Shown: positions 1 through 64,000 of the stretch, in pieces
Numbering within the stretch: position 1 is the stretch's first letter
Layout of the letters: the number at the start of each line of letters is the position of its first letter
Assembly: GCA_030068145.1 (NCBI GenBank)
Contig: JAPJBO010000397.1
Location: 1-64,000 of the forward strand
Direction: 5' to 3'
From: Diplonema papillatum
Lineage: Eukaryota; Euglenozoa; Diplonemea; Diplonemida; Diplonemidae
Length of the DNA stretch: 64,000 nucleotides
The notes under the pieces: model-generated
What the model was told of the DNA's origin: nothing
Databases searched by the model: none
Seen by the model: the letters and a program-made list of their open reading frames with translations, nothing else
Position numbers and translations under genes: made by a program

Positions 1-19
1 GGGAGCCGATACAGCTCCT

Positions 20-1678
20 TTGAAGAGAGCCAGGTGTCCCCTTGGCCGCATACGGGAGTACGCAGCCGCCAGAGCCAAATGGGAAAGCACAATCGTCTCC
101 CCTGGCCCTTTGCCTTTCCAGCTTGAGGGACAGTGGACGAAAATACGCTCCTTTCGAAGTTTCGTGTTGCAGCGCACGGATGGGAAGTGTGCTCTGCCAC
201 CCGAGCCGCCGTCAGCGAAAATCGGAAGAGGCCTCGCGTTTACCGTCTCAGGACTGTGTCGTGACCTGGCGCATAGCACGCTAACTTCGAGATACCTGAA
301 GAGTGCGAGGAGTCAGCGGGAGCTTCGCGACCCCCTGGGGAAGGAATCGTTCGCTTGGGTGAAGAAAGACGCGCCATCGGGGTTATCGTTTGTAACTGGG
401 GCCGATGGGCGGCTCACTGCGAACTTGGCAGAAGTTGACGCGTTGGTGAGGAGGAGTTGGGATCCAGTGCTCCGCATGTACGCCGAGAAGAGGGAACCCG
501 AGTTTGCCCCTTTCTTCCAGGAGTACAAAGACTTTATCACGCAACACCCATGCAATCTAAATCCGATCACGGCCGAGCGGCTTCGTCAGGTGGCGAAAAA
601 GAAGAGCGTACAGACGTCTTGCGGTGTAGACGGCTGGCGCATGCGTGAAATCGCCGCTCTGCCGAATGCAATCCTGGAAAGCTTTGTCGTGGTGCTCAAC
701 GAGGTAGAGGAAACCGGCTTCTGGCCCGACGGAGTCCTGGACGCAATGGTCACCTTAATTCCTAAAGGAGAAGGGAGTGATCCACTGAAGCTGCGTCCGA
801 TTACTGTCTCGAGCGTGGTGTATCGACTCTGGGCTAGCGTGCGCCTACAGGATGTCATGCTCTGGCAAGAGCTATGGATTCACGGGTCTCAACATGGTTT
901 CCGGCACGGCCACTCCTGCGACGACGTGGTCATGGATATCGCCCTATCGATAGAGGAATCACTGACAAACGGTACACCCCTGTGCGGGGTCGCACTCGAC
1001 TTTGCCAAGTGCTTTGACCGCGTCCCTCAGGCCCTGGTGCTCGACTTGATGGAGGCGCTTGGGCTTCACGAGCGTGTGCTGGCACCCTTACGCCACATAT
1101 ACAAGCACCTGAGGCGTCGCTTCCGGTACCCCTTGGGAGTCGGCGAGATGTTCACTGTCACCAACGGAATTCTCCAGGGCTGCCCGATATCAGTGGTCCT
1201 GATCAACGCGCTCCTCTCTGTTCTCTCGAAGGCCTTGGTCAGCCGAGCTCGGGTGAGTCCGAAGTCGTTCGCCGACGATCTGTACCTGCTGTCGCAACTT
1301 GCGAGGCTACTCCAAGAGGGAATTCGAACCACAGAGGTGTTCGACAGCCTGACAGGCTTTGCCCTCAACGAGGACAAGTCGGTCTCCTTCTCGACGTCCC
1401 CAGAGCCTCCTCGCCTCGTGATCGGTCGCAAAATAATTCGATCGAGCAAAATAGTGAAGGTTTTGGGTGTCCCCCTGGGCACAGAGGGACCCGTTGACAA
1501 CCGCAGGGCCAACGCCACGGTCGAGGCCGCGGCCAGACTTGAGGCGGCGCCGCTCATGCATCGTACGAAGTTCCGCATAATGCAGACGATCGCAGCCTCC
1601 GCGGCTGCACGAATGCAACAGGTGGCTTCGTCACGAACGTCAACTCAACGCTCCGAACGGCACTCTCCGCTTGCGTGA
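20..1678 (+). mobile_element. LINE-type (non-LTR) reverse transcriptase, truncated and frameshifted
   Basis: Open frame of 552 codons encoding a reverse transcriptase that would copy retrotransposon RNA into the chromosome. Visible RT landmarks in order: GVDGWR near residue 200, LIPKG followed by LRPITVSSVVYRLWASV near 246-275, motif A FAKCFDRV near 327 with its catalytic Asp conservatively placed as in non-LTR RTs, motif B GILQGCPIS near 382, and motif C FADD near 417. The fingers and palm are complete, while no endonuclease is visible upstream because the window starts here. The last 25-30 residues look out of frame: from about base 1624 another frame continues with VNSTLRTALSACVIP to a stop near 1710, so a single-base indel near 1600 is likely. 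No poly-A tail or target-site duplication was found. It is the only clear plus-strand protein. Non-LTR class is secure; the clade is not. Confidence 0.93.
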
Positions 1679-1710
1679 TCCCTCGATCTAACCGGGCGAA
1701 GAGCACGAGA

Positions 1711-2510
1711 AGCGCGTACGCTACGAGGGCCAGATAGAACTCTCTCGTCGGCTGGGGGGACTAGAAGACGTTGTGTGCTGCATAAATGTGAAACGGCCTT
1801 CCGGAAGACGATTTGAAGAGGGAACGCACGGAGAGCGAAAAACACTGAAAAGACGCAGGATGGATGGGAGGGGGAAAAACTGGTGCACAGAGTAGAAAGT
1901 CAGTGAGGAGGGGGACGGGTGGGTGGGATCCGGGGAAGGAAGAGACGTGGGGGGCGGGAAAAATAAGGATAGACGAATCAAGAAACGGTGTCGTGTGGCG
2001 TGGGGTGGGTGTAAATGAAGGGAGAGAGGTGGAGAGGGGGGGGGTTGGATGTGGCTTCCGATGATTTTGGTCTCAAAATTAGCTCACGTGCGGAACGTGC
2101 GGAAAACGGTGGTCCAAAAAAGACAGTCTCGCCAGCCGTGCGCACATCTATGCCGGTAGGACAATTCTGATGGCAATGCTGTGTCACTGCCCGCTTCACC
2201 TGGAAGCCATCTGACGAGGCTAGATCTAATGAGCGTCAGAAGGATTCCACCCGAGTCTTTCGGCACCCATGCGTTCCTTCTTTAAGGAACCTCCAGGCAC
2301 CCCTTCGACATCAATTCGAAGTTTACTCAATACAGCACCCTAAAATTTATCCTCTCCGCAAATGGTCGATAGTACCCCAACGAGTACTAATCTTGTACAC
2401 GGGGGTTTTTGTCACGTTGATATCCCTCGGTGCGATATGTCCATCCCTCGCTCGCAATCCCTTGTACTGACGAATACTACTGATATCCCGAAGCTGGAAC
2501 GGGTAAATGA
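1711..2510. other. Spacer, no gene recognised
   Basis: Purine-rich on the plus strand between 1830 and 2060 (long GGGGA-type runs), then mixed composition. Open frames here are short and low in complexity. I see no coding signal, repeat copy or RNA gene. Confidence 0.5.
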
Positions 2511-2534
2511 CAGACCGGGTAAAACCTGGGACAC

Positions 2535-2790
2535 GCGGGGGGGAAATGTTTCTTGGGTTTGAAGAGCGCGTGGTGCTTGCACCGCTGAGGCCAGGTTATT
2601 TAACCGCGGATTTAGTGAAGGATTGTTCAGGAAACGGTCGCGAGCGAAACCCGACCAGGTAACGACCATTTCACTGTCTTCTTCACGAGGTGCTGTCCGA
2701 AGACACCGCCCACGTGAGCACTGTTAAGCGTTGAGTTCTTTTAAGTGCATGAACCACATGGATTAGCATGCACTGCACATTAAGCAGCGG
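2535..2790 (+). repeat. Dispersed repeat B, copy 1
   Basis: About 255 bp repeated at 3853-4110 with high identity (key segments GAAGAGCGCGTGGTGCTTG and CGCCCACGTGAGCACTG). The second copy has about 20 extra bases after TCACTGTCTTCTT. Its last 90 bp occur a third time at 4443-4535. No coding potential. Confidence 0.85.
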
Positions 2791-2798
2791 TTGCCAGA

Positions 2799-2965
2799 TG
2801 GGGGGGGATTGCGCAAGAACGTGCTTGGAATGGGTATGTGCTCAACACCGCACTGGTCCCGTCTGCGCCGTGTTTCGGTCCTTTAAGCCACGGACACATA
2901 AGGCGGCCCATCATCAGCGTGGAACCTGAGTGTCTGCAGACAGGACTGCGGTGAGCCTGGTTTGT
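2799..2965 (+). repeat. Dispersed repeat A, copy 1
   Basis: Begins after a run of G with TGCAAGAACGTGCTTGGAAT-type sequence (here GCGCAAGAACGTGCTTGG) and contains GCCGTGTTTCGGTCCTTTAA. The family recurs at 3672-3780, 18571-18670 (diverged), 21340-21375 (reversed), 28485-28800, 28975-29270 and 41925-42110. A run of G often precedes its 5' edge. Confidence 0.85.
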
Positions 2966-3367
2966 CAGGTGGGGTGCCAGATGGGGGGGGGGGGTGTCTC
3001 AGTCGTCACCTGCGTGGCTGCACCAGTGGCGGTCCTGCAGCCTCCTATGACAGCGGCACCTAGGAGCCGGGCTGAGTATTGAGCACCCCATGGCGCGCAA
3101 AGTCAAAAATTCCGGTATAATACATCCTCCTCCTACTGCGTATACTGGCTCCGTCTGCTGCTTCGTCTTCACCGTCGCGGGTGATGCATAAATCGAAAGT
3201 AGAAAGGCCAGGCAGTGATTCGGTGTGTTTGTCACAATCGTCGTGACGCCTCAGGACACGGCTTCAGAAAAAGGGGGGGCAAGGGTGGGTGGGCAAGCGA
3301 GGGGTGAAGTTACGATGTTTTCGGGATAGCGACGGGGTTATTTAACCTGTAACGAGTGTTTGGTATT

Positions 3368-3570
3368 CGTCGGATATATTAATCTTCTAAGATCTGCGAT
3401 CTTATACGACTAAAAAAAAAAATGCCGAACCGGGTAAAAGCTGGGACACCCAGCCCATTTTGGGGGGTGTCCCAGGTTTTACCCGGTTCGATATGAATCC
3501 AAATACGGTACATCGTATCTCGTCGGAATAGTAGTAATCTTGTAAGAACTTAGATCGTATACGACAAAAA
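3368..3570. repeat. Inverted-repeat hairpin flanked by direct repeats
   Basis: Arms at 3426-3450 and 3466-3490 pair over 25 bases with one mismatch (arm core CGAACCGGGTAAAA, then CTGGGACACC). The hairpin is bracketed by two similar segments, 3368-3422 and 3512-3570, both beginning TCGTCGGA and ending in an A run after TACGAC. A single arm occurs alone at 2512-2535. Likely a short foldback element. Confidence 0.75.
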
Positions 3571-3671
3571 AAAAATGAAAGGGAAAGAAGGGGCTGCTTA
3601 AAGCGAAGAAAGCGTAGCAAGACGCGGAGCACGCACGCGCGCGAGCGAGGAAGGGCGAAGGGGGGGGGGGG

Positions 3672-3780
3672 ATTGCAAGAACGTGCTTGGAATGGGTATG
3701 TGCTCAACACCGCACTGGTCCCGTCTGCGCCGTGTTTCGGTCCTTTAAGCCACGGACACATAAGGCGGACCATCATCAGG
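3672..3780 (+). repeat. Dispersed repeat A, copy 2 (short)
   Basis: Nearly identical to the first 110 bp of the copy at 2799 and preceded by an 11-G run. It ends at ACCATCATCAG, where it joins unrelated sequence. Confidence 0.85.
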
Positions 3781-3852
3781 GCGAAGGGGGGGGAAAATCT
3801 TAGTTTCGTGTTCAGGCGCTACTTGCCTCTAAGTGTTTGATGCTAGACAGGG

Positions 3853-4110
3853 GGGGGGAATGTTTCATGGGTTTGAAGAGCGCGTGGTGCTTGCACCACT
3901 GAGGCCAGGTTATTTAACCGCGGATTTAGTGAAGGATTGTTCAGGAAACGGTCGCGAGCGAAACCCGACCAGGTAACGACCATTTCACTGTCTTCTTTGT
4001 TTTGTGATGCGAACATCACGAGGTGCTGTCCGAAGACACCGCCCACGTGAGCACTGTTAAGCATTGAGTTCTTTTAAGTACATGAACCACACGGATCAAC
4101 ATGCACTGCC
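3853..4110 (+). repeat. Dispersed repeat B, copy 2
   Basis: Second copy of the element at 2535-2790. Its 3' part (4039-4110) together with the fragment at 4443-4535 directly brackets an orphan coding fragment. Confidence 0.85.
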
Positions 4111-4122
4111 TTGAAAGTCAGG

Positions 4123-4443
4123 TTATCGGATGACGTCGTCACCTGCCATTGCGTCGTCAAGGTCGAGCATTTGTGGAGCTAGCGGGGTTTGGCTTTCTTG
4201 CGATTCCAAAGACTGAGTCGGCGAGTACGATGGCGGGCAGGAGTGCCCGTTTTCCACTTTCGAGGGCATTGGTGTGCCCGTGGTCCCCGGTCGTTTCTGA
4301 GAGCTGCTTGCCCTCGGTACCTTCTTCTTCCTTCGATGCACCCCTGAGTCGGGTGTGGTCGCCTTCGTCTTCTTCCGCTTGCGGCCGGCGATCGGGCCTT
4401 CCTTCGGGGTGCCGAGCACCCTCTTCTTCCGCGCTGGTCGTTC
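4123..4443 (-). pseudogene. Orphan C-terminal coding fragment of a basic protein
   Basis: About 105 codons open on the minus strand, ending at a stop at 4123. Composition is that of a real C-terminus: a Lys/Arg-rich stretch (GRKRKKTKATTPDSG, HRRKKK), a Ser/Pro/Gln-rich stretch, and an acidic end (MLDLDDAMAGDD). Codon third positions are GC-rich like the exons elsewhere. The fragment begins and ends exactly at copies of repeat B (left 4039-4110, right 4443-4535), so it has no start codon of its own. I do not recognise the family; the basic clusters could be nuclear-localisation signals. Best explained as a captured or transduced exon, or as the last exon of a gene interrupted by repeat B. Confidence 0.4.
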
Positions 4444-4535
4444 CGCCCACGTGAGCACTGTTAAGCATTGAGTTCTTTTATGTACATGAACCACATGGAT
4501 TAGCATGCACTATGTTAAGAGGCGGTTGCCAGATA
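4443..4535 (+). repeat. Dispersed repeat B, 3' fragment
   Basis: Matches the last 90 bp of copies 1 and 2 (CCCACGTGAGCACTGTTAAG onward). With 4039-4110 it forms a pair of direct repeats around a unique segment of about 330 bp. Confidence 0.85.
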
Positions 4536-4539
4536 CTCC

Positions 4540-5365
4540 CGTAGCACCTATTCACGGGTTTGCAGGGGTAAAAAGGAAGCCCGGGTTGGGGAGGGTGGTG
4601 GGGGGGGGGCGGGGGATCGCTTATTTTGCTGCGGCAGTCTTCGTCCTGGGAACAATTGTCGGTGGTACGAAGGGTGTAGTTGCCCGCATCCAACCGGCAA
4701 TCAGCTCGCATCGGGGAGGTGACGCTACCTACCTGGACGAGGTGCCCTGCCTCTACTATAATCGCCTGTGCTAGCCTGTGACAGACTGCTCATGGACGGT
4801 GAAAGACAGCAGCACAGTTGAGGTTGAAATGCAGAATATCTGTAGCGGTGGCGCAATAGTCACTAGGTGGACTACCTCTTCGAATCGTACCGTGTCGTGC
4901 TTCTGGCGTTTGCACTCACGCAGCAGCTGGCAGTTCGATGCATTTCCAGAAAATAGGGGCAGACTGGCTCAGGGAGGGGGGTTCCGCCTCATGTTCTAGC
5001 CCCGTTTCCGCAAACCTGGCCCGTGGAATGGGTAGGTGGTGATGGTGACTCTCAGAGTAACGAGTGCGAGCAAAGCACGAAGCGGAGGTACCCGCTGTGC
5101 CCGCTGTCTCCCGTTCGAAGAAGAAAACAGGTTTTCCACTCCGGAGGTTCGCTCAGGATAGCTAGAACCAAAACAGGAGTTTCGCAAGTAAGCGAACGGT
5201 TGGGGGCATTGGCATTAGGGAAATCGCTTCCTCTACCTATTCTCGAAAATTAAATGGGCGTGAGCTCGGGGTTTCGTCACCGATCCCCATGGCGTAGAAT
5301 CCTGATTCCGAGCGGGCCACGTTTGGTAAGCACGACTGGCGACGCGGGATGAACCGAGAGCTGAT
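4540..5365. other. Spacer, no gene recognised
   Basis: Contains a 10-G run near 4600 and short open frames without family signals. No gene, RNA or repeat copy identified. Confidence 0.45.
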
Positions 5366-5369
5366 TCGA

Positions 5370-5530
5370 GGTGTCCGATTATGATTGCTCATCAGATCCC
5401 ACAAAGGGTGTCGGTTCATCTTGACAGCAGGACGGTGGCCACAGGAGTCGGCATCCGGTAATGAGTGTGTAACACTTCGTCCCCCGTGGGGAGGCGAGGC
5501 AGCCGGCAAGCCGTCTCGCAACAGAAGCTT
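5370..5530 (+). repeat. Dispersed repeat C (inverted relative to 17190-17340)
   Basis: The segment holding CAGATCCCACAAAGGGTGTC, CAGCAGGACGGTGGCCA and GGCATCCGGTAATGAGTGTG is found in reverse complement at 17190-17340. Only these two copies were noticed. Confidence 0.7.
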
Positions 5531-5892
5531 GGACGATCCCAATAGGTCCAGACGTCTCAACCATAAACCCTAGTGAAGGAGCAATGATTAAGATTTGAAC
5601 GCATCTCCAACTCTTACCACTCATCGGTTTCAGGGACTTTTAACCCTCTTTTCAAAGTTCTTTGCATCTTTCCATCACTGTACTTGTTCGCTATCGGCCT
5701 CCGGGAGATATTTAGCCTTAAACTCAAAAAGTGGTTTCCTGTGGCGTTTTAAACAGATCATGATTACTGGCGGTGCTGAAGCGGGTCCCCCCTGCAGGTG
5801 TGGCTCGCAACGGCATCCCTCCCTCCCAGGGATTTCTGGCTTTTGTGGCGGCCCATTGCGCAGTACGACGTTGCTGCTCGTTGGCGTTTATT

Positions 5893-5945
5893 AGAGAAAG
5901 GGTTCGCTTCAGAATCCGGGGGTTATGAAGTCTCCGGGTGGCCAT
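5893..5945 (+). repeat. GTTCGCTTGA motif, divergent copy
   Basis: GGTTCGCTTCAGAATCCGGG followed by GGTTATGAAGTCTCCGGGTG. A divergent member of the roughly 50-bp family described at 8882. Confidence 0.6.
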
Positions 5946-5949
5946 CGTC

Positions 5950-7590
5950 GAAAGAGTAAATAGGTGTGCATATTCATTTAGTGTGAGCGGCAGTGCATGT
6001 AGGTGTGGGTCGTTGTAGTCTGTCCGCAGGTTTTGTGATGCTTCGATGTCGCGTTCTTCCCGCAAGCAAATTTGTTTGAGGGTTGGCTTGTTCTTCGCTC
6101 GCGAACAGGGAACGTGAGCTGGGGGGTTTAGACTCGTGAGGCAGGTTGGTTGCGCCATACTGATGGAGAGGAAGAGGAGCCCATCAGCAACCAACTCGAG
6201 CACTTTTGCTGTTGCGCCTTGAACAGCAAAAGTGGGTCGCTGTGAGGGTTTTCTGATTTCTTTTGAAAGCTGCTTGCCGTGCGGAATGGCAAGCGCCAGT
6301 TCCTAGCAGACCTCACTTTCAAAAGAGAAATCCGAGACGACGGCTGCTTGTTTCTTGCGAACAAAGGAACTCGATGCCGTGACAGGACGTGCATGTCTAC
6401 ACAATAAGACCGACCGTAGGCTACAGCGTTTCGGGAGGGGGGTTGCTGGTTAGTTCCTGTGTCGTTGTATGTTCGTACTTGACCAACAAGTCCACCCGCA
6501 CGCAAGTCCGTCCTTCGGTCTGAGTTCGTCGTGAACTTTTTTCACTCTTGATCGCATTTTCCTCTGCGTTGGAGTACGTTTGTTTGCACGACTCCCGCAA
6601 TCGTAAGCAGCACAAACTCGAGAGGTCTGCTTTCAACGGCAACACACAAAAGAACAAGGCTGAATCGCAATCAAGACTTTGCCTTTTGTACTCACTCAGA
6701 CTTTGCGGAGAGGGGAAGGGGTGGGGGAGCTGCTTCAAATTTGATGAAGCAGGAGGCTGGCTTTATCGCCTGCGCTATCTGTGTAAGCATCGACTGGGGG
6801 AAGATATATGTTTGGGAGCAGGAACACCGCCCCCGCATGCGTGCTTGATGCTGGCATCAAGTTTTCTTCGAAGAAAAACGAGAAGGAGATAAACTAGAAG
6901 GGAGCGCAAGACTCAGCAAGTAAGGAATGAACCCACGAGGGACCGGCCCTCTGTCTTCTTCTTTTTCTTTTCCACCGCGGCCATCGCTGTGTGCGCACTT
7001 TGTTCTCCGTCTCGGGCTTGATCAGTTGAACCTGATCGCCAAGTTGCCCCGTTCATCAGTGCAAAAGCCTCAGCTTCAGATGCCCGGGACATGTCAGTGC
7101 CAAAAAGAAAGTTGGCAGCGTTGGAACCTGCCACGTAAAGATACAAAACAGGTCCTTCGCACACAACGCCGTGCACAACGACGCCTTTCATTTTTTTGCG
7201 TTCTTTTGAGGTTGGAAAATGCGCGGCGGAATTCGCACCCGAAAGACGGGTGCCGTGCCGGCCTCTTTTCGTCCCCTCTTTCGCCCATCTTCCTTTTTTT
7301 CTTTTCTTTACTAACTGTTCGCGAGCTTGCTCGCTCCTAACGTTTGGACTGTTTCTTGTGTTGCATACCGTATTTTTGAGTAGGACCTGATGAATCACAA
7401 AAAAGACACCCCTGAGCTCTACCTCCCCTTTTTGGACCTTGGTGGTTCAGAGGGGGGGGCTTCTATTTGTTTTCTCTTTTGCGTATATTTGTGGGGTTTT
7501 GGCACAGCACTCGACCATTCGCGGGGTTCGCCGTTGCTATTAAAAACGCGATGAAGTGTCCTCCCTCCTCTAGCTTCCGTCTGGAACTCT
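5950..7590. other. Long spacer, no gene recognised
   Basis: Overlapping open frames on both strands here are short, mutually overlapping and without domain signals. A tract of mixed T and G runs (7440-7500) precedes TTTATTGTGG-type sequence at 7620. I find no supported gene, structural RNA or transposon ends. Confidence 0.4.
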
Positions 7591-8110
7591 GAGTTAGGCA
7601 GACGAGTTCATACCCGTATACCGTTTATTGTGGATTTGAGGTTCAACGAACACCTCGAATACGAAGACGGTCGTTTTTGCGCCAGTTTTTGGCTGCTTTC
7701 CTGCCTTCGCTTTTAACGCGGCTTCGGTGGCACGTTGCCATGCAGGCGGGTTCCTTGCCCCGTCGAGGAGTTGCCTTGACCTTTCGGCTTTTCGCAGTGG
7801 ATACAAAGGTTTCTTCCCGGATGGTTGCTTGGTAATACGCAGTTCGTTTGATTTCCACGCACTTCTGGCTTGATAGAGAAAGGGGCGGGTCGGCTTACTC
7901 GTCAAGAAAGTTGCTGCAACGTTGATTCTTCCGTGGCTGGATGGAATATTCGTTGACCAACCGGGGCTACTATTACTACTTGGTTCACGCACAACTAACT
8001 GCCACCCTTGGAAGCTGGCAACAAGTGCAAGTGCCGCGAGCGGCAGCTGCGCCAGTTTCGGCATACACGGGTGAAGTCCGGCGTCGGAAGCTGGAGTTAA
8101 AGCTGGAGAT

Positions 8111-8137
8111 AAAAAGCGGGTGTCACACCCGCTTTTT
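8111..8137. other. Perfect 12-bp hairpin with three-base loop
   Basis: AAAAAGCGGGTG, loop TCA, CACCCGCTTTTT. The A-rich and T-rich feet make it look like an intrinsic terminator on either strand, but no gene ends nearby, so a foldback remnant is as likely. Confidence 0.6.
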
Positions 8138-8659
8138 CGGGTGTGGATTTACACGCGGTTTAGCGCTATTTGTGGATTAGAAGGTCGGTATTTTAGAAAT
8201 TTGGTTGTAGCACACCTGGTGTGACTGAGACAGACACACCCTCTTCAACTCCAGCTTCTGAGGCTGGACCTCACCGTGGGGTAGCTATCCGCATCTCTAC
8301 TTTTGACGGCAGGGGGGGTCGGGTTTCTCTTTTTTTTTATTTTTCTGCTGCAGAAAGATGCTAAGGCAAATTAATGAGCTGGTCTCTGAGGACGGAACCC
8401 AGCGCGCATGCGCGGCTTCAAGCTCGCCAGACAGTCGATGCAAAAACGGATAAGGTTACCACACAAGCACACTCCCCCCGGTAGCTCCGGTCAGTTGCAA
8501 ACAGAACTAAATAACGCTAGAACCTGAGGGAGAAAGACTGCATGTTTATCTCTCAAGCCCAATACAAATTCCTGCAGCTGAAAAAAAAAGAAGGAAACGC
8601 CCGGACCTTTGCTTCACAAATTGCAAGGCTTTCTAACAGACTTCTTTTGCTGCTTGTTG

Positions 8660-8750
8660 TTTTTTTTTTTTTTTTTTCCTGGTTTTTTATTTTTTTGTTC
8701 GGCGGTTTTTTTTTTTTGTTTTTCCGCCGCTTCCGATTTTTTTTTTTTTT
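8660..8750 (+). repeat. T-rich homopolymer tracts
   Basis: Three T runs of 10 or more separated by short GC-rich words. Similar T runs occur at 16845, 19030 and 27735. Possibly polypyrimidine remnants; no gene attached. Confidence 0.6.
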
Positions 8751-8881
8751 ACAGGAAGCCCGGATTTTTTCCGCTTTGGAAAACTGGGAACCCGGGCTAT
8801 GAAGGTCCCCTGAAAAAGTTGGAGTGCAATGAGCAAGTGCCATGCGGGGCGGAGGCTTGCGTGTGGGGTAAAGACAATTTT

Positions 8882-8932
8882 AGAGTTAAAGTTCGCTTGA
8901 AATTCCGGGGGTTTAGGGTCTCCGTGTGACCG
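8882..8932 (+). repeat. GTTCGCTTGA motif, well-conserved copy
   Basis: AGAGTTAAAGTTCGCTTGAA then ATTCCGGGGGTTTAGGGTCT and CCGTGTGACCGTT. Near-identical copies lie at 29452-29505 and 58350-58402, and diverged copies at 5893, 13853, 14213, 14815, 15413, 16455, 29400, 33083, 45215, 48195 and 62838. Several copies are preceded by TAGCGTT(TATTGTGG) remnants. All noted copies are in the same orientation, antisense to the genes. Confidence 0.8.
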
Positions 8933-9314
8933 TTCATGAATGGGTTCATTAATTTTCTTGCAGGTTAGCGTGGCATCGCCGAGCGAAGGAATGGGCTAAA
9001 CTGGATTTTTTCCGGTTCGGAAACTCGAGAAACCGGGCGATGAACTCCTCCTGATTCAAAAATAGTACGGCGCTCTCTAGCGTTTATTGTGGTTTAGAGG
9101 TTCGGCGTTTTAGGGTCACCGGTTGACCATTGAGGCTGTGAGGCGGGTAGTATGCGGGTAGTAGGTATGGTTATACACTTTAACTACGGCTAGTAAGTGG
9201 TGCGACCGACACCAAGAAGAAATTCGCTTGAATTTAGTCTTGGGCCCTCCACGCTTTCGTTTGCTTGTGCGGAACTCGCCTGTTTTAGCGTTTATTGTGG
9301 TTTAGTTTTAGTAA

Positions 9315-9415
9315 GTTGTAGCACGCTGTCAAGTACTAGTTGTTTAGTTGCAGTACAAGTACTAGTTGTTAAGTTGTAGTGCGCTGTCAAGTACTAGTTG
9401 TTAAGTACCAATAAC
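9315..9415. repeat. Short tandem repeat (CAAGTACTAGTTGTT units)
   Basis: The word CAAGTACTAGTTGTT occurs three times within 100 bp, alternating with GTAGYRCGCTG words that resemble part of hairpin repeat E. Likely slippage within a repeat E remnant. Confidence 0.6.
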
Positions 9416-9628
9416 GCTATGGTTAACACTAGCACTCGCCTGCTTTAGTAGGTTTCATGTAGTACGCTGCCAATTTCCATTTTTCGAGACTGGTGGTCCT
9501 ATGAACATGCAATGTGAATAGCCTCTATTCGAGCCAACCCCACTTTTCTCTACACTCAAAAGTGTATTGTTTTTTTTTTTTGGAGCTGGGGATGTGCAAA
9601 GCTAGCTTTTTTTCCCCTGCCAAAAGGC

Positions 9629-9700
9629 AAAGGGGTGGCAGAGTGAGCGGGCGTCGGCCCTCGGGCCGGTGGGCCCGGGTTCGAACCCCGCCCATCGCAC
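9629..9700 (+). repeat. tRNA-like sequence (SINE head) with Pol III boxes A and B
   Basis: TGGCAGAGTGAG at 9636-9647 fits the internal box A, and GGTTCGAACCC at 9678-9688 is a perfect box B; spacing of about 30 bases is tRNA-like. A four-pair T stem (CGGG/CCCG) is present. The acceptor stem pairs poorly and the anticodon arm folds to CGGCC-CTCG-GGCCG with a four-base loop, so it is not a functional tRNA. It is followed by the 48-bp satellite. Best read as the promoter head of a tRNA-derived SINE. Confidence 0.6.
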
Positions 9701-9929
9701 TTTGTCGGTCGAAGATTGTTTTCGAGGTTTGTTGCGTTTCGGGGTTCAATGTGCCCGAAAACTGCGTTTTTTGCGGAGTTTCTCAGTATCTCGCGGTATT
9801 TGGGTCACCACGGGAAACGGAGTCGGGGGGGGGTCCGGGGGGGTCTCCCCCCGGGTACTGGCGCCGAACTTGCCAACACAGGCTAAACTTGCTACCACAT
9901 GCCGAACTCAGCATCACCAGAACCCGAAC

Positions 9930-10735
9930 TTTGCTTCACCAGAACTTAGCTTCGCCCGAACTCAGCTGCGCCCGAACTTTGGTTCACTGGAACTTAGCTT
10001 CGCCCGAACTCAGCTGCGCCCGAACTTTGGTTCACTGGAACTTAGCTTCGCCCGAACTCAGCTGCGCCCGAACTTTGGTTCACTGGAACTTAGCTTCGCC
10101 CGAACTCAGCTGCGCCCGAACTTTGGTTCACTGGAACTTAGCTTCGCCCGAACTCAGCTGCGCCCGAACTTTGGTTCACTGGAACTTAGCTTCGCCCGAA
10201 CTCAGCTGCGCCCGAACTTTGGTTCACTGGAACTTAGCTTCGCCCGAACTCAGCTGCGCCCGAACTTTGGTTCACTGGAACTTAGCTTCGCCCGAACTCA
10301 GCTGCGCCCGAACTTTGGTTCACTGGAACTTAGCTTCGCCCGAACTCAGCTGCGCCCGAACTTTGGTTCACTGGAACTTAGCTTCGCCCGAACTCAGCTG
10401 CGCCCGAACTTTGGTTCACTGGAACTTAGCTTCGCCCGAACTCAGCTGCGCCCGAACTTTGGTTCACTGGAACTTAGCTTCGCCCGAACTCAGCTGCGCC
10501 CGAACTTTGGTTCACTGGAACTTAGCTTCGCCCGAACTCAGCTGCGCCCGAACTTTGGTTCACTGGAACTTAGCTTCGCCCGAACTCAGCTGCGCCCGAA
10601 CTTTGGTTCACTGGAACTTAGCTTCGCCCGAACTCAGCTGCGCCCGAACTTTGGTTCACTGGAACTTAGCTTCGCCCGAAATCAGTTGCGCCCGAACTTT
10701 AGTTCACCAGAAATTTGCATCACCCAAACTTAGCA
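9930..10735 (+). repeat. 48-bp satellite built from three 16-bp monomers
   Basis: About 15.5 near-perfect copies of a 48-bp unit made of the related monomers CTTAGCTTCGCCCGAA, CTCAGCTGCGCCCGAA and CTTTGGTTCACTGGAA. Flanks at 9880-9930 and 10700-10780 carry more divergent monomers, so the array grew from 16-bp units. Because 48 is a multiple of three, two plus frames stay open, giving 16-residue repeats such as LSFARTQLRPNFGSLE. The third plus frame and all minus frames contain stops. I consider the open frames a by-product and not a protein. Confidence 0.95.
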
Positions 10736-10839
10736 TCGCCCGAACATAGCTGCGCCCGAACTTTACTGTTTCCCGAACTTTAACAGCTGCCTCCAGTCTC
10801 GCCCCGCGCCAGCCTTTAGCCGAGCGCACGTACTCTTGG

Positions 10840-11997
10840 AGTACCAACAATGCATTGCTGACACAAAAAGGTCACTGTGCGAAGAGCAAGTGGCATGCGG
10901 ATGTTGTAGACGAGATTCTCGCGGTATGTGCGGCACCGCCAGCTAAAGAGGCAGGTTGGGTGAAGGAGACGCGTTGGACAACATAGTCAGCTGGACGCCA
11001 GCAGAACTCACGTGCTTTGGAAAGTTTCATGTAGTACACTGCCGACTACCTACTGATTTATTTCAGTACCAACAATGCATTGCTGACACAAAAAGGTCAC
11101 TGTGCAAGAGCAAGCGTCATGCGGGTTGTAGTAGATAACGAGTATTTACGGTTGATGCGGCATCGCCGGCGAAGGAGGCAGGTTGGGCGAAGTCGACGCG
11201 TTGGACAACATAGTCAGCTGGGCGCCAGCAGAACTCATGTGCTTTGGAAAGTTTCATGTAGTACACTGCCGACTGCCTACTGATGTATTTCAGTACCAAC
11301 AATGCATTGCTGACACAGAAAGGCCACTGTGCAAGAGCAAGCGTCATGCGGGGTTGTAGTAGTAGACAACGAGTATTTAGTTGATACGCAGGTTGGGCGA
11401 ACGAGACGCGTTAGACAACATAGTCAGCTGGACGCCAGCAGGACTCACGTGCTTTGGAAAGTTTCATGTAGTACACAGCCGACTGCCTACTGATTTATTT
11501 TAGTACCAACAATGCATTGCTGACACAAAAAGGTCACTGTGCAAGAGCAAGCGTCATGCGGGGCTGTAGTAGATAACGAGTATTTACGGCTGATGCGGCA
11601 TCGCCGGCGAAGGAGGCAGGTTGGGCGAAGTAGACGCGTCGGACAACATAGTCAGCTGGACGCCAGCAGGACTCGCGTGCTTTGGAAAGTTTCATGTAGT
11701 ACACTGCCGACTGCCTACTGATTTCTTTCAGTACCAACAATGCATTGCTGACACAAGAAGGCCACTGGGGTTGTAGTAGATAACGAGTATTTACGGCTGA
11801 TGCGGCATCGCCGGCGAAGGAGGCAGGTTGGGCGAAGTAGACGCGTTGGACAACATAGTCAGCTGGACGCCAGCAGGACTCGCGTGCTTTGGAAAGTTTC
11901 ATGTAGTACACTGCCGACTGCCTACTGATTTCTTTCAGTACCAACAATGCATTGCTGACACAAGAAGGCCACTGGGGTTGTAGTAGATAACGAGTAT
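10840..11997 (-). repeat. Tandem copies of the J-domain gene 3' end with repeat E
   Basis: Six units spaced 207-232 bp (AATGCATTGCTGACAC near 10850, 11073, 11305, 11514, 11743 and 11950). Most units carry, on the minus strand, a copy of the last 20 or so codons of the J-domain gene, its stop and 3' flank, fused to a repeat E segment (GTACTACATGAAACTTTCC). The copies lack the rest of the gene. They lie immediately downstream of the true stop codon. Confidence 0.85.
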
Positions 11998-13791
11998 TTA
12001 CGGCTGATGCGGCATCGCCGGCGAAGGAGGCAGGTTGGGCGAAGTAGACGCGTTGGACAACGGCGTCAGCCGGACGGGCGGGATGGGCCGCCCTTCGCGC
12101 TTCGCCGCGCGCACCTGCTCGAGCTTCTCGAGCATGCGCCGCTCCCTGTCGCAGGCCTGCTCCTCGCGCTCCATGAACAGCTCGTCGACCTCCGCCCGCC
12201 GCCGCTGCTCCTCGAGCGCCCGCCGGCCGAAGGCCGCCTCTTTTTCGACGACCCGCGCCTTGAACTCGTCCTTCCGCTTCGTCGCCAGCTCGGCCAGGCT
12301 CCGCTGACGGGCCCGTTCCGCCTCCTGGATGCTCTGCAGGCGCTGCAGGTGCGCGGCCTCTTCCCGCTTTTCGGCCTGCTCCCGCCGGAGCCGGTCGTGT
12401 TCGGCGGTGCCGCGGTCAGCCCGCTGCCGCTCCTGCAGGTCGGCCATCCGCTTCGACGCCGCCTTCGACTCGGCCTCCGCCGCCCGCACCCGCTCGGAGC
12501 GCAGGTTGTTGCGCAGCGTTTGCGACGGGTCCGGCCCGTCCGCCCGATGCCGTCCGGCGCGGCTGCGCACCGCCCGCAGCTCGCTCTCCGCTCGCCGTTC
12601 CGCCTCCTTCAGCCACGACTCGTCGCCGGCTTCGTCGGCGGCGGCGGCGGGAGGAGGGGGAGGGGAAGGGGGAGAAAACGAAGAGAGGGGAGGCGACGTG
12701 GGCTTCGCGGCGGCGGGGGTGCTCTTGTCCCTCTGACGCCGCTTCTCGCTCCGCGAGCGCTTCGGCTCGCTCGTCGAGCCGTAGCGCGACATGTGCAAGG
12801 GGGACCCCCGCCCGCTGGCCGACAGGTGGGACAGCGCCGGCGATGGAGCCGGCTGCAGCGGGTCAGTGTGCGGCTTCCTCGCGCGGCCGGCCGCCGTGTG
12901 GTGCGAGTGCTGCGCCTGCTGGCCCGGCGGCAGCAGCGGCGACGCCGCCGCCGCCGCCGCCTTCCGCTCGGAAACGCGGTCCTTCGACCCGCGGCGCGCG
13001 AGCGCCGGCGACGGCGGCGATCCCTGCCGCTTCGCGCCCCGGCCCTGCTGCTGCTGCTGCTGCTTCGGCACCTTGGACGACTGTTGGTTCCGGTGGATCG
13101 GCGGCGTGAACGGACTGGTCACCGGTGACTTCAGCCCCGCGGCCCCGTCATGCGCCTTCGACGAGCCCTGGCGGTGCAGCGGGGGCACCAAGGGGTCGGG
13201 CAACTGCGCGTGGCTTTTCTTGGTCCCGGCGGGCCGCGGCAGCGGGGGCGTCGAAGGAGAGGCTGGGGTGCGGGTGCGCTTTTTGCTCGGCTGCCGGCTG
13301 GCTGCCGCGGCGGCAGGAGCCGGAGTTTGCTGCTGGCTGCCTAACGGCGGGGAGGGAGGCGTGCGGGTGCACTTTTTGCTGGGCTTCTTCGCCGCGGGAG
13401 CCGGTTCCGCGGCGGGGGGGTCGGCGGTCATGTTCTTGTACCACTCAGAGAAGTTGATGTTCTGCTTGCTGAAGTTCTCCTCGTGCTTCTTCCGCTCCGC
13501 CTCCTGCCGCTTGCGGCGCTGGAGCAGCTCTTCGTGCAGCTTGTCCTGCGCCTCGGTCGTCTGCGCGTTCTTGTAGTTCCGCTGGAACGGCTGCTCCCGG
13601 GGGGCGTCCGGCGGCGGGGGCCCCCCTTTGCCCTTGCCCCGCTGCTGCGCGTACTGCTGGAACCAGGAGGCGTCCGGGTTGAAATTCGTGCCCGCCGCCG
13701 CTGCAAACGCGCCGTCCAGGCCCCCGTCGTACCGCCGCCGCGTGTCGGCGCTCATCAGCACCTCGTACGCGTTTGATACTCTTTTGAACAT
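11998..13791 (-). CDS. J-domain protein, exon 2 (rest of J domain and C-terminal region)
   Basis: Continues exon 1 at 16653-16784. It starts at CAG|ATGTTC, completing the J domain with FKRVSNAYEVLMSADTRRRYD, the helix III/IV signature. It then has a Gly/Phe-poor, Lys/Gln-rich helical segment, a long Ser/Pro/Lys-rich low-complexity region with a run of seven Gln (13050-13070), and a highly charged C-terminal part (about 12620-12100; EEAAHLQRLQSIQEAERARQ) expected to form a long helix or coiled coil. It ends with LPPSPAMPHQP and TAA at 11998. Combined protein about 641 residues. J-domain proteins stimulate Hsp70 ATPase; the client or location here is unknown, since there is no zinc-finger region or DnaJ C-terminal domain (class C type). 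The AG acceptor is preserved in all four intronic copies, which supports it. Confidence 0.85.
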   Translation of the reverse strand: MFKRVSNAYEVLMSADTRRRYDGGLDGAFAAAAGTNFNPDASWFQQYAQQRGKGKGGPPPPDAPREQPFQRNYKNAQTTEAQDKLHEELLQRRKRQEAERKKHEENFSKQNINFSEWYKNMTADPPAAEPAPAAKKPSKKCTRTPPSPPLGSQQQTPAPAAAAASRQPSKKRTRTPASPSTPPLPRPAGTKKSHAQLPDPLVPPLHRQGSSKAHDGAAGLKSPVTSPFTPPIHRNQQSSKVPKQQQQQQGRGAKRQGSPPSPALARRGSKDRVSERKAAAAAASPLLPPGQQAQHSHHTAAGRARKPHTDPLQPAPSPALSHLSASGRGSPLHMSRYGSTSEPKRSRSEKRRQRDKSTPAAAKPTSPPLSSFSPPSPPPPPAAAADEAGDESWLKEAERRAESELRAVRSRAGRHRADGPDPSQTLRNNLRSERVRAAEAESKAASKRMADLQERQRADRGTAEHDRLRREQAEKREEAAHLQRLQSIQEAERARQRSLAELATKRKDEFKARVVEKEAAFGRRALEEQRRRAEVDELFMEREEQACDRERRMLEKLEQVRAAKREGRPIPPVRLTPLSNASTSPNLPPSPAMPHQP

Positions 13792-16652
13792 CTGTGGTGC
13801 GGTGTTGGCGGGGTTTCGACGATCCCGTATGGGCGTACAGATAGTGTTCATAGAGCTACAGTCCGCTTGAGATTCCGGGATTTTTATGTTTGTCAGGTTG
13901 CGGCGGCCTTTTGTTTTTACATAAGCGCCAGCTTGAAAGGAAATGCTCGACGATGCTGCCCGACAAAGAACAGAAGGGATCCAAAGTGCTGTAACTACCG
14001 AACCACGTGTTGAACGGACGTGAGGTCATGCGGGTCTACCCCTACACGACAAATCACACAAACACAACAGGTCAAAAGTCCTGAGTGAGAAAACAACACA
14101 CGGTGGTGTAAGCGAAGAACAAATCAGATTGTGTTTGTATTGTATTTGCCCCTTACCTCTATATTTCCCCCCTTCCATTCGGAGTCGAAGCAGCTACATC
14201 GAGTATTTTTAGAGTAAGTTCACTTGGAGATCCGGGGGTTTATAGTCTCCGGGTGCCATTGTCTCGCTATGGTATCGTATACTAGTGTGCGTATCGTATC
14301 TGCGGTTTTTCAGGGAGAAACAGTCTGGAAACGTAGCTTTTCGACAGAGAGTGCCGGCAGGACTCGTGCTTCTTCCGCTCCGCCTCCTGCCGCTTGCGGC
14401 GCTGGAGCAGCTCTTCGTGCAGCTTGTCCTGCGCCTCGGTCGTCTGCGCGTTCTTGTAGTTCCGCTGGAACGGCTGCTCCCGGGGGGCGTCCGGCGGCGG
14501 GGGCCCCCCTTTGCCCTTGCCCCGCTGCTGCGCGTACTGCTGGAACCAGGAGGCGTCCGGGTTGAAATTCGTGCCCGCCGCCGCTGCGAACGCACCGTCC
14601 AGGCCCCCGTCGTACCGCCGCCGCGTGTCGGCGCTCATCAGCACCTCGTACGCGTTTGATACTCTTTTGAACATCTGTGGTGCGGCGTTGGCGGGGTTTC
14701 GACGATCCCGTATGGGCGTACAGATAGTGTTCATAGAGCTACAGTCCGCTTGAGATTCCGGGATTTTTGTGTTTGTCAGGTTGCGGCGGCCTTTTGTTTT
14801 TAGAGTGTAAGTTCACTTGAAGATCCGGGGTTGTATAGTCTCCGGGTACCATTGCGCCGTAAAGGTCTCGTTATGGTATCGTTTACTAGTGTGCGTATCG
14901 TATCTGCGGTTTTTCAGGGAGAAACTGTCTGGAAACGTAGCTGTTCGACAGAGAGTGCCGGCAGGACTCGTGCTTCTTCCGCTCGGCCTCCTGCCGCTTG
15001 CGGCGCTGGAGCAGCTCTTCGTGCAGCTTGTCCTGCGCCTCGGTCGTCTGCGCGTTCTTGTAGTTCCGCTGGAACGGCTGCTCCCGGGGGGCGTCCGGCG
15101 GCGGGGGCCCCCCTTTGCCCTTGCCCCGCTGCTGCGCGCTGCTGGAACCAGGAGGCGTCCGGGTTGAAATTCGTGCCCGCCGCCGCTGCAAACGCGCCGT
15201 CCAGGCCACCGTCGTACCGCCGCCGCGTGTCGGCGCTCATCAGCACCTCGTACGCGTTTGATACTCTTTTGAACATCTGTGGTGCGGCGTTGGCGGGGTT
15301 TCGACGATCCCGTATGGGCGTACAGATAGTGTCTTTCGACTTTTTCATAGAGCTACAGTCCGCTTGAGATTCCGGGATTTTTGTGTTTGTCAGGTTGCGG
15401 CGGCCATTGTTTTTAGAGTGTAAGTTTACTTGGATTGTTATAGTCTCCGGGTGCCATTGCCGTAAAGGTCTCGTTATGGTTTCGTATACTAGTGTGCGTA
15501 TCGTATCTGCGGTTTTTCAGGGAGAAACTGTCTGGAAACGTAGCTTTTCGACAGAGAGTGCCGGCAGGACTCGTGCTTCTTGCGCTTCGCCTCCTGCCGC
15601 TTGCGGCGCTGGAGCAGTTCTTCGTGCAGCTTGTCCTGCGCCTCGGTCGTCTGCGCGTTCTTGTAGTTCCGCTGGAACGGCTGCTCTCGGGGGGGGGGGG
15701 CCCTCTTTGCCCTTGCCCCGCTTCGACACTTTGAACATCTGAAGCGGCTATGGCTGGGTTTCGACGATCCCGTATGGGCGTACAGATAGTGTCTTTCGAC
15801 TTTTTCATAGAGCTACAGTCCGCTTGAGATTCCGGGATTTTGTGTTTGTCAGGTTGCGGCGGCCTTTTGTTTTTAGAGTGTAATACTTGGATTGTTATAG
15901 TCTCCGGGTGCCATTGTCGTAAAGGTCTCGTTATGGTATCATATACAAGTGTGCGTTTCATATCTGCGATTTTTCAGGGAGAAACAGTCTGGAAACGTAG
16001 CTGTTCGACAGGGAGTGCCGGCAGGACTCATGCTTCTTTCGCTCCGCCTCCTGCCGCTTGCGGCGCTGGAGCAGCTCTTCGTGCAGCTTGTCCTGCGCCT
16101 CGGTCGTCTGCGCGTTCTTGTAGTTCCGCTGGAACGGCTGCTCCCGGGGGGCGTCCGGCGGCGGGGGTCCCCCTTTGCCCTTGCCCCGCTTCGACACTCT
16201 TTTGAACATCTGAAGCGGCTACGGCTGGGTTTCGACGATCCCGTATGGCGTACAGATAGTGTCTATCGACTTTTTAGAGTGCAAGGTCGCATAGGGCTTT
16301 TTCATAGAGCTACAGTCAGGGGCAGGTGGTGACCTCGCAGTAGCCATCTTCTCTCACTCTCTAAGGGCTCTGCGGGGTTTACCCCATCGCTAGTAATGCC
16401 ACTGCTCCTCTTTCTATCTTTCTTGGTTCAAAGTGACACGTGCAAGGTGCTGAAGTAGAATTCCGCTTGAGATTCCGGCATTTTTGTGCTTGTGAGGTTC
16501 GGCGGTCTTTTTTCTTTGTCACGGAGAACCCACGCTTTTCGAAAGAGAGCCGGCAGGTCAGTAGTTGCACCAGGTCCACTGCGTTGTCCAAGTGGTTCTG
16601 CCCCACGTCCTACGCGTTGGTAAATAGACTGGTTCAGAAGTTTTTTGCACAC
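13792..16652 (-). repeat. J-domain intron with four partial copies of the exon 2 start
   Basis: Intron of about 2.86 kb. Copies of the first 312 nt of exon 2 lie at 14363-14674 (312 nt), 14967-15276 (310 nt), 15570-15738 (169 nt, internal deletion) and 16027-16209 (183 nt, internal deletion). All keep the CAG|ATGTTC acceptor and all end at the same codon (Lys-Lys-His-Glu), where they join TCCTGCCGGCACTCTCT, which matches intron sequence near 16540-16560. Each unit also contains one or two copies of the GTTCGCTTGA motif. Copy 2 has a frame-breaking 2-nt deletion. No intact downstream splice donor is seen at the shared breakpoint. Confidence 0.9.
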
Positions 16653-16784
16653 CGATTCGCCTGCTGGATTCCGGTCCGGGTGCAACCGCAGAGCGGCTTT
16701 CTTGTACGCCTTCTTGATTTCGCCGTTCGTCGCATTCCGCTTCACGCCGAGCACGTCGTAGTGATTCTGCCCCGCTTTGGTCAT
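16653..16784 (-). CDS. J-domain protein, exon 1 (start and HPD motif)
   Basis: Forty-four codons from ATG at 16784: an N-terminal J domain with helix I ([11 protein letters not shown]), helix II ([13 protein letters not shown]) and the HPD tripeptide that contacts Hsp70, followed by RNPAGES. A donor CG|GTGTGC at 16652 in phase 0 joins to exon 2 at 13791, giving [22 protein letters not shown], slightly shorter than usual between HPD and helix III. An alternative junction within the RNPA codons shared by both sides would give a more typical spacing but needs non-canonical sites. Upstream (16800-16920) is T-rich on the plus strand. Confidence 0.85.
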
Positions 16785-17189
16785 TGCGTCTCGCCCCCTC
16801 GGGAGTCCTGGGCGCCCCCTTGGTGCGTGTCGGTGTCTCTTTTTTTTTTTTTTTTACTGCTTTTTTTTTCCCGACGACAACTAGTGTCAGACTGTTTTTT
16901 TTTGCCTTCGGTGCACTTTCTTTCCTCTCCTGTCGTGTGCTCGTGTGGGCGGGTATGGAAGAGTTAAGTTTCGGTGACCTTGTCTTCTTGTCGCGATGGT
17001 CACTCGGAGCCGTCGTTTCCTTGATTGAAACAGGTGGAAGTTGCCTTGTTCTCGTCGTCTACCTACTTACAGTTTGTTCTGGGTACGCAAGAGCTTCCTT
17101 GGAGGCCTTCCTGGTAGGCTCGAGACCGTGTCCCGTCTGCACTGTGTAATGATATGTGCAACTACGGGTGGATCGCTTGAGCATCATCC

Positions 17190-17340
17190 ATTTTCGGGAC
17201 CGGTGCATTCGGCAGGTGAGTTGTTACACACTCATTATCGGATGCCGACTTCCATGGCCACCGTCCTGCTGGCAAGATGAACCGGCACCCTTTGTGGGAT
17301 CTGATGAGCGATCACTCGAACACCTTTAGTCTAGGGCTCT
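17190..17340 (-). repeat. Dispersed repeat C, second copy
   Basis: Reverse complement of 5370-5530 (CCACCGTCCTGCTGGCAAGA, CACCCTTTGTGGGATCTGAT). Region 17350-18560 around it contains only short frames and word-poor sequence with no supported gene. Confidence 0.65.
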
Positions 17341-18570
17341 CGGTTCGCCTGTTCTGCTCACCAGAAGAGGCCCCCTTAAAACACCACACGGCGGGGAGCT
17401 CTTGCAGTTTACTGAGGGAATAGGTGCAAGGCGCATGGCTCGATGAGCACGACCACCTCGAATCGACACCAGGAGAATTCGGGGGTGGGGCTGGCTTCTT
17501 CGACCCGCAATACCCCGGTTAAAGGTAGCACTCCTGACAACTAGCCCGAGTCTACAGGATCAAAAAGAATGTCAGCCACACCTTCCTATTAAAACAAGAG
17601 CTGGAGTTTAAAAAGGGGGTAGCGCTCGCTGTCACGCTCGCAGTCGAAGGGCGAACCAACCGGGTAGCCCAGACGTCTCAAGACCAAGACGAACGAGCAG
17701 CTTGGTGTTGCAGCGAAAGGGATCGGTATTCACAAGAAATACGGTGAATACGCTGCGGGGTGAGACAAATGAAGTCGTTGGAGTTTGGACAGCGTTCTTG
17801 TACAGATACGGGAGCAGCTGCATCTGTCCGGGAACCAATGGAGACACGAGGGTCATGAAACGCGCGGTTGCAGGATGGGTTGCACTTGCATCGCCAAGTA
17901 CTTCTGGCAGCGTTTGTATTGCACCCCTTTCGCTGGATGTGCTGAAGCACTCTACTGCACTTGCACGAAGCCCACAGCTAGCCAAGAGTGACTCGTGTGA
18001 TCAACCACCCCGATCAAATTCGCCCTGGTTCCCCAATATCCCCCCGGTTGGAGCACCTCCTGAGAGCCCTTCTGCGTCCTGTACGTACACACTACGTGCT
18101 GCTACGTGGTTGCACCGTGCACCGTACATGCCGGGATAGAGTACATATCCCGTTATGTGTGGTCGTACTACGTATGCACACACAGCATGCACTACGAGTG
18201 CATAACTGGTCCAATATGGGCCCAGAATGGGATACCTAACTCTGCTCATCCCAGGACCCATGTTGGGACCTCGTAGCGGTGCGCGTGCATCTATGCATCA
18301 ACAATGCGTAGCACCACCCCAATATATGCTCTTGCAAACATGCAGCTTTTCGCTGGTTCCTGCCGACCCTGTCGAAATTGGCGCAAACTAGAAAGGGGGA
18401 AAGAAGGACAAGCTGAAGGACGCGTCAGTTTGGGTTGTTGCAACTTTTTTTCTTCTTTTTCCCGACGACAAACGCCACAGTCCACCCGAAGGCGGTTGAT
18501 TCCTTTAGGCTGGTTTTCTCTACCGGCAGCAATTGTTTGGGTTAGCTTTCTTTAAGTTGGGGGGGGGGGG

Positions 18571-18670
18571 TTGCAAGAACGTGCTTGTAGTGGCTATGTG
18601 CGCAACACCAATCTGCACCGTGTTTCAGTCCTCTGAGCTACTACACATTAGACGGACTATCCACGCCGCA
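18571..18670 (+). repeat. Dispersed repeat A, diverged copy
   Basis: Preceded by a 12-G run; TTGCAAGAACGTGCTTG and GCACCGTGTTTCAGTCCT match the family at about 80 percent. It abuts an exon-like plus-strand segment. Confidence 0.7.
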
Positions 18671-18672
18671 GG

Positions 18673-18918
18673 GTGACGAACGACAAGAACCCCTTCGAGA
18701 CCGGCGAGGGCCTGTTCCAGACCAACGAGCACGACGACAAGCCGCCGCACCTGATGGGGCGTTGGCTCGACGACACCGAGGACAAGAACATCACCGTGCA
18801 GCCACTCGCAGTCGCACGGCGACCGAGTCATAGGCGGGCCACCTCGTCCTTGCCCGAACACGTCGGTGACTTGAGTGTCGCCAACGAGCTCGCAGAAGAG
18901 GAGCTCCACTGCGGTTAG
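18673..18918 (+). pseudogene. Orphan exon-like fragment on the plus strand
   Basis: The frame reads VTNDKNPFETGEGLFQ, then TNEHDDKPPHLMGRWLDD and onward to LAEEELHCG and a stop. The first 45 codons have very GC-rich third positions, as in the genuine exons, and are preceded by GCCGCAG, a usable 3' splice site. The orientation opposes all host genes, and the segment directly follows a repeat A copy. I do not recognise the protein. Probably a captured exon or the relic of a gene. Confidence 0.35.
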
Positions 18919-19284
18919 TTTCAGGCATTTTCTGTGTGCTTTTGGGATGATTTTGCTGCCGCTTTCGATGCCTTCTTATTAGCACACAGGTGGTTACTAA
19001 AAAGAAGATATTCCATTTTTTGCCGGTTTTTTTTTTTTTTTTGAACCGGCCCAGCCTGCCGGCTTCCGTTGGCTTTGACCGTTCTGTGCAAGCCCTACTC
19101 TTTGAGACAGACTTTTTATATGCCCCACTGGCTCCTCCCCCTGTTCGCACCCTCAGGGCAGGCCAGAAGGTGAGATGCCGAGATCCGGGGCTCAATAGCC
19201 CTGAGACGGTGACAGGCTACTCCCTGAGGAGGGCCATACGCACCGACACACACCCTCAGAGCAAGTGCCACGGGCCTTTCTTCA

Positions 19285-19475
19285 GCTGCAATTGACACGA
19301 CGGGGGGGGGGCCAAATTGGGCTACCGTACCATATCCATGTGCTCTACACCGCACGAGCGTATATATCGATAGACTACGAATTCACGTGGGGAAAAAGGT
19401 GAGGGCTTCTTGCACATCTCAGCTGCAACTGACACGACGGGGGGGGGGGCCAAATTGGGCTACCGTACCGTTAGC
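19285..19475. repeat. Direct repeat pair around a segment inverted at 21255-21350
   Basis: TGACACGACGGGGGGG followed by CCAAATTGGGCTACCGTACC occurs at about 19294 and 19431. The intervening segment (ATATATCGATAGACTACGAA, CACGTGGGGAAAAAGGTGAG) is found in reverse complement at 21255-21330, where it joins a repeat A fragment. Confidence 0.7.
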
Positions 19476-20194
19476 ATTTCCGCCAAGAAAATTTAAAACG
19501 GCGCTCTTACTCCGGTAGAATGGAGGTCGTTTTCCCGCCTAGTTCAGTCCTCTCGAGCCCTAAAGAGGTTGGAAAATTGGATGGAGCGGACCCAAAGTGA
19601 TGCCACGGGATAAGCCGGCAGCTGCTGCTTGGCCCAGAAATGGATTCAGATGGGGTTCAAGAGGGGGGTTCAACCATCCGGCCGAGGGTTGCTGCTCTCA
19701 AGTAGGTTGTGGTATGGTTAACGATAAAACGGTGGTGTCACCTGAGGGGGGCAATCTCAGGGCCGCCCACGTGATAAAGCCGTTAAGTGGAGGCTCATTC
19801 GCTACAGTCAGTTTGGGTTGGAACTCGTCTGGGGCCGCAAACACGGCGTGTGGGGGGAACGGAAAACACACCTTCAAAAGAATCTTGGAGTGCAAAGAGG
19901 GAAGGGGTTGACATCCTGCCATAATATTATACTGTTTCACGAGGAACGCACAGGTGAGTGACGTGCCCTGAGGGTGCGTTTTAGTCGACTTTTGAGTGCG
20001 TGGGCTTGTATTTTTTCCGAGTAGGCGAGAAAGAGGTTTGGAAAAATTTGAAATTCTCAAATTTAGCTCGCTAACGAGCTGCCCCGCTTTTCTGGGAACG
20101 CCATAAGGTACCCCCTATCCAGCACAATTCTCTATCGTTTTCTTGGGGGGGTTCTTTTGCTGTGTTTTGAGCAGGTTGTGGGGGGTTTGGCTCT

Positions 20195-20270
20195 GTGTGC
20201 TGTGGCGCAGTTGTCAGTGCTCGACGTTCCTGACCTACGGGTCCTGGGTTTGGATCCCGCCGTGCAGCGT
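20195..20270 (+). repeat. Second tRNA-like SINE head
   Basis: Box A TGGCGCAGTTGTC near 20205 and box B GGTTTGGATCC near 20256, about 35-40 bases apart. The D arm forms GCGC/GTGC; the T arm forms four pairs. The acceptor and anticodon arms are poor, so it is tRNA-derived and not a tRNA gene. Confidence 0.5.
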
Positions 20271-20436
20271 TTATAGGTGCGTTGTAAACTCAACTCCCAA
20301 GGTTCGACGGTGCGCGCTCACACAAACGTGGCGTGCCGGACTGAACATCAGGGAGGGGGCTAGCGCAAACACCAATAAGGTTCAGGGTTGTACGCCTGCC
20401 TGAGCAACACGTCCTCGCACCCGTGTACTTCTTTTG

Positions 20437-20530
20437 TGTTAACAATGCGTTGCTGGTACTAAAAAGTAGGAGTTGGCACCGCGCTACATGAAACTTACCA
20501 GAGCAGGTGAGTTCCGCTGGTGCGCACCAA
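20437..20530 (-). repeat. Hairpin repeat E, copy
   Basis: Plus strand reads AACAATGCGTTGCTGGTACT and ends with ACTTACC-AGAGCA-GGTGAGTTCCGC. The last part folds into an 8-bp hairpin. The family is described at 35885. Confidence 0.8.
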
Positions 20531-20654
20531 ATCTTTGAACTTGTATTCTTTTACGACATTCAGTTTCTGCTTCTCTGGAGACAGTATTTGTTACAGCAAA
20601 AAAGAACGATGGCGGTTTAAACAGAACACGTGTAGGTTCAATCGCACCAGTGTT

Positions 20655-20860
20655 CGCGCTTAGGAAAACAGCGGCTGATTTCAGCCGGGATAAACTCTTA
20701 AAAAACTGACCGGCTGATAATCAGCCGGCTGATTTTTGGAAGGTCTGCCGATCAGACGGTTTTGCGACAATCACATCTTGATTCACAGCTTGCCCGGTTT
20801 GAGTGCCAAGCTGATTCCGCTCCATGGGCGGCATATCCAAAGCTTGCACTGTTGAAAATC
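20655..20860. repeat. Palindrome-rich element (CAGCCGGCTGA words)
   Basis: Contains CGGCTGATTTCAGCCG (perfect palindrome near 20672), CCGGCTGATAATCAGCCGG (near 20713) and further CGGCTGATTTT words near 20860. Related words occur at 21025 and 29605. Resembles the subterminal repeats of a small DNA transposon, but no clean terminal repeats were found. Confidence 0.5.
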
Positions 20861-20872
20861 GGCTGATTTTCT

Positions 20873-20967
20873 GTGTTAACAGTGCATTGTTGGTACTAAG
20901 AATTAGTAGTTGGCAGCGTACTACATGAAACTTACCAAAGCAGGTGAGTTCCGCTAGTGCGCACAAA
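20873..20967 (-). repeat. Hairpin repeat E, copy
   Basis: GTGTTAACAGTGCATTGTTG then TACATGAAACTTACCAAAGC and AGGTGAGTTCCGCTAGTGCG. About 90 percent identical to the copy at 20437. Confidence 0.85.
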
Positions 20968-21084
20968 CAAAAGAAAGCGCCTATATTTTTGGGCGAGTCT
21001 GCCGGTACGAAAAAAGACTCGAAATTGAATCAGCCGGCAAGCCGGTTGATCGCGCGCACACTGTATCGCACAAACAACTAGAGT

Positions 21085-21215
21085 TTTCGTTGACCGCACT
21101 ACCCTGAGCCCAAATCCTGGACGTGGTTTCAGGTGGCAAATTTGGCAAATGATCATGATCAGAAGGTCCTACTTGAGCGGTTCAGTTTCCTCACACATTG
21201 CATGTGGCTAAAAAA
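21085..21215 (+). repeat. Repeat U, copy 1
   Basis: AGAGTTTTCGTTGACCGCAC then GGCAAATGATCATGATCAGA, AGGTCCTACTTGAGCGGTTC and CACACATTGCATGTGGCTAA. Copies at 46524-46664, 46685-46845 and 63190-63335. The CACA-CATTGCA-TGTG hairpin near the end is CACG-CATTGCA-CGTG in the 46.6-kb copy, a compensatory pair change. Confidence 0.8.
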
Positions 21216-22566
21216 AATAAAAAAAAATACTGGGGCTGTGTTTCATCAGAGCTCCCCCGAGATGTGCAAGAAGCCCTCACCTTTTTCCCCACGTGAATTC
21301 GTAGTCCATCGATATATACGCTCGTGCGGTGTTGAGCACGTATCCATTCGAAGCGCGTTCTTGCAATCCCCCAGGTTAAACACGAGGTAACTACGGGAAA
21401 CTGGCCCACATTCGACCACACCACGCGGGCTTCCCGTGTTACTCTATAGGAAGTGCACGTTGCCCGCCGCGGCGCTCTGCTTCGTCACCGTGAGCGCCAG
21501 CGCGAGACGATGTAACACCCTGCCGTTGGATCTGCGCGAAGGGCGGTGGGAGCGCGTACACCGCAGAAAGTGAGCAGAACAGAGCCCTGCAGTGCCTGAT
21601 GGCCTCGGTGGAGGCAGCCAAATCTGCCTGACACGCCTCCACTCAGGTCGATGACCGAATCGTGAGGGCAGAAATGTGGTGGAACGGAGAGAAGATCTCT
21701 CCGTTCCACCACATGTAACGTATCTCGGAGTGCAAATGAGAGGGTTGGTACCGCGTCACATCTAGCTGAGGACAAAAAAAAAAAGATTCAGCACCGCTGC
21801 CAGCTCGTCGGGCACATGTTGTTTGCTTAGTTTATTCTTCTTGCGGCGGGTTTCTTTCGAAAAGGCCGCTTCCTTCTTTCCTGCTCATTCGGCAGTGGTC
21901 GCTGCCTTCTCTGGCAAATCTTCTTTGCCGAACTGGAGGTTGTTTGGTTCGATGAATAAAAGAGGACGATTAGATTATTTCTCTCCTTTCCGAGGCTGGA
22001 TTGCTGTTGACATCCCTTGTGACGACATGTCATTGGCTGCGAAATAACGTTTGCAACTGTCAAGAGTTCGCGCGAAAGAAGTCGTACGAAGCTGGCATGT
22101 GTACAGCCCTGAGAGCGAGGGCGAGAGAGAGAGAGAGCACACATAAAGCAAGTCTAAGGGTGTGAAGTCCCGAGAGCAGTAAGGCGGTCTTCACGCCTTA
22201 GCAGTCCCATGGCCTCTCCCCACCCACCTATATGTGTTCTCGCAGTCATCGCTACCGCGCTGACAATTTCTAGCGTTTATTGTGGTATATTGTGGTATCC
22301 CGGATACGGCAAGCCCCCTAATAATACGCTTCCCGTTCTGCGCAGAGAAAAAGGCTGTGTGCATCTCCTGAACAGGTTTCACGTATATCGCGTGGCATTC
22401 TCTCTACACTGTCGCAAATTGCCGATGATCGGCATTTGTATCTGGGGGGCTGTGTGGCACGAAACTCCAGTACTGCTGCCCCTGAGCGCACCTATGCCCA
22501 ACCCAGGTGGCGTTTCTTTTACTCGCATGCGCGTAATCGCGACTGTCCAATCGGGATTCCGCCTTG

Positions 22567-22695
22567 TTTTCACATTCTGCAGCCATTATTTCAGCCTAAA
22601 CGAGCACTCCGACTATTAGTTCTGGATTTCCGGTGCAGTTTTCACATTCTGCAGCCATTATTTCAGCCTAAACGAGCACTCCGCTGGATTTCCGG
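22567..22695. repeat. Two-copy tandem repeat
   Basis: CACATTCTGCAGCCATTATT with about 45 following bases occurs twice, about 71 bp apart. No gene associated. The surrounding 21400-23600 holds no supported gene. Confidence 0.75.
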
Positions 22696-23639
22696 AGCAT
22701 TGTGGGGCCACCTGAGTGGCTGGGTTCCAGTTTTGGGTTTCTGACGAAACCCGTTTTTTCCGGAAAAAGTGGGGTTAAGAAAGGGTGTGTGTGTAGATGA
22801 GGCGGTTGTCCCAGGCCTTCAAGCGGCCGTCGGCACAAGACAGCTACAACACGACGTGTCCGGTCAGCAGCAAAAGGTTTGCATCAAATTTACGCGCAAA
22901 AAACCCCCGGAATTGCAAGCGAACTTTAACTTAAAAAAAAAATATGGAAAAGCAGTGAACATGCAAACTGCTTGCATACGTTCCTACATTCGATGCTGTA
23001 TGCATACGGATGCGATGTCGTCATGCAGACGCAGTAGGAAGCATGATCGAGTAAACTTTCGAGCTCTTGCCCGTATTTCTCGTATTACGAGGAGCAAACC
23101 CCGGGACCTCGCATAGCTAAATGGAGTTGACGCTGGCAGAGTTCAGGCGGCGGTGATCAGTCCATGATTTTTCTTCCGCCATCGCTCGCGTCAAACTCGT
23201 CGAGGGATCAGAATACAGTCCCCCCTAAATCTATCAGTCTCCAACACGACGAAGCGGGTAAGACAAGCTGCCAACCTGGATTTCTGGAGAGAGCTTCCGT
23301 CAAAAGAAAAACAAGAGGTTGTGTGCTCGAAACAACGTACGAAGCAGGAAGAATCAGGCAGCAACGCTGAGCTTGCAGCGACGTTTCGGGTTTCAAGAAA
23401 AACACGCTCAACGCCGTCCTGGAGGTCAGGGAGCAGGCTCTGACCAAGCGACGACACGCCCGAAAATATGCATTCTCCGAGACCTCCGCGCGCGAAGTGG
23501 CCAACTCCAGCTGTTCACCGATGCTCTGAAGGTCGGGTTGAATGTCAAGAGATACCCAATAACGCAAAATGCTGCGGTACTCAGCGGAGAGAAGATCACG
23601 GTAGCGTGCCGTGTTCAAGCATTGCGGCATTAAGTGTGT

Positions 23640-24060
23640 TTAAGTCTGCGCAACTCACTGAGCATCACCAGCTTCCCGTCTCAACCAGAGAACAAGTTCT
23701 CGTGAGAGACGATGACTTCGCGACGCAGCAGATGCTGAGGCAGGCAACCGAGAGTGAGAAGTGCAAGTGGAAGCAGTCTCCGCGGGGGCCCCGGCGTGTT
23801 GATGGCACTCGGCACGCGTACAAAACGGAGAATATGCATGGCAGCGCCGTTTCCGACGTCACGGCCAAAAAGATGTTCAAAACGGCCCCCGGAGCCGACG
23901 GCTGCAGCCTGCGCAGCTCGCTGAGCTTCGCCATTGTCTCACCCAGAGAACAAGTTCTCGTGGAAAACGACGACTTCAAGATGCAGGGTGCCCGGAAGCC
24001 AAACCCTACAGATGCTGAGGCAGGCAACCGAGAGTGAGAAGTGCATGGAAGCAGTCTCGA
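23640..24060 (-). pseudogene. Decayed copies of the pseudo-metacaspase 3' end
   Basis: Minus-strand frames match the C-terminal half of the neighbouring gene (LSELRRLQPSAPGAVLNIFL, then VTS and IFSV) but with substitutions and frame breaks. Two units are visible by the repeated words CCAGAGAACAAGTTCTCGTG and GATGCTGAGGCAGGCAACCG. They lie directly downstream of the intact gene. Confidence 0.8.
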
Positions 24061-24073
24061 AACTCCCCGAGTG

Positions 24074-25108
24074 CTAAGTAGCCAGCAACTGCTCATCCAC
24101 GTGTTGAAGGTCGAGTTTCGCGCTGGACAGCTCGTCGCGAAGCTCTGCGATGATCGAGCTGAGGTGAAGGCGGCGGTACTCCAAGTCCTCAAGCTTCGCC
24201 ATTGTCGCGTTGAGCTCGTCGAGCGACGGCTGCGGGTGGCGCGGGGGCGCCGGAGTGTTGATGGCACTCGGCACCGCGTACGAAACGGAGAATATGGGCG
24301 GCAGCGCCGTTCCCGACGTAACGTCCAAAAATATGTTCAAAACGGCCCCCGGAGCCGACGGCTGCAGCCTGCGCAGCTCGCTGAGCATCACCAGCTTCCC
24401 GTCGCAGCCGGAGATCCCCACATCACCGTCCGCCTCCTTCGCGAGGCCGCTGTACGAGAACCAAAACGCGTCCGCGCCCGACTTCAGCATCGTGTGCAAC
24501 TTTTTCCGTATCGTGTCCGCCGTCGGCTGCTCGCTGCCGGGCGTATCAGTCAGCAAAGTGACGGATCCGACGCCCCAGCCGCAGTGCTCAAGCCACCGCT
24601 TGATGGATGCCTGAGCCTGGTGTGACCCGGTATTCTGCATGTCCTCCTTGCCCCGTATTTGCTCCACGCCCACCGTCAGCCCGATGCCGACGAGGCCACC
24701 GGAAAATTGGTTGTCGGGCTTGAACAGCATGTCGGACAAGTTCATCTCGCGTGTCGAACTCAGCGACACCGTCCCGGCTGCTTCGGTTGACAGTTGTTGG
24801 TAGACGTCGGCGTAAGACCGTGCGTCGAGGGTCCTCCTGTCGTTGAGCGCGGAGAGGTATTTCCTCTCCGCCGAGACGTCGCGCAGCTGGGTGGTGATCG
24901 TGAACGCGATGTTCACGCCGCGCGCGGCCTCCTTCGACGGCAGCAGCCACGCGTCCCTGCCCTCGGCGTCCGCCGCAGCGCCCCGCCCGAGCGTCGACGA
25001 AGACGCCGTCGCCCGCACGTCCCACGCCCGCGACACTCTCCGCGTCAGCTGCTGCGCGTCCTCCGCGTCCAGGTCCTGCTCTGCTCGCACGCAGAGGCAG
25101 TTCCCCAT
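24074..25108 (-). CDS. Acylated pseudo-metacaspase (catalytically dead caspase-fold protein)
   Basis: 344 residues, single exon, ATG at 25108. The N-terminus MGNCLC has Gly2 for myristoylation and Cys4/Cys6 for palmitoylation, so the protein should sit on a membrane. The caspase-like fold is recognisable: GLVGIGLTVGVEQIRG (strand 1 region) near 137, VTLLTDTPGSEQPTADTIRK near 184, FWFSYSGL near 217, DGDVG and CDGKL, and FLDVTSGTALPP near 260. In active metacaspases the third block reads YSGHG and the last DSCHSG. Here the catalytic His is Leu and the Cys is absent (VT in place of CH), so protease activity is not expected. The C-terminal 60 residues form a charged helix (coiled-coil like). Trypanosoma brucei MCA4 is a known acylated flagellar pseudo-metacaspase; similarity in role is inference. 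Partial copies lie on both sides. Confidence 0.82.
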   Translation of the reverse strand: MGNCLCVRAEQDLDAEDAQQLTRRVSRAWDVRATASSSTLGRGAAADAEGRDAWLLPSKEAARGVNIAFTITTQLRDVSAERKYLSALNDRRTLDARSYADVYQQLSTEAAGTVSLSSTREMNLSDMLFKPDNQFSGGLVGIGLTVGVEQIRGKEDMQNTGSHQAQASIKRWLEHCGWGVGSVTLLTDTPGSEQPTADTIRKKLHTMLKSGADAFWFSYSGLAKEADGDVGISGCDGKLVMLSELRRLQPSAPGAVLNIFLDVTSGTALPPIFSVSYAVPSAINTPAPPRHPQPSLDELNATMAKLEDLEYRRLHLSSIIAELRDELSSAKLDLQHVDEQLLAT

Positions 25109-25119
25109 TTTGACAGCTT

Positions 25120-25600
25120 TTCTACATAAAGGGATGGCGCGGGAGGGGTTTGGTCACTGGCGGCAGTACGATTCTATAAACCCTTTACAGACGGGAGACA
25201 TATTAGCTTGCGCGTACGTGTGAACCCCCTGTTTTAACCACTTACGGACGGAGGGGGAGGAGGGTTATTTGGGAAAAGGGGGGGCTTCACGGCAAACCTC
25301 AGGTATCCGTTGAGAGCTCGGAGCAGGACTTTTGCCCGATGAAGGACGCATTCCAAAGACTTGTGTCAGATATTTCCAATAAAGCAAACGGCGACCACTT
25401 TCGGCCATTCTTTGGCCTCTCACCCGCGAACTTGACACCCGCGAACTTTCTTGATTTAACTACCAATACAGTGGTAGTTCGTCCGGAAGTGGTTAAGTGA
25501 TTTAGCACAGCACGCTGGTGCCATCCGACACTTTTTGATAGTGAAAAGCTAGCTTGTTACCATAAAAAGCCAAACCCCGAGCTGGAGTTCGGACACTAAG
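25120..25600. other. Gene upstream spacer
   Basis: Contains CCTTTATGTAGAAAAGCTGTC (minus strand) just before the ATG, with an AG that could serve as a trans- or cis-splice acceptor. No other gene or repeat recognised. Confidence 0.4.
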
Positions 25601-25644
25601 CCTTCAGAGTGAAGACACGCCAAAAAGGATCAATGTTTGCTGCT

Positions 25645-25912
25645 GCGAAGAGGTGTACTTCCTCTCCGCCGAGACGTCGCGCAGCTTGGTGGTGATCGTG
25701 AACGCGATGTTCACGGCGCGCGCGGCCTCCTTCGATGGCAGCAGCCACGCGTCCCTGCCCTCGGCGTCCGCCGCAGGTCGACGAAGACGCCGTCGCCCGC
25801 GTCCCACGCCCGCGACACTCTCCGCGTCAGCTGCTGCGCGTCCTCCGCGTCCGGGTCCTGCTCTGCTCGCACGCAGAGGCAGCTCCCCATTTTGACAGCT
25901 TTTCTACATAAA
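25645..25912 (-). pseudogene. Duplicated 5' end of the pseudo-metacaspase
   Basis: Copy of the first 80 or so codons and 5' flank, including ATG and the acylation signal (MGSCLC), at high identity. A deletion after the Trp-Asp codons shifts the frame, and the copy ends at the SAERKY codons. The 5' flank word CTACATAAAGGGATGGCGCG is the same as at the true gene. Confidence 0.85.
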
Positions 25913-25914
25913 GG

Positions 25915-26245
25915 GATGGCGCGGGGGAAATGCTTTTGTGAGGAGACGAAGTGTGAGGACATCGAGAAGAAGGACCAGTGTGTTGAGACCTCGTGCCCGA
26001 ACTCTGACGATCAGAAGTGCACGTGGGGTGACTCATCGAAGGAACGGAAGTGCGTCTGTGAGGAGACGGAGACATGCAAGATGTACTCGAAGGAGAAGTG
26101 CATGGAGAATGCATGCCCGCAGGATGAGAAGAAGACGTGCTTGTGGGATTGGGTTTGGTCACTGATGAGCAAATTCGGTTGTGGTGCCGTCAGATATGCG
26201 TCTGTCGCTTGTACCTTTCTCGTGAGGCAGTCTAGCTTCACGTGA
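25915..26245 (+). CDS. Cys-rich repeat fragment, plus strand
   Basis: 110 codons from ATG at 25915. Two imperfect repeats of about 37 residues follow the pattern C-x-CEE-x(2-3)-C...C-x-E-x-x-CP...C-x-W: KCFCEETKCEDIEKKDQCV and KCVCEETETCKMYSKEKCM, each closing with CTW or CLW before or near Trp. Even Cys spacing suggests disulphide-bonded or metal-binding modules of a secreted or surface protein. The ATG lies in the duplicated 5' flank of the pseudo-metacaspase, so this frame starts inside host sequence and runs antisense to that gene. Probably an exon fragment of a larger repeat protein moved here; no family name can be given. Confidence 0.4.
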
Positions 26246-26254
26246 CCGCATTTT

Positions 26255-26752
26255 TTCGATGGAGGGTCTCCCGACTACGGTCCAGCCTGCTTCATGAAAA
26301 GCCGCGTCGACATGTGCCACATGCCGCTGACTCGGGAGATAAAACCTGCACTTGTGGCTCGAAACAACGGCGGAGAGCTTCAACAACAAACCTCCAGTGC
26401 ACCACGTCTAAACAGCACGCAGCGGCAACCAGTCAGAAGGAAAGAGGGCAAAGCGGGTATTACTGATGAAGGAGCCACTCCGAAGCATGACAATCAGTAG
26501 TGACGCATTTTCAATGACGTGAATGGAGGGTGTCCCCCCGACTACGGTCCAGCCTGCTTCATGAAAAGCCGCGTCAACACGTGCCACGTGCCGCTGACTC
26601 GGGAGATAAAACCTCAAAACAACGGCGGAGGGCTTCAACGACAAACCTCCAGAGCACCACGTCTCAACAGCACGCAGCTGCAACCAGTCAGAAGGAAAGA
26701 GGGCAAAAAGCGGGTATGATGAAGGAGCACTCCGAAGCATGACAATCACGTA
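26255..26752. repeat. Two-copy tandem duplication of about 265 bp
   Basis: CGACTACGGTCCAGCCTGCT through CACTCCGAAGCATGACAATC occurs at 26271-26490 and 26539-26747 with indels. No protein family recognised in either copy. Confidence 0.85.
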
Positions 26753-27185
26753 GAAGGCGAAGAACTTGAAAACGCAGTGCGGTGTCTTTTCTGCCGGATC
26801 GGGCGAGGGGAGGGTGAGGGGGGACGAGAGACAACAGAATGACGAGTAGCAGCGGGCGCGCGGGGCAAGTCTGCTTTCACGTTTTGAAATTCTTTTACTC
26901 TCTCACGGAGGCCCCCGGCCGTGCCGACCTGCACATCTCGGTCGGAAGAGAGGGGGCTACAGAATGGCGGCAACAACAACAAAAGGGAAAGGAAAAAAAG
27001 AAGGGAACCCCCCGGAACATAACGGCAGCCACTACACACTCTGTAGAACGAACTCCTGCCCTCTGGTGCGTCGGATCCCTTCCGCTTTGTTCGGTCAGCC
27101 GCGTAGCTGGTGCGTACGGGTGGATGGTCATGGCCTAAGTAGGGTGTCGTTCCAAATGTAAAGACAGGGTCTGCATGATGCGCAC

Positions 27186-27420
27186 GACAAGTATGTGGTG
27201 ATCGTACAAAGTAGAACCCTGTATTGCACAAGTATATTGGTGATAGTACAAAGTAGAACCCTGTATTGTAACGACAAGTATGTGGTGATAGTACAAAGTA
27301 GAACCCTGTATTTTAACGACAAGTATGTGGTGATAGTACAAAGTAGAACCCTGTATTGTAACAACAAGTATGTGGTGATAGTACAAAGTAAAACCCTGTA
27401 TTGTAACGACAAGTATGGAC
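27186..27420. repeat. 45-bp minisatellite, about 5 copies
   Basis: The unit contains GTGATAGTACAAAGTAGAAC, CCTGTATTGTAACGACAAGT and ATGTG. The length is a multiple of three, so frames on both strands remain open; this is not taken as a gene. Confidence 0.9.
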
Positions 27421-27573
27421 GGAGCAGAGAACTGTATTGTAAAGACAGGTACGATCCAGAGCGAAGAAGCGAAATACGTGGTTTGTTGCACTCTTCTGAG
27501 AGCAGCAGCGGCTAGCAACCTGTCCTCCCGGGATACCCCCATAGGAGAAACACTTAGTACGGGGTCCTCTTTT

Positions 27574-27655
27574 GTTTGTGCACTGCTTTGGTAAGTTTCA
27601 AGTGGCACGCTGCCAACTTCCTGTTTTTAGTACCGAAAATGCATTGTTAACACAA
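27574..27655 (+). repeat. Hairpin repeat E, copy
   Basis: ACTGCTTTGGTAAGTTTCAA, GCACGCTGCCAACTTCCTG and AATGCATTGTTAACACA. Opposite orientation to the copies at 20.4 and 20.9 kb. Confidence 0.75.
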
Positions 27656-28484
27656 GATACCCCCCCTGACGCACCGCTTTCCTCCTTCCCTTCCCCAGCG
27701 CTTCCGGCAGACGCTGGCGCCAGCTACCGGTTTTCTTTTTTTTTTCCTTTTTTTTTCCCCCGTTTTTTTGAGTGATACTTCGCTTTTCTTTCTTTCGTTG
27801 GGTGGTTCCTGAAAACGTGAAAACGGATGCCGCGGGCCCAAGGCGGCCACAGTGCCTCGAGAGCTCGGTCGGTGGTTTACAACGTGGTAGTACGGATCCG
27901 ACTTGCCCCGTGCGGTGCTGCAAGGAAGGTTCCGTTCAGGGTTTGCTTGCGCGCACTCCCTTCAACGGTGTGAAGAATAGTACGCTGCCATCGGACGGTT
28001 TTTGCTCTTGACAAATTAACACTTGTCAAGACACAACAACAACAAAAAAAAACGTGACTCGCGAGCCAGTATTCGGACCTTTTTTTCAGGACCACCATTT
28101 CTCGGGGTAGAAAGTCTCACTGGAAACTTCAAGGGAGGGCTAGGTGGGATGAGCGAAGAAGTCCGCCCGTAAGGAGGGCGATTCTCCCTTTGTAGAGCGC
28201 ACGACGTTGTTTCTGGGGCCGTTCCCCTCTTCGCGTTATTACTTCTTCCTTCTTTTTTTCGACCGCGGTGAGCCTCCTTCGCTTGATGGCTTTCAAACGC
28301 GTTGTTTCAGCTTGCACTCACGACACCGAGACTGGGCGCCTTGCCGTGCACCGGTGCATTCCCGCCACAAGGACGTGTGCGTGTGCACAGATATCCATTT
28401 CGAGATGCGCAATACACCCACCTATTGAATGACAGAGGTGACACGTAGTAGCCTGACACGGTTAAGGTGGGAGTTTGAAAGAAC

Positions 28485-28800
28485 GTGCTTGGAATGGGTA
28501 TGTGCTCAACACCGCACTGGTCCCGGCTGCGCCGTGTTTCGGTCCTTTAAGCCACGGACACATAAAGCGGACCATCATCAGCGCGGAACCTGAGTGTCTG
28601 CAGACAGGACTGCGGTGTGAGTCTGGTTTGTCAGGCGGCTGCTCGTAGCTCGTCATAGCCAGGACCACCCGTGCTACTAGAGCAAAGGCGAATCCGTCAC
28701 GGGGAGAAGGCCCCTACAACCGTGTCTGAGCAATCAGTTAAAAACTCAGGGCACTCGCCCTGATTGTGACTGCGACTCGCTAGGCAGCCCTGACTTGTCT
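28485..28800 (+). repeat. Dispersed repeat A, long copy
   Basis: Extends beyond the core into GCTACTAGAGCAAAGGCGAA, GGGGAGAAGGCCCCTACAAC and TTGTGACTGCGACTCGCT. Paired with the copy at 28975, giving a roughly 320-bp full-length consensus. Confidence 0.85.
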
Positions 28801-28974
28801 TCTTTTTACGGTGGCAATCTGCGAAGTAAACTCCGCAGAGCACAGTGGACATGGGGTTGCCGTGTGCAGCACCAATGGTTGAAGTACCAAAAGGAAAAAG
28901 AGTGCGAGGAAGTGATCCTGCGTGCTGAGGGCAGCAAGTCGCGTTACGCGAAGTACCCTACTGGGAAGGGGGGA

Positions 28975-29270
28975 TTGCAAGAAAATGCTTGGAATGGGTA
29001 TGTGCTCAACACCGCACTGGTCCCGTCTGCGCCGTGGTTCGGTCCACATGAGGCGGACGATTCATCAGCGCGGAACCTGAGTGTCTGCAGACAGGACAGC
29101 GGTGAGTCTGGTTGAAAGCGGCCATTCATAGCTCGCCACAGCCAGGACTGCCCGTGCTACCAGAGCACAGGAGAATCCGTCGCGGGGAGAAGGCCCCTAC
29201 AACTACGTCTGAGCAAACAGTTAAAAACACAGCCCCCCATGATTGCGACTGCGACTCGCTGCATAAGGTG
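28975..29270 (+). repeat. Dispersed repeat A, long copy
   Basis: Second long copy. It shares the whole extension of the 28485 copy, but with a deletion of TTTAAGCCACGG in the core. Both carry GAGAAGGCCCCTACAAC and GCGACTGCGACTCGCT. Confidence 0.85.
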
Positions 29271-29399
29271 AGAGAGACGGGGATGATGGCACGCAGGTCT
29301 GCGGCAGTAGCCGAGGGCGCCTTCCAGGAGCCCCGTTCTTCCGACCTTTTCTCGTTCGTTCAAAGATACGCCGCCCGTTTTGTCGCCGTTTGTTTCTTG

Positions 29400-29505
29400 C
29401 TGAAGTTCGCCTGAGAACCCGTGGTTTTGAAGCCTCCGGATGGGTCCTTTTTAGAGCTAAAGTTCGCTTGAAATTCCGGGGGTTTAGGGTCTCCGTGTGA
29501 CCGTT
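29400..29505 (+). repeat. Two GTTCGCTTGA motifs in tandem
   Basis: A diverged copy (GTTCGCCTGAGAACCCGTGG) at 29404 is followed by a well-conserved copy at 29452-29505 that is almost identical to 8882-8932 and 58350-58402. Confidence 0.8.
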
Positions 29506-29683
29506 GTTAAACGGGTTCTCGTAGAGCAAGAAAGGACTATATAGCTACGGGTTCCTTTTTTTTAGTACCCCCAGGCATCTTGTTAAGAACCATCCATCCA
29601 TCCATCAGCCGGCTGACCCCCCCCCCTCAGGCTATTTTCACTGTGGAGGGGGGAGACGCTACCTGTCACACTCTAAGGTGGTC

Positions 29684-29825
29684 ACCACGGTGGGCGGTCA
29701 GAAAAAAAAAATTTTTTTTTTGCCCCAAATACCCCAAATACCACACTTTGGAAAAATTTTGTGGGCCCACTTTTGGCAGGGAATTTTGACCATTTCACCT
29801 TCGAGAATTTGACCACCCAGCCTCC
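29684..29825. mobile_element. Possible MITE with GGTGGGYGGTCA ends
   Basis: GGTGGGCGGTCA on the left and TTTGACCACCCAGCC on the right are approximate inverted repeats around A/T-rich palindromic sequence (A10 followed by T10). End definition is weak. Confidence 0.35.
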
Positions 29826-29914
29826 AAGGCAACTGCATGCACTGTAGAGGGGGGGGGGGTCTGGTTTATCCGGCCATCCGGCCAAAGTGGCTGATCCTTA
29901 ACAAGAGCGCTGAG

Positions 29915-30016
29915 TACCCCCCCCCCCGTGCATAAAATGGATGAATAATTCGGGTTTTGGCGTATCCATCTTAATCAAGGGGGTTTGGCTATCCATCTTA
30001 TGCACGGGGGGGGGTA
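29915..30016. mobile_element. 102-bp MITE with near-perfect terminal inverted repeats
   Basis: The left end TACCCCCCCCCCCGTGCATA and the right end (reverse complement) TACCCCCCCCGTGCATAAGA pair over about 25 bases and continue ATGGAT. TA at both ends fits a TA target-site duplication (Tc1/mariner-like or similar). Too short to encode a transposase. Confidence 0.8.
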
Positions 30017-30019
30017 GGT

Positions 30020-31150
30020 ACAGAAAATGTATCGTGTGCGCAATTATTTGGTGAGGTATTTTGGTGCGGGTCCATGCCCAAGCCTGCAGATGTCCCTTTA
30101 TAGAATCCTATTTTGGCGTCATTACCGTTTGGCGTTTTGGTTTTGAGGAAATGCCAAACAGTGTGTGCAGAAGTCCTGTTTCCCATACACGGGGCAGTGC
30201 TTTTCTTCGCCCAGCGCAAGGAGGAGACCCTGGATCCAATGCCACTCTCGCACGACGTGCAAGGAAGACGCAAAACTCTGACAGGAACGCGGCGGAAGGT
30301 GAGCGTGGCGGTGAGGGCGGGTCCGTAGGCGCCTTCCGGGAAAAGGATCGCGCCTCCAACCCGCGAACACCGCAATTGAGCGGAAGACTTCCCGAGAGAA
30401 GTAGAAGAAGAACAGGGGAGGGGGTGCGGGAGTAATTTATCTGTGTGGAACTGGAGATGAAGATTAAGGCAAAACAAGGTGCAGACGAAGAAGAAGACGA
30501 AGAAAAAGAAGCACCTGGGGGGGGCGCAAGAGCGTTCACGGTTAACCGCGGCATGCCGACGAGTTCGCTCAGTGCCGCGACCCCCTTCCGCTCTGCCCTG
30601 TGGCTGTCCGTCTCTACGGGATCGTGTTCAGCGCAAGCGCCAAGCCCCAAGGTACGCATCAAGCCACGCCTTGATGCTTTGGTTTGGGAAATCGGTCGAC
30701 CCTCGGCCTGCAAGTGGCTCTGCAGAACCACCGAACACGTGAAGCTTGACACCCGTGCAGCAGCCCTTACCCGGTACTCTTGTGCTGCAGATCCCGCAGC
30801 TGTCCATGCCTATCTGTGGCGGACGGGGACAAAGGTGAAGGCTACCTACCGCGCGGGCGGGATTGAATGGTTCGAACGTTTTGCGACACGCATCTTGTTT
30901 GAGGGAGCTCCAACCCGGAATCCAGGCTTGATTTGAATGGGACGAGATACTTCTTTTGAGTACCTGAAGTTCCACCCTGACCCCAAAATGCATGTGGTTC
31001 CGTGTTTTCTACCGGGGGTTTTCTTTTTTTTTTTTCGAATGATGTTGCGGATCGCTCGATATGCGTTTTTCATCAAACTAGGACTTTTGCACCACGGATG
31101 GCACAGTGCACCCGCAAGTGCGGGGTGGGCAAAAAATGAGGATCTTCCGG
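30020..31150. other. Spacer with overlapping frames, no gene recognised
   Basis: Frames of 120-210 codons overlap on both strands (30061-30936), none with a domain or consistent GC-rich third positions. Not annotated as a gene. Confidence 0.4.
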
Positions 31151-31164
31151 CCAGTTTACCTGCA

Positions 31165-31366
31165 TTTACACACGCCCTGCACTACGAAGACTACGAGAGT
31201 GGGCTCGGTGAGAAGTGTGCAGTCCGGCGCAGCTGCTTGGGCTCGCGCGAAGCGGTTTGCCACCAGGAGCCCGGCGGTGACCGTCCACGCGAGCGCGGCG
31301 CAGGCGGAGAAGCCGACACTTCCTGTCGACACGCGACGCACTTAATATGACATCGTATAAAACATA
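31165..31366 (-). pseudogene. Third partial copy of the MFS gene 3' end
   Basis: The minus strand retains the VGFSACAALAWT and LLVANRFARAQAAA codons of the transporter's last membrane segment, with substitutions, and ends in the flank ACATCGTATAAAACATA, where a transposable element is inserted. Confidence 0.8.
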
Positions 31367-32828
31367 ATATTATGGTACGATGCCAAACCCCCCCCCCTTT
31401 GCACTAATAAATTTTTTTTTGATGTCACCCCATACTGGCACCTGTGTGGCCCAAAACGGTTCCCAAACGGTTTTTGGCGGGCTGAGTCGAGGTAAAGGGG
31501 TCTCTGAAGGCCCATGAATAGGCCCAGGTAGGCCCAGGGTGGGCCCCGGAGCAGGCACTCAGTGCGAGGGGGGGTGCCCCCAAAATGGGGTCATTTTCAA
31601 AGCCTCGCCACTACTCAAGCTAGTCAAACACCTTCTGGCCTCCAGCAGGAAACCCAGACTTCAAAACGACAAGATCGGCTGTGTTCCGCTGTAGATAGCC
31701 ACCAGCGGGTCCTCTTGAAGCCGAAGAATGTTCTCAGGGGTCACCGATAGCCCTACTTGGCCACCCCGCCTGCAGCGCCTGCGGTGGGCAGGCACACGTT
31801 GTAAATAGAGTGGGTGCAGCAGGTGCACCCTGCCTAGAATCCGGCTTTACCAGCAATACTAATTAAGAATTAAGGTTGACCCAGAAAAACGGAAACTAAG
31901 AGAGGAGAAAATGCCAAAGATCACGGGTCTGGAGTTCGTGGAGTGATCGGTGAGAGCAATGCAGAAGTTGTCGCCGTTTCATGAGGAAACGAGACGTGGT
32001 CAGTCCTTGCAGAGACGACTCGTAGCCAGCAGGACCTTTTGCGAAAAGGTCTCTGGTGAGGACCTGATCGGGTTCTTTCTCGCCCCAATGACAGAGGAGG
32101 AGAAGGTTGACATCTGGATGCGCCTTTCTGGTAGGCTTTCAGAAGCCTTCAACAGCCTTGACGACGAGGCGAGCCGGCGACGCATCGTGAGCGGTTTGCA
32201 CGTGCCCGGTACAGGGCTGTTGGAATGGTCGTGGGTGACAATCTCTGAAAGAACCGGGGAAAGGCTGCCGAGATTAGCGTTGGCGGGGGGGCCCACAGTC
32301 GTCATCTTGGTTCTTTTGCATTTTTCCACCTTGTCTCAAAAGCGGGTGAAGCCGGATTCTAGGCAGGGTGCACTTGCATACCACACATTCTAAGCGTGTG
32401 CCTGCCCACTGCTGGCGCTGCACACATGGGGCTAACTGTGACCCCCGAGAGCATTCTTCGGCTTCAAAAGGACCCGCTGGTGGCTATCTACGACTGAACA
32501 CAGCCGATCTTGTCGTTTTGAAGTCTGGGTTTCCCGCTGGAGGCCAGAAGGTGTTTGACTAGCTTGAGTAGTGGCGAGGCCCGAAAACGACCCCATTTTT
32601 GGGGGCTCTCCCCCTCGCGCTGAGTGCCCGCTCCGGGGCCCACCTGGGCCCACCTGGGCCCATTCGTGGGCCTTCGGAGACCCTCTACCTCGACTCAGCC
32701 CGTCAAAAACCGTTTGGGACCCGTTTTGGGCCACACAGATGGGGGTTCGGGGCCAGTATGGGGTGATGTCAAAAAGGTTTTTATTAGTGCAAAGGGGGGG
32801 GGGGGGGGGTTTGGCATCGTCTCATATA
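31367..32828. mobile_element. 1.46-kb element with long (about 480 bp) terminal inverted repeats
   Basis: The left arm 31367-31850 and the right arm about 32345-32828 are inverted copies (shared words ACGATGCCAAACCCCCC at the tips, TTTGCACTAATAAA, CGACTCAGCCCGTCAAAAAC on the right, GATTCTAGGCAGGGTGCA inside). A unique centre of about 490 bp holds most of a plus-strand frame (31959-32393, 144 codons; SPFHEETRRGQSLQRR, EEEKVDIWMRLSGRL) that runs into the right arm and matches no transposase I know. The flanks AAAACATA and CATGATCTCATGAT are nearly adjacent in the empty paralogous site at about 33395-33412, which fixes the insertion. A foldback or non-autonomous DNA transposon; superfamily unknown. 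Confidence 0.88.
31959..32393 (+). CDS. Hypothetical protein of the long-TIR element
   Basis: 144 codons from an ATG inside the element's unique centre. The middle is a plausible folded segment (CEKVSGEDLIGFFLAPMTEE, then EKVDIWMRLSGRLSEAFNSL), while the C-terminus is read from the inverted arm. No catalytic motif, zinc finger or membrane segment is convincing. It could be the remnant of an element-encoded accessory protein or chance. Its confinement to the centre argues that the centre once carried cargo. Confidence 0.3.
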   Translation: MQKLSPFHEETRRGQSLQRRLVASRTFCEKVSGEDLIGFFLAPMTEEEKVDIWMRLSGRLSEAFNSLDDEASRRRIVSGLHVPGTGLLEWSWVTISERTGERLPRLALAGGPTVVILVLLHFSTLSQKRVKPDSRQGALAYHTF

Positions 32829-33705
32829 CATGATCTCATGATGCTAAAGTTACAACATGCGATGACATGGTATGCGGCATGTTATCAAGACAACATGTGA
32901 AATCACGTATCATCTCCATAACGAGTAGACCATGCACCTGAATGCACCACTTGACCGTGTGTGCCTTTAGTTCTGAGGATCCCGACGCGTGTTTCACGCT
33001 GGGTCAGGTTGCGATCTGGCACTCTGGTACGCACTACTCTGCGAGAACGAAAGGGTTCAATGTCAGAGTGAAAGTTCTTTTTTAGAGTGCAAGTTCACGC
33101 AGAGATCCGGGGGGTTTTTGTGTGCTGCTGGGTTTCTCCGACACTGTTTTTCTACGTGCCTGGATGACAGGGGTCGCCTCGGCGTCGTCGCTGGAGGGGT
33201 CGGCCCGCGGCTGGGGAGGGGTGTGGACTCGGTGAGGTACGTGCGGTCCGGCGCGGCTGCCTGGGCTCGCGCGAAGCGGTTTGCTACCAGGAGCAAGGCG
33301 GTGGCCGTCCAAGCGAGCGCGGCGCAGGCGGAGAAGCCGACACTTCCTGTCGACACGCGACGTACTTGATATGAGGTTTCACATCGTATAAAACATAGCA
33401 TGTGATCTCATGATACTAAACTTACAACATGCGATGACATGGTTTTGCGGCATGTTATCAAGACAACATGTGAAATCACGTGTCATCTCCTTAACGAGTA
33501 GACCGTGCACCTGATTGTCCGTGTGAGCCTTTAGTTCTGAGGATCCTGACGCATGTTTCACTGGGTCAGATTGCGATCTGGCACTCTGGTACGCACTACG
33601 GTTTTCACTTTATCTGCAAGAACGAAAGGGTTCGATTCTCTCGGCTCTCTTTAAGAGTGAAAGTTCTTTTTTAGAGAGTGTGCTGCTGGGTTTCTCCGAG
33701 ACTGT
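32829..33705 (-). pseudogene. Tandem decayed copies of the MFS gene 3' end and flank
   Basis: Two units repeat the flank (TACAACATGCGATGACATGG, GTTATCAAGACAACATGTGA) at about 32850 and 33422. A coding-derived part at about 33120-33360 matches the last 70 or so codons (NRFARAQAAAPDRTYLTEST). Frames are shifted relative to the gene. One GTTCGCTTGA-type motif (AAGTTCACGCAGAGATCCGG) lies at 33083. Confidence 0.85.
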
Positions 33706-33709
33706 TTTT

Positions 33710-34995
33710 CTACGTTGCCTGGATGACAGGGGTTGCCTCGGCGTCGTCGCTGGAGGGGTCGGCCCGCGGCTGGGGGCGGGTGGGGAGGGGTGTGGACTCG
33801 GTGAGGTACGTGCGGTCCAGCGCGGCTGCCTGGGCTCGCGCGAAGCGGTTTGCCACCAGGAGCAGGGCGGTGGCCGTCCACGCGAGCGCGGCGCAGGCGG
33901 AGAACCCGACGCTGCCGATCGACACCTGCGTCAGCACGGCCCCCCACACCTGGATACACCACTCGACCGCTCCACCTGACCACGAGTGCGACACCGCCGG
34001 CACCGCCCTGCACGCCTTGCTCAAAGCCGGTCCAATGAACCCAAGTGACGCCAGGCCAGCCATCGACATCAAGCAAATCGTTGCGACGTACGATGCTGTG
34101 AACCCGATCGTGTCCTGCAGGTAACCCACGATGATGATCAAAGTGACAGACGCCGAGCAAACGAAGAAGCACGCAGTAATGAGATTGTCGACCTTGTCCG
34201 ATTTGAAGGTTCCAAACGTCAGCCCGCCGATCACTCCGGTGAAGATGAACGCGAAGTTGGTCCACGCCGTGTCGTGCGTCGTGAACTTGCTGAACACCTC
34301 GCCCTGGATCGCCGGGATCGTGAAGCTGATCCCGCCGAGCGCCGAGTAGCAGAGCAGCTGGAAGAGGAAGCTTTTGCTGGCGGCCAGCACTTTTATGTTC
34401 TGCACGAACTCCTCCACGAACGAAGAGTCCGAGCCCTCGGGCAACCCGGCCGGCGGGCCTGGGGGGCTTTGCGATGCGTTGACTGCGGAGTCGAGGTGGT
34501 CGGGGTGCTGCGGTATTTCGAGCGTCTGCGTTTCTTCGGCGGGGCGCTGCCGGTGGAAAGCGAAGAACAACAGGAGCGAGAGGCTGACGAAGAACGCCTG
34601 GATGCGGAGCAGGTCTTTGTAGTCTTCCTTCGTGTCGACGCCGTACGGCATCAGCAGCGATCCCAGGCACCAGCCGGCGTAGTTCGCCTGCACCCCGATC
34701 GACGTCGCGAGCTGCCGCGGAGTACCCTTGACGAACCACTGCTGCGGGACGTGGGCCACCGAGGTGATGATGACCGCGGCCGAGCAGCCAATGAACACCG
34801 ACGAGAGCAGCGCGATGGCGTACGACTCGCGGTCGATCGACAGGTACCGCAGCCAGGCGCCGATGACGTTGCACAGCACGCCGACGCCGGTGACGACGAC
34901 GTTGTAGCGGTCGAGCAGGTACGAGACCGGAAACGCGAACGGCAGCACCGCGAGCAGCGACGCTGAATACAAAAAGTTTAGCGAGCCGTCGCCAA
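33710..34995 (-). CDS. FLVCR/SLC49-like MFS transporter, main exon
   Basis: Encodes most of a major facilitator transporter. Hydrophobic segments alternate with short loops: LYSASLLAVLPFAFPVSYLL then DRYNVV, a cytoplasmic-loop signature; GVLCNVIGAWLRYL; SVFIGCSAAVIITSV; and QWFVKGTPRQLATSIG with ANYAGWCLGSLLMP, closely resembling the ERATATSI...N..G..LG.LL.P pattern of the FLVCR/SLC49 family (choline, ethanolamine or haem carriers). A 50-residue polar loop precedes the second half (FLFQLLCYSALGGISFTIPA; FAFIFTGVIGGLTFG; CLMSMAGLASLGFIGPAL; WTATALLLVANRFA). It ends at TAG 33710 after a Pro/Asp-rich tail. Substrate cannot be assigned. The exon start is near the KESLGGIGDG codons at about 34995; the junction is discussed under exon 1. 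Confidence 0.8.
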
Positions 34996-35289
34996 TGCCC
35001 CCCAAGCTTTCCTTCGCGATGCTGTGCGTGTGAGTTGAAGTCCATGGCTGGAAGCGGTAACGTCTGATGCGGAGCTGGGTGAAGCCCGTGGCTTGAAGTA
35101 GGAAAACGTCTGAAGCGAAGTATAGCCCGATTGTCACTTTCGCCAGTCGGTTTTGAGTGTCCGACACGTTTTCAGGTCCTGTGACTCCTCTCCGAAGGGC
35201 GGGTGGGGCGGGATCCTTCGGAGGACGGACAGAGCGGCCGCTTCTTCATCCGGCATTCGGTTCAAGACTTCTGCTTTCATGTGATGTTA

Positions 35290-35390
35290 GCCGCACGGGG
35301 CTTCGGCCCCGTGCAACGGCTGAATGGTTTGCAACACAGGCCTGTCTCACACAGACAGGCAAGCTGTTTCAAACTCCTAAGGGTGGGGTG
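35290..35390 (-). other. Two adjacent stable hairpins in the MFS intron
   Basis: Hairpin 1 (35290-35321): AGCCG + CACGGGGC, TTCG loop, GCCCCGTG, bulge CAA, CGGCT. Hairpin 2 (about 35328-35376): GTTTG, then ACAG and GCCTGTCT, loop CACAC, AGACAGGC, CTGT, CAAAC with small bulges. On the gene strand an ACA follows hairpin 1 directly. It may be a structured intronic RNA, though no two-sided internal loop typical of H/ACA guides is visible. Confidence 0.55.
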
Positions 35391-35439
35391 CGGTCTAGGT
35401 GGTCTCCTGGATGCTGGTGCGATCGAACCGGGGGGGGGA

Positions 35440-35648
35440 GCATACTCTTCAACGGTTGCGAAGTTCATGAACATGAACGAATTGCAAGCGGTGTTGTAGC
35501 AGAAGGCGAGCAAGACGAGCCATCGACTGCTCTGCATCGCCTCCTGGTCCGCCTTCTCTGCGGTAAAGTCGGGACTTCCCCTGCCGGTTTCGTGCAGGTT
35601 TGGGTCGGTGAACGTGGCGTAGTCAAGCGAACGTCGCTTGCCGTCCAT
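35440..35648 (-). CDS. FLVCR/SLC49-like MFS transporter, exon 1
   Basis: ATG at 35648. A polar N-terminus of about 40 residues precedes the first membrane segment SSRWLVLLAFCYNTACNSFM, then FMNFATVEEYA, which corresponds to the family's first helix and the loop after it. In related transporters the next residues match the start of exon 2, so the two exons join around EEYA/KESLGG. No GT donor fits in phase near the TATGCTCCCCCCCCC end, and no AG acceptor fits before CATCGCGAAGG. The two sides share only GC at the putative junction. A non-canonical intron, or a short missing exon, is possible. Confidence 0.7.
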
Positions 35649-35884
35649 GCACCGGGATACGGGTTTCTTCCCTATGTTGCCCTTTTCTCCCCTTTTCTTT
35701 CCCTGCTGCTATTGTGTTTCAGAATCGTCGGTATGTTTTCTCATTCTCGTCTTCGGTTGACTGTAGACGTATAGGGTACTACAGGGGTACCGTTCGGGAT
35801 GGCTCGACTAGGCCATTGTTGTCGCCGAAGAAGAAGTGAGGCGATCCAGCGTCGCTGTCCCGTGGCGCAACACGGAATCTTGTT

Positions 35885-36000
35885 TGTGCGCACTAGCGGA
35901 ACTCCTTGTTAGTAAGTATTGGTTGGTACTAAAGATTCGTAGTTGGCTGCGTACTACATGAAACTTACCAATAGCAGGTGAGCTCCGCGAGTGCGCACTA
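35885..36000 (-). repeat. Hairpin repeat E, copy with both ends
   Basis: The left end GTGCGCACTAGCGGAACTCC is the inverted repeat of the right end GAGCTCCGCGAGTGCGCAC, enclosing TACTACATGAAACTTACCAA and a TAGCAGGTGAG segment. This copy shows the family to be a foldback element of about 110 bp. Other copies: 9438-9478, 20437, 20873, 27574, 36346, 61476 and within the 10.8-12.0 kb array. Confidence 0.8.
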
Positions 36001-36830
36001 ACAAAAAGAGGAAACGCGATATGCCGCACCCACGAGGGTTCCTTGACGTATTCAGAATCCTTGCGTTGGAGAATTCTTGCACTTCGCGCCATCGTTTAGT
36101 CTGCAAGACTGAGTTCATTTCGAACTGCGGCCGAGTCGCAGTTGCGCACGTCCTTGGTGGTGGCGTTTGGCTGTGCGAACCCGAAGGCTTCATAATGGTC
36201 GAAAAAGGGGGAACAAAGCGGGATAACCCTATATTCACAGCTAGCAAGATAAAAGAGAAGTACGGAAAGGACGGGTTCCGGGAGGGGAGACTGCCCGATC
36301 GTGTTCGGTTACCTTCCCGGAAAGGAACACTTCGCGGTACCGTGGTTTGTACCCACCAGCGGAACTCACCTGCTTAGGCAAGTCGGCTCCTTGCCAAAGA
36401 CTGCCGCCTTTGAGTGCGGCCTTCAAAAGGAGTGGATCCCCTGGTGGACCAACTTCGGACAATTTGCCACACGGGTGTGGGCAAGATTTGTGGCAATGTC
36501 GCCACTCTGTGGCAATCATGGTGACCAGGCCTGCCCTGGGGGCCCAGCAACCGTGGCCAACAGCGAATGACGAACGTGTGCTCCCGCTCGACATGTCTGC
36601 AGCCGTAGACAGGGGTGTACACCCGCCTCACGAGCTAGATACAGGGATGCCTTGTTCCTGTTAACTTCGGTTGGACTAGGGTTGGTAATGTGTTCACTGA
36701 CGAGTTTCTCGGATGGGTGTCCATCCCCGAACGCCTGCGTTCCGCTTGAAAACTCTTGGAATCTGTAGAAGACCGGGCAGGCGTAGCATGCGGTTTTTAC
36801 CACGATGGGCACTTTCTCACGAGCTCGGCG
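36001..36830. other. Spacer, no gene recognised
   Basis: Short frames on both strands without domains. One partial repeat E end at 36346 (CCAGCGGAACTCACCTGCTT). Confidence 0.4.
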
Positions 36831-36837
36831 GAGAGAT

Positions 36838-36995
36838 TTCGTACAACTTCAGCCAGCGGACTCGTTGTTCTTGATGGCACCGCCTCCCCTGCCTTCCGGC
36901 GGCCACGAGTGCATGCCTCAGGCAGTGGCGTGCACTTTTACGACGATGCTCGTACATGCTCAGCACTGGACCTTTTGAGTACAGGCAGTAAGCAT
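36838..36995 (-). pseudogene. Decayed copy of the ARM/HEAT gene 3' end
   Basis: CAACTTCAGCCAGCGGACTC at 36842 matches the gene's stop-codon region (37030), and GCCTTCCGGCGGCCACGA matches 37265-37285. The intervening codons are deleted or scrambled. Confidence 0.65.
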
Positions 36996-37037
36996 GCACT
37001 CTCTCACGAACTGGGCTAGACCAGACCGCACCCAACT

Positions 37038-38393
37038 TCAGCCAGCAGACTCGTTCTTCTTGATGAACTCACTCTCGAACTGCGTGCCGTAGAAGATCTG
37101 TCGTCGGAGGACGAACGGTTCGGGTGCGAGCTGCTGTTGGATGAGGGCGCGAGCGGCCGGCAGGTCGGCCAGAAGCCGGATGGCATGGTTGCAGTTGGTG
37201 ATGATGCGCGGGATGTCCTGCACGTCGTCTCCGTGCTCCGTGACCGAGGCCACCGGCTCCCCCGCCTTCCGGGCGGCCACGATGGGCTCGTACATGGCGT
37301 TCGCGGCCTTGAGCAGCTTGACCAGCAGGTACCGGATGTCAACGTGCGTCCCCGCAGGGCACTGCACCCGCGGCGGGTCGAACAACGACACTACGCCCGC
37401 CCGCTTCGTCTCCGCCTTGACGAACAGCGCTGCGACGGCGCCCGTCACGGCTGCCTTCACCTTCAGCAGCTTCGTCGGGAACTTCGCCACGTGGAACAGC
37501 AGGAGTCCGAGGGTTTTCGGCATCAGGTTCACCTCCGTCGACATCACCTTCCCGAAGTCGTCGAGCGCGATGTTCCAAATGACGTTGAGCGCGTGCTCCA
37601 CGTAGGCGACCGTGGACGCGTCGTACGACCAATCCTCCGCGGCGACAATTTTTTCGAGGGTTTGGTTCAAGAACTGGAAGACCGAATCGCACAGTGCGAT
37701 CTGGAGCCCTTTTTCGAACGTCGTGAGCAGCTCGAGGCACTTCACCGCCGACGTGCGCAGCGCCGGCCCGTCTTCCGTGAGGTTCTTCGCGAGCGCCGCC
37801 ACGACACCTTTCGCAAGCCGATCAGCATCCTCGTCGCTTCCCGCGCGCGGCGGCACCTTCGTCGTGACACCTTCCGGCAGCTTCTCCCCCAGCAGCAGCC
37901 CCCGGCCGACCCAGCTGAACGCGACTTGCCTCAAGGCGTTGCATGCCGCAACGCGTGCCGCGTCGTCGGTAGTGCCCTTCGCGTCCAACACGGCGACCAT
38001 GACCTCGACGCTGCCTTTGTTGTACAAGGCCACCGCGCCGGCGGGAACCATCGCGATTTGCCGGAAAGAGAGGCAGGCCAGCTCGTCGCACTTGGCGGAA
38101 AATCTGCACGGCGGGGAGGACACTGCGTTCAGCCCGGGTATTAGCCCGCCGCCGACGAGGCGCGAGACGAGCTCGCAGCTCGCCAGCTGCTTCAGGAGGT
38201 GGGCCAGGGCCTCCTCCTTGTCGGCGGAGTCGCTGTCGTCGGACAGCACGCGGATGCCGTCTTCGACGCCCCAGAACCCGAAGCCGGCGCCCTTCCCGCG
38301 CCCAGGCTTTCCCTCGGCTTGCTGGCAGCTGTACGCGTGGCGGTGCCTCAGGGAGTCCGACACCTGGTACGAAACGCTGCTGTCGAGGTCCAT
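37038..38393 (-). CDS. ARM/HEAT-repeat protein
   Basis: 451 residues from ATG at 38393 (MDLDSSVSYQVSD) to TGA at 37038. After a Gly-rich N-terminus (GKGAGFGFWGV) it is almost wholly helical, with armadillo-like phrases: ELVSRLVGGGLIPGLNAV, LSFRQIAMVPAGAVALYNKG, VAACNALRQVAFSWVGRG, ALRTSAVKCLELLTTFEKGL, VAYVEHALNVIWNIALDDFG and NHAIRLLADLPAARALIQQQ. Such proteins are scaffolds. The overall shape recalls the ciliary ARM protein RSPH14, but I would not assign that name. The frame stays open upstream through copies of the 5' part, so the true start could be in a further 5' exon; the ATG follows a plausible acceptor (GGAAGGTCCAG). Alternative: a short intron around TGCAG at 38110. Confidence 0.65.
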   Translation of the reverse strand: MDLDSSVSYQVSDSLRHRHAYSCQQAEGKPGRGKGAGFGFWGVEDGIRVLSDDSDSADKEEALAHLLKQLASCELVSRLVGGGLIPGLNAVSSPPCRFSAKCDELACLSFRQIAMVPAGAVALYNKGSVEVMVAVLDAKGTTDDAARVAACNALRQVAFSWVGRGLLLGEKLPEGVTTKVPPRAGSDEDADRLAKGVVAALAKNLTEDGPALRTSAVKCLELLTTFEKGLQIALCDSVFQFLNQTLEKIVAAEDWSYDASTVAYVEHALNVIWNIALDDFGKVMSTEVNLMPKTLGLLLFHVAKFPTKLLKVKAAVTGAVAALFVKAETKRAGVVSLFDPPRVQCPAGTHVDIRYLLVKLLKAANAMYEPIVAARKAGEPVASVTEHGDDVQDIPRIITNCNHAIRLLADLPAARALIQQQLAPEPFVLRRQIFYGTQFESEFIKKNESAG

Positions 38394-40155
38394 GTTCTGG
38401 ACCTTCCACCCCTTGTTATCCCACCCAGGTTCTGGAGTTGAGTTATTTGAGACAACGAAAGATACAGTGTTGAGAGAGAAAGAGAGAGAATTCCCATCGC
38501 TGGATTTAACAATAGTACCCTTCCCTGGGCAGTGTCTTATGCGACAACAGATAGCGCGTTGAACCTGGGGATCAGCCCGCCGCCGACGAGGCGCGAGACG
38601 AGCTCGCAGCTCGCCAGCTGCTTCGGGAGGTGGGCCAGGGCCTCCTCCTTGTCGGCGGAGTCGCTGTCGTCGGACAGCACGCAGATGCTGTCTGCAACGC
38701 CCCAGAACCCGAAGCCGGCGCCCTTCCCGCGCCCAGGCTTCCCCTCGGCCTGCTGGCAGCTGTACGCGTGAAACACTGCTGTCGAGGTCCATGTTCTGGA
38801 CCTTCCACCCCTTGTTATCCCACCCAGGTTCTGGAGTTGAGTTATTTGAGACAGCGAAAGAAACACGCATCAGGTACAAAGACTTCGGAGGGGAGGAAGA
38901 CTTTGTATCGATACAGTGTTGAGAGAGAAAGAGAGAATTCCCATCGCTGGATTTAACAATAGTACCCTTCCCTGGGCAGTGTCTGATGCGACAAAAGTTA
39001 GCCCAGCGTTGAACCTGGGGGTCAGCCCGCCGACCAGGCGCGAGACGAGCTCGCAGCTCGCCAGCTGCTTCAGGAGGTGGATCAGGGCCTCCTCCTTGTC
39101 GGCGGAGTCGCTGTCGTCGGACAGCACGCGGATGCCGTCTGCAACGCCCCAGAACCCGAAGCCGGCGCCCTTCCCGCGCCCAGGCTTTCCCTCGGCTTGC
39201 TGGCAGCTGTACGCGTGGCGGTGCCTCAGGGAGTCCGACACCTGGTACGAAACGCTGCTGTCGAGGTCCATGTTCTGGACCTTCCACCCCTTGTTATCCC
39301 ACCCAGGTTCTGGAGTTGAGTTATTTGAGACAACGAAAGATACAGTGTTGAGAGAGAAAGAGAGAGAATTCCCATCGCTGGATTTAACAATAGTACCCTT
39401 CCCTGGGCAGTGTCTTATGCGACAACAGATAGCGCGTTGAACCTGGGGATCAGCCCGCCGCCGACGAGGCGCGAGACGAGCTCGCAGCTCGCCAGCTGCT
39501 TCGGGAGGTGGGCCAGGGCCTCCTCCTTGTCGGCGGAGTCGCTGTCGTCGGACAGCACGCAGATGCTGTCTGCAACGCCCCAGAACCCGAAGCCGGCGCC
39601 CTTCCCGCGCCCAGGCTTCCCCTCGGCCTGCTGGCAGCTGTACGCGTGAAACACTGCTGTCGAGGTCCATGTTCTGGACCTTCCACCCCTTGTTATCCCA
39701 CCCAGGTTCTGGAGTTGAGTTATTTGAGACAGCGAAAGAAACACGCATCAGGTACAAAGACTTCGGAGGGGAGGAAGACTTTGTATCGATACAGTGTTGA
39801 GAGAGAAAGAGAGAATTCCCATCGCTGGATTTAACAATAGTACCCTTCCCTGGGCAGTGTCTGATGCGACAAAAGTTAGCCCAGCGTTGAACCTGGGGGT
39901 CAGCCCGCCGACCAGGCGCGAGACGAGCTCGCAGCTCGCCAGCTGCTTCAGGAGGTGGATCAGGGCCTCCTCCTTGTCGGCGGAGTCGCTGTCGTCGGAC
40001 AGCACGCGGATGCCGTCTGCAACGCCCCAGAACCCGAAGCCGGCGCCCTTCCCGCGCCCAGGCTTCCCCTCGGCCTGCTGGCAGCTGTACGCGTGAAACA
40101 CTGCTATGTTCTGGACCGTCCACCCCTTGTTATCCCACCCAGGTTCTGGAGTTGA
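38394..40155 (-). repeat. Higher-order array of the ARM/HEAT gene 5' exon
   Basis: Four more copies of the exon segment (AYSCQQAEGKPGRGKGAGFG through SRLVGG) lie upstream of the gene, at about 38572, 39024, 39450 and 39902. Alternate spacings of 452 and 426 bp give a two-unit period of 878 bp: units A (38572 and 39450) end CCCAG|GTTCAACGCG, units B (39024 and 39902) lack three bases of the Gly run. Same-type units are almost identical; A and B differ more. Each includes flank GAGAGAATTCCCATCGCTGG and, in most, the ATG and acceptor region. One could splice from any copy, but no complete gene is present in them. Confidence 0.92.
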
Positions 40156-40159
40156 GGTC

Positions 40160-41015
40160 TTCTAGATAACGAAAGAAACCCCTGGATACGAAACGGTGGT
40201 ATCTAATTTATGGAAAGAAACACGTTATCAGGTAGATAGACTTCGGGGGGGGAAGACTTTGCAACTATAGAGCGTTGGCGGGTGTGAAAGAGAGAGAAGC
40301 CCTACTGCCGCGTTCGTCGAACGGTTGAGAGCAATCTTCCCTGGCTAACGTCTGAAGCGACAAAAGATAGCGTTGGCGGGTGTGTGAGGAGAGAAGTCCT
40401 TCCGCGGTATTTGCCAGCCGGCTATTCTGAAGTTACTATAGCAGCGAAACCGGAAGCGCCGTGGGCGAGAAAGGGCAGACAAACAGGTGGGCGGTTAGTC
40501 CGTCGGGGCTAGACAGTTACGGCGATTAAGAGCAGAGAGCAGCTGGCAGTGGTGTGGTAGTGGTGAGTGTCGCTCCAGCGCAGAGCAAGTTTGCCAGAAG
40601 ACGCGGAGCAGGTGGCGAACAACTTTGCACGAGGCGACACGAGGGGAAACCACCCCCAACAAAAACGAAGAGCCCCAAACGGGAGAGAAACCCGAAAGAG
40701 CGCGCAACTGCTCCAGCATTCCCTCCCTAAACTTCCCCTCAAAATTCGGGCCTCGGCACGAGCCAGAAAGCTCCCCAACCGGACTTCCGGAGCCGACCTC
40801 GGAAACCGTTATGGCCAGGTGCATTCATGTTCCCTCTCAAAAGGCTGAGGCCCAGCCTCCGTTTGTTGTCCTAGTGAGCTCTATACATGGAACTTTGATC
40901 GCTCCTTCACCCTGCAGACGGTGGGCCGGTCAATGGTCCGCTTCTGGCTGGTCAGCTTGAAGGGCAACCTTGCATTCAGCATAATTCTAGGAGCCACGAG
41001 CCCGCATCCTGCGGC
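40160..41015. other. Spacer, no gene recognised
   Basis: Begins with decayed flank sequence of the array (GAAAGAAACACGTTATCAGG, two GCGTTGGCGGGTGTG words). The rest has short frames only. Confidence 0.45.
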
Positions 41016-41021
41016 ACGATC

Positions 41022-41173
41022 TAAAGGGGGGGTCGAATAGTAACAGGTATTCGACACACGCCTTTGCTATTTTGTGACCCTCCTACTGTTCGACGCATCA
41101 TGCCTCCCCGAATAATATTCTAGCATTCGACGAATCGAATAATAACACAGGGTGTATTCGACCCGTCCCTTTA
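41022..41173. mobile_element. 152-bp MITE with TAAAGGG...GGGTCGAATA ends
   Basis: The left end TAAAGGGGGGGTCGAATA and the right end (reverse complement) TAAAGGGACGGGTCGAATA form about 19-bp inverted repeats. Subterminal copies of TTCGAC and TCGAATA recur inside. TA at both ends fits a TA duplication. No coding capacity. Confidence 0.75.
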
Positions 41174-41747
41174 CGCTTGAAACAAGGTCAAGGTCACCGC
41201 ACCTTTGACTGACAGAGAAAATGACCGCCACCTCGCGGTTGGTGTTTATTAGCCAAAAGGTGCGGACCACGACTGCGCAAGCCGCACCTGAACGGGGGAG
41301 TGATGATGCGGGACAAACAGGAGACGCAGTCCAGCAAAGAGAGACACAAGACCATGGGCGGCCAAACGAAGGAGACGGACGCGACCCAGAGAGCGCCAGC
41401 TCCAAGTTTTCACGATATGCCCTACCCGCCAGCAGCAGGAGAATCCCAGCAAGTACACGTCGCACTCGTTGAGACGTGCATCAGCCACACACGCGGCAAC
41501 AAATGGAGCGTCGGTTGAACAACTTGAGCAGTTCTACGGGTTCTGGGGCGTCGCAGACAACTACAGAGCGCACCGAATCAGCTTATTAGAGCCGATTGTG
41601 CGTACAAGCAGTGTAAGAAGGTCAGTTTTACGACTCCTGGGTGGTCAAGTGAGCGTGTGGCTGCAAGATACCTCAGGAATTCAGAACGCGCTGCCACAGA
41701 AATGAAGGTCCGGGCTAAACGTCTGGGGACAGGTGTGGTCGGCTTTG

Positions 41748-41832
41748 GATGGGGTTCACGCACTCGTTGGATGGGGTTCACGCACTCGTTGGATGGGGTT
41801 CACGCACTCGTTGGATGGGGTTCACGCACTCG
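41748..41832. repeat. 22-bp tandem repeat, four copies
   Basis: The unit TTGGATGGGGTTCACGCACT-CG is repeated four times without change. Confidence 0.95.
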
Positions 41833-41924
41833 GAACGGCGACTTACACACGGACGACGGGCAAGTGATGCGGAACAGAGAAGAGGCGCAACCGCGCGCAC
41901 CAACAAGTTGCAAAGCATGGGGAT

Positions 41925-42110
41925 TGCAAGAACGTGCTTGGAATGGGCATGTGCTCAACACCGCACTGGTCCCCGTCAGCGCCGTGTTTCGGTCCTTTAA
42001 GCCACGGACACATATGGCGGACCATCATCAGCGCGGAACCTGAGTGTCTGCAGACAGGACTGCGGTGTGAGTCTGGTTGGACAGGCGGCTGTTCGTAGCT
42101 CGTCAAAGCA
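41925..42110 (+). repeat. Dispersed repeat A, copy
   Basis: GGGGATTGCAAGAACGTGCT to GTGTGAGTCTGGTTGGACAG; about 95 percent identical to the 28485 copy over its core. Confidence 0.85.
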
Positions 42111-42139
42111 TGGGGGGGAGGATGTTGCCCTGGCTGCCA

Positions 42140-43211
42140 GCTCCGGGCGCTCAATAACTCGTCGAGCAGTGACTCGAGCGAGATGAAAAGAGCCTCAAAG
42201 CTAAGGTGCGAAGAGAACAGCAATGCCGTTGCAAAAGAGAAAAACGAATAGCAGATCTTTGTACGGCGACTGTGTGCAGGGGGGGGCAATATTTCGCTTC
42301 GGGCACGTGCTAGCCCGTGACATCGCTGGAAGACAACAAACCAACACGACCGGCGGGCGTAACGCACCGGAGCCTTGCACCCCTGGATTGCGTTGACAAG
42401 TACTGCGTCTCCGCGGTGCCCGCGGTGGTCCGGCTCGAGCAGCAATGGGTCGTCACGGATCGCAGCATGCCCCGATTACGGATCGGCGTCGGCGTACGAT
42501 TCTGGCCGCAAGCTGCATGAAGGTGTTGCGTATCCCGATGCAAGCACGCAAAGGGCGCAGACAAAGCGTGCCGTTGCTATCCGGCAACGGCGCTGCCTAC
42601 AGCTGCGGCAGTTTTCTTTTTCGCTGAACCCGGGTAGGCGATCAAGAGCTCACCGAGCTGTAACCCTGCGCCCAAGACGAAAGAAGCATCTGCTCGAACA
42701 GCGATTTTCACCGATCGCGACATGCCTTGGCTATTCGACTTCGGCGTTTTCATCATCAGTGTCTGCGAACGAGTCGAGCCGTTTGGCACCCGTGGCTATC
42801 CGGCAAGGCTGCCAACAGCTGCAGCAGTTTTCTTTTTCGCTGAACCCGGGTGGGCGCTCAAGAGCTCGCCGCGCTGTACCCTGCGATCAAGACGAAAGGA
42901 GCATCTGCTCGAGCAGTGGTGTTCACTGGTCACGGCATGCCTCGGCTATGGCTCGTCGTCTTCGACTTCAGCGTCTTCATCGTCGTCTGCGTACGACTCC
43001 GCCCATTGAGCAACCAGCTGCATGAAGCTGGGGTATCCGCACGACGCAAGCACGTACGGGACGCAGACAAGCGTGTCGTTGTCATCCGGCAGGGCCGCGC
43101 CTCCTCCGGGTGGGCGCTCAAGAGCGCGCCGAGCTGTAATACTGCGATCAAGACGAAAGGAGCATCTGCTCTAATCGAACAGCGATGTTCACTGGTCGCG
43201 GCATGCCTCGG
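42140..43211 (-). pseudogene. Four decayed tandem copies of the BART-domain gene 3' end
   Basis: Units begin with GTTCACTGGTCRCGGCATGC-type words near 42440, 42700, 42915 and 43180 and contain, on the minus strand, recognisable pieces of the last 60 codons (LVCVPYVLASCGYPSFMQL at about 43030; AHPEE or AHPGS variants). A further trace (GCTCAATAACTCGTCGAGCA) is at 42150. They share the gene's 3' flank and decay with distance from it. Confidence 0.85.
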
Positions 43212-43616
43212 CTATGGCTCGTCGTCTTCGACTTCAGCGTCTTCATCGTCGTCTGCGTACGACTCCACCCATTGAGCAACCAGCTGCATGAAGCTGGGGT
43301 ATCCGCACGACGCAAGCACGTATGGGGCGCAGACAAGCGTGTCGTTGCCATCCGGCAGGGCCGCCAGCTCCTGCAACATATCCTTCTGCGCGATGCCCGG
43401 GTGGGCGCTCAAGAACTCTTCGAGCAGGGACTCGATCAAGCCGCAGAACTTTTTGTACACGTGCATGTACTCGATCTTCTGCTCGCGGGCCAGCGTGGCG
43501 TCGGCGAAGACCCTGTTGACCTCCGCTTCCTGATGCATGAACTTGCTCAGCCGCGCCTGCACCGTCTCTGACTGAAACCAAACTTCCAGCTTCTCCACCG
43601 CCGGTGTTGCCGCCAT
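43212..43616 (-). CDS. BART-domain protein (ARL2BP/CFAP36-like)
   Basis: 134 residues from ATG at 43616 to TAG at 43212; an upstream in-frame TTG at 43628 is not needed. The pattern matches the BART fold that binds Arl2/Arl3 small GTPases: LEVWFQSETVQARLSKFMHQ, then FADATLAREQKIEYMHVYKK, FCGLIESLLEEFLSAHPGI and YPSFMQLVAQW, an all-helical bundle ending in an acidic tail (DDDEDAEVEDDEP). In other eukaryotes such proteins act at cilia or in tubulin and mitochondrial Arl2 pathways; a ciliary role is inference. The single exon looks complete. Its 3' end is duplicated several times downstream. Confidence 0.72.
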   Translation of the reverse strand: MAATPAVEKLEVWFQSETVQARLSKFMHQEAEVNRVFADATLAREQKIEYMHVYKKFCGLIESLLEEFLSAHPGIAQKDMLQELAALPDGNDTLVCAPYVLASCGYPSFMQLVAQWVESYADDDEDAEVEDDEP

Positions 43617-43639
43617 ATTTTGCCGCAAGTCCCAGGGTT

Positions 43640-44320
43640 CGTCTCGCCTTAGACCTGTGTCTGATAGTTAATGCCGTTTAGTTTTTCGTCCCTTTGTGTG
43701 TGCGGTACAGACAACTGGTGCAACAGAGTTTTTTTCTCGCGCTGTGCTTCCTTGACACCCAGGAGTCGTAATTGTACGCACAATCGGCTCTGATAAGTTG
43801 ATTCGGTGCGCTCTGTAGTTGTCTCCTGAAATTGCACGCCGTGAGCTGCACCGCAGTAGGTGGAATCGTGCCTTTCTCGAGCCCTTCCAGGGTATGCACG
43901 TGGCGGGTTTAAAGTCGCCGGGACCTTCGGAAGCGGGCTGTTTTCATTCTCACTACGCTCACCATGGTACGCAACCCGGGTGAACCGACGCAGCTAAGAG
44001 CGGGTGTTCAGGTCGGTTCGCGTTCCGAGAAGCCACTGGCTTCGCATCTCCGGTCGGCAGCTGTGCTGTTCAGTGTCTGATCCATCTACCCGACGTTTCG
44101 AACTTGCGTAGCTCATGCCGCGGAGCTTTCCCGTGATAGTAGCCGCGCATAATTGTTCTCTCCAACGACCGTGAGGCCAAAAGTGGTCTTAGACTGGGCA
44201 TCAGTTCCGAAGTCGCGAAGAGCCAACCCGTTCACTCGTTCAAGGTGGGCTGTGGTGGTTGGGGAGTTGACCCCCGAGATCGCCTCCCTGCTGCAGCCGT
44301 TCCATCAACTCTGTCACCAG
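43640..44320. other. Spacer upstream of the BART gene
   Basis: No coding signal. A weak GTTCGCTTGA-like trace (GGGTTTAAAGTCGCCGGGAC) occurs at 43906. Confidence 0.4.
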
Positions 44321-44325
44321 GCCTT

Positions 44326-44423
44326 ACGTTCAGCATGCTGAACGTACTGATTTCAGCACGTTAACTTTCTTTTTGTACACATGCCGAATCAGTACGTGCA
44401 CACGTGCTGAAATCAGCACGTAG
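44326..44423. mobile_element. Foldback element with CTGATTTCAGCACG arms
   Basis: Opens with a 20-bp perfect palindrome ACGTTCAGCATGCTGAACGT, followed by GTACTGATTTCAGCACG, whose inverse CGTGCTGAAATCAGCACG ends the element. CAGTACGTGCACACGTGCTG inside is also palindromic. Likely a small MITE or its remnant. Confidence 0.6.
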
Positions 44424-44429
44424 TATCTT

Positions 44430-45780
44430 TTCTGCAGATTCATCTGGGGAATCAACCGCAGTACCGGAATTTCCGGTCGGCAGATCTGCTGTTGCTTACC
44501 ACCGCGACACTGGGGGGTTGAGGCCGGAGAGGAGGCAGAGGCAAAGACGTGCAACACTGCCCCTATGCTCTTTTTCTTTTTTGCCTGACCCTGCGTACTG
44601 ATTTTTCGGTAGGTATTTAGCTCCAAGACAAAAGAGCTGCGTAAGCCCTGTCTGTCACGTAACAACCGCAGAATTAGCACTTTTGTGGCAGAAAGACCCC
44701 CAGATGCGCGGCTATAAAGGCCACAGCATCAAGCGGGGACACTTCCGTGCGTTTTGCAAAGTGGGAACGAAAAGAAGGGAAGAGTCACTTTTCTGCTTGG
44801 GCGGGCAGCTCTAAAGTGTGCACGGTCGGGGGGGGGGGGATGCAAGAACGTGTTTTTTTGCATTCGCCCCCCAAGGTGTGTGCGACACTAGGGGGGCAGG
44901 AGAGGAAAGTGAAGACGACGAAGGCACAAAACAAACAGGCAACTGAGATGCTTGGGAGTGCCGCCCGGAGGCATTGAGAAGGTAACTAAAGGGTCGGGTA
45001 AACACCTGAACTACAAAAATACAGGTTCACATGTTCGCCGTGCACGTAGCCCAGATTCCATCTGATGTTGGGCCCTCGTTGCAATAATCGTGGAGTTGTG
45101 TGCTGCAGGCTCTTGAGACATGTTCTTGAAGTTGGGAGGTGCACCTCCCGTTCCCCTTTGTTGGCATCATGTCCGGGACTTGGGCGGCTCTTACTTTTTC
45201 TACTCCTACTTTCTAGAGGGAGCGTTTGCTTGAGAATCCGGGAACTTCAAATCTGGGTTGGCTTCAAACCTTTGTTGAATGGGATACCTTGTAGCATTGT
45301 AGAAGGGGTTGTGAAGATTTGCTTCACATTTGGGCGGTGCAAGTAGGTGCGGGACTTTGTGGTATTAGACGGTGTCTTGTGTTAAGCTAAGAAGTCGGTG
45401 TTTTCAGAGCGAAAGCTTTAAGTTTTCGTCGATATGCGGCTTATTTTTCGAGCGAAAGTGCGCTCACGAAGCGACTCTTCTAGATGTGTAGGCTGTTTTT
45501 CCTTCTTTGCGAGTGAGAGTCTTCGTCTCACAGCCGACACGCTGCTCGCCGGATACTGTATAAATTTGTTGCATTAGTGTGTGTGGGCCTTTGAAGCGTG
45601 GATGATGCCTCTCGCGCTGCTCCCCTTGAGGTTCCTGGCTCATGCCAAAGCGCCGCCGCCCGGGTTAAGGGGTTGCGGCATCAGGCGTGGGCCAGGGCCA
45701 GGGAGGCTGTTCGGAGGGGTCACCACAATTTGTTGCATTAGTGAGGCCTTCACTGCCCTGAGCAACGCACTAGATACTGT
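44430..45780. other. Spacer, no gene recognised
   Basis: Contains a 10-G run at 44828 and one GTTTGCTTGAGAATCCGGGA motif at 45220. The frames are short. No RNA gene found. Confidence 0.4.
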
Positions 45781-45787
45781 ATAGCAC

Positions 45788-46026
45788 GACTGGGATGGTA
45801 TCATGCAGGGTCAAAACCTTGTGTCTTTTTAAAACGCTCCCGCGGGGCCGATGGACCCCAAAAAAAAAAAAATTGGAGAAAAAGAAAGTGCTCAACTTCC
45901 TCAAAAATTACTGCAGTTTTTGTTCCAAAATTTTAAAACTCAAAAAACCCAATTTTTTTCCGGAATTTTTTTTTTGGTCATTTCCAAAAAGACACAAGGT
46001 TTTGACCCTGCATGGTATCCCAGTCT
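45788..46026. mobile_element. MITE with 29-bp perfect terminal inverted repeats
   Basis: 45802-45830 and 45986-46014 are exact inverted repeats (outer part CATGCAGGGTCAAAACCTTG). Imperfect pairing extends outward through GACTGGGAT on both sides, giving ends near 45788 and 46026. The interior is A/T-rich with further inverted words (CCCAAAAAAA and TTTTTTTGG types). No target duplication is clear. Confidence 0.85.
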
Positions 46027-46136
46027 ACACGTTTCGGAGGATCAATTTGCTCAAGGGTCACAGCCGGCATATTTTTGACGACACACGAACGGCGGTGCGG
46101 GAGGGCCGCGCGCTCGGGTCGCCCGTTCCCGAAAAC

Positions 46137-46179
46137 CCCCTGTACGCCGCGAGAGTAGGAGAAAGTAGAAAGGGAAACT
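46137..46179 (+). repeat. Repeat U, 5' part (split by a transposon)
   Basis: CCGCGAGAGTAGGAGAAAGT and AGAAAGGGAAACT; continues on the far side of the MITE at 46524. Confidence 0.85.
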
Positions 46180-46523
46180 CAGGGCTTGCGCTCCACGTGT
46201 GGAACGTGTGGATTTCCACACGTTAATTTTTTTTTGGACTTTTTCCCCCCACGTGTGCTTCCACGTGTGGATCCGCAGGTACCACGTGCGGATTTTGATA
46301 TATTTTTTCCTCCGCATGGTGCTTGCCACAGGTTGATCCACATGCAGGGAGTCTGCCTTGCCAAAGCCGCAGAGCCAGGTGTCGCCAAGTCCAGTAGTGA
46401 GGCTATTTTTTTTGCCCGCCGCACATAGGGGGAAAGGTTTTTTTTTCCCCCTCGAACCTCAAGCGCCCACATGTGGACCACACGTATTTTTTCTTACGCT
46501 CCGAAAACGGAGCGTAAGCCCTG
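46180..46523. mobile_element. hAT-like MITE (CAGGG ends) inserted in repeat U
   Basis: The ends CAGGGCTTGCGCTCC (46180) and GGAGCGTAAGCCCTG (46509-46523) are 15-bp inverted repeats with one mismatch. Flanks GGGAAACT and GGGAAAAC(T) are an eight-base target duplication with one inserted A. The empty site GGGAAACT is intact in another repeat U copy at 63221. CAGGG tips and eight-base duplications are typical of the hAT superfamily. Many CCACGTGTGG-type words lie just inside both ends, like transposase-binding repeats, and an 11-bp hairpin CTTACGCTCCG-AAAA forms the right tip. Confidence 0.9.
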
Positions 46524-46664
46524 GGGAAAACTAGTGTTTTCGTTGACCGCACGATTCTGAGCCCAAATCCTGGACGCGGTCGCAGGTGGCGAATTGGCAA
46601 ATGATCATGGTCAGAAGGTCCTACTTGGGCGGTTCAGTTTCCTCACGCATTGCACGTGGCTAAA
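46524..46664 (+). repeat. Repeat U, copy 2 (3' part)
   Basis: Contains AATGATCATGGTCAGAAGGT and CACGCATTGCACGTGGC, the compensatory variant of the terminal hairpin. Confidence 0.85.
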
Positions 46665-46674
46665 ACCCGGACAC

Positions 46675-46845
46675 CGCGAGAGTAAGAGAAAGCAGAAACG
46701 GAAAACTAGAGTTTTCGTTGACCGCACGATTCTGAGCCCGAATCGGAATGGATGCGGTTTCAGGTGGCCGAATTGGCAAATGATCATGATCAGAAGGTCC
46801 TACTTGGGCGGTTCAGTTTCCTCACACATCGCATGCGGCCAAAAC
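46675..46845 (+). repeat. Repeat U, copy 3
   Basis: Tandem neighbour of copy 2, without the MITE. Terminal hairpin word CACACATCGCATGCGGCC; slightly longer insertion (CGGAATGGATG) in the middle. Confidence 0.85.
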
Positions 46846-46859
46846 AAAAACATTCTAGA

Positions 46860-47640
46860 TAAACTAGGCTGTTTAGCGAGTCGGCTGGAACCGAAAAGCA
46901 CTGAAGCCGACAGGGTGCGGGGACAGTATGAATTCGACTGGCGCACACAAATGAACCCTCCCAAACTTGGCATGACATAGTCGAAACAAAACGAGATTTA
47001 TTTTACTCTTGAAGACGACTTGAAACAGAACTTCGAGGCACCTGCTACGTGCCGAACCACGTGCGAATCTCTAGGGAGAAGAGCATACGGATACTGCACC
47101 TATGGCTGCCGGAAAGTACACGGAAGGGGGTGAGCCAGCACTACATGGGCCGCCACTCCCCCACGACAAAGTGTCCGACGAGCCTACCGAGGACGGTTGT
47201 TTGCCCCCTCTGATCAACTGCCACCGTGAAACCACGTCAGGATTCAGTCTGAGCCGGTCGATCCCCTCTTGATAGACCGTGATAGACCGAAGAATACAGC
47301 ATCGGGCAATTCGATGCAGCTCCAGGGACTAGGGATGGACCTGATAGACCGTGGTGGACCGTGATTCACTGCATGTGATAAACAGCGGCAGGCACTTCGA
47401 TGCAGCTTGAAGAGATAGGGACGGACCGGCGCACAGTCAGTGCAATTATGGGGGTCTCTTCTTCTGCTCTACCCTGTTCCTGTAAGAGGGCAGCTTTCGA
47501 GGCTGGTCTCCACCGTGTGGGCGCCTCGGTCATGTCGATCAGACCGTTGATATCCAGAGCCGTCCACGCATGCCCAGGCGCACAAACAGAGCTTATAGTC
47601 AATGGGCATTGGGAAGGCCGGGATATCAGAGTCCTCGCAG
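46860..47640. other. Spacer with degenerate direct repeats
   Basis: GATAGACCGTGATAGACCG and CTGATAGACCGTGGTGGACC with following TTCGATGCAGCT words indicate a two-copy degenerate repeat at 47265-47420. No gene recognised. Confidence 0.5.
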
Positions 47641-47664
47641 AGGCTCGGGGTGTGTATCCAAGAA

Positions 47665-47890
47665 ATACTCGAGGGACTGCCTTGTGCTCATTTCGAAGGA
47701 GGCTAGAGGGGGAGAAAACAATACAACTACAGAGTGGGTCTTTTTTATTGAACGCTTCCGCCCGCCACTAAACCCAGATTTACCTGTGTTTCGTGTGGGC
47801 TATAGCACATTTACCTCCTTTGATCTTTCGCAACTGGCAGTCTCCCCAAGCATTTCCTACAAAGCAGGTGCGTATACAGAAGAAATAAGA
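47665..47890 (+). repeat. Dispersed repeat D, copy 1
   Basis: AATACTCGAGGGACTGCCTT to TTCCTACAAAGCAGGTGCGT. Copies at 48865-49085 and 50255-50470, with a 3' part at 61545-61680. It is followed here by a (GAT)6 microsatellite at 47930. Confidence 0.85.
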
Positions 47891-48194
47891 GCTCGTCACT
47901 CGCACAACCGCGGCTGATACAAAACTAACGATGATGATGATGATGATGGGAAGAGAGACTTGTTTCGTTGAACGCAGTGCCTGATCGTTTTACGTAAAAG
48001 CTTTCGTTCAGGACGCAAGTGAAAACGCCACGGTTTGCGGCGACGAGCTTCTCATTTCCTCCAACATTTCATGTTTTGTAAAAGAAAAACATGAAAAAAC
48101 ATAAAAAACGCCGCGTGCAGTTGCTTTTTTCTAAACACAGCAAACTTCCTTGATTTCCTTTGCGCACTTTGAAGTTTGGTTCTTCTCGCGTTTT

Positions 48195-48245
48195 TCGAGG
48201 TTTAAAGGCCCAGTGAGTTGAAGTTTCCGGTTGGCCATTGAGGCC
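48195..48245 (+). repeat. GTTCGCTTGA motif, divergent copy
   Basis: GAGGTTTAAAGGCCCAGTGA then GTTTCCGGTTGGCCATTGAG; assignment rests on the second half. Confidence 0.4.
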
Positions 48246-48375
48246 GGGGGGTCGTTGTGGAGAAGGGTCAGACCTATTCGCACGCTTTCACGTTGGCTAG
48301 CCATGGCTAATGTGACCTTTTTTGTTCTGTTCTCGAAGGTGAAGGGGCGGCGCGCTGAACCTGGCCGGGACCCCT

Positions 48376-48583
48376 CTAGACATAGTGGTCAAACGATTCG
48401 CATCATTGCATAATATCGCATTTTGGGATTTCGGTGCAATCATCGCGTTTTCATTCGCATTATCGCACGCTTAAAACCTGGGGCAAGTACAATACTATGG
48501 ACTATAGCATATCACCGCACGCCGATTCATGCGATAATGCGATGATTATTATCGCATGCGAACCGCTTGACCACTGTGTCTAG
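48376..48583. mobile_element. 208-bp MITE with 28-bp terminal inverted repeats
   Basis: The left end CTAGACATAGTGGTCAAACG and the right end (reverse complement) CTAGACACAGTGGTCAAGCG continue RTTCGCAT, with three transitions over about 28 bases. The interior has repeated GCGATAATGCGAT-type words near both ends. TA or CTAG at the tips could be the target duplication, suggesting a Tc1/mariner- or pogo-like family. No open frame. Confidence 0.88.
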
Positions 48584-48864
48584 TGGACGACTGGCAGGTG
48601 CACAGCGGCGCGAGCAGAGCGCCGGGGAAAGCCTGCTACACGGGGAAGTCAGACGGTCAGGCTTCACGTGCTCGCACGGTGGCGCTGGAGACTCTGATTT
48701 CCCGTGCGGCGAACGTTGGGGATTGACGCTTGCGCTGAAGACGAGCCCACGGAGAGGTATGAAGGCGCGAGGAAAGCAGACGTTTGGTTGCTTGCGATAC
48801 GGCCAAGCTAGCGCGGGGCAAGACACTGAACGGAACACGCTCTCTACAGCGGCCCGAACGGCAA

Positions 48865-49085
48865 AATACTCGAGGGGCTGCCTTGTGCTTACTTCGAAGG
48901 AGGCTAGAGGGAGAGAAACAATACAACTGCAAAGTGGGTCTTTTTTGTTGAACGTTTACGCCCGCCACTGAACCCAGATTCACGTGTGTTTCGTGTAGGC
49001 TTCAGCACATTTACCTCCTTTGCTCTTTTGCATCTGGCAGCCTCCTCAGGTATTTCCTACAAAGCAGGTGCTTACACAAGAAAAC
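48865..49085 (+). repeat. Dispersed repeat D, copy 2
   Basis: AATACTCGAGGGGCTGCCTT through TTCCTACAAAGCAGGTGCTT, about 90 percent identical to copy 1. Confidence 0.85.
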
Positions 49086-49169
49086 TTCTCTATTGATGGA
49101 ATCAAGCGAGGTACTATTTCTTCTGGCGGTCGGGGTTTGCTTGGTCGGCATGGCCTTGGCGACCAAGCA

Positions 49170-49600
49170 CATGGTCGACCCGCCCACTTGTGCAAAGCAC
49201 GAATTAAGTGCAGCGCATGATCAATCCGAACGACTTGGCCGACCGGCCCACTTGTGCAGCACAGAATCCATCTACTTGGATACAAAAGAGCGCAGCACTC
49301 ACTAAAGCCGACAGTCCAGTTGTGCCGTCCATGATCGGCCCACTTTGCGGCACACGAGCAATCCACTTGTGCAGCACAGGATCCATCTATTTGTATACAA
49401 CCACAGAGCAGTATGTCGATGAAACCGACCGGTCCAGGGGTGCTACGCGATGAATCCACTTGTGCAGCGCAAGATCAATCTATTTGTGTACAACCACAAA
49501 GCGCAGCATGTCACTAAAGTCGACCAGTCCAGTTGTGCCACACGATCGATCTACTTCGACACAACCATAGCGCAGCAGATAACCGATGCCAATGACGCAG
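49170..49600. repeat. Degenerate tandem repeat of roughly 110 bp
   Basis: CCACTTGTGCAGCACAGGAT, CCACTTGTGCAGCGCAAGAT and related words recur about four times with ACAACCACAAAGCGCAGCAT-like spacers. No complete gene lies within it. Confidence 0.7.
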
Positions 49601-49767
49601 CCCGCCAATGCCGCCAACGCAGCCCGCTTAGCACGGGGTCGGCCCTTTTGTGCAGAGAAGACGAGTGCAGCACAAGAGGACAGATGCTTCCGCATCGCCA
49701 AGACCCTTCGAACGCCCATTTTTCCTGGGACATCACCGGCAAGTCGGACTGTCGAGAAAGCCTCCAC
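49583..49767 (-). CDS. Possible small first exon with membrane segment
   Basis: The minus-strand frame reads MRKHLSSCAALVFSAQKG (internal ATG at 49698), RPRAKRAALAALAGCVIG and IGYLLRYG: a basic, Ser/Ala-rich start followed by one hydrophobic segment, as in a mitochondrial or membrane-anchor leader. Orientation agrees with the host genes. The downstream continuation falls into a tandem repeat, and no second exon was recognised. It could be chance. Confidence 0.22.
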
Positions 49768-49779
49768 CCAAACTGAACC

Positions 49780-50250
49780 CTGAGGACTCCTGTTCGTGGT
49801 TGTGAACGGCTAAGTTTTCTTCGGACACATAAGAACGATATGACTTTGCATCTCCTCCGGTGTCAGAAAAGGGGCAACGCTGCGGGGAAGGTGGGGTGAG
49901 GGGCTGGTTGTTGCCACCACCTACGAAAAGGTTCCAATTTGTTCGAGTGCCAGGCGGCCGAAACTGACTTCAAGTGATACTCATTCACCGAGAGAAAAGC
50001 TCGGTCATAATAATAAGATACCTGCGGCGGACCGACAGCATGAATGTGCTCGGGAGTAACGGAGAAGGCGCTGCCAGGACCCGTGTCGTGGTGCTCGAAC
50101 CGAACTTCCGATACCTGAGGTGGGTTGAAAGCTGGCGTCTTCCAAAAAAGAAAATGCAAACAAGTTTGTAGTAGCAAGCTGTAGTGTTTGTACTGACAGA
50201 CAAGGAGTGCACGAGCGCAGCAAGTATTTCCCACAAAGCAGGTGCTTATA
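49780..50250. other. Spacer, no gene recognised
   Basis: Short frames on both strands; none has a domain. The end word TTTCCCACAAAGCAGGTGCT at 50227 is a lone repeat D tail. Confidence 0.4.
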
Positions 50251-50254
50251 CAAA

Positions 50255-50470
50255 AATACTCGAGGGACTGCCTTGTGCTCATTTCGAAGGAGGCTAGAGG
50301 GGGAGAAAACAATACAACTACAAAGTGGGTCTTTTTGTTGAACGCTTACGCCCGCCACTAAACCCAGATTTCCCTGTGTTTCGTGTGGGCTACAGCACAT
50401 TTACCTCCTTTGATCTATCGCAACTGGCAGTCTCCTCAAGCATTCCTACAAAGCAGGTGCTTATACAAAA
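50255..50470 (+). repeat. Dispersed repeat D, copy 3
   Basis: AATACTCGAGGGACTGCCTT through CCTACAAAGCAGGTGCTTAT. Followed by (GA)n microsatellites at 50595 and 50756. Confidence 0.85.
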
Positions 50471-50479
50471 ATAAAACAG

Positions 50480-51192
50480 GGGCGGGCACAAACCACATGA
50501 TTCGTAGGCTCTGACGGCGTGCTCCGACCACTCCCTGACATTTCCTGTGAGTAATTAGTTCGGTTGTCGAAAGTGGGCAAGGCAAGTCAAGGGAGAGAGA
50601 GAGAGAGAACACAAAACAAAAAAGAGATTCCGTGTCGGCGTCCTCCTGTGAGCTGAGCAGCGGTTTGTCACGCCTTAGCAGTCCCAGGGCCCGGTCCCAC
50701 CCTCCTGTCATTTTTTCGTGTTCTCGTTGGCATTCGCTATCGCGCTGACTTCCGAGAGAGAGAGAGAGAGAGAGAGACGAGTTGAGTGCACTCTTCACTC
50801 TGCGTGCACATGGACCTTATACCCCTGCAAAGCGGCGTGCTTTGCCGGCTCAGGGGGGTGGGTACCTTGGTTCTCGAGTAGCCCACACCCCTCCTGGTTT
50901 ACAGGCTGTGTTGTGCTGCTCTGGTTTTGATGTCCGATTCGAGAATGGTAAAAATTTGTTTTTTTTTGTGTGAGAATGGTATTTATCCCGGATGCTGATA
51001 GTCTGGGTGCAGGCACTTGCAGGTCAACATTGGAGGAAATTTGGCAAATATTTTGTGGGGTGGAAAGAGCTGCCCCCCGGCATGTATGGCACCTTTTCTA
51101 CACTCGATGTGGCCAAAAATCTGGCCCCCAGATGGCATTTCAGACTTTGGAAAAACCACTCTGCCGAGGAATCCACAGTATAACTGAGAAAC
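50480..51192. other. 3' spacer or intron of the C2 gene
   Basis: The minus frame of the C2 gene stays open to 50983, but beyond the donor at 51192 its translation loses the GC-rich third-position pattern, so I treat it as intron or 3' flank. GA microsatellites at 50595-50605 and 50756-50778. Confidence 0.45.
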
Positions 51193-54100
51193 CTGCTCGA
51201 CAAAGAAACGGTCGCATACGCTCATGGACGAAGCCGTCGTCGGCAGGGACGGGGTCGGCTGCGACTGGTGCAGGGCCGCGGCCGACGCCTCGCGGGCTTC
51301 GAGGTCGCGGAGCCCGGCGGCGGACTTCTCGGTCGACGCGAACTCCGACGCGTCCGGCTCGAAGACGGGCGCCCGCACCGCAGCCACCGGCGGCAGCCCC
51401 GCCCGCATCCCCGCCTTGCACGCCGAGCCGTCCGGGTCCCCGAACCCGGACACCTCTGCCGAGGCCGCGTCGGCAGAGGTGTGCCCGCGGGTGATCACCT
51501 TCGGCGCGAACGGCGAGCCGTTCCAGCCGGGCGGAGCCCGAAACGCCGGGCCAAGCGGGGGGCTGTTGGATCGAGCCCGCGCCCTCGGCGCGTCGGTGTC
51601 GAAAGACACCTCTGCCGACCCCACGGTGTCAACATCTTCGCACGGAGTGAACCCGCGGTGGTTCGTTTCGCGCGGGAGGCTGTCCGATTCAGTCCGCGCC
51701 CTCGGCGCGTCGGTGTCGAAAGACACCTCTGCCGACCCCACGGTGTCAACATCTTCGCACGGAGTGAACCCGCGGTGGTTCGTTTCGCGCGGGAGGCTGT
51801 CCGATTCAGTCCGCGCCCTCGGCGCGTCGGTGTCGAAAGACACCCCTGCCGACCCCGCAGTGTCAACATCCTCGCACGGAGGGAAACCGGTGAAGGTGCC
51901 AACGGGCACCTCCGCCGACGCCGCGCCGGCGCGGCCGCGGGTGCCCGGCCTCGGCGCGAACGGCAAGCCGTTCGCGCCGGGTGGGGGCGCGCGGCTGTGG
52001 CCGTTCGCCGTGCCGTTGGGAGCCAGCCCTGCCGTGTCATCAACAGGCAGTCCTGCTGACCCTACAATGCCATCATCATCTCCAATCGGAGTGGCACCGT
52101 GGTCGTCCGCTTTGTCCGATTCACCCCGCGCCCTCACCGCGTCGGTGTCGAAGGACACACGTGCCGACCCTACGGTGTCAACATCTTCACACGGAGTGGA
52201 GCCGCGGTCGTTCGCTTTGCGCAGGAAGCTGTCCGATTCAGCTTGCGCCCTCACCGCATCGGTGTGAAAAGACACCCCTGCGGACCCTATGGGGTCAACA
52301 TCTCCGCACGGAGTGAAGCCGTGGTCGTTCGCTTTGCGCGGGAGGCTGTCCGATTGAGCCCGCGCCCGCAGCGCGTCTGTGTCAAAAGACACCCCCGCCG
52401 ACCCTACACCGTCAACATCCTCACACGGAGTCGCTTTGCACACGGTGCTGCCTGACGCCCTCGCCACATCGGCGCCGTTCGGCAGAGCCGCCGACCCGCC
52501 GACGGCGGCATCGCGGCCGCTCGCCGCTTCGCGCGGGAACTCGCCGAGCTCCGCCCGCGGCTCGGCGCGGTCACCGGCAGACCCGGCGTCTCCGTCTTCG
52601 CCTGCGACGGAGCAGCAGACCTGCACGTACCCATCAGCCGAGAGCTTTCCGCCTTCGAGCAGCGGCGCCTTCAGGTCGTGGATCTTCCCATCTTCCAACT
52701 CGCCGACGGCGGCGACGAGGCGGCCGAGCAGCCGCTGGTCCCCGTCCGCCGTCCAGCCGAACACGTCGACGGTCAGATCGTCGCCACCGCGCGCCTCGCA
52801 CGTGAACGCGACGTCCCAGCACTGCTCGCCGCCCGATTCGCGCGTTTCCGTCCGGAGCGACTCTCCCGCGCACACGGCCACGGCGTACGGGCTCACGCCT
52901 TCGGGCAGGCCGCGGGCCGCGATTTGCAGCACGTCGACCACCCGCACCGCGCGTGCAGCGTCCGGCAGCCCGGCTGCCCCTTTTTCCGGTGCATCCGCCC
53001 CCGGACGCGTCGCAGACGGTGCGGACGCGGAATCGGACGGCGCCGGGGGAGGCGAGAGCGGCACCGCAGGCGCGCGGTCTGTCCGCGGCGGTGGCGGCGG
53101 ATGTGCACACGGGACTTCGGGCTGCTGCTGGTTGGATGCCGCTGGCTCGATTCCCGGCGTGGCATCTGCCTGGCGGAAGTCCGAAGCAGCGGGTGATCTC
53201 GTTGGCAGCTCTGCCGCATTTGATGGAGGAGGTGGGCCGTCAGGTAGCTGGAAAGGTGCCTCCTCCGGCAGGTTCCTCGCGAGTACTAACTCCGAAGTCT
53301 CGTTCACCGAAGAATCATCGTCCGGACGTGCTCCTGCGACTGCTGCGGGTGGTTGGTGTTGCTCGTCGTGCGCTGCTTCCGGTTCTGAGGGACGGAAGCC
53401 CTGCAACGTTTCCAGTCTTGCTGTCTCTGGCGTCGCCTGCGACGACGCATCGCTCGTCACCTCCACCGTGATGGGCACTCTAGAACCGAACTTCGTCGGT
53501 TCGGCGGGCGGTGTCGACGCTTCCCCCTTCGACGCGTTCCCAGGCTGCGACGGGCCGGCGGTGCTACTGGCGCTAGTGCTCGAAGATTCGGTCCGCCTCA
53601 CGGTCTCCGCTGTGAGGGCACCTTGAAGCTGCAACTGGTCCGAAACACTCGTGTTGGACTTCGTGGATGCAGTCCGTCTCACCGCATCCGTGGAGGATGC
53701 CCCGTGGGGTTGCGACGGTTCGGCATCGGTCGTGTAGGACCGCATGCTCTCAGTCCTCCTCACGGTCTCCGCTGTGAGAGCCCCTTGAAGCTTCAACTGC
53801 GAAACACTCGTGTTGGACTTCGTGGACGCAGTCCGTCTCACGGCATCCGCGGAGGATGCCCCGTGGGATTGCGACGGTTCGGCATCGCTCGTGCTCGACT
53901 TCGCGCTTTCGGTCCGCCTCACGGTCTCCGCCGTGAGCATCGCCTGAAGTTGGAGTTGGTCCGAAACACTCGCGTTCGACTTCCTGGATTCCGTCCGCCT
54001 CACCGTTTCCGCCGTGAGATCCCCTCGGAGCGGCAGCGGTTCCGCGAGGCTCGCGTTCGACTTCGCCGATTCGGCTCGGCCCAAGGTCTCCGCCGTGAGC

Positions 54101-55674
54101 ATCGCTTGAAGTTGGAGTTGGTCCGAAACACTCGCGTTCGACTTCCTGGATTCCGTCCGCCTCACCGTTTCCGCCGTGAGATCCGGTTCTGCGAGACTCG
54201 CGTTCGACTTCGCCGATTCGGCTCGGCCCAAGGTCTCCGCCGTGAGCATCGCTTGAAGTTGGAGTTGGTCCGAAACACTCGCGTTCGACTTCCTGGATTC
54301 CGTCCGCCTCACCGTTTCCGCCGTGGGATCCGGTTCTGCGAGACTCGCGTTCGACTTCGTCGACTCGGCCCGGCGCAGGGTCGCCGCCGTGGAACCGTCT
54401 CGCCGCTGCGGCTGCGATTCTGCAGCACCGCTCGCGCCGGTCGCCGACGTGGGCCTCCCCGAGCCGTGTGCCGGGGAACTCCGAACAGCGGAGGCGCCTG
54501 ATTCCAGGGCGGGAGGGGTCGGCTCGCCCCCGGCTGCCGGGCGGCGCCTTTTCCCCGCGAGCCCCGCCGGAGGGCAACCGGGCGGCGACGTCTGGCGGGG
54601 CTCTTCCCCGCCGCCGCCGGCCGACGACCCTGAGCCCGCCGGGTCGGCCGCGGGCGGCGAGCCAGCGCGCACCTTCCGTATCTCCTCCTGCAGCCGAGCG
54701 AGCTCTAGGCCGCGCTCCGACGGGGCTCGGGGGCCCGAGGCTTCCCGCCGCTGGCTGTCCACCTGCGCCCGCGCCGCCGCCGCCCGCCGCCGGTCGCGCT
54801 CGAGGTGGTCCCGCTGCGCCTCGAACTGAGGCGAGTCGATCGACGCCGTCGAGTGGCTGAACAGCGGGTCTGCACGGTCGAAGCCCGGCGAACCCCGCGT
54901 CCCTTGCCCGGGGGATCCCCCGCTCCCTGGCGCCGCCCGCCGCCGGTCGCGCTGCGCCTCGAACGGAGGCGAGCCGACCGACGCCGTCGAATGGCTGAGC
55001 AGCGGGTCCGCACGGCCGTGCGGCTCAAAACCCGGCGAAGCCCGCGTCCCTTGCCCGGGGGATCCCCTCCCGCTCCCGGGCCAGTTCTGCGCCTCGTGCG
55101 CCGGGGGCGGCACGCCCACCTGCCCGCGGAGGACGCGGACCTGCTCTTTGAGGATGCCGATGGTCTCGCGGAGCGACCGGTTTTCGCACTGCACGATGCG
55201 CAGCCGCTCTTGGGCGAGCTTCTTCGCTTTTTCGGCGTCGCGGGCGGCTTTGGCGGCGGGCGTGCCGGAAGGGGTGTGCGGGCTTTCCCTCGCGCGCTGC
55301 AGGCACGCGTCGTCGGCGCCGCCGCTGACCAGGCAGCACTCGCGCATGACCCGGCGGACGAGCGGCAGCGGCAGCTTTTCCTTCAGCTCCGCCAGCGTTA
55401 CGTCCAGCAGATCGTCCGCGCACCGCACCGACAGGCCCGCAAGCGCCTCGACCTGCCCGGGGGCGAGCCCTAGCAGGGCCAGCCGCGTCGCGAAGTTGAC
55501 GGCCGCCGCGCTGCCAAGGAGCCCCGCACCCCGGGGGTGCCCACGGCCGGGGGACGTGGCGGAGACGCTCGCTTGCTCTCGGTCCGCGTGCTGCTGCAAG
55601 AGCGCGTGCAGCTCGGCGGACTTGGTCTGTTCGGCCCGCAGCTGCTCGTTGGCGGAGGCCCGGACGGTTTCGAC
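51193..55674 (-). CDS. Large C2-domain protein with two internal repeat blocks (exon)
   Basis: One 4.5-kb exon, phase 0, between the acceptor CTGACAG|GTCGAAACC (55674) and the donor GAGCAG|GTTTCT (51193). It starts with a coiled coil (SANEQLRAEQTKSAELHALL), has a helical segment (NFATRLALLGLAPGQVEALA), then a second coiled coil (AKKLAQERLRIVQCENRSLR). About ten repeats follow containing TAETVRRTESxKSNAS (53.6-54.4 kb), rich in RRxS/T sites for basophilic kinases. A C2-like domain (52.6-52.95 kb; VRVVDVLQIAARGLPEG ... VAVCAGESLRTE ... LTVDVFGWTADGDQ) lacks an obvious full set of Ca-binding Asp. The C-terminal block has about eight repeats with TPCEDVDTVGSAGVSFDTDA. It could be a membrane-associated, kinase-regulated scaffold; this is inference. 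The true start lies in an upstream exon not identified. Confidence 0.7.
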
Positions 55675-56580
55675 CTGTCAGATGGTGAATACACTGTGGT
55701 TAGTATTCAGCAACGGGGTAATAACATTGTGTAAGTGCCAACTTTCGTCGAAAATAATGAAGATCTACGATCTTCTTTATCGTCGTTCTCTAGCGAGCTT
55801 GTACGCCTTTTTTATGGGCGCGAAAAGGCGAAATATGTTCAGAAAGCATGACCCGGCGGACTTCGTCTGTTCGGCCCGCAGCTGCTCGTTGGCGGAGGCC
55901 CGGACGGTTTCGACCTGTCAGATGGTGAATACAATGTGGTTAGTATTCAGCAACGGGGTAATAACATTGTGTAAGTGCCAACTTTCGTCGAAAATAATGA
56001 AGATCTGCGATCTTCTTTATCGTCGTTCTCTAGCGAGCTTGTACGCCTTTTTTATGGGCGCGAAAAGGCGAAATATGTTCAGAAAGCATGACCCAGCGGA
56101 CTTCGTCTGTTCGGCCCGCAGCTGCTCGTTGGCGGAGGCCCGGACGGTTTCGACCTGTCAGATGGTGAATACACTGTGGTTAGTATTCAGCAACGGGGTA
56201 ATAACATTGTGTAAGTGCCAACTTTCGTCGAAAATAATGAAGATCTGCGATCTTCTTTATCGTCGTTCTCTAGCGAGCTTGTACGCCTTTTTTATGGGCG
56301 CGAAAAGGCGAAATATGTTCAGAAAGCATGACCCAGCGGACTTCGTCTGTTCGGCCCGCAGCTGCTCGTTGGCGGAGGCCCGGACGGTTTCGACCTGTCA
56401 GATGGTGAATACACTGTGGTTAGTATTCAGCAACGGGGTAATAACATTGTGTAAGTGCCAACTTTCGTCGAAAATAATGAAGATCTGCGATCTTCTTTAT
56501 CGTCGTTCTCTAGCGAGCTTGTACGCCTTTTTTATGGGCGCGAAAAGGCGAAATATGTTCAGAAAGCATGACCCGGCGGA
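55675..56580 (-). repeat. 240-bp array repeating the C2 gene's acceptor and exon start
   Basis: Three further copies (four with the genuine one) of exon start plus intron end, exactly 240 bp apart (CTGTCAGATGGTG at 55675, 55915, 56155 and 56395). Each unit has, on the minus strand, a perfect TACTAAC branch-point word about 30 nt before CTGACAG, the first 60 nt of the exon, then intron. Units are about 99 percent identical, so the expansion is recent. The exon parts end at the same AAGTCCGC codon. Confidence 0.95.
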
Positions 56581-56790
56581 CGAGTGGGCAGCCTTTCCTT
56601 CAGTGTTTTTCTTTCCGCCAGCGTTCGTCCGCACCGCACCAACAGCAGGCCCGCCAGCGCCTCGACCTGCCCGGGGGCAAGCCCTAGCAGGGCCAGAAGT
56701 TGACGGCCGCTGCGCTCCCAAGGAGCCCCGCAGCCCGGGGGTGCCGTGTGGCGGAGAAGCTCGCTTACTCTCGGTGGAATGGTGTGGGAA
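56581..56790 (-). pseudogene. Decayed outer copy of the C2 exon
   Basis: Matches 55370-55590 of the real exon with deletions (CGCCTCGACCTGCCCGGGGG, GAGCCCCGCA-CCCGGGGGTG). The position beyond the array shows an older, larger duplication preceding the 240-bp expansion. Confidence 0.8.
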
Positions 56791-56902
56791 TTATCATAAC
56801 CTTGTACACGTGGTGTTTCTGTAATTATTCTGAGATGTCCGGCCGCTATACTAAATATGGACTATACCGTGGGCACCAGTAGTAGGAGTAGTATGTGTCA
56901 TC

Positions 56903-57110
56903 CTAATCCGGGAACAAGACAGGGAGAAGAACGGAGCAATCTTTACAAACGAACGAGTGACATAAGGTGGCCGCTTGAGCGGCGCCAATCCGAGCGCACA
57001 CAGCAGCAGTGACGCGTCGGCAGTATTTGCACTTCAGGATGGGGCTGCCGTCATGAGCGTCGACGGCTAGCGAGTGTCGGCAGAGGGTGCAGTGGTCGGA
57101 GCAAGCTTGA
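56903..57110 (-). CDS. Cys-rich zinc-binding C-terminal exon of the PH-like gene
   Basis: The minus frame has CSDHCTLCRHSL, ILKCKYCRRVTAAVC and LCHSFVCKDCSVLLPVL before TAA or TGA near 56903: four CxxC-type pairs with an intervening His, like a FYVE/zinc-ribbon-type treble clef, though no specific family is certain. It lies 40-50 nt after the donor of the neighbouring exon across a T-rich stretch ending in AAG. The obvious GT-AG choice leaves the frames one base apart, so either the splice site differs slightly or the two parts belong to different transcripts. Confidence 0.4.
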
Positions 57111-57146
57111 GCGTGGGCACCAAAAAAAAAAGGAAAAGAAACTGAC

Positions 57147-58162
57147 CTGGGCCAGCAGCTCGCGCTCACGAGCCGTCGTCGGTTCGAAGGCCAGAGATTC
57201 GTCGTCGCCCCGCCCGCTCAGCGTCTTTGCTTTGAAGTAGTTCGCGGGGTCGTCTGCCACGCGCCGGCGGGCGAACCGCGGCGGGCCCAACGCGGCCGCC
57301 AGCCGGAGGAGGACTTCCGGCAGGGCCTCTCGACACTCGGTGTTGCGGGCGTCGGCGCACTCCGCCACAACAATTTCCGCCGCCGGGTCGTTCGCCTGCA
57401 GAAGGCACGCCTGCCCTGGCGCTTGGTCCCTCGTGACCATTCCCGTCACGCACCGGACCGGCAGCCGGTGGATGCACGCGGCCGAATCCGCCTCCGAAAC
57501 GGTCACCCCCGCGTGGTCCACCGCCACCACCGCCCGGCGCGCGGCGCCCCCCCCGACCGCGATGTCGGCGACGCGGACGAACAGCGTCCGGCGCCGGGTC
57601 CAGAACGGCGCGAGCGACGCCGTCGGCTCGCCCGCCGCTGCCAGCCCGGACACGGGGCAGATCGGAGCTTCTTCGGCGGGGCGGCGCTTCTTCGCGCGGC
57701 AGAGCGCGGCTAGAAACCCCGTGAAATAACCCGGATCCCGCACCGCGTCGTCGCCGGCGGCGTCGGGGTTGACGCGGAAGGTGAAGCCCCGAGCGTCCTG
57801 CCCGGCTGGGGAGCGGACGGACAGGGTGAGTAAGCCGGTTGGCGATGAGTGAACCTCGCCGATGTCTGCGACCGCAACGCAGCGCTTCACGCGGCCGTCG
57901 AAGTCGACCGTGAGGAGGTGTTCCGTCGTGAGGACGAGCACCCGGCGGCTGCCGGCACCCATCTCCACGACGCCGCCCAGCAGGAGGCTGCCGTTCGCCG
58001 CAAACGGCTCGAAGTACGCGCCGAAGGCCGCGAGCGCGCCGGGCGCGACGGAGCCGGTCCGCGGGAACTCTGCCCGCATCTCCGCGAAGACCCGCTCGCT
58101 CTCGGCGCGGGCGTACGCCTGCTGCGTGCTGGAGAGCGTACGCGGCGACACGGGCGGTGACT
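57147..58162 (-). CDS. PH-like domain protein, main exon
   Basis: A GC-rich exon between the acceptor CTCGCAG|AG (58162) and the canonical donor GCCCAG|GTCAGT (57147). The N-terminal half contains a pleckstrin-homology-like strand pattern: GGVVEMGAGSRRVLVLTTEH, LLTVDFDGRVKRCVAVADIG and EVHSSPTGLLTLSV, then FTFRVNPDA and YFTGFLAALCRAKKRR, the usual C-terminal helix. A second region has a similar rhythm (RRAVVAVDHAGVTVSEADSA, CIHRLPVRCVTGMV), perhaps a second PH-like unit. It ends with helix ARERELLAQ before the donor. No upstream start was identified. Function probably membrane or protein binding; unproven. Confidence 0.55.
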
Positions 58163-58192
58163 CTGCGAGGGAGGTTTGGCAACATGCTAGTC

Positions 58193-58322
58193 CTGGTAGT
58201 GTTCGGATGCGAACAACAACGACACTGGTAGGGTTCGGATGCGAGCAACAACGACACTGGTAGTGTTCGGATGCGAACAACAACGACACTGGTAGTGTTC
58301 GGATGCGAACAACAACGACATT
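58193..58322. repeat. 32-bp tandem repeat, four copies
   Basis: TAGTGTTCGGATGCGAACAA-CAACGACACTGG repeated four times, one copy with two changes. Sits in the intron directly upstream of the PH-like exon. Confidence 0.92.
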
Positions 58323-58349
58323 GTATCTAGCAACAATTTTTTAGCGTTA

Positions 58350-58402
58350 TTTAGAGTTAAAGTTCGCTTGAAATTCCGGGGGTTTAAGGTCTCCGTGTGA
58401 CC
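58350..58402 (+). repeat. GTTCGCTTGA motif, well-conserved copy
   Basis: AGAGTTAAAGTTCGCTTGAA then ATTCCGGGGGTTTAAGGTCT; nearly identical to 8882 and 29452. Lies 190 bp upstream (gene sense) of the PH-like exon. Confidence 0.85.
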
Positions 58403-58409
58403 GGGTTCT

Positions 58410-60400
58410 CTTAGAGTAAGAACGGGCTATAAGGTTACGGGTTGTATGTTTGGTGCACGCTTTCGTTATGGGTTATGGCTAGCCATGTCCGGGACTTTTA
58501 TCCCACTTGTACTTACCCAGTGTGCCATTTTCAGGTTGGAGGAATTCTGGTCAACCAACCAAAACAAGCTGTATGGTGTGGTCGGTGGGCCAGTTCCCCG
58601 TAGTTCCCCCGTAGTTCAACACGAGGGGGGGGTGTCTTTTTTTTTTTCGTTTCTTGTTTTTTTGCTGAGTGCTTCAGGGATGCAGCCTTGGGTCCTGGAG
58701 AGCATTTCTAAGCTACCTTGCACTTTTGCGTCACAAAATAAGGACAATTTTGGGCAATTCGAGCGTCTTAAGATCGGAAACCCCAGGAGACAAGCCACCT
58801 GGTCCAGGCCAGAATCGGTGAATTTCGGGGGGGAATTCCGTTGTGGTGACCACTTCCCTGCAGTCAGCCCTGGCGGAGGTGGGACGGAAGAGCTACAAAG
58901 GTGCAGCACTAGCTCCGAAGAGGAACGAATAGGATGAGAAGGAAGGACAGACTGGGAGTCACGGTTTGACAGGTAGTGACCAGCAAAAAGGAGAGCAGGA
59001 ACGGCTCTATCAGAGGCCCCGCGCCGGCCGGGTCGAAGTGATCGCGGGACCGGAGACCTTCGCGGCGGTCGGAGGAGAGAGGTAGTTCCGGGCGCTGCAG
59101 TATTGGCTGGATGGGAAGTGCTGATCGGTCGCCGTCGACTTTGAAGTGTGCACCGGACTGGATCTTCCGGGCAGTGTCGTAGCGACGACGGACCGGACAC
59201 TGTTGAGCATGCGCGCGAGGGTACTCGCAAAACTTTTAAAAACCGTCAGTGATGCGCTGGTGCGAAACGGCGACGGACCGCTTCTGCCAGGCAGGAAACT
59301 GGAGAAGATAGGGTCGCTGAGAACGGTGGAAGCCTCACGGGGTACGAGATGAGGCCGATCTTCCGTGGTGGTACGGAGACGATGGAAGTGCTCGAGACAC
59401 AGCTGACGACGGCACGAGTTCAGCGGCGAGGCGCGGGGGATGGATCTTTTCCCGACGTACGGAGATGGAAGGGCGAAGCGTGCGGCGAGATGGACGGTGT
59501 TCAACGACGCTACGGAACACGAAAGGTGGAGTGAGCGGGTGTGCCACGAGCACCAGAAAGTGAAGTGCGGCGTGTGAAAGCGTCGGGGCAAGTCGGTGGC
59601 GTGGTGCTGTGAGGCCCACCACAAGGATGACGACGGCCTAGCGGTGATTCTGCCGGCAACACCGCATGACGCAATGCGCGACGTGTAAGACGATAGCATA
59701 GTGCTGCCGCAACGAACACCTGACCATGGCATGCCGACGTGCGCACTGCAGCCGGCTCGCGGACTTGCGAAGTCGAAGGCCCAAACTGTGCTGTCGGAAG
59801 GGGCTGGTGCTCCCGGAAGCAGCGGGAGAAGTTGGGACCGAAGAGCGGGAAACCTCATCGCCACCGAGAGCGAAGGTCGAGAAGACGGTGCCAACGCGAG
59901 CGAAGAAGCGGCAATCGGACTCCGGCGGAGCCGGTATCAAAAGGCGCAAAGGACGCATCAAAGCGCAAGCGAAGAAGTCGAGCGGGCAGACGACCCCACA
60001 GAAGGCAACGCGGTCATCGCCCTAGCGCCTTGAAGAAGCAGAAATCGACGCGCAAGCGATGAACCTGGACGAGCAAACGAAGAAGAAGCGAGGCACCAAA
60101 CGCGCGCCTGAGCGCGACGATCAAGACGAGCTAAAGAGGCGAAAGCATGACACATCACGTACGAAGAGATAACCGCGACACCTGCGATGCAAATTATCGC
60201 CCCAGATTGTTTGCATTCTAACCCAAACTATCAGAGGCGGTCGCGGTCGAAGACGGCAACCCGAGCGAGGAGTAAGGTTGGTAATCAGAATGACAGTCAG
60301 AATGGCCATGCTGAAGACAAGGTTGCAGAAACTGGTGCTTGGCCGAGGATAAGATGGCTATGGCGGCAGGGACAGAACAGAGACAGCGAGTCCTTCTTGT
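58410..60400. other. ORF-rich region of unknown origin
   Basis: Overlapping frames on both strands; none is convincing. On the plus strand, 59530-59780 contains HEHQKVKCGV, KRRGKSVAWCCEAHH and CRRAHCSRLADLRS in different frames, a Cys/His cluster that could be a decayed transposase C-terminus, followed by a Lys/Arg-rich frame to 60025 (KKRQSDSGGAGIKRRKGRIK). Evidence is insufficient for a gene. Confidence 0.25.
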
Positions 60401-60409
60401 GTGGGGTAG

Positions 60410-61055
60410 TCACGCCTTCGCAGTCCCACTTGCTTTCCGGAGAGGGACGAGTTGGAATGCAGGTACCGTGTCCAAAGTCTCCCTCTCGCCAGCGAAAGAA
60501 GCAAACAAGCCAAGAGCCTCTCCTTGCGCGTCATTCCGACACTCCAATCCCTCTTGGGCAAGAAGGTGATCCGCAATCACGTTCAGAGGCCCAGGTGGCG
60601 TTTGCTTCAGCTCCTCTACTCTGGGAGAAACCGGAAGCTCTCCGGACTGCATCCTTCTGTTCCAGAGATCGTAGAGCAGTTTGCCCACAACAACATTGGC
60701 CTTGAATCGCATGCTTCGGGTGAGGGCATGCAGTTTATCAAGAAGTAACTTCTTATCAGCTTCCCTTCCATGCAGACACAAGTTGGACTCAGCTTGCTGA
60801 GCAAACACATCCTTTCGTCTATGACTGTCCACATCAAATCACCATGGGACTCTTGATTGCGTGCTGCCGGCCAATTTTACCTGTGGGCTGTCCAAGATAT
60901 CCTGCAGATCTTGATCGGCCTCTGCCATCCGTCACGATAACGCGATTATTTTCAAGGATCTGTACAAGCACGCAATGGTCGTAGCTGAGCTTTTCCTTCA
61001 GTCCTCTTGGCGAACGTTGAAGGGCCGGTAGCGAGCTTTGCTTAGGTTCTTGCAA
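60410..61055 (-). pseudogene. Frameshifted ORF of unknown family
   Basis: Two minus-strand frames meet near 60833: LSYDHCVLVQILENNRVIVT...KIGRQHAIKSPMVI upstream, and DSHRRKDVFAQQAESNLCLH...MRFKANVVVGKLLYDLWNRR downstream. A single-base change would make one frame of about 210 codons. Composition looks protein-like, but I recognise no domain. It may be a transposon protein or an old gene. Confidence 0.35.
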
Positions 61056-61398
61056 ACGTGAGCCAACCGACTTTTGCGAGTCCTACGATAGCGTTCGAGT
61101 CAACTTTTCAACAAATCCTTCATGCGCATTCCACGGCGGCACGAAAGCACCACCCCCGACACCCCCTGTCCACCGACACCCCGAAGGCTCCATTTTTCAG
61201 AAGGCTTGGGCCTTTTGTGGAAGGCCCAAGCAAGAGGAACCGTTTTGGTCACTCCAAAGCTCCGGGTTTTGCGCCGGTGCGTGGCGTTTGAAAAATTTCC
61301 CCTACAAAAAAAAAAAGGACACCCCAAGGTCAGTTCCCCGTAGTTCCCCCGTAGTTCCCCTTGGCTATACCGACCACACCACTGTATGCGTCTTTGTA

Positions 61399-61440
61399 GC
61401 CTGCACAATACATTGAAGGGTAACCCGCGAGATTGCTCGT
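61399..61440 (+). repeat. 44-bp direct repeat, also at 61794-61838
   Basis: GCACAATACATTGAAGGGTA-ACCCGCGAGATTG and GCGCAATACATTGAAGGGCA-ACCCGCAAGGTTG. The two bracket repeat E, repeat D and 3' flank sequence of the annexin-like gene. A looser match (CAGCTTGAAGGGCAACCTTG) is at 40948. Confidence 0.75.
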
Positions 61441-61475
61441 ACGAAAGATTCACGTGGCACTTTCTTTTGTTTACG

Positions 61476-61535
61476 CACTAGCGGAACTCACCTGCTTTGG
61501 TAAGTTTCATGTAGTACGGCGCCAACTACGAACGC
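61476..61535 (+). repeat. Hairpin repeat E, copy
   Basis: GCACTAGCGGAACTCACCTG, CTTTGGTAAGTTTCATGTAG; followed at 61545-61680 by a repeat D 3' part. Confidence 0.85.
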
Positions 61536-61874
61536 TTACATTCGCCACTAAACTCAAATTCACGCAGATTTACCTCACCACCCGAGTACCACACTATCCT
61601 CCTTTGATATTTCGCAACTGGCAGCCTCCTCAAGTATTTCCTACACCGCAGGTGCTTCTACAAAAGAAGACAGGCGCTTCGTTTCGTTTGTGCGTGCCGG
61701 TTGATCGTTTTTCCCACTTGTATTTACCCCTTGTATATTCAGGGAAGGAATTCTGATCAGCCACCAAAACCACGCTTGCCTACGTCTTTTTAGCCGGCGC
61801 AATACATTGAAGGGCAACCCGCAAGGTTGTTAATACTAAAAAGGAGCTAATCCTGTACCCCGCCACTTGCATAC

Positions 61875-62709
61875 CAGCGGAGGGACGTCCGTTGGGGGCG
61901 GCGGGCGGCGGGGCTGTCTTCCGGAGGGCAGCCGGCAGGCGGTTGTCGGCGACCACGTCCGACCCGGCGGACGACGACGTCGACAGCCGATCGGGCGCCG
62001 CAACGGGGATGGTGGCGGCAGCCGCCGCGTCTCCGACGGGGGTGGATTGGTCCTCTGCGGCGCCGAAGCCGGCGAGCGTGGTCTGCACCCGGGCGAAGTC
62101 CCGCCCGCGCATCTCCTGCCGCAGGGCCGCCGCGACGCTTCCGTTGTAGTAACCCGGGTACCGTTCCGCGAAGGCCGCCTGCACGGCACTCCAGCACGAG
62201 TCGTCGCGAACGGCCGTGACGATTCGAACGATCGCTCGGTCATCCGCGCCGAGGCTGTGGTAGATCGCCTTCGCGATCGACGACGGATGCTCCGGATCGT
62301 ACTGCGGCTGCGAGGACGTGCGAGTACACTCCGGCTCTCGGTTGGAGAAGTCGGCTTGGCTGCAGGACGACGGGGACCTCGGGGCGTGAGTAGTGGGCGT
62401 TCGAATGGGAGACCGAGGAGGGGAGCGTGCGGCCGGCGACGGTTCGCGGAGGCGGGACGCGATACGCTTTTTCGGCGAGACGAAGTTGTCCGGCTTCCGC
62501 AGCTGCGCCTCCTTCGCGAGGTCGATGTGCTCCGCGACTTCGATGAAGCGGGCCGTCAGCTCGCGGGCTTCGAAGATCTGCTCCAGCACCCGGCGGAAGT
62601 CGTGCTGCGTGTCGCTGGCGCTGTTGCGGTCGTCGCCGGACTGCAGAAAGAACAGGTCGACCCCTTCAGCCGGCACCTTGACCAAGAACTGGTACACTTT
62701 CTTCCGCAT
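61875..62709 (-). CDS. Annexin-like repeat protein, exon with possible start
   Basis: From ATG at 62709 to the donor GCTG|GTATGC (61875). The N-terminal 90 residues are helical (DFRRVLEQIFEARELTARFI, EVAEHIDLAKEAQL), then comes a Ser/Pro/Arg-rich linker. Residues of about 140-215 (SIAKAIYHSLGADDRAIVRI, VTAVRDDSCWSAVQAAFAER and AALRQEMRGRDFARVQTTL) have the length and hydrophobic pattern of one annexin repeat, a fold that binds phospholipid with calcium, but no GxGT loop with its distant acidic ligand is evident. A disordered Ala/Pro tail follows. A GTTCGCTTGA motif lies 130 bp upstream. The annexin link is a pattern judgement and could be a generic helical bundle. Confidence 0.45.
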
Positions 62710-62837
62710 GATGATCCCTGTCTCCCGCGTGGCCTGGTACCGGATACCTGTGTCGCATTGACAAGGATTACTTGCCGACGGGGCGACCCTAGAATGCTTG
62801 AAATTGATTACGAGTTTTTTCAGAAGCCGGTATTTTA

Positions 62838-62895
62838 AGAGTTAAAAGTTCGCTTGAGATTCTGGGGGCTTTGTGTCTCCAGTTGACCTTTGAGG
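62838..62895 (+). repeat. GTTCGCTTGA motif, copy upstream of the annexin-like exon
   Basis: AGAGTTAAAAGTTCGCTTGA then GATTCTGGGGGCTTTGTGTC and TCCAGTTGACCTTTGAGGC. Confidence 0.75.
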
Positions 62896-62934
62896 CAGGT
62901 AGGACGAGTGCACGAAATTCGCTGACATTAAACC

Positions 62935-63130
62935 TCCAGTTTAGACAGAGCACCCTCGTACGGAAGGTACCGCTTGATCGCGTTGCCTTTGACGTCCGCC
63001 AGCATCAGGTGCGAGTGCGTGGCGGCGAGGGCCCGCTTCTGGAAGTGGCCCTTCGCGCTCTTCTTCTCGACGACCCGCAGGAACCGAGCCCGGGGAAGTC
63101 CGTGAACCCTGACAGAACACTGCCTCTCGT
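62935..63130 (-). pseudogene. Partial copy of the PH-domain exon
   Basis: The minus strand repeats RFLRVVEKKSAKGHFQKRAL and the following ATHSHLMLADVKGNAIKRYL codons of the gene at 63375 almost exactly, but starts and ends within that exon and has a frame break near its start. It lies downstream of the gene, beyond a repeat U copy. Confidence 0.88.
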
Positions 63131-63189
63131 GCACGTTCGATGCTAGCATCAGTCTTCGAAGAAGATCTTACATCATAACATCGTAAACC

Positions 63190-63335
63190 CGTACACCGCG
63201 AGAGTAGGAGAAAGTAGAAAGGGAAACTAGAGTTTTCGTTGACCGCAAATTGGTGGCAAATTTGGCAAATGATCATGATCAGAAGGTCCTACTTGGGCGG
63301 TTAAGTTTCCTCACACATTGCATGTGGCTAAAATT
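63190..63335 (+). repeat. Repeat U, copy 4 (empty site for the hAT-like MITE)
   Basis: GGGAAACTAGAGTTTTCGTT at 63221 is uninterrupted, whereas the 46.1-kb copy has a 344-bp insertion at GGGAAACT. It lacks the GATTCTGAGCCC segment seen in the other copies. Confidence 0.85.
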
Positions 63336-63374
63336 AAAATATGGTTTTATATGGAAATGTGGGAGAGTGCACAC

Positions 63375-64000
63375 CCGTGATGCTCTCGTACGGAATGTAC
63401 CGCTTGATCGCGTTGCTTTTGATGTCCGCCAGCATCAGGTGCGAGTGCGTGGCGGCGAGGGCCCGCTTCTGGAAGTGGCCCTTCGCGCTCTTCTTCTCGA
63501 CGACCCGCAGGAACCGGAGCCCGGGGAAGTCCGCGAACCCCGGAATCTTGGCCGACGGCCGGACGCGCGGCGGCAGCGCGGCCTCGTTCATCACGAAGCA
63601 CACGGACGGCGCGCGCGACAGCGCGACCGACGACGAAAAGGAGTCGTTCGACGGCTCGTACAGCGAGTGGGCAAAGTCGAGCTCCGACGCGACCGAGTGC
63701 CGACCCGGCGGCAGCGACCGGCCCCGCGACTCCCGGCCGGTCGTAGGGCTGGGCAGCGTGTGGCGCAGGTTGCCGGGCGGCTGCCTGCCTTTGTCGTCGC
63801 CGGCGTTGCTCGACGCCGAACGGGTCCGGGAGAGGGCGCTGATCGCTCGCTTGAAGTCGCTCGCCTCCGGCGGGCTCGCAGACCGGCCACCCTCCTTCTT
63901 CAAGACGGACGCCGGCGATTCGTACAGCTTGCTCTTGACGAGGTGCGACTGGTGCGTCAGTTCGGACAGCGTCACCGCGTTGTGGAAGGCAACGTCGATG
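63375..64000 (-). CDS. PH-like domain protein, partial (runs off the window)
   Basis: An exon ending at the donor ATCACGG|GTGTGC (63375) and open to the right edge. The first 140 residues are Ser/Arg-rich and probably disordered (FKRAISALSRTRSASSNAGD). The end holds the first strands of a PH-type fold: FADFPGLRFLRVVEKKSAKG, HFQKRALAATHSHLMLADIK and SNAIKRYIPYESITG, with a Lys/Arg-rich first loop suited to phosphoinositide binding. The rest of the domain must lie in a following exon, not found before the partial copy at 62935. Start beyond the window. Confidence 0.55.

Follow-up and report, generated by a model that had tools for sequence, protein, structure and literature searches.

We analyzed the first 64,000 nucleotides of contig JAPJBO010000397.1 (C397) of Diplonema papillatum, a stretch called the window below, and searched the genome it belongs to (271,365,524 bases in 2910 contigs). 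The 3′ end of the sequence that we take to be the diplonemid spliced leader occurs 628 times in this genome, and a backward control pattern occurs 0 times. A search for chlorophyll-binding proteins returned none. Three fragments of 28S rRNA lie inside the window. These features agree with passages of the genome paper, which describe a genome of about 280 Mb with 28S rRNA in about 3600 scattered pieces (PMC10161547). Coding segments were predicted from genomic sequence alone, using a codon-usage model that was trained on the same sequence and misses short exons; it returned 0 coding segments from 80 kb shuffled in two-base blocks. Segments scoring below 25 and apparent pseudo-copies of longer segments are excluded from the coding map.

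Partial gene copies in the window

Self-alignment of the window gave 204 repeated pairs. Among pairs of at least 60 bp lying within 3 kb, 84 were direct and 2 inverted, counts that are inflated by many-copy arrays. The original prediction that copies here are partial, tandem and dense was borne out, with most of them tandem and the gene-edge copies lying on the same strand as their source. Arrays were defined from pairs of at least 60 bp and at least 70% identity, at most 3 kb apart. Seven of the 11 window coding segments of at least 300 bp (two of the 11 belong to one C2-like frame) have copies of their own edge outside the segment, and the duplicated terminal part takes in coding sequence. 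The window holds 26 arrays, including 14 in non-coding DNA and 3 internal to the C2-like coding sequence; the earlier list of edge copies omits these two groups.

The J-domain gene has copies on both sides of its large second exon, with the following features.

12010..13773, minus strand: coding part of the large exon 2 (codon-usage segmentation, two segments merged)
11998-12000, minus strand: stop codon
16656..16766, minus strand: first exon with a J-domain match, covering profile positions 1-37 (profile search)
13480..13919, minus strand: exon-2 source unit, with ~125 bp from the intron, the acceptor AG and the first ~310 bp of exon 2
14363..16262, minus strand: intron-copy region, source unit repeated at least 4 times
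14363-14802, minus strand: intron copy 1, 99%
14967-15415, minus strand: intron copy 2, 96%
15570-15875, minus strand: intron copy 3, internal deletion, 85-90%
16027-16262, minus strand: intron copy 4, internal deletion, 84-98%
16462-16517, minus strand: trace of an intron copy
10834..12076, minus strand: 3′ array, unit 207-228 bp, 5 extra copies (one partial), 71-98%

The DnaJ Pfam match in exon 2 covers profile positions 33-63 (E 1.9e-4, on its own under the cut-off), and the split of the J domain between this exon and the match at 16656..16766 places the putative acceptor AG of exon 2 at 13793-13792. The intron between the two houses the copies. Their source unit spans this acceptor, the boundary-crossing arrangement of intron gain by tandem duplication, and the J-domain gene seems to have undergone intron growth through duplication across a splice site. 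In copies 3 and 4 the exon part is short by a net 129-143 bp and the acceptor context is changed in the same way, which suggests duplication of a unit that had already decayed. A net frameshift affects the exon part in two of the four copies. At the other end of the gene, the source of the 3′ array (11870-12076) reaches 79 bp into the end of the coding sequence, stop codon included. Elsewhere in the genome, among 127 J-domain matches in total, same-strand matches with overlapping profile parts were seen by eye within about 2 kb on at least seven contigs (C582, C125, C281, C430, C13, C858 and C327).

The other window genes and their repeats are as follows.

24083..25108, minus strand: metacaspase-like gene (codon usage; Pfam does not confirm the family)
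25645..25925, minus strand: metacaspase-like 5′ copy of 24849-25143, 91.6%
23781..23933, minus strand: metacaspase-like 3′ copy of 24240-24393, 91.6%
23643-23691, minus strand: further metacaspase-like 3′ trace
33713..35029, minus strand: MFS transporter gene (Pfam MFS_1, E 2.3e-12; codon usage)
31199..33356, minus strand: MFS 3′ copy region, source 33403-33925 (32831-33356, 83%; 31199-31332, 87%); the region also contains an inverted repeat
37050..38426, minus strand: ARM/HEAT-like gene (codon usage; Pfam does not confirm the family)
38125..40179, minus strand: ARM-like 5′ array, one unit partial, the others 428-447 bp
43218..43604, minus strand: BART gene (Pfam ARL2_Bind_BART, E 1.4e-8)
42482..43425, minus strand: BART 3′ array, 266-bp source 43160-43425, copies 71-94%
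51211..55677, minus strand: C2-like gene with in-frame internal repeats of 108-117, 162 and 138 bp (codon usage; C2, E 0.02)
55614..56581, minus strand: C2-like 5′ array, 240 bp x 4, ~99%, reaching 64 bp into the start of the coding segment
62955..63109, minus strand: 3′ copy of 63385-63540, 96.8%, source within coding segment 63376-63999
58193..58320, no strand assigned: minisatellite, 32 bp x 4, upstream of gene 57144-58157, no coding-edge copy

Edge copies had been predicted at most of these genes, and they were found on both sides of J exon 2, at both ends of the metacaspase-like gene, at the 3′ ends of the MFS and BART genes and at the 5′ ends of the ARM-like and C2-like genes. Segment 63376-63999, with its 3′ copy, completes the seven. 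For the gene called PH, the claim depends on which gene was meant: gene 57144-58157 has only the 32-bp array outside its coding sequence, and the gene near 63 kb does have a copy. The names J-domain, MFS and BART agree with Pfam, C2 is a weak match (E 0.02, under the cut-off), and metacaspase, ARM/HEAT and PH were left without Pfam support in the frames scanned.

Decay of copies with distance, also predicted, is not general. At the J-domain gene, intron copy 4 resembles the source more (98% over 164 bp) than copy 3 does (90%), the C2-like array is flat at about 99%, and the ARM-like copies, going outward, are 79, 97, 79 and 81% identical to their source. The ARM-like array also matches itself over 1219 bp at 94.6% with a period of 881. 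This match and the identity pattern together indicate that an 881-bp dimer was itself duplicated. With J copies 3 and 4, the dimer suggests that duplication took place more than once, in the manner of unequal exchange.

Introner elements, repeated sequences in introns that carry splice signals, are scattered over many genes. The window resembles them in having repeated sequence with splice signals in an intron, but the two units searched against the genome, J exon-2 and ARM-like, are local only. Eight of 10 genome matches of the J unit fall in the window, the other two being stretches of 57 and 30 bp, and so do 5 of 5 matches of the ARM-like unit; the introner reading was rejected for both. 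Retroposed gene fragments were likewise rejected, as the J unit retains intron sequence and the copies are local and on the same strand.

Local duplications across the genome

We compared the window with 40 control regions: 20 arbitrary 10-kb stretches at round coordinates and 20 gene-centred loci, the latter not random but made up of 12 from the best Ras and UQ_con matches and the 8 best J-domain loci. The spliced-leader loci L009-L012 were left out of this set. Pairs of at least 60 bp within 3 kb numbered 197 direct versus 6 inverted in the controls, with many-copy arrays again inflating the counts, and were present in 32 of 40 regions in direct orientation and in 4 of 40 in inverted orientation. 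Lowering the limit to 50 bp in the 20 arbitrary regions gave 162 direct and 27 inverted pairs, in 18 and 6 regions, respectively, with 20 of the 27 inverted pairs coming from one region. The direct bias is weaker at this limit than at 60 bp.

Together, the 41 sequences contain 92 arrays, of which 60 are non-coding, 22 cross an edge or are partial, and 10 are internal to coding sequence. The duplicated unit has a median of 140 bp (middle 90%, 64-428 bp), and the absence of whole-gene copies follows from this small size. Half of the non-internal arrays (41 of 82) are gapped and not strictly head to tail. Edge or partial copies occur at 6 of 45 coding segments in the arbitrary controls and at 5 of 22 in the gene-centred ones, and the 7 of 11 in the window are unusually dense by comparison.

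Coding edges and reading frame

The original prediction treated exon edges as special, and breakpoints distributed without regard to them had been named beforehand as speaking against this. In the controls, array coverage (internal arrays omitted) amounts to 5.7% within the outermost 100 bp of coding segments. Outside, it is 8.3% at 1-100 bp, 12.4% at 100-200 bp, 15.5% at 200-400 bp, 13.6% at 400-800 bp, 11.9% at 800-1500 bp and 7.4% at 1500-4000 bp. No peak at the coding edge appeared in the 40 controls or in the window, where coverage is 34-44% from -200 to 1500 bp of the edge. The drop inside coding sequence is less clear in the 20 gene-centred loci, at 15% for 200-300 bp inside, with a wide interval. 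In the controls these results point against edges, and exon edges as special duplication sites are not supported.

A placement model, from which partial arrays were omitted (8 of 82: 2 in the window, 6 in controls), gave the counts that favor edges. In the window, 7 arrays cross an edge versus 1.78 expected (P 0.001; tandem-only, 6 versus 1.21, P 0.0004). The window was picked for analysis because the pattern had been noticed there. The controls have 7 versus 4.02 (P 0.10; tandem-only, 6 versus 2.13, P 0.013), and the 41 pooled sequences 14 versus 6.07 (P 0.002; tandem-only, 12 versus 3.54, with 0 of 20,000 simulations as high). We also divided the arrays into young and old at 92% identity. 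Young control arrays, a small set of 19 of which 16 were counted, cross an edge once versus 0.95 expected, and old control arrays 6 times versus 3.08 (P 0.075). In the window, edge crossings exceed expectation in both groups, at 3 versus 0.79 for young arrays (P 0.033) and 4 versus 1.02 for old arrays (P 0.013). Old edge pairs would remain alignable longer because the coding source copy is constrained.

One reading of these excesses is that gene or exon edges attract duplication, for example through breaks at transcription, trans-splicing or polyadenylation sites, which would make edges hot spots. The young window arrays and the old control arrays speak for it, as does the fall of control coverage to 7.4% beyond 1.5 kb from coding sequence, versus 12-16% at 100-800 bp. 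Yet coverage lacks an edge peak in both controls and window, young control arrays sit at chance, and polarity is absent, with 10 edge or partial arrays at 5′ ends and 12 at 3′ ends (n=22). On balance we consider such targeting improbable, and equally doubtful in the form of diplonemid hot spots arising perhaps from breaks at trans-splicing and polyadenylation of polycistronic RNA. If hot spots did exist, each gene would gradually be surrounded by copies of its ends, and introns would lengthen from the acceptor side.

The arrays differ in their relation to the reading frame. A period that is a multiple of 3 was seen in every one of the 10 arrays internal to coding sequence and in 42 of 44 single coding-internal pairs, whereas edge-crossing or partial arrays have it in 7 of 22 cases and non-coding arrays in 24 of 60; at a 40-bp limit, two coding-internal periods in one region (L030; 355 and 367) are not divisible by 3. 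Frame-breaking duplications are nearly missing within coding DNA, and edge-crossing ones are free of the frame. Since duplications inside coding sequence are filtered by frame and those crossing an edge leave an intact gene, partial edge-spanning copies are expected regardless of frame.

Origin and meaning of the edge copies

We think it likely that the edge copies result from frequent local duplication, largely blind to gene structure, followed by purifying selection. Short stretches of DNA would often be duplicated head to tail or nearby, with a placement largely independent of genes, and arrays, once present, could extend by unequal exchange. Purifying selection would remove duplications that break a reading frame. 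Where one end lies in an exon and the other in an intron, untranslated region or intergenic DNA, the gene would stay intact, and beyond it a truncated copy would survive and drift. Slippage or unequal exchange may be the molecular cause, and the copies are probably neutral. This reading draws on the presence of local duplications in most control regions, their predominantly direct orientation, the flat coverage at coding edges, young control arrays at chance, the frame pattern, the involvement of both gene ends, the local confinement of the two units searched and the serial duplication in the ARM-like array. Against it stand the edge excess in the window, in the tandem-only controls and in the pooled set, the enrichment of young window arrays, the gapped half of the non-internal arrays, the weaker direct bias at 50 bp, the few coding-internal periods not divisible by 3 and the less clear drop of coverage inside the coding sequence of gene-centred loci.

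The copies had also been proposed to act as a device, supplying alternative first or last exons or RNA-pairing elements, and to keep acceptors and stop codons better than reading frames. The signals are indeed kept: all four J copies retain the acceptor AG, and all six copies inspected for it, from the J, MFS and BART genes, retain the stop codon. However, this is what overall identity predicts: multiplying the dinucleotide or triplet retention of each copy, by hand and for copies that are not independent, gives products of ~0.27 for the acceptor and ~0.23 for the stop, so that preferential retention of these signals did not hold up. The reading frame is lost more easily than such signals because one indel suffices. 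A device is further opposed by the net exon frameshift in two of four J copies, by the mutual non-complementarity that direct copies within one transcript should have, and by the published example discussed below, whose array is absent from the mature mRNA according to the passage describing it (PMC10161547). We regard a functional role as very unlikely.

Still less weight falls on mis-assembly of noisy reads as the source of the copies, for which the 9 of 31 window copy rows (PH rows excluded) with at least 95% identity to their source might speak, but 22 of 31 are below 95%, unexpected from mis-assembly of one locus, and long reads span the example in the relevant passage of PMC10161547, making an artefact unlikely for the phenomenon.

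That example belongs to the "repeat-bounded gene structures" of D. papillatum (Valach et al. 2023, PMC10161547), of which dozens were met during curation and one was worked through with long-read support. Its copies are 71-96% identical, with a distal one at 47%, and include part of the coding sequence. As in the window, 5′ or 3′ gene parts stand in tandem in a flank or intron as degenerate copies, and the window presents further cases of this phenomenon, already described in the species. The passages of that paper on these structures hold no chance or frame test of their placement. The window differs from the 40 control regions in its greater density of edge copies. Gene-end copies go unmentioned in the relevant passages on diplonemid introns (PMC12621601), Eukan (PMC12817076) and the Rhynchopus genome (PMC12171722).

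Other systems offer partial parallels. In the potato case of intron gain, as described in part of PMC4974935, the duplicated stretch spans the junction of an intron and an exon, just as the J exon-2 unit does, but a new spliced intron was formed, whereas the J copies appear to lengthen an existing one. In Drosophila yakuba, tandem duplications that shuffle exons (PMC5460883, in the portion describing them) are alike in producing chimeric gene structures; that study drew on a population sample and RNA-seq, the present one on genomic sequence.

Local duplication followed by purifying selection would help account for a large, repeat-rich protist genome and for errors of gene prediction there. It would also be a case in which mutation and purifying selection can mimic a device at exon edges. 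If confirmed with transcripts, it would provide, in one genome, many natural edge-crossing duplications and a testable source of intron growth.

Features within the gene-end copy arrays

Self-alignment of the window revealed an inverted repeat in the stretch that holds the MFS gene's 3′ copies, with arms at 31371-31854 and 32342-32826 that align over 504 columns at 83%; local repeats of inverted orientation are rare in the window. In the J-domain gene, a 286-bp segment (13920-14205) separates the real exon 2 from the last intron copy. This segment carries an A-run at each end, had no counterpart elsewhere within the window by self-alignment, and looks like an insertion into the intron array.

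Other repeats and rRNA gene fragments in the window

The window also harbors a tandem array at 9923-10745 (17 copies of a 48-bp unit, 97%), non-coding by our codon-usage map, and a dispersed repeat family whose members, of ~120-170 bp, show ~81-97% mutual likeness by self-alignment. Also present are fragments of the 28S rRNA gene, pieces of which are known to be scattered in D. papillatum (PMC10161547).

Dispersed repeat family members:
2800-2972
3664-3783
28466-28638
28968-29113
41919-42088

28S rRNA gene fragments:
5147-5356, plus strand
5484-5757, minus strand
17138-17421, minus strand

Repeats elsewhere in the genome

Comparison region L031 contains a 3213-aa open frame (1-9639) that extends past the region's end and has internal in-frame repeats, e.g., of 459-483 bp. 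A search of the genome contigs found eight Ras-like matches spaced ~1.3 kb apart on contig C1847 (26-9309), and J-like matches with an inner TAG on contigs C287, C1490 and C2512, spaced by exactly 2840 bp on all three. On contig C348, two Ras domains (70489-71565), whose starts lie 603 bp apart, share a single 393-aa open frame.
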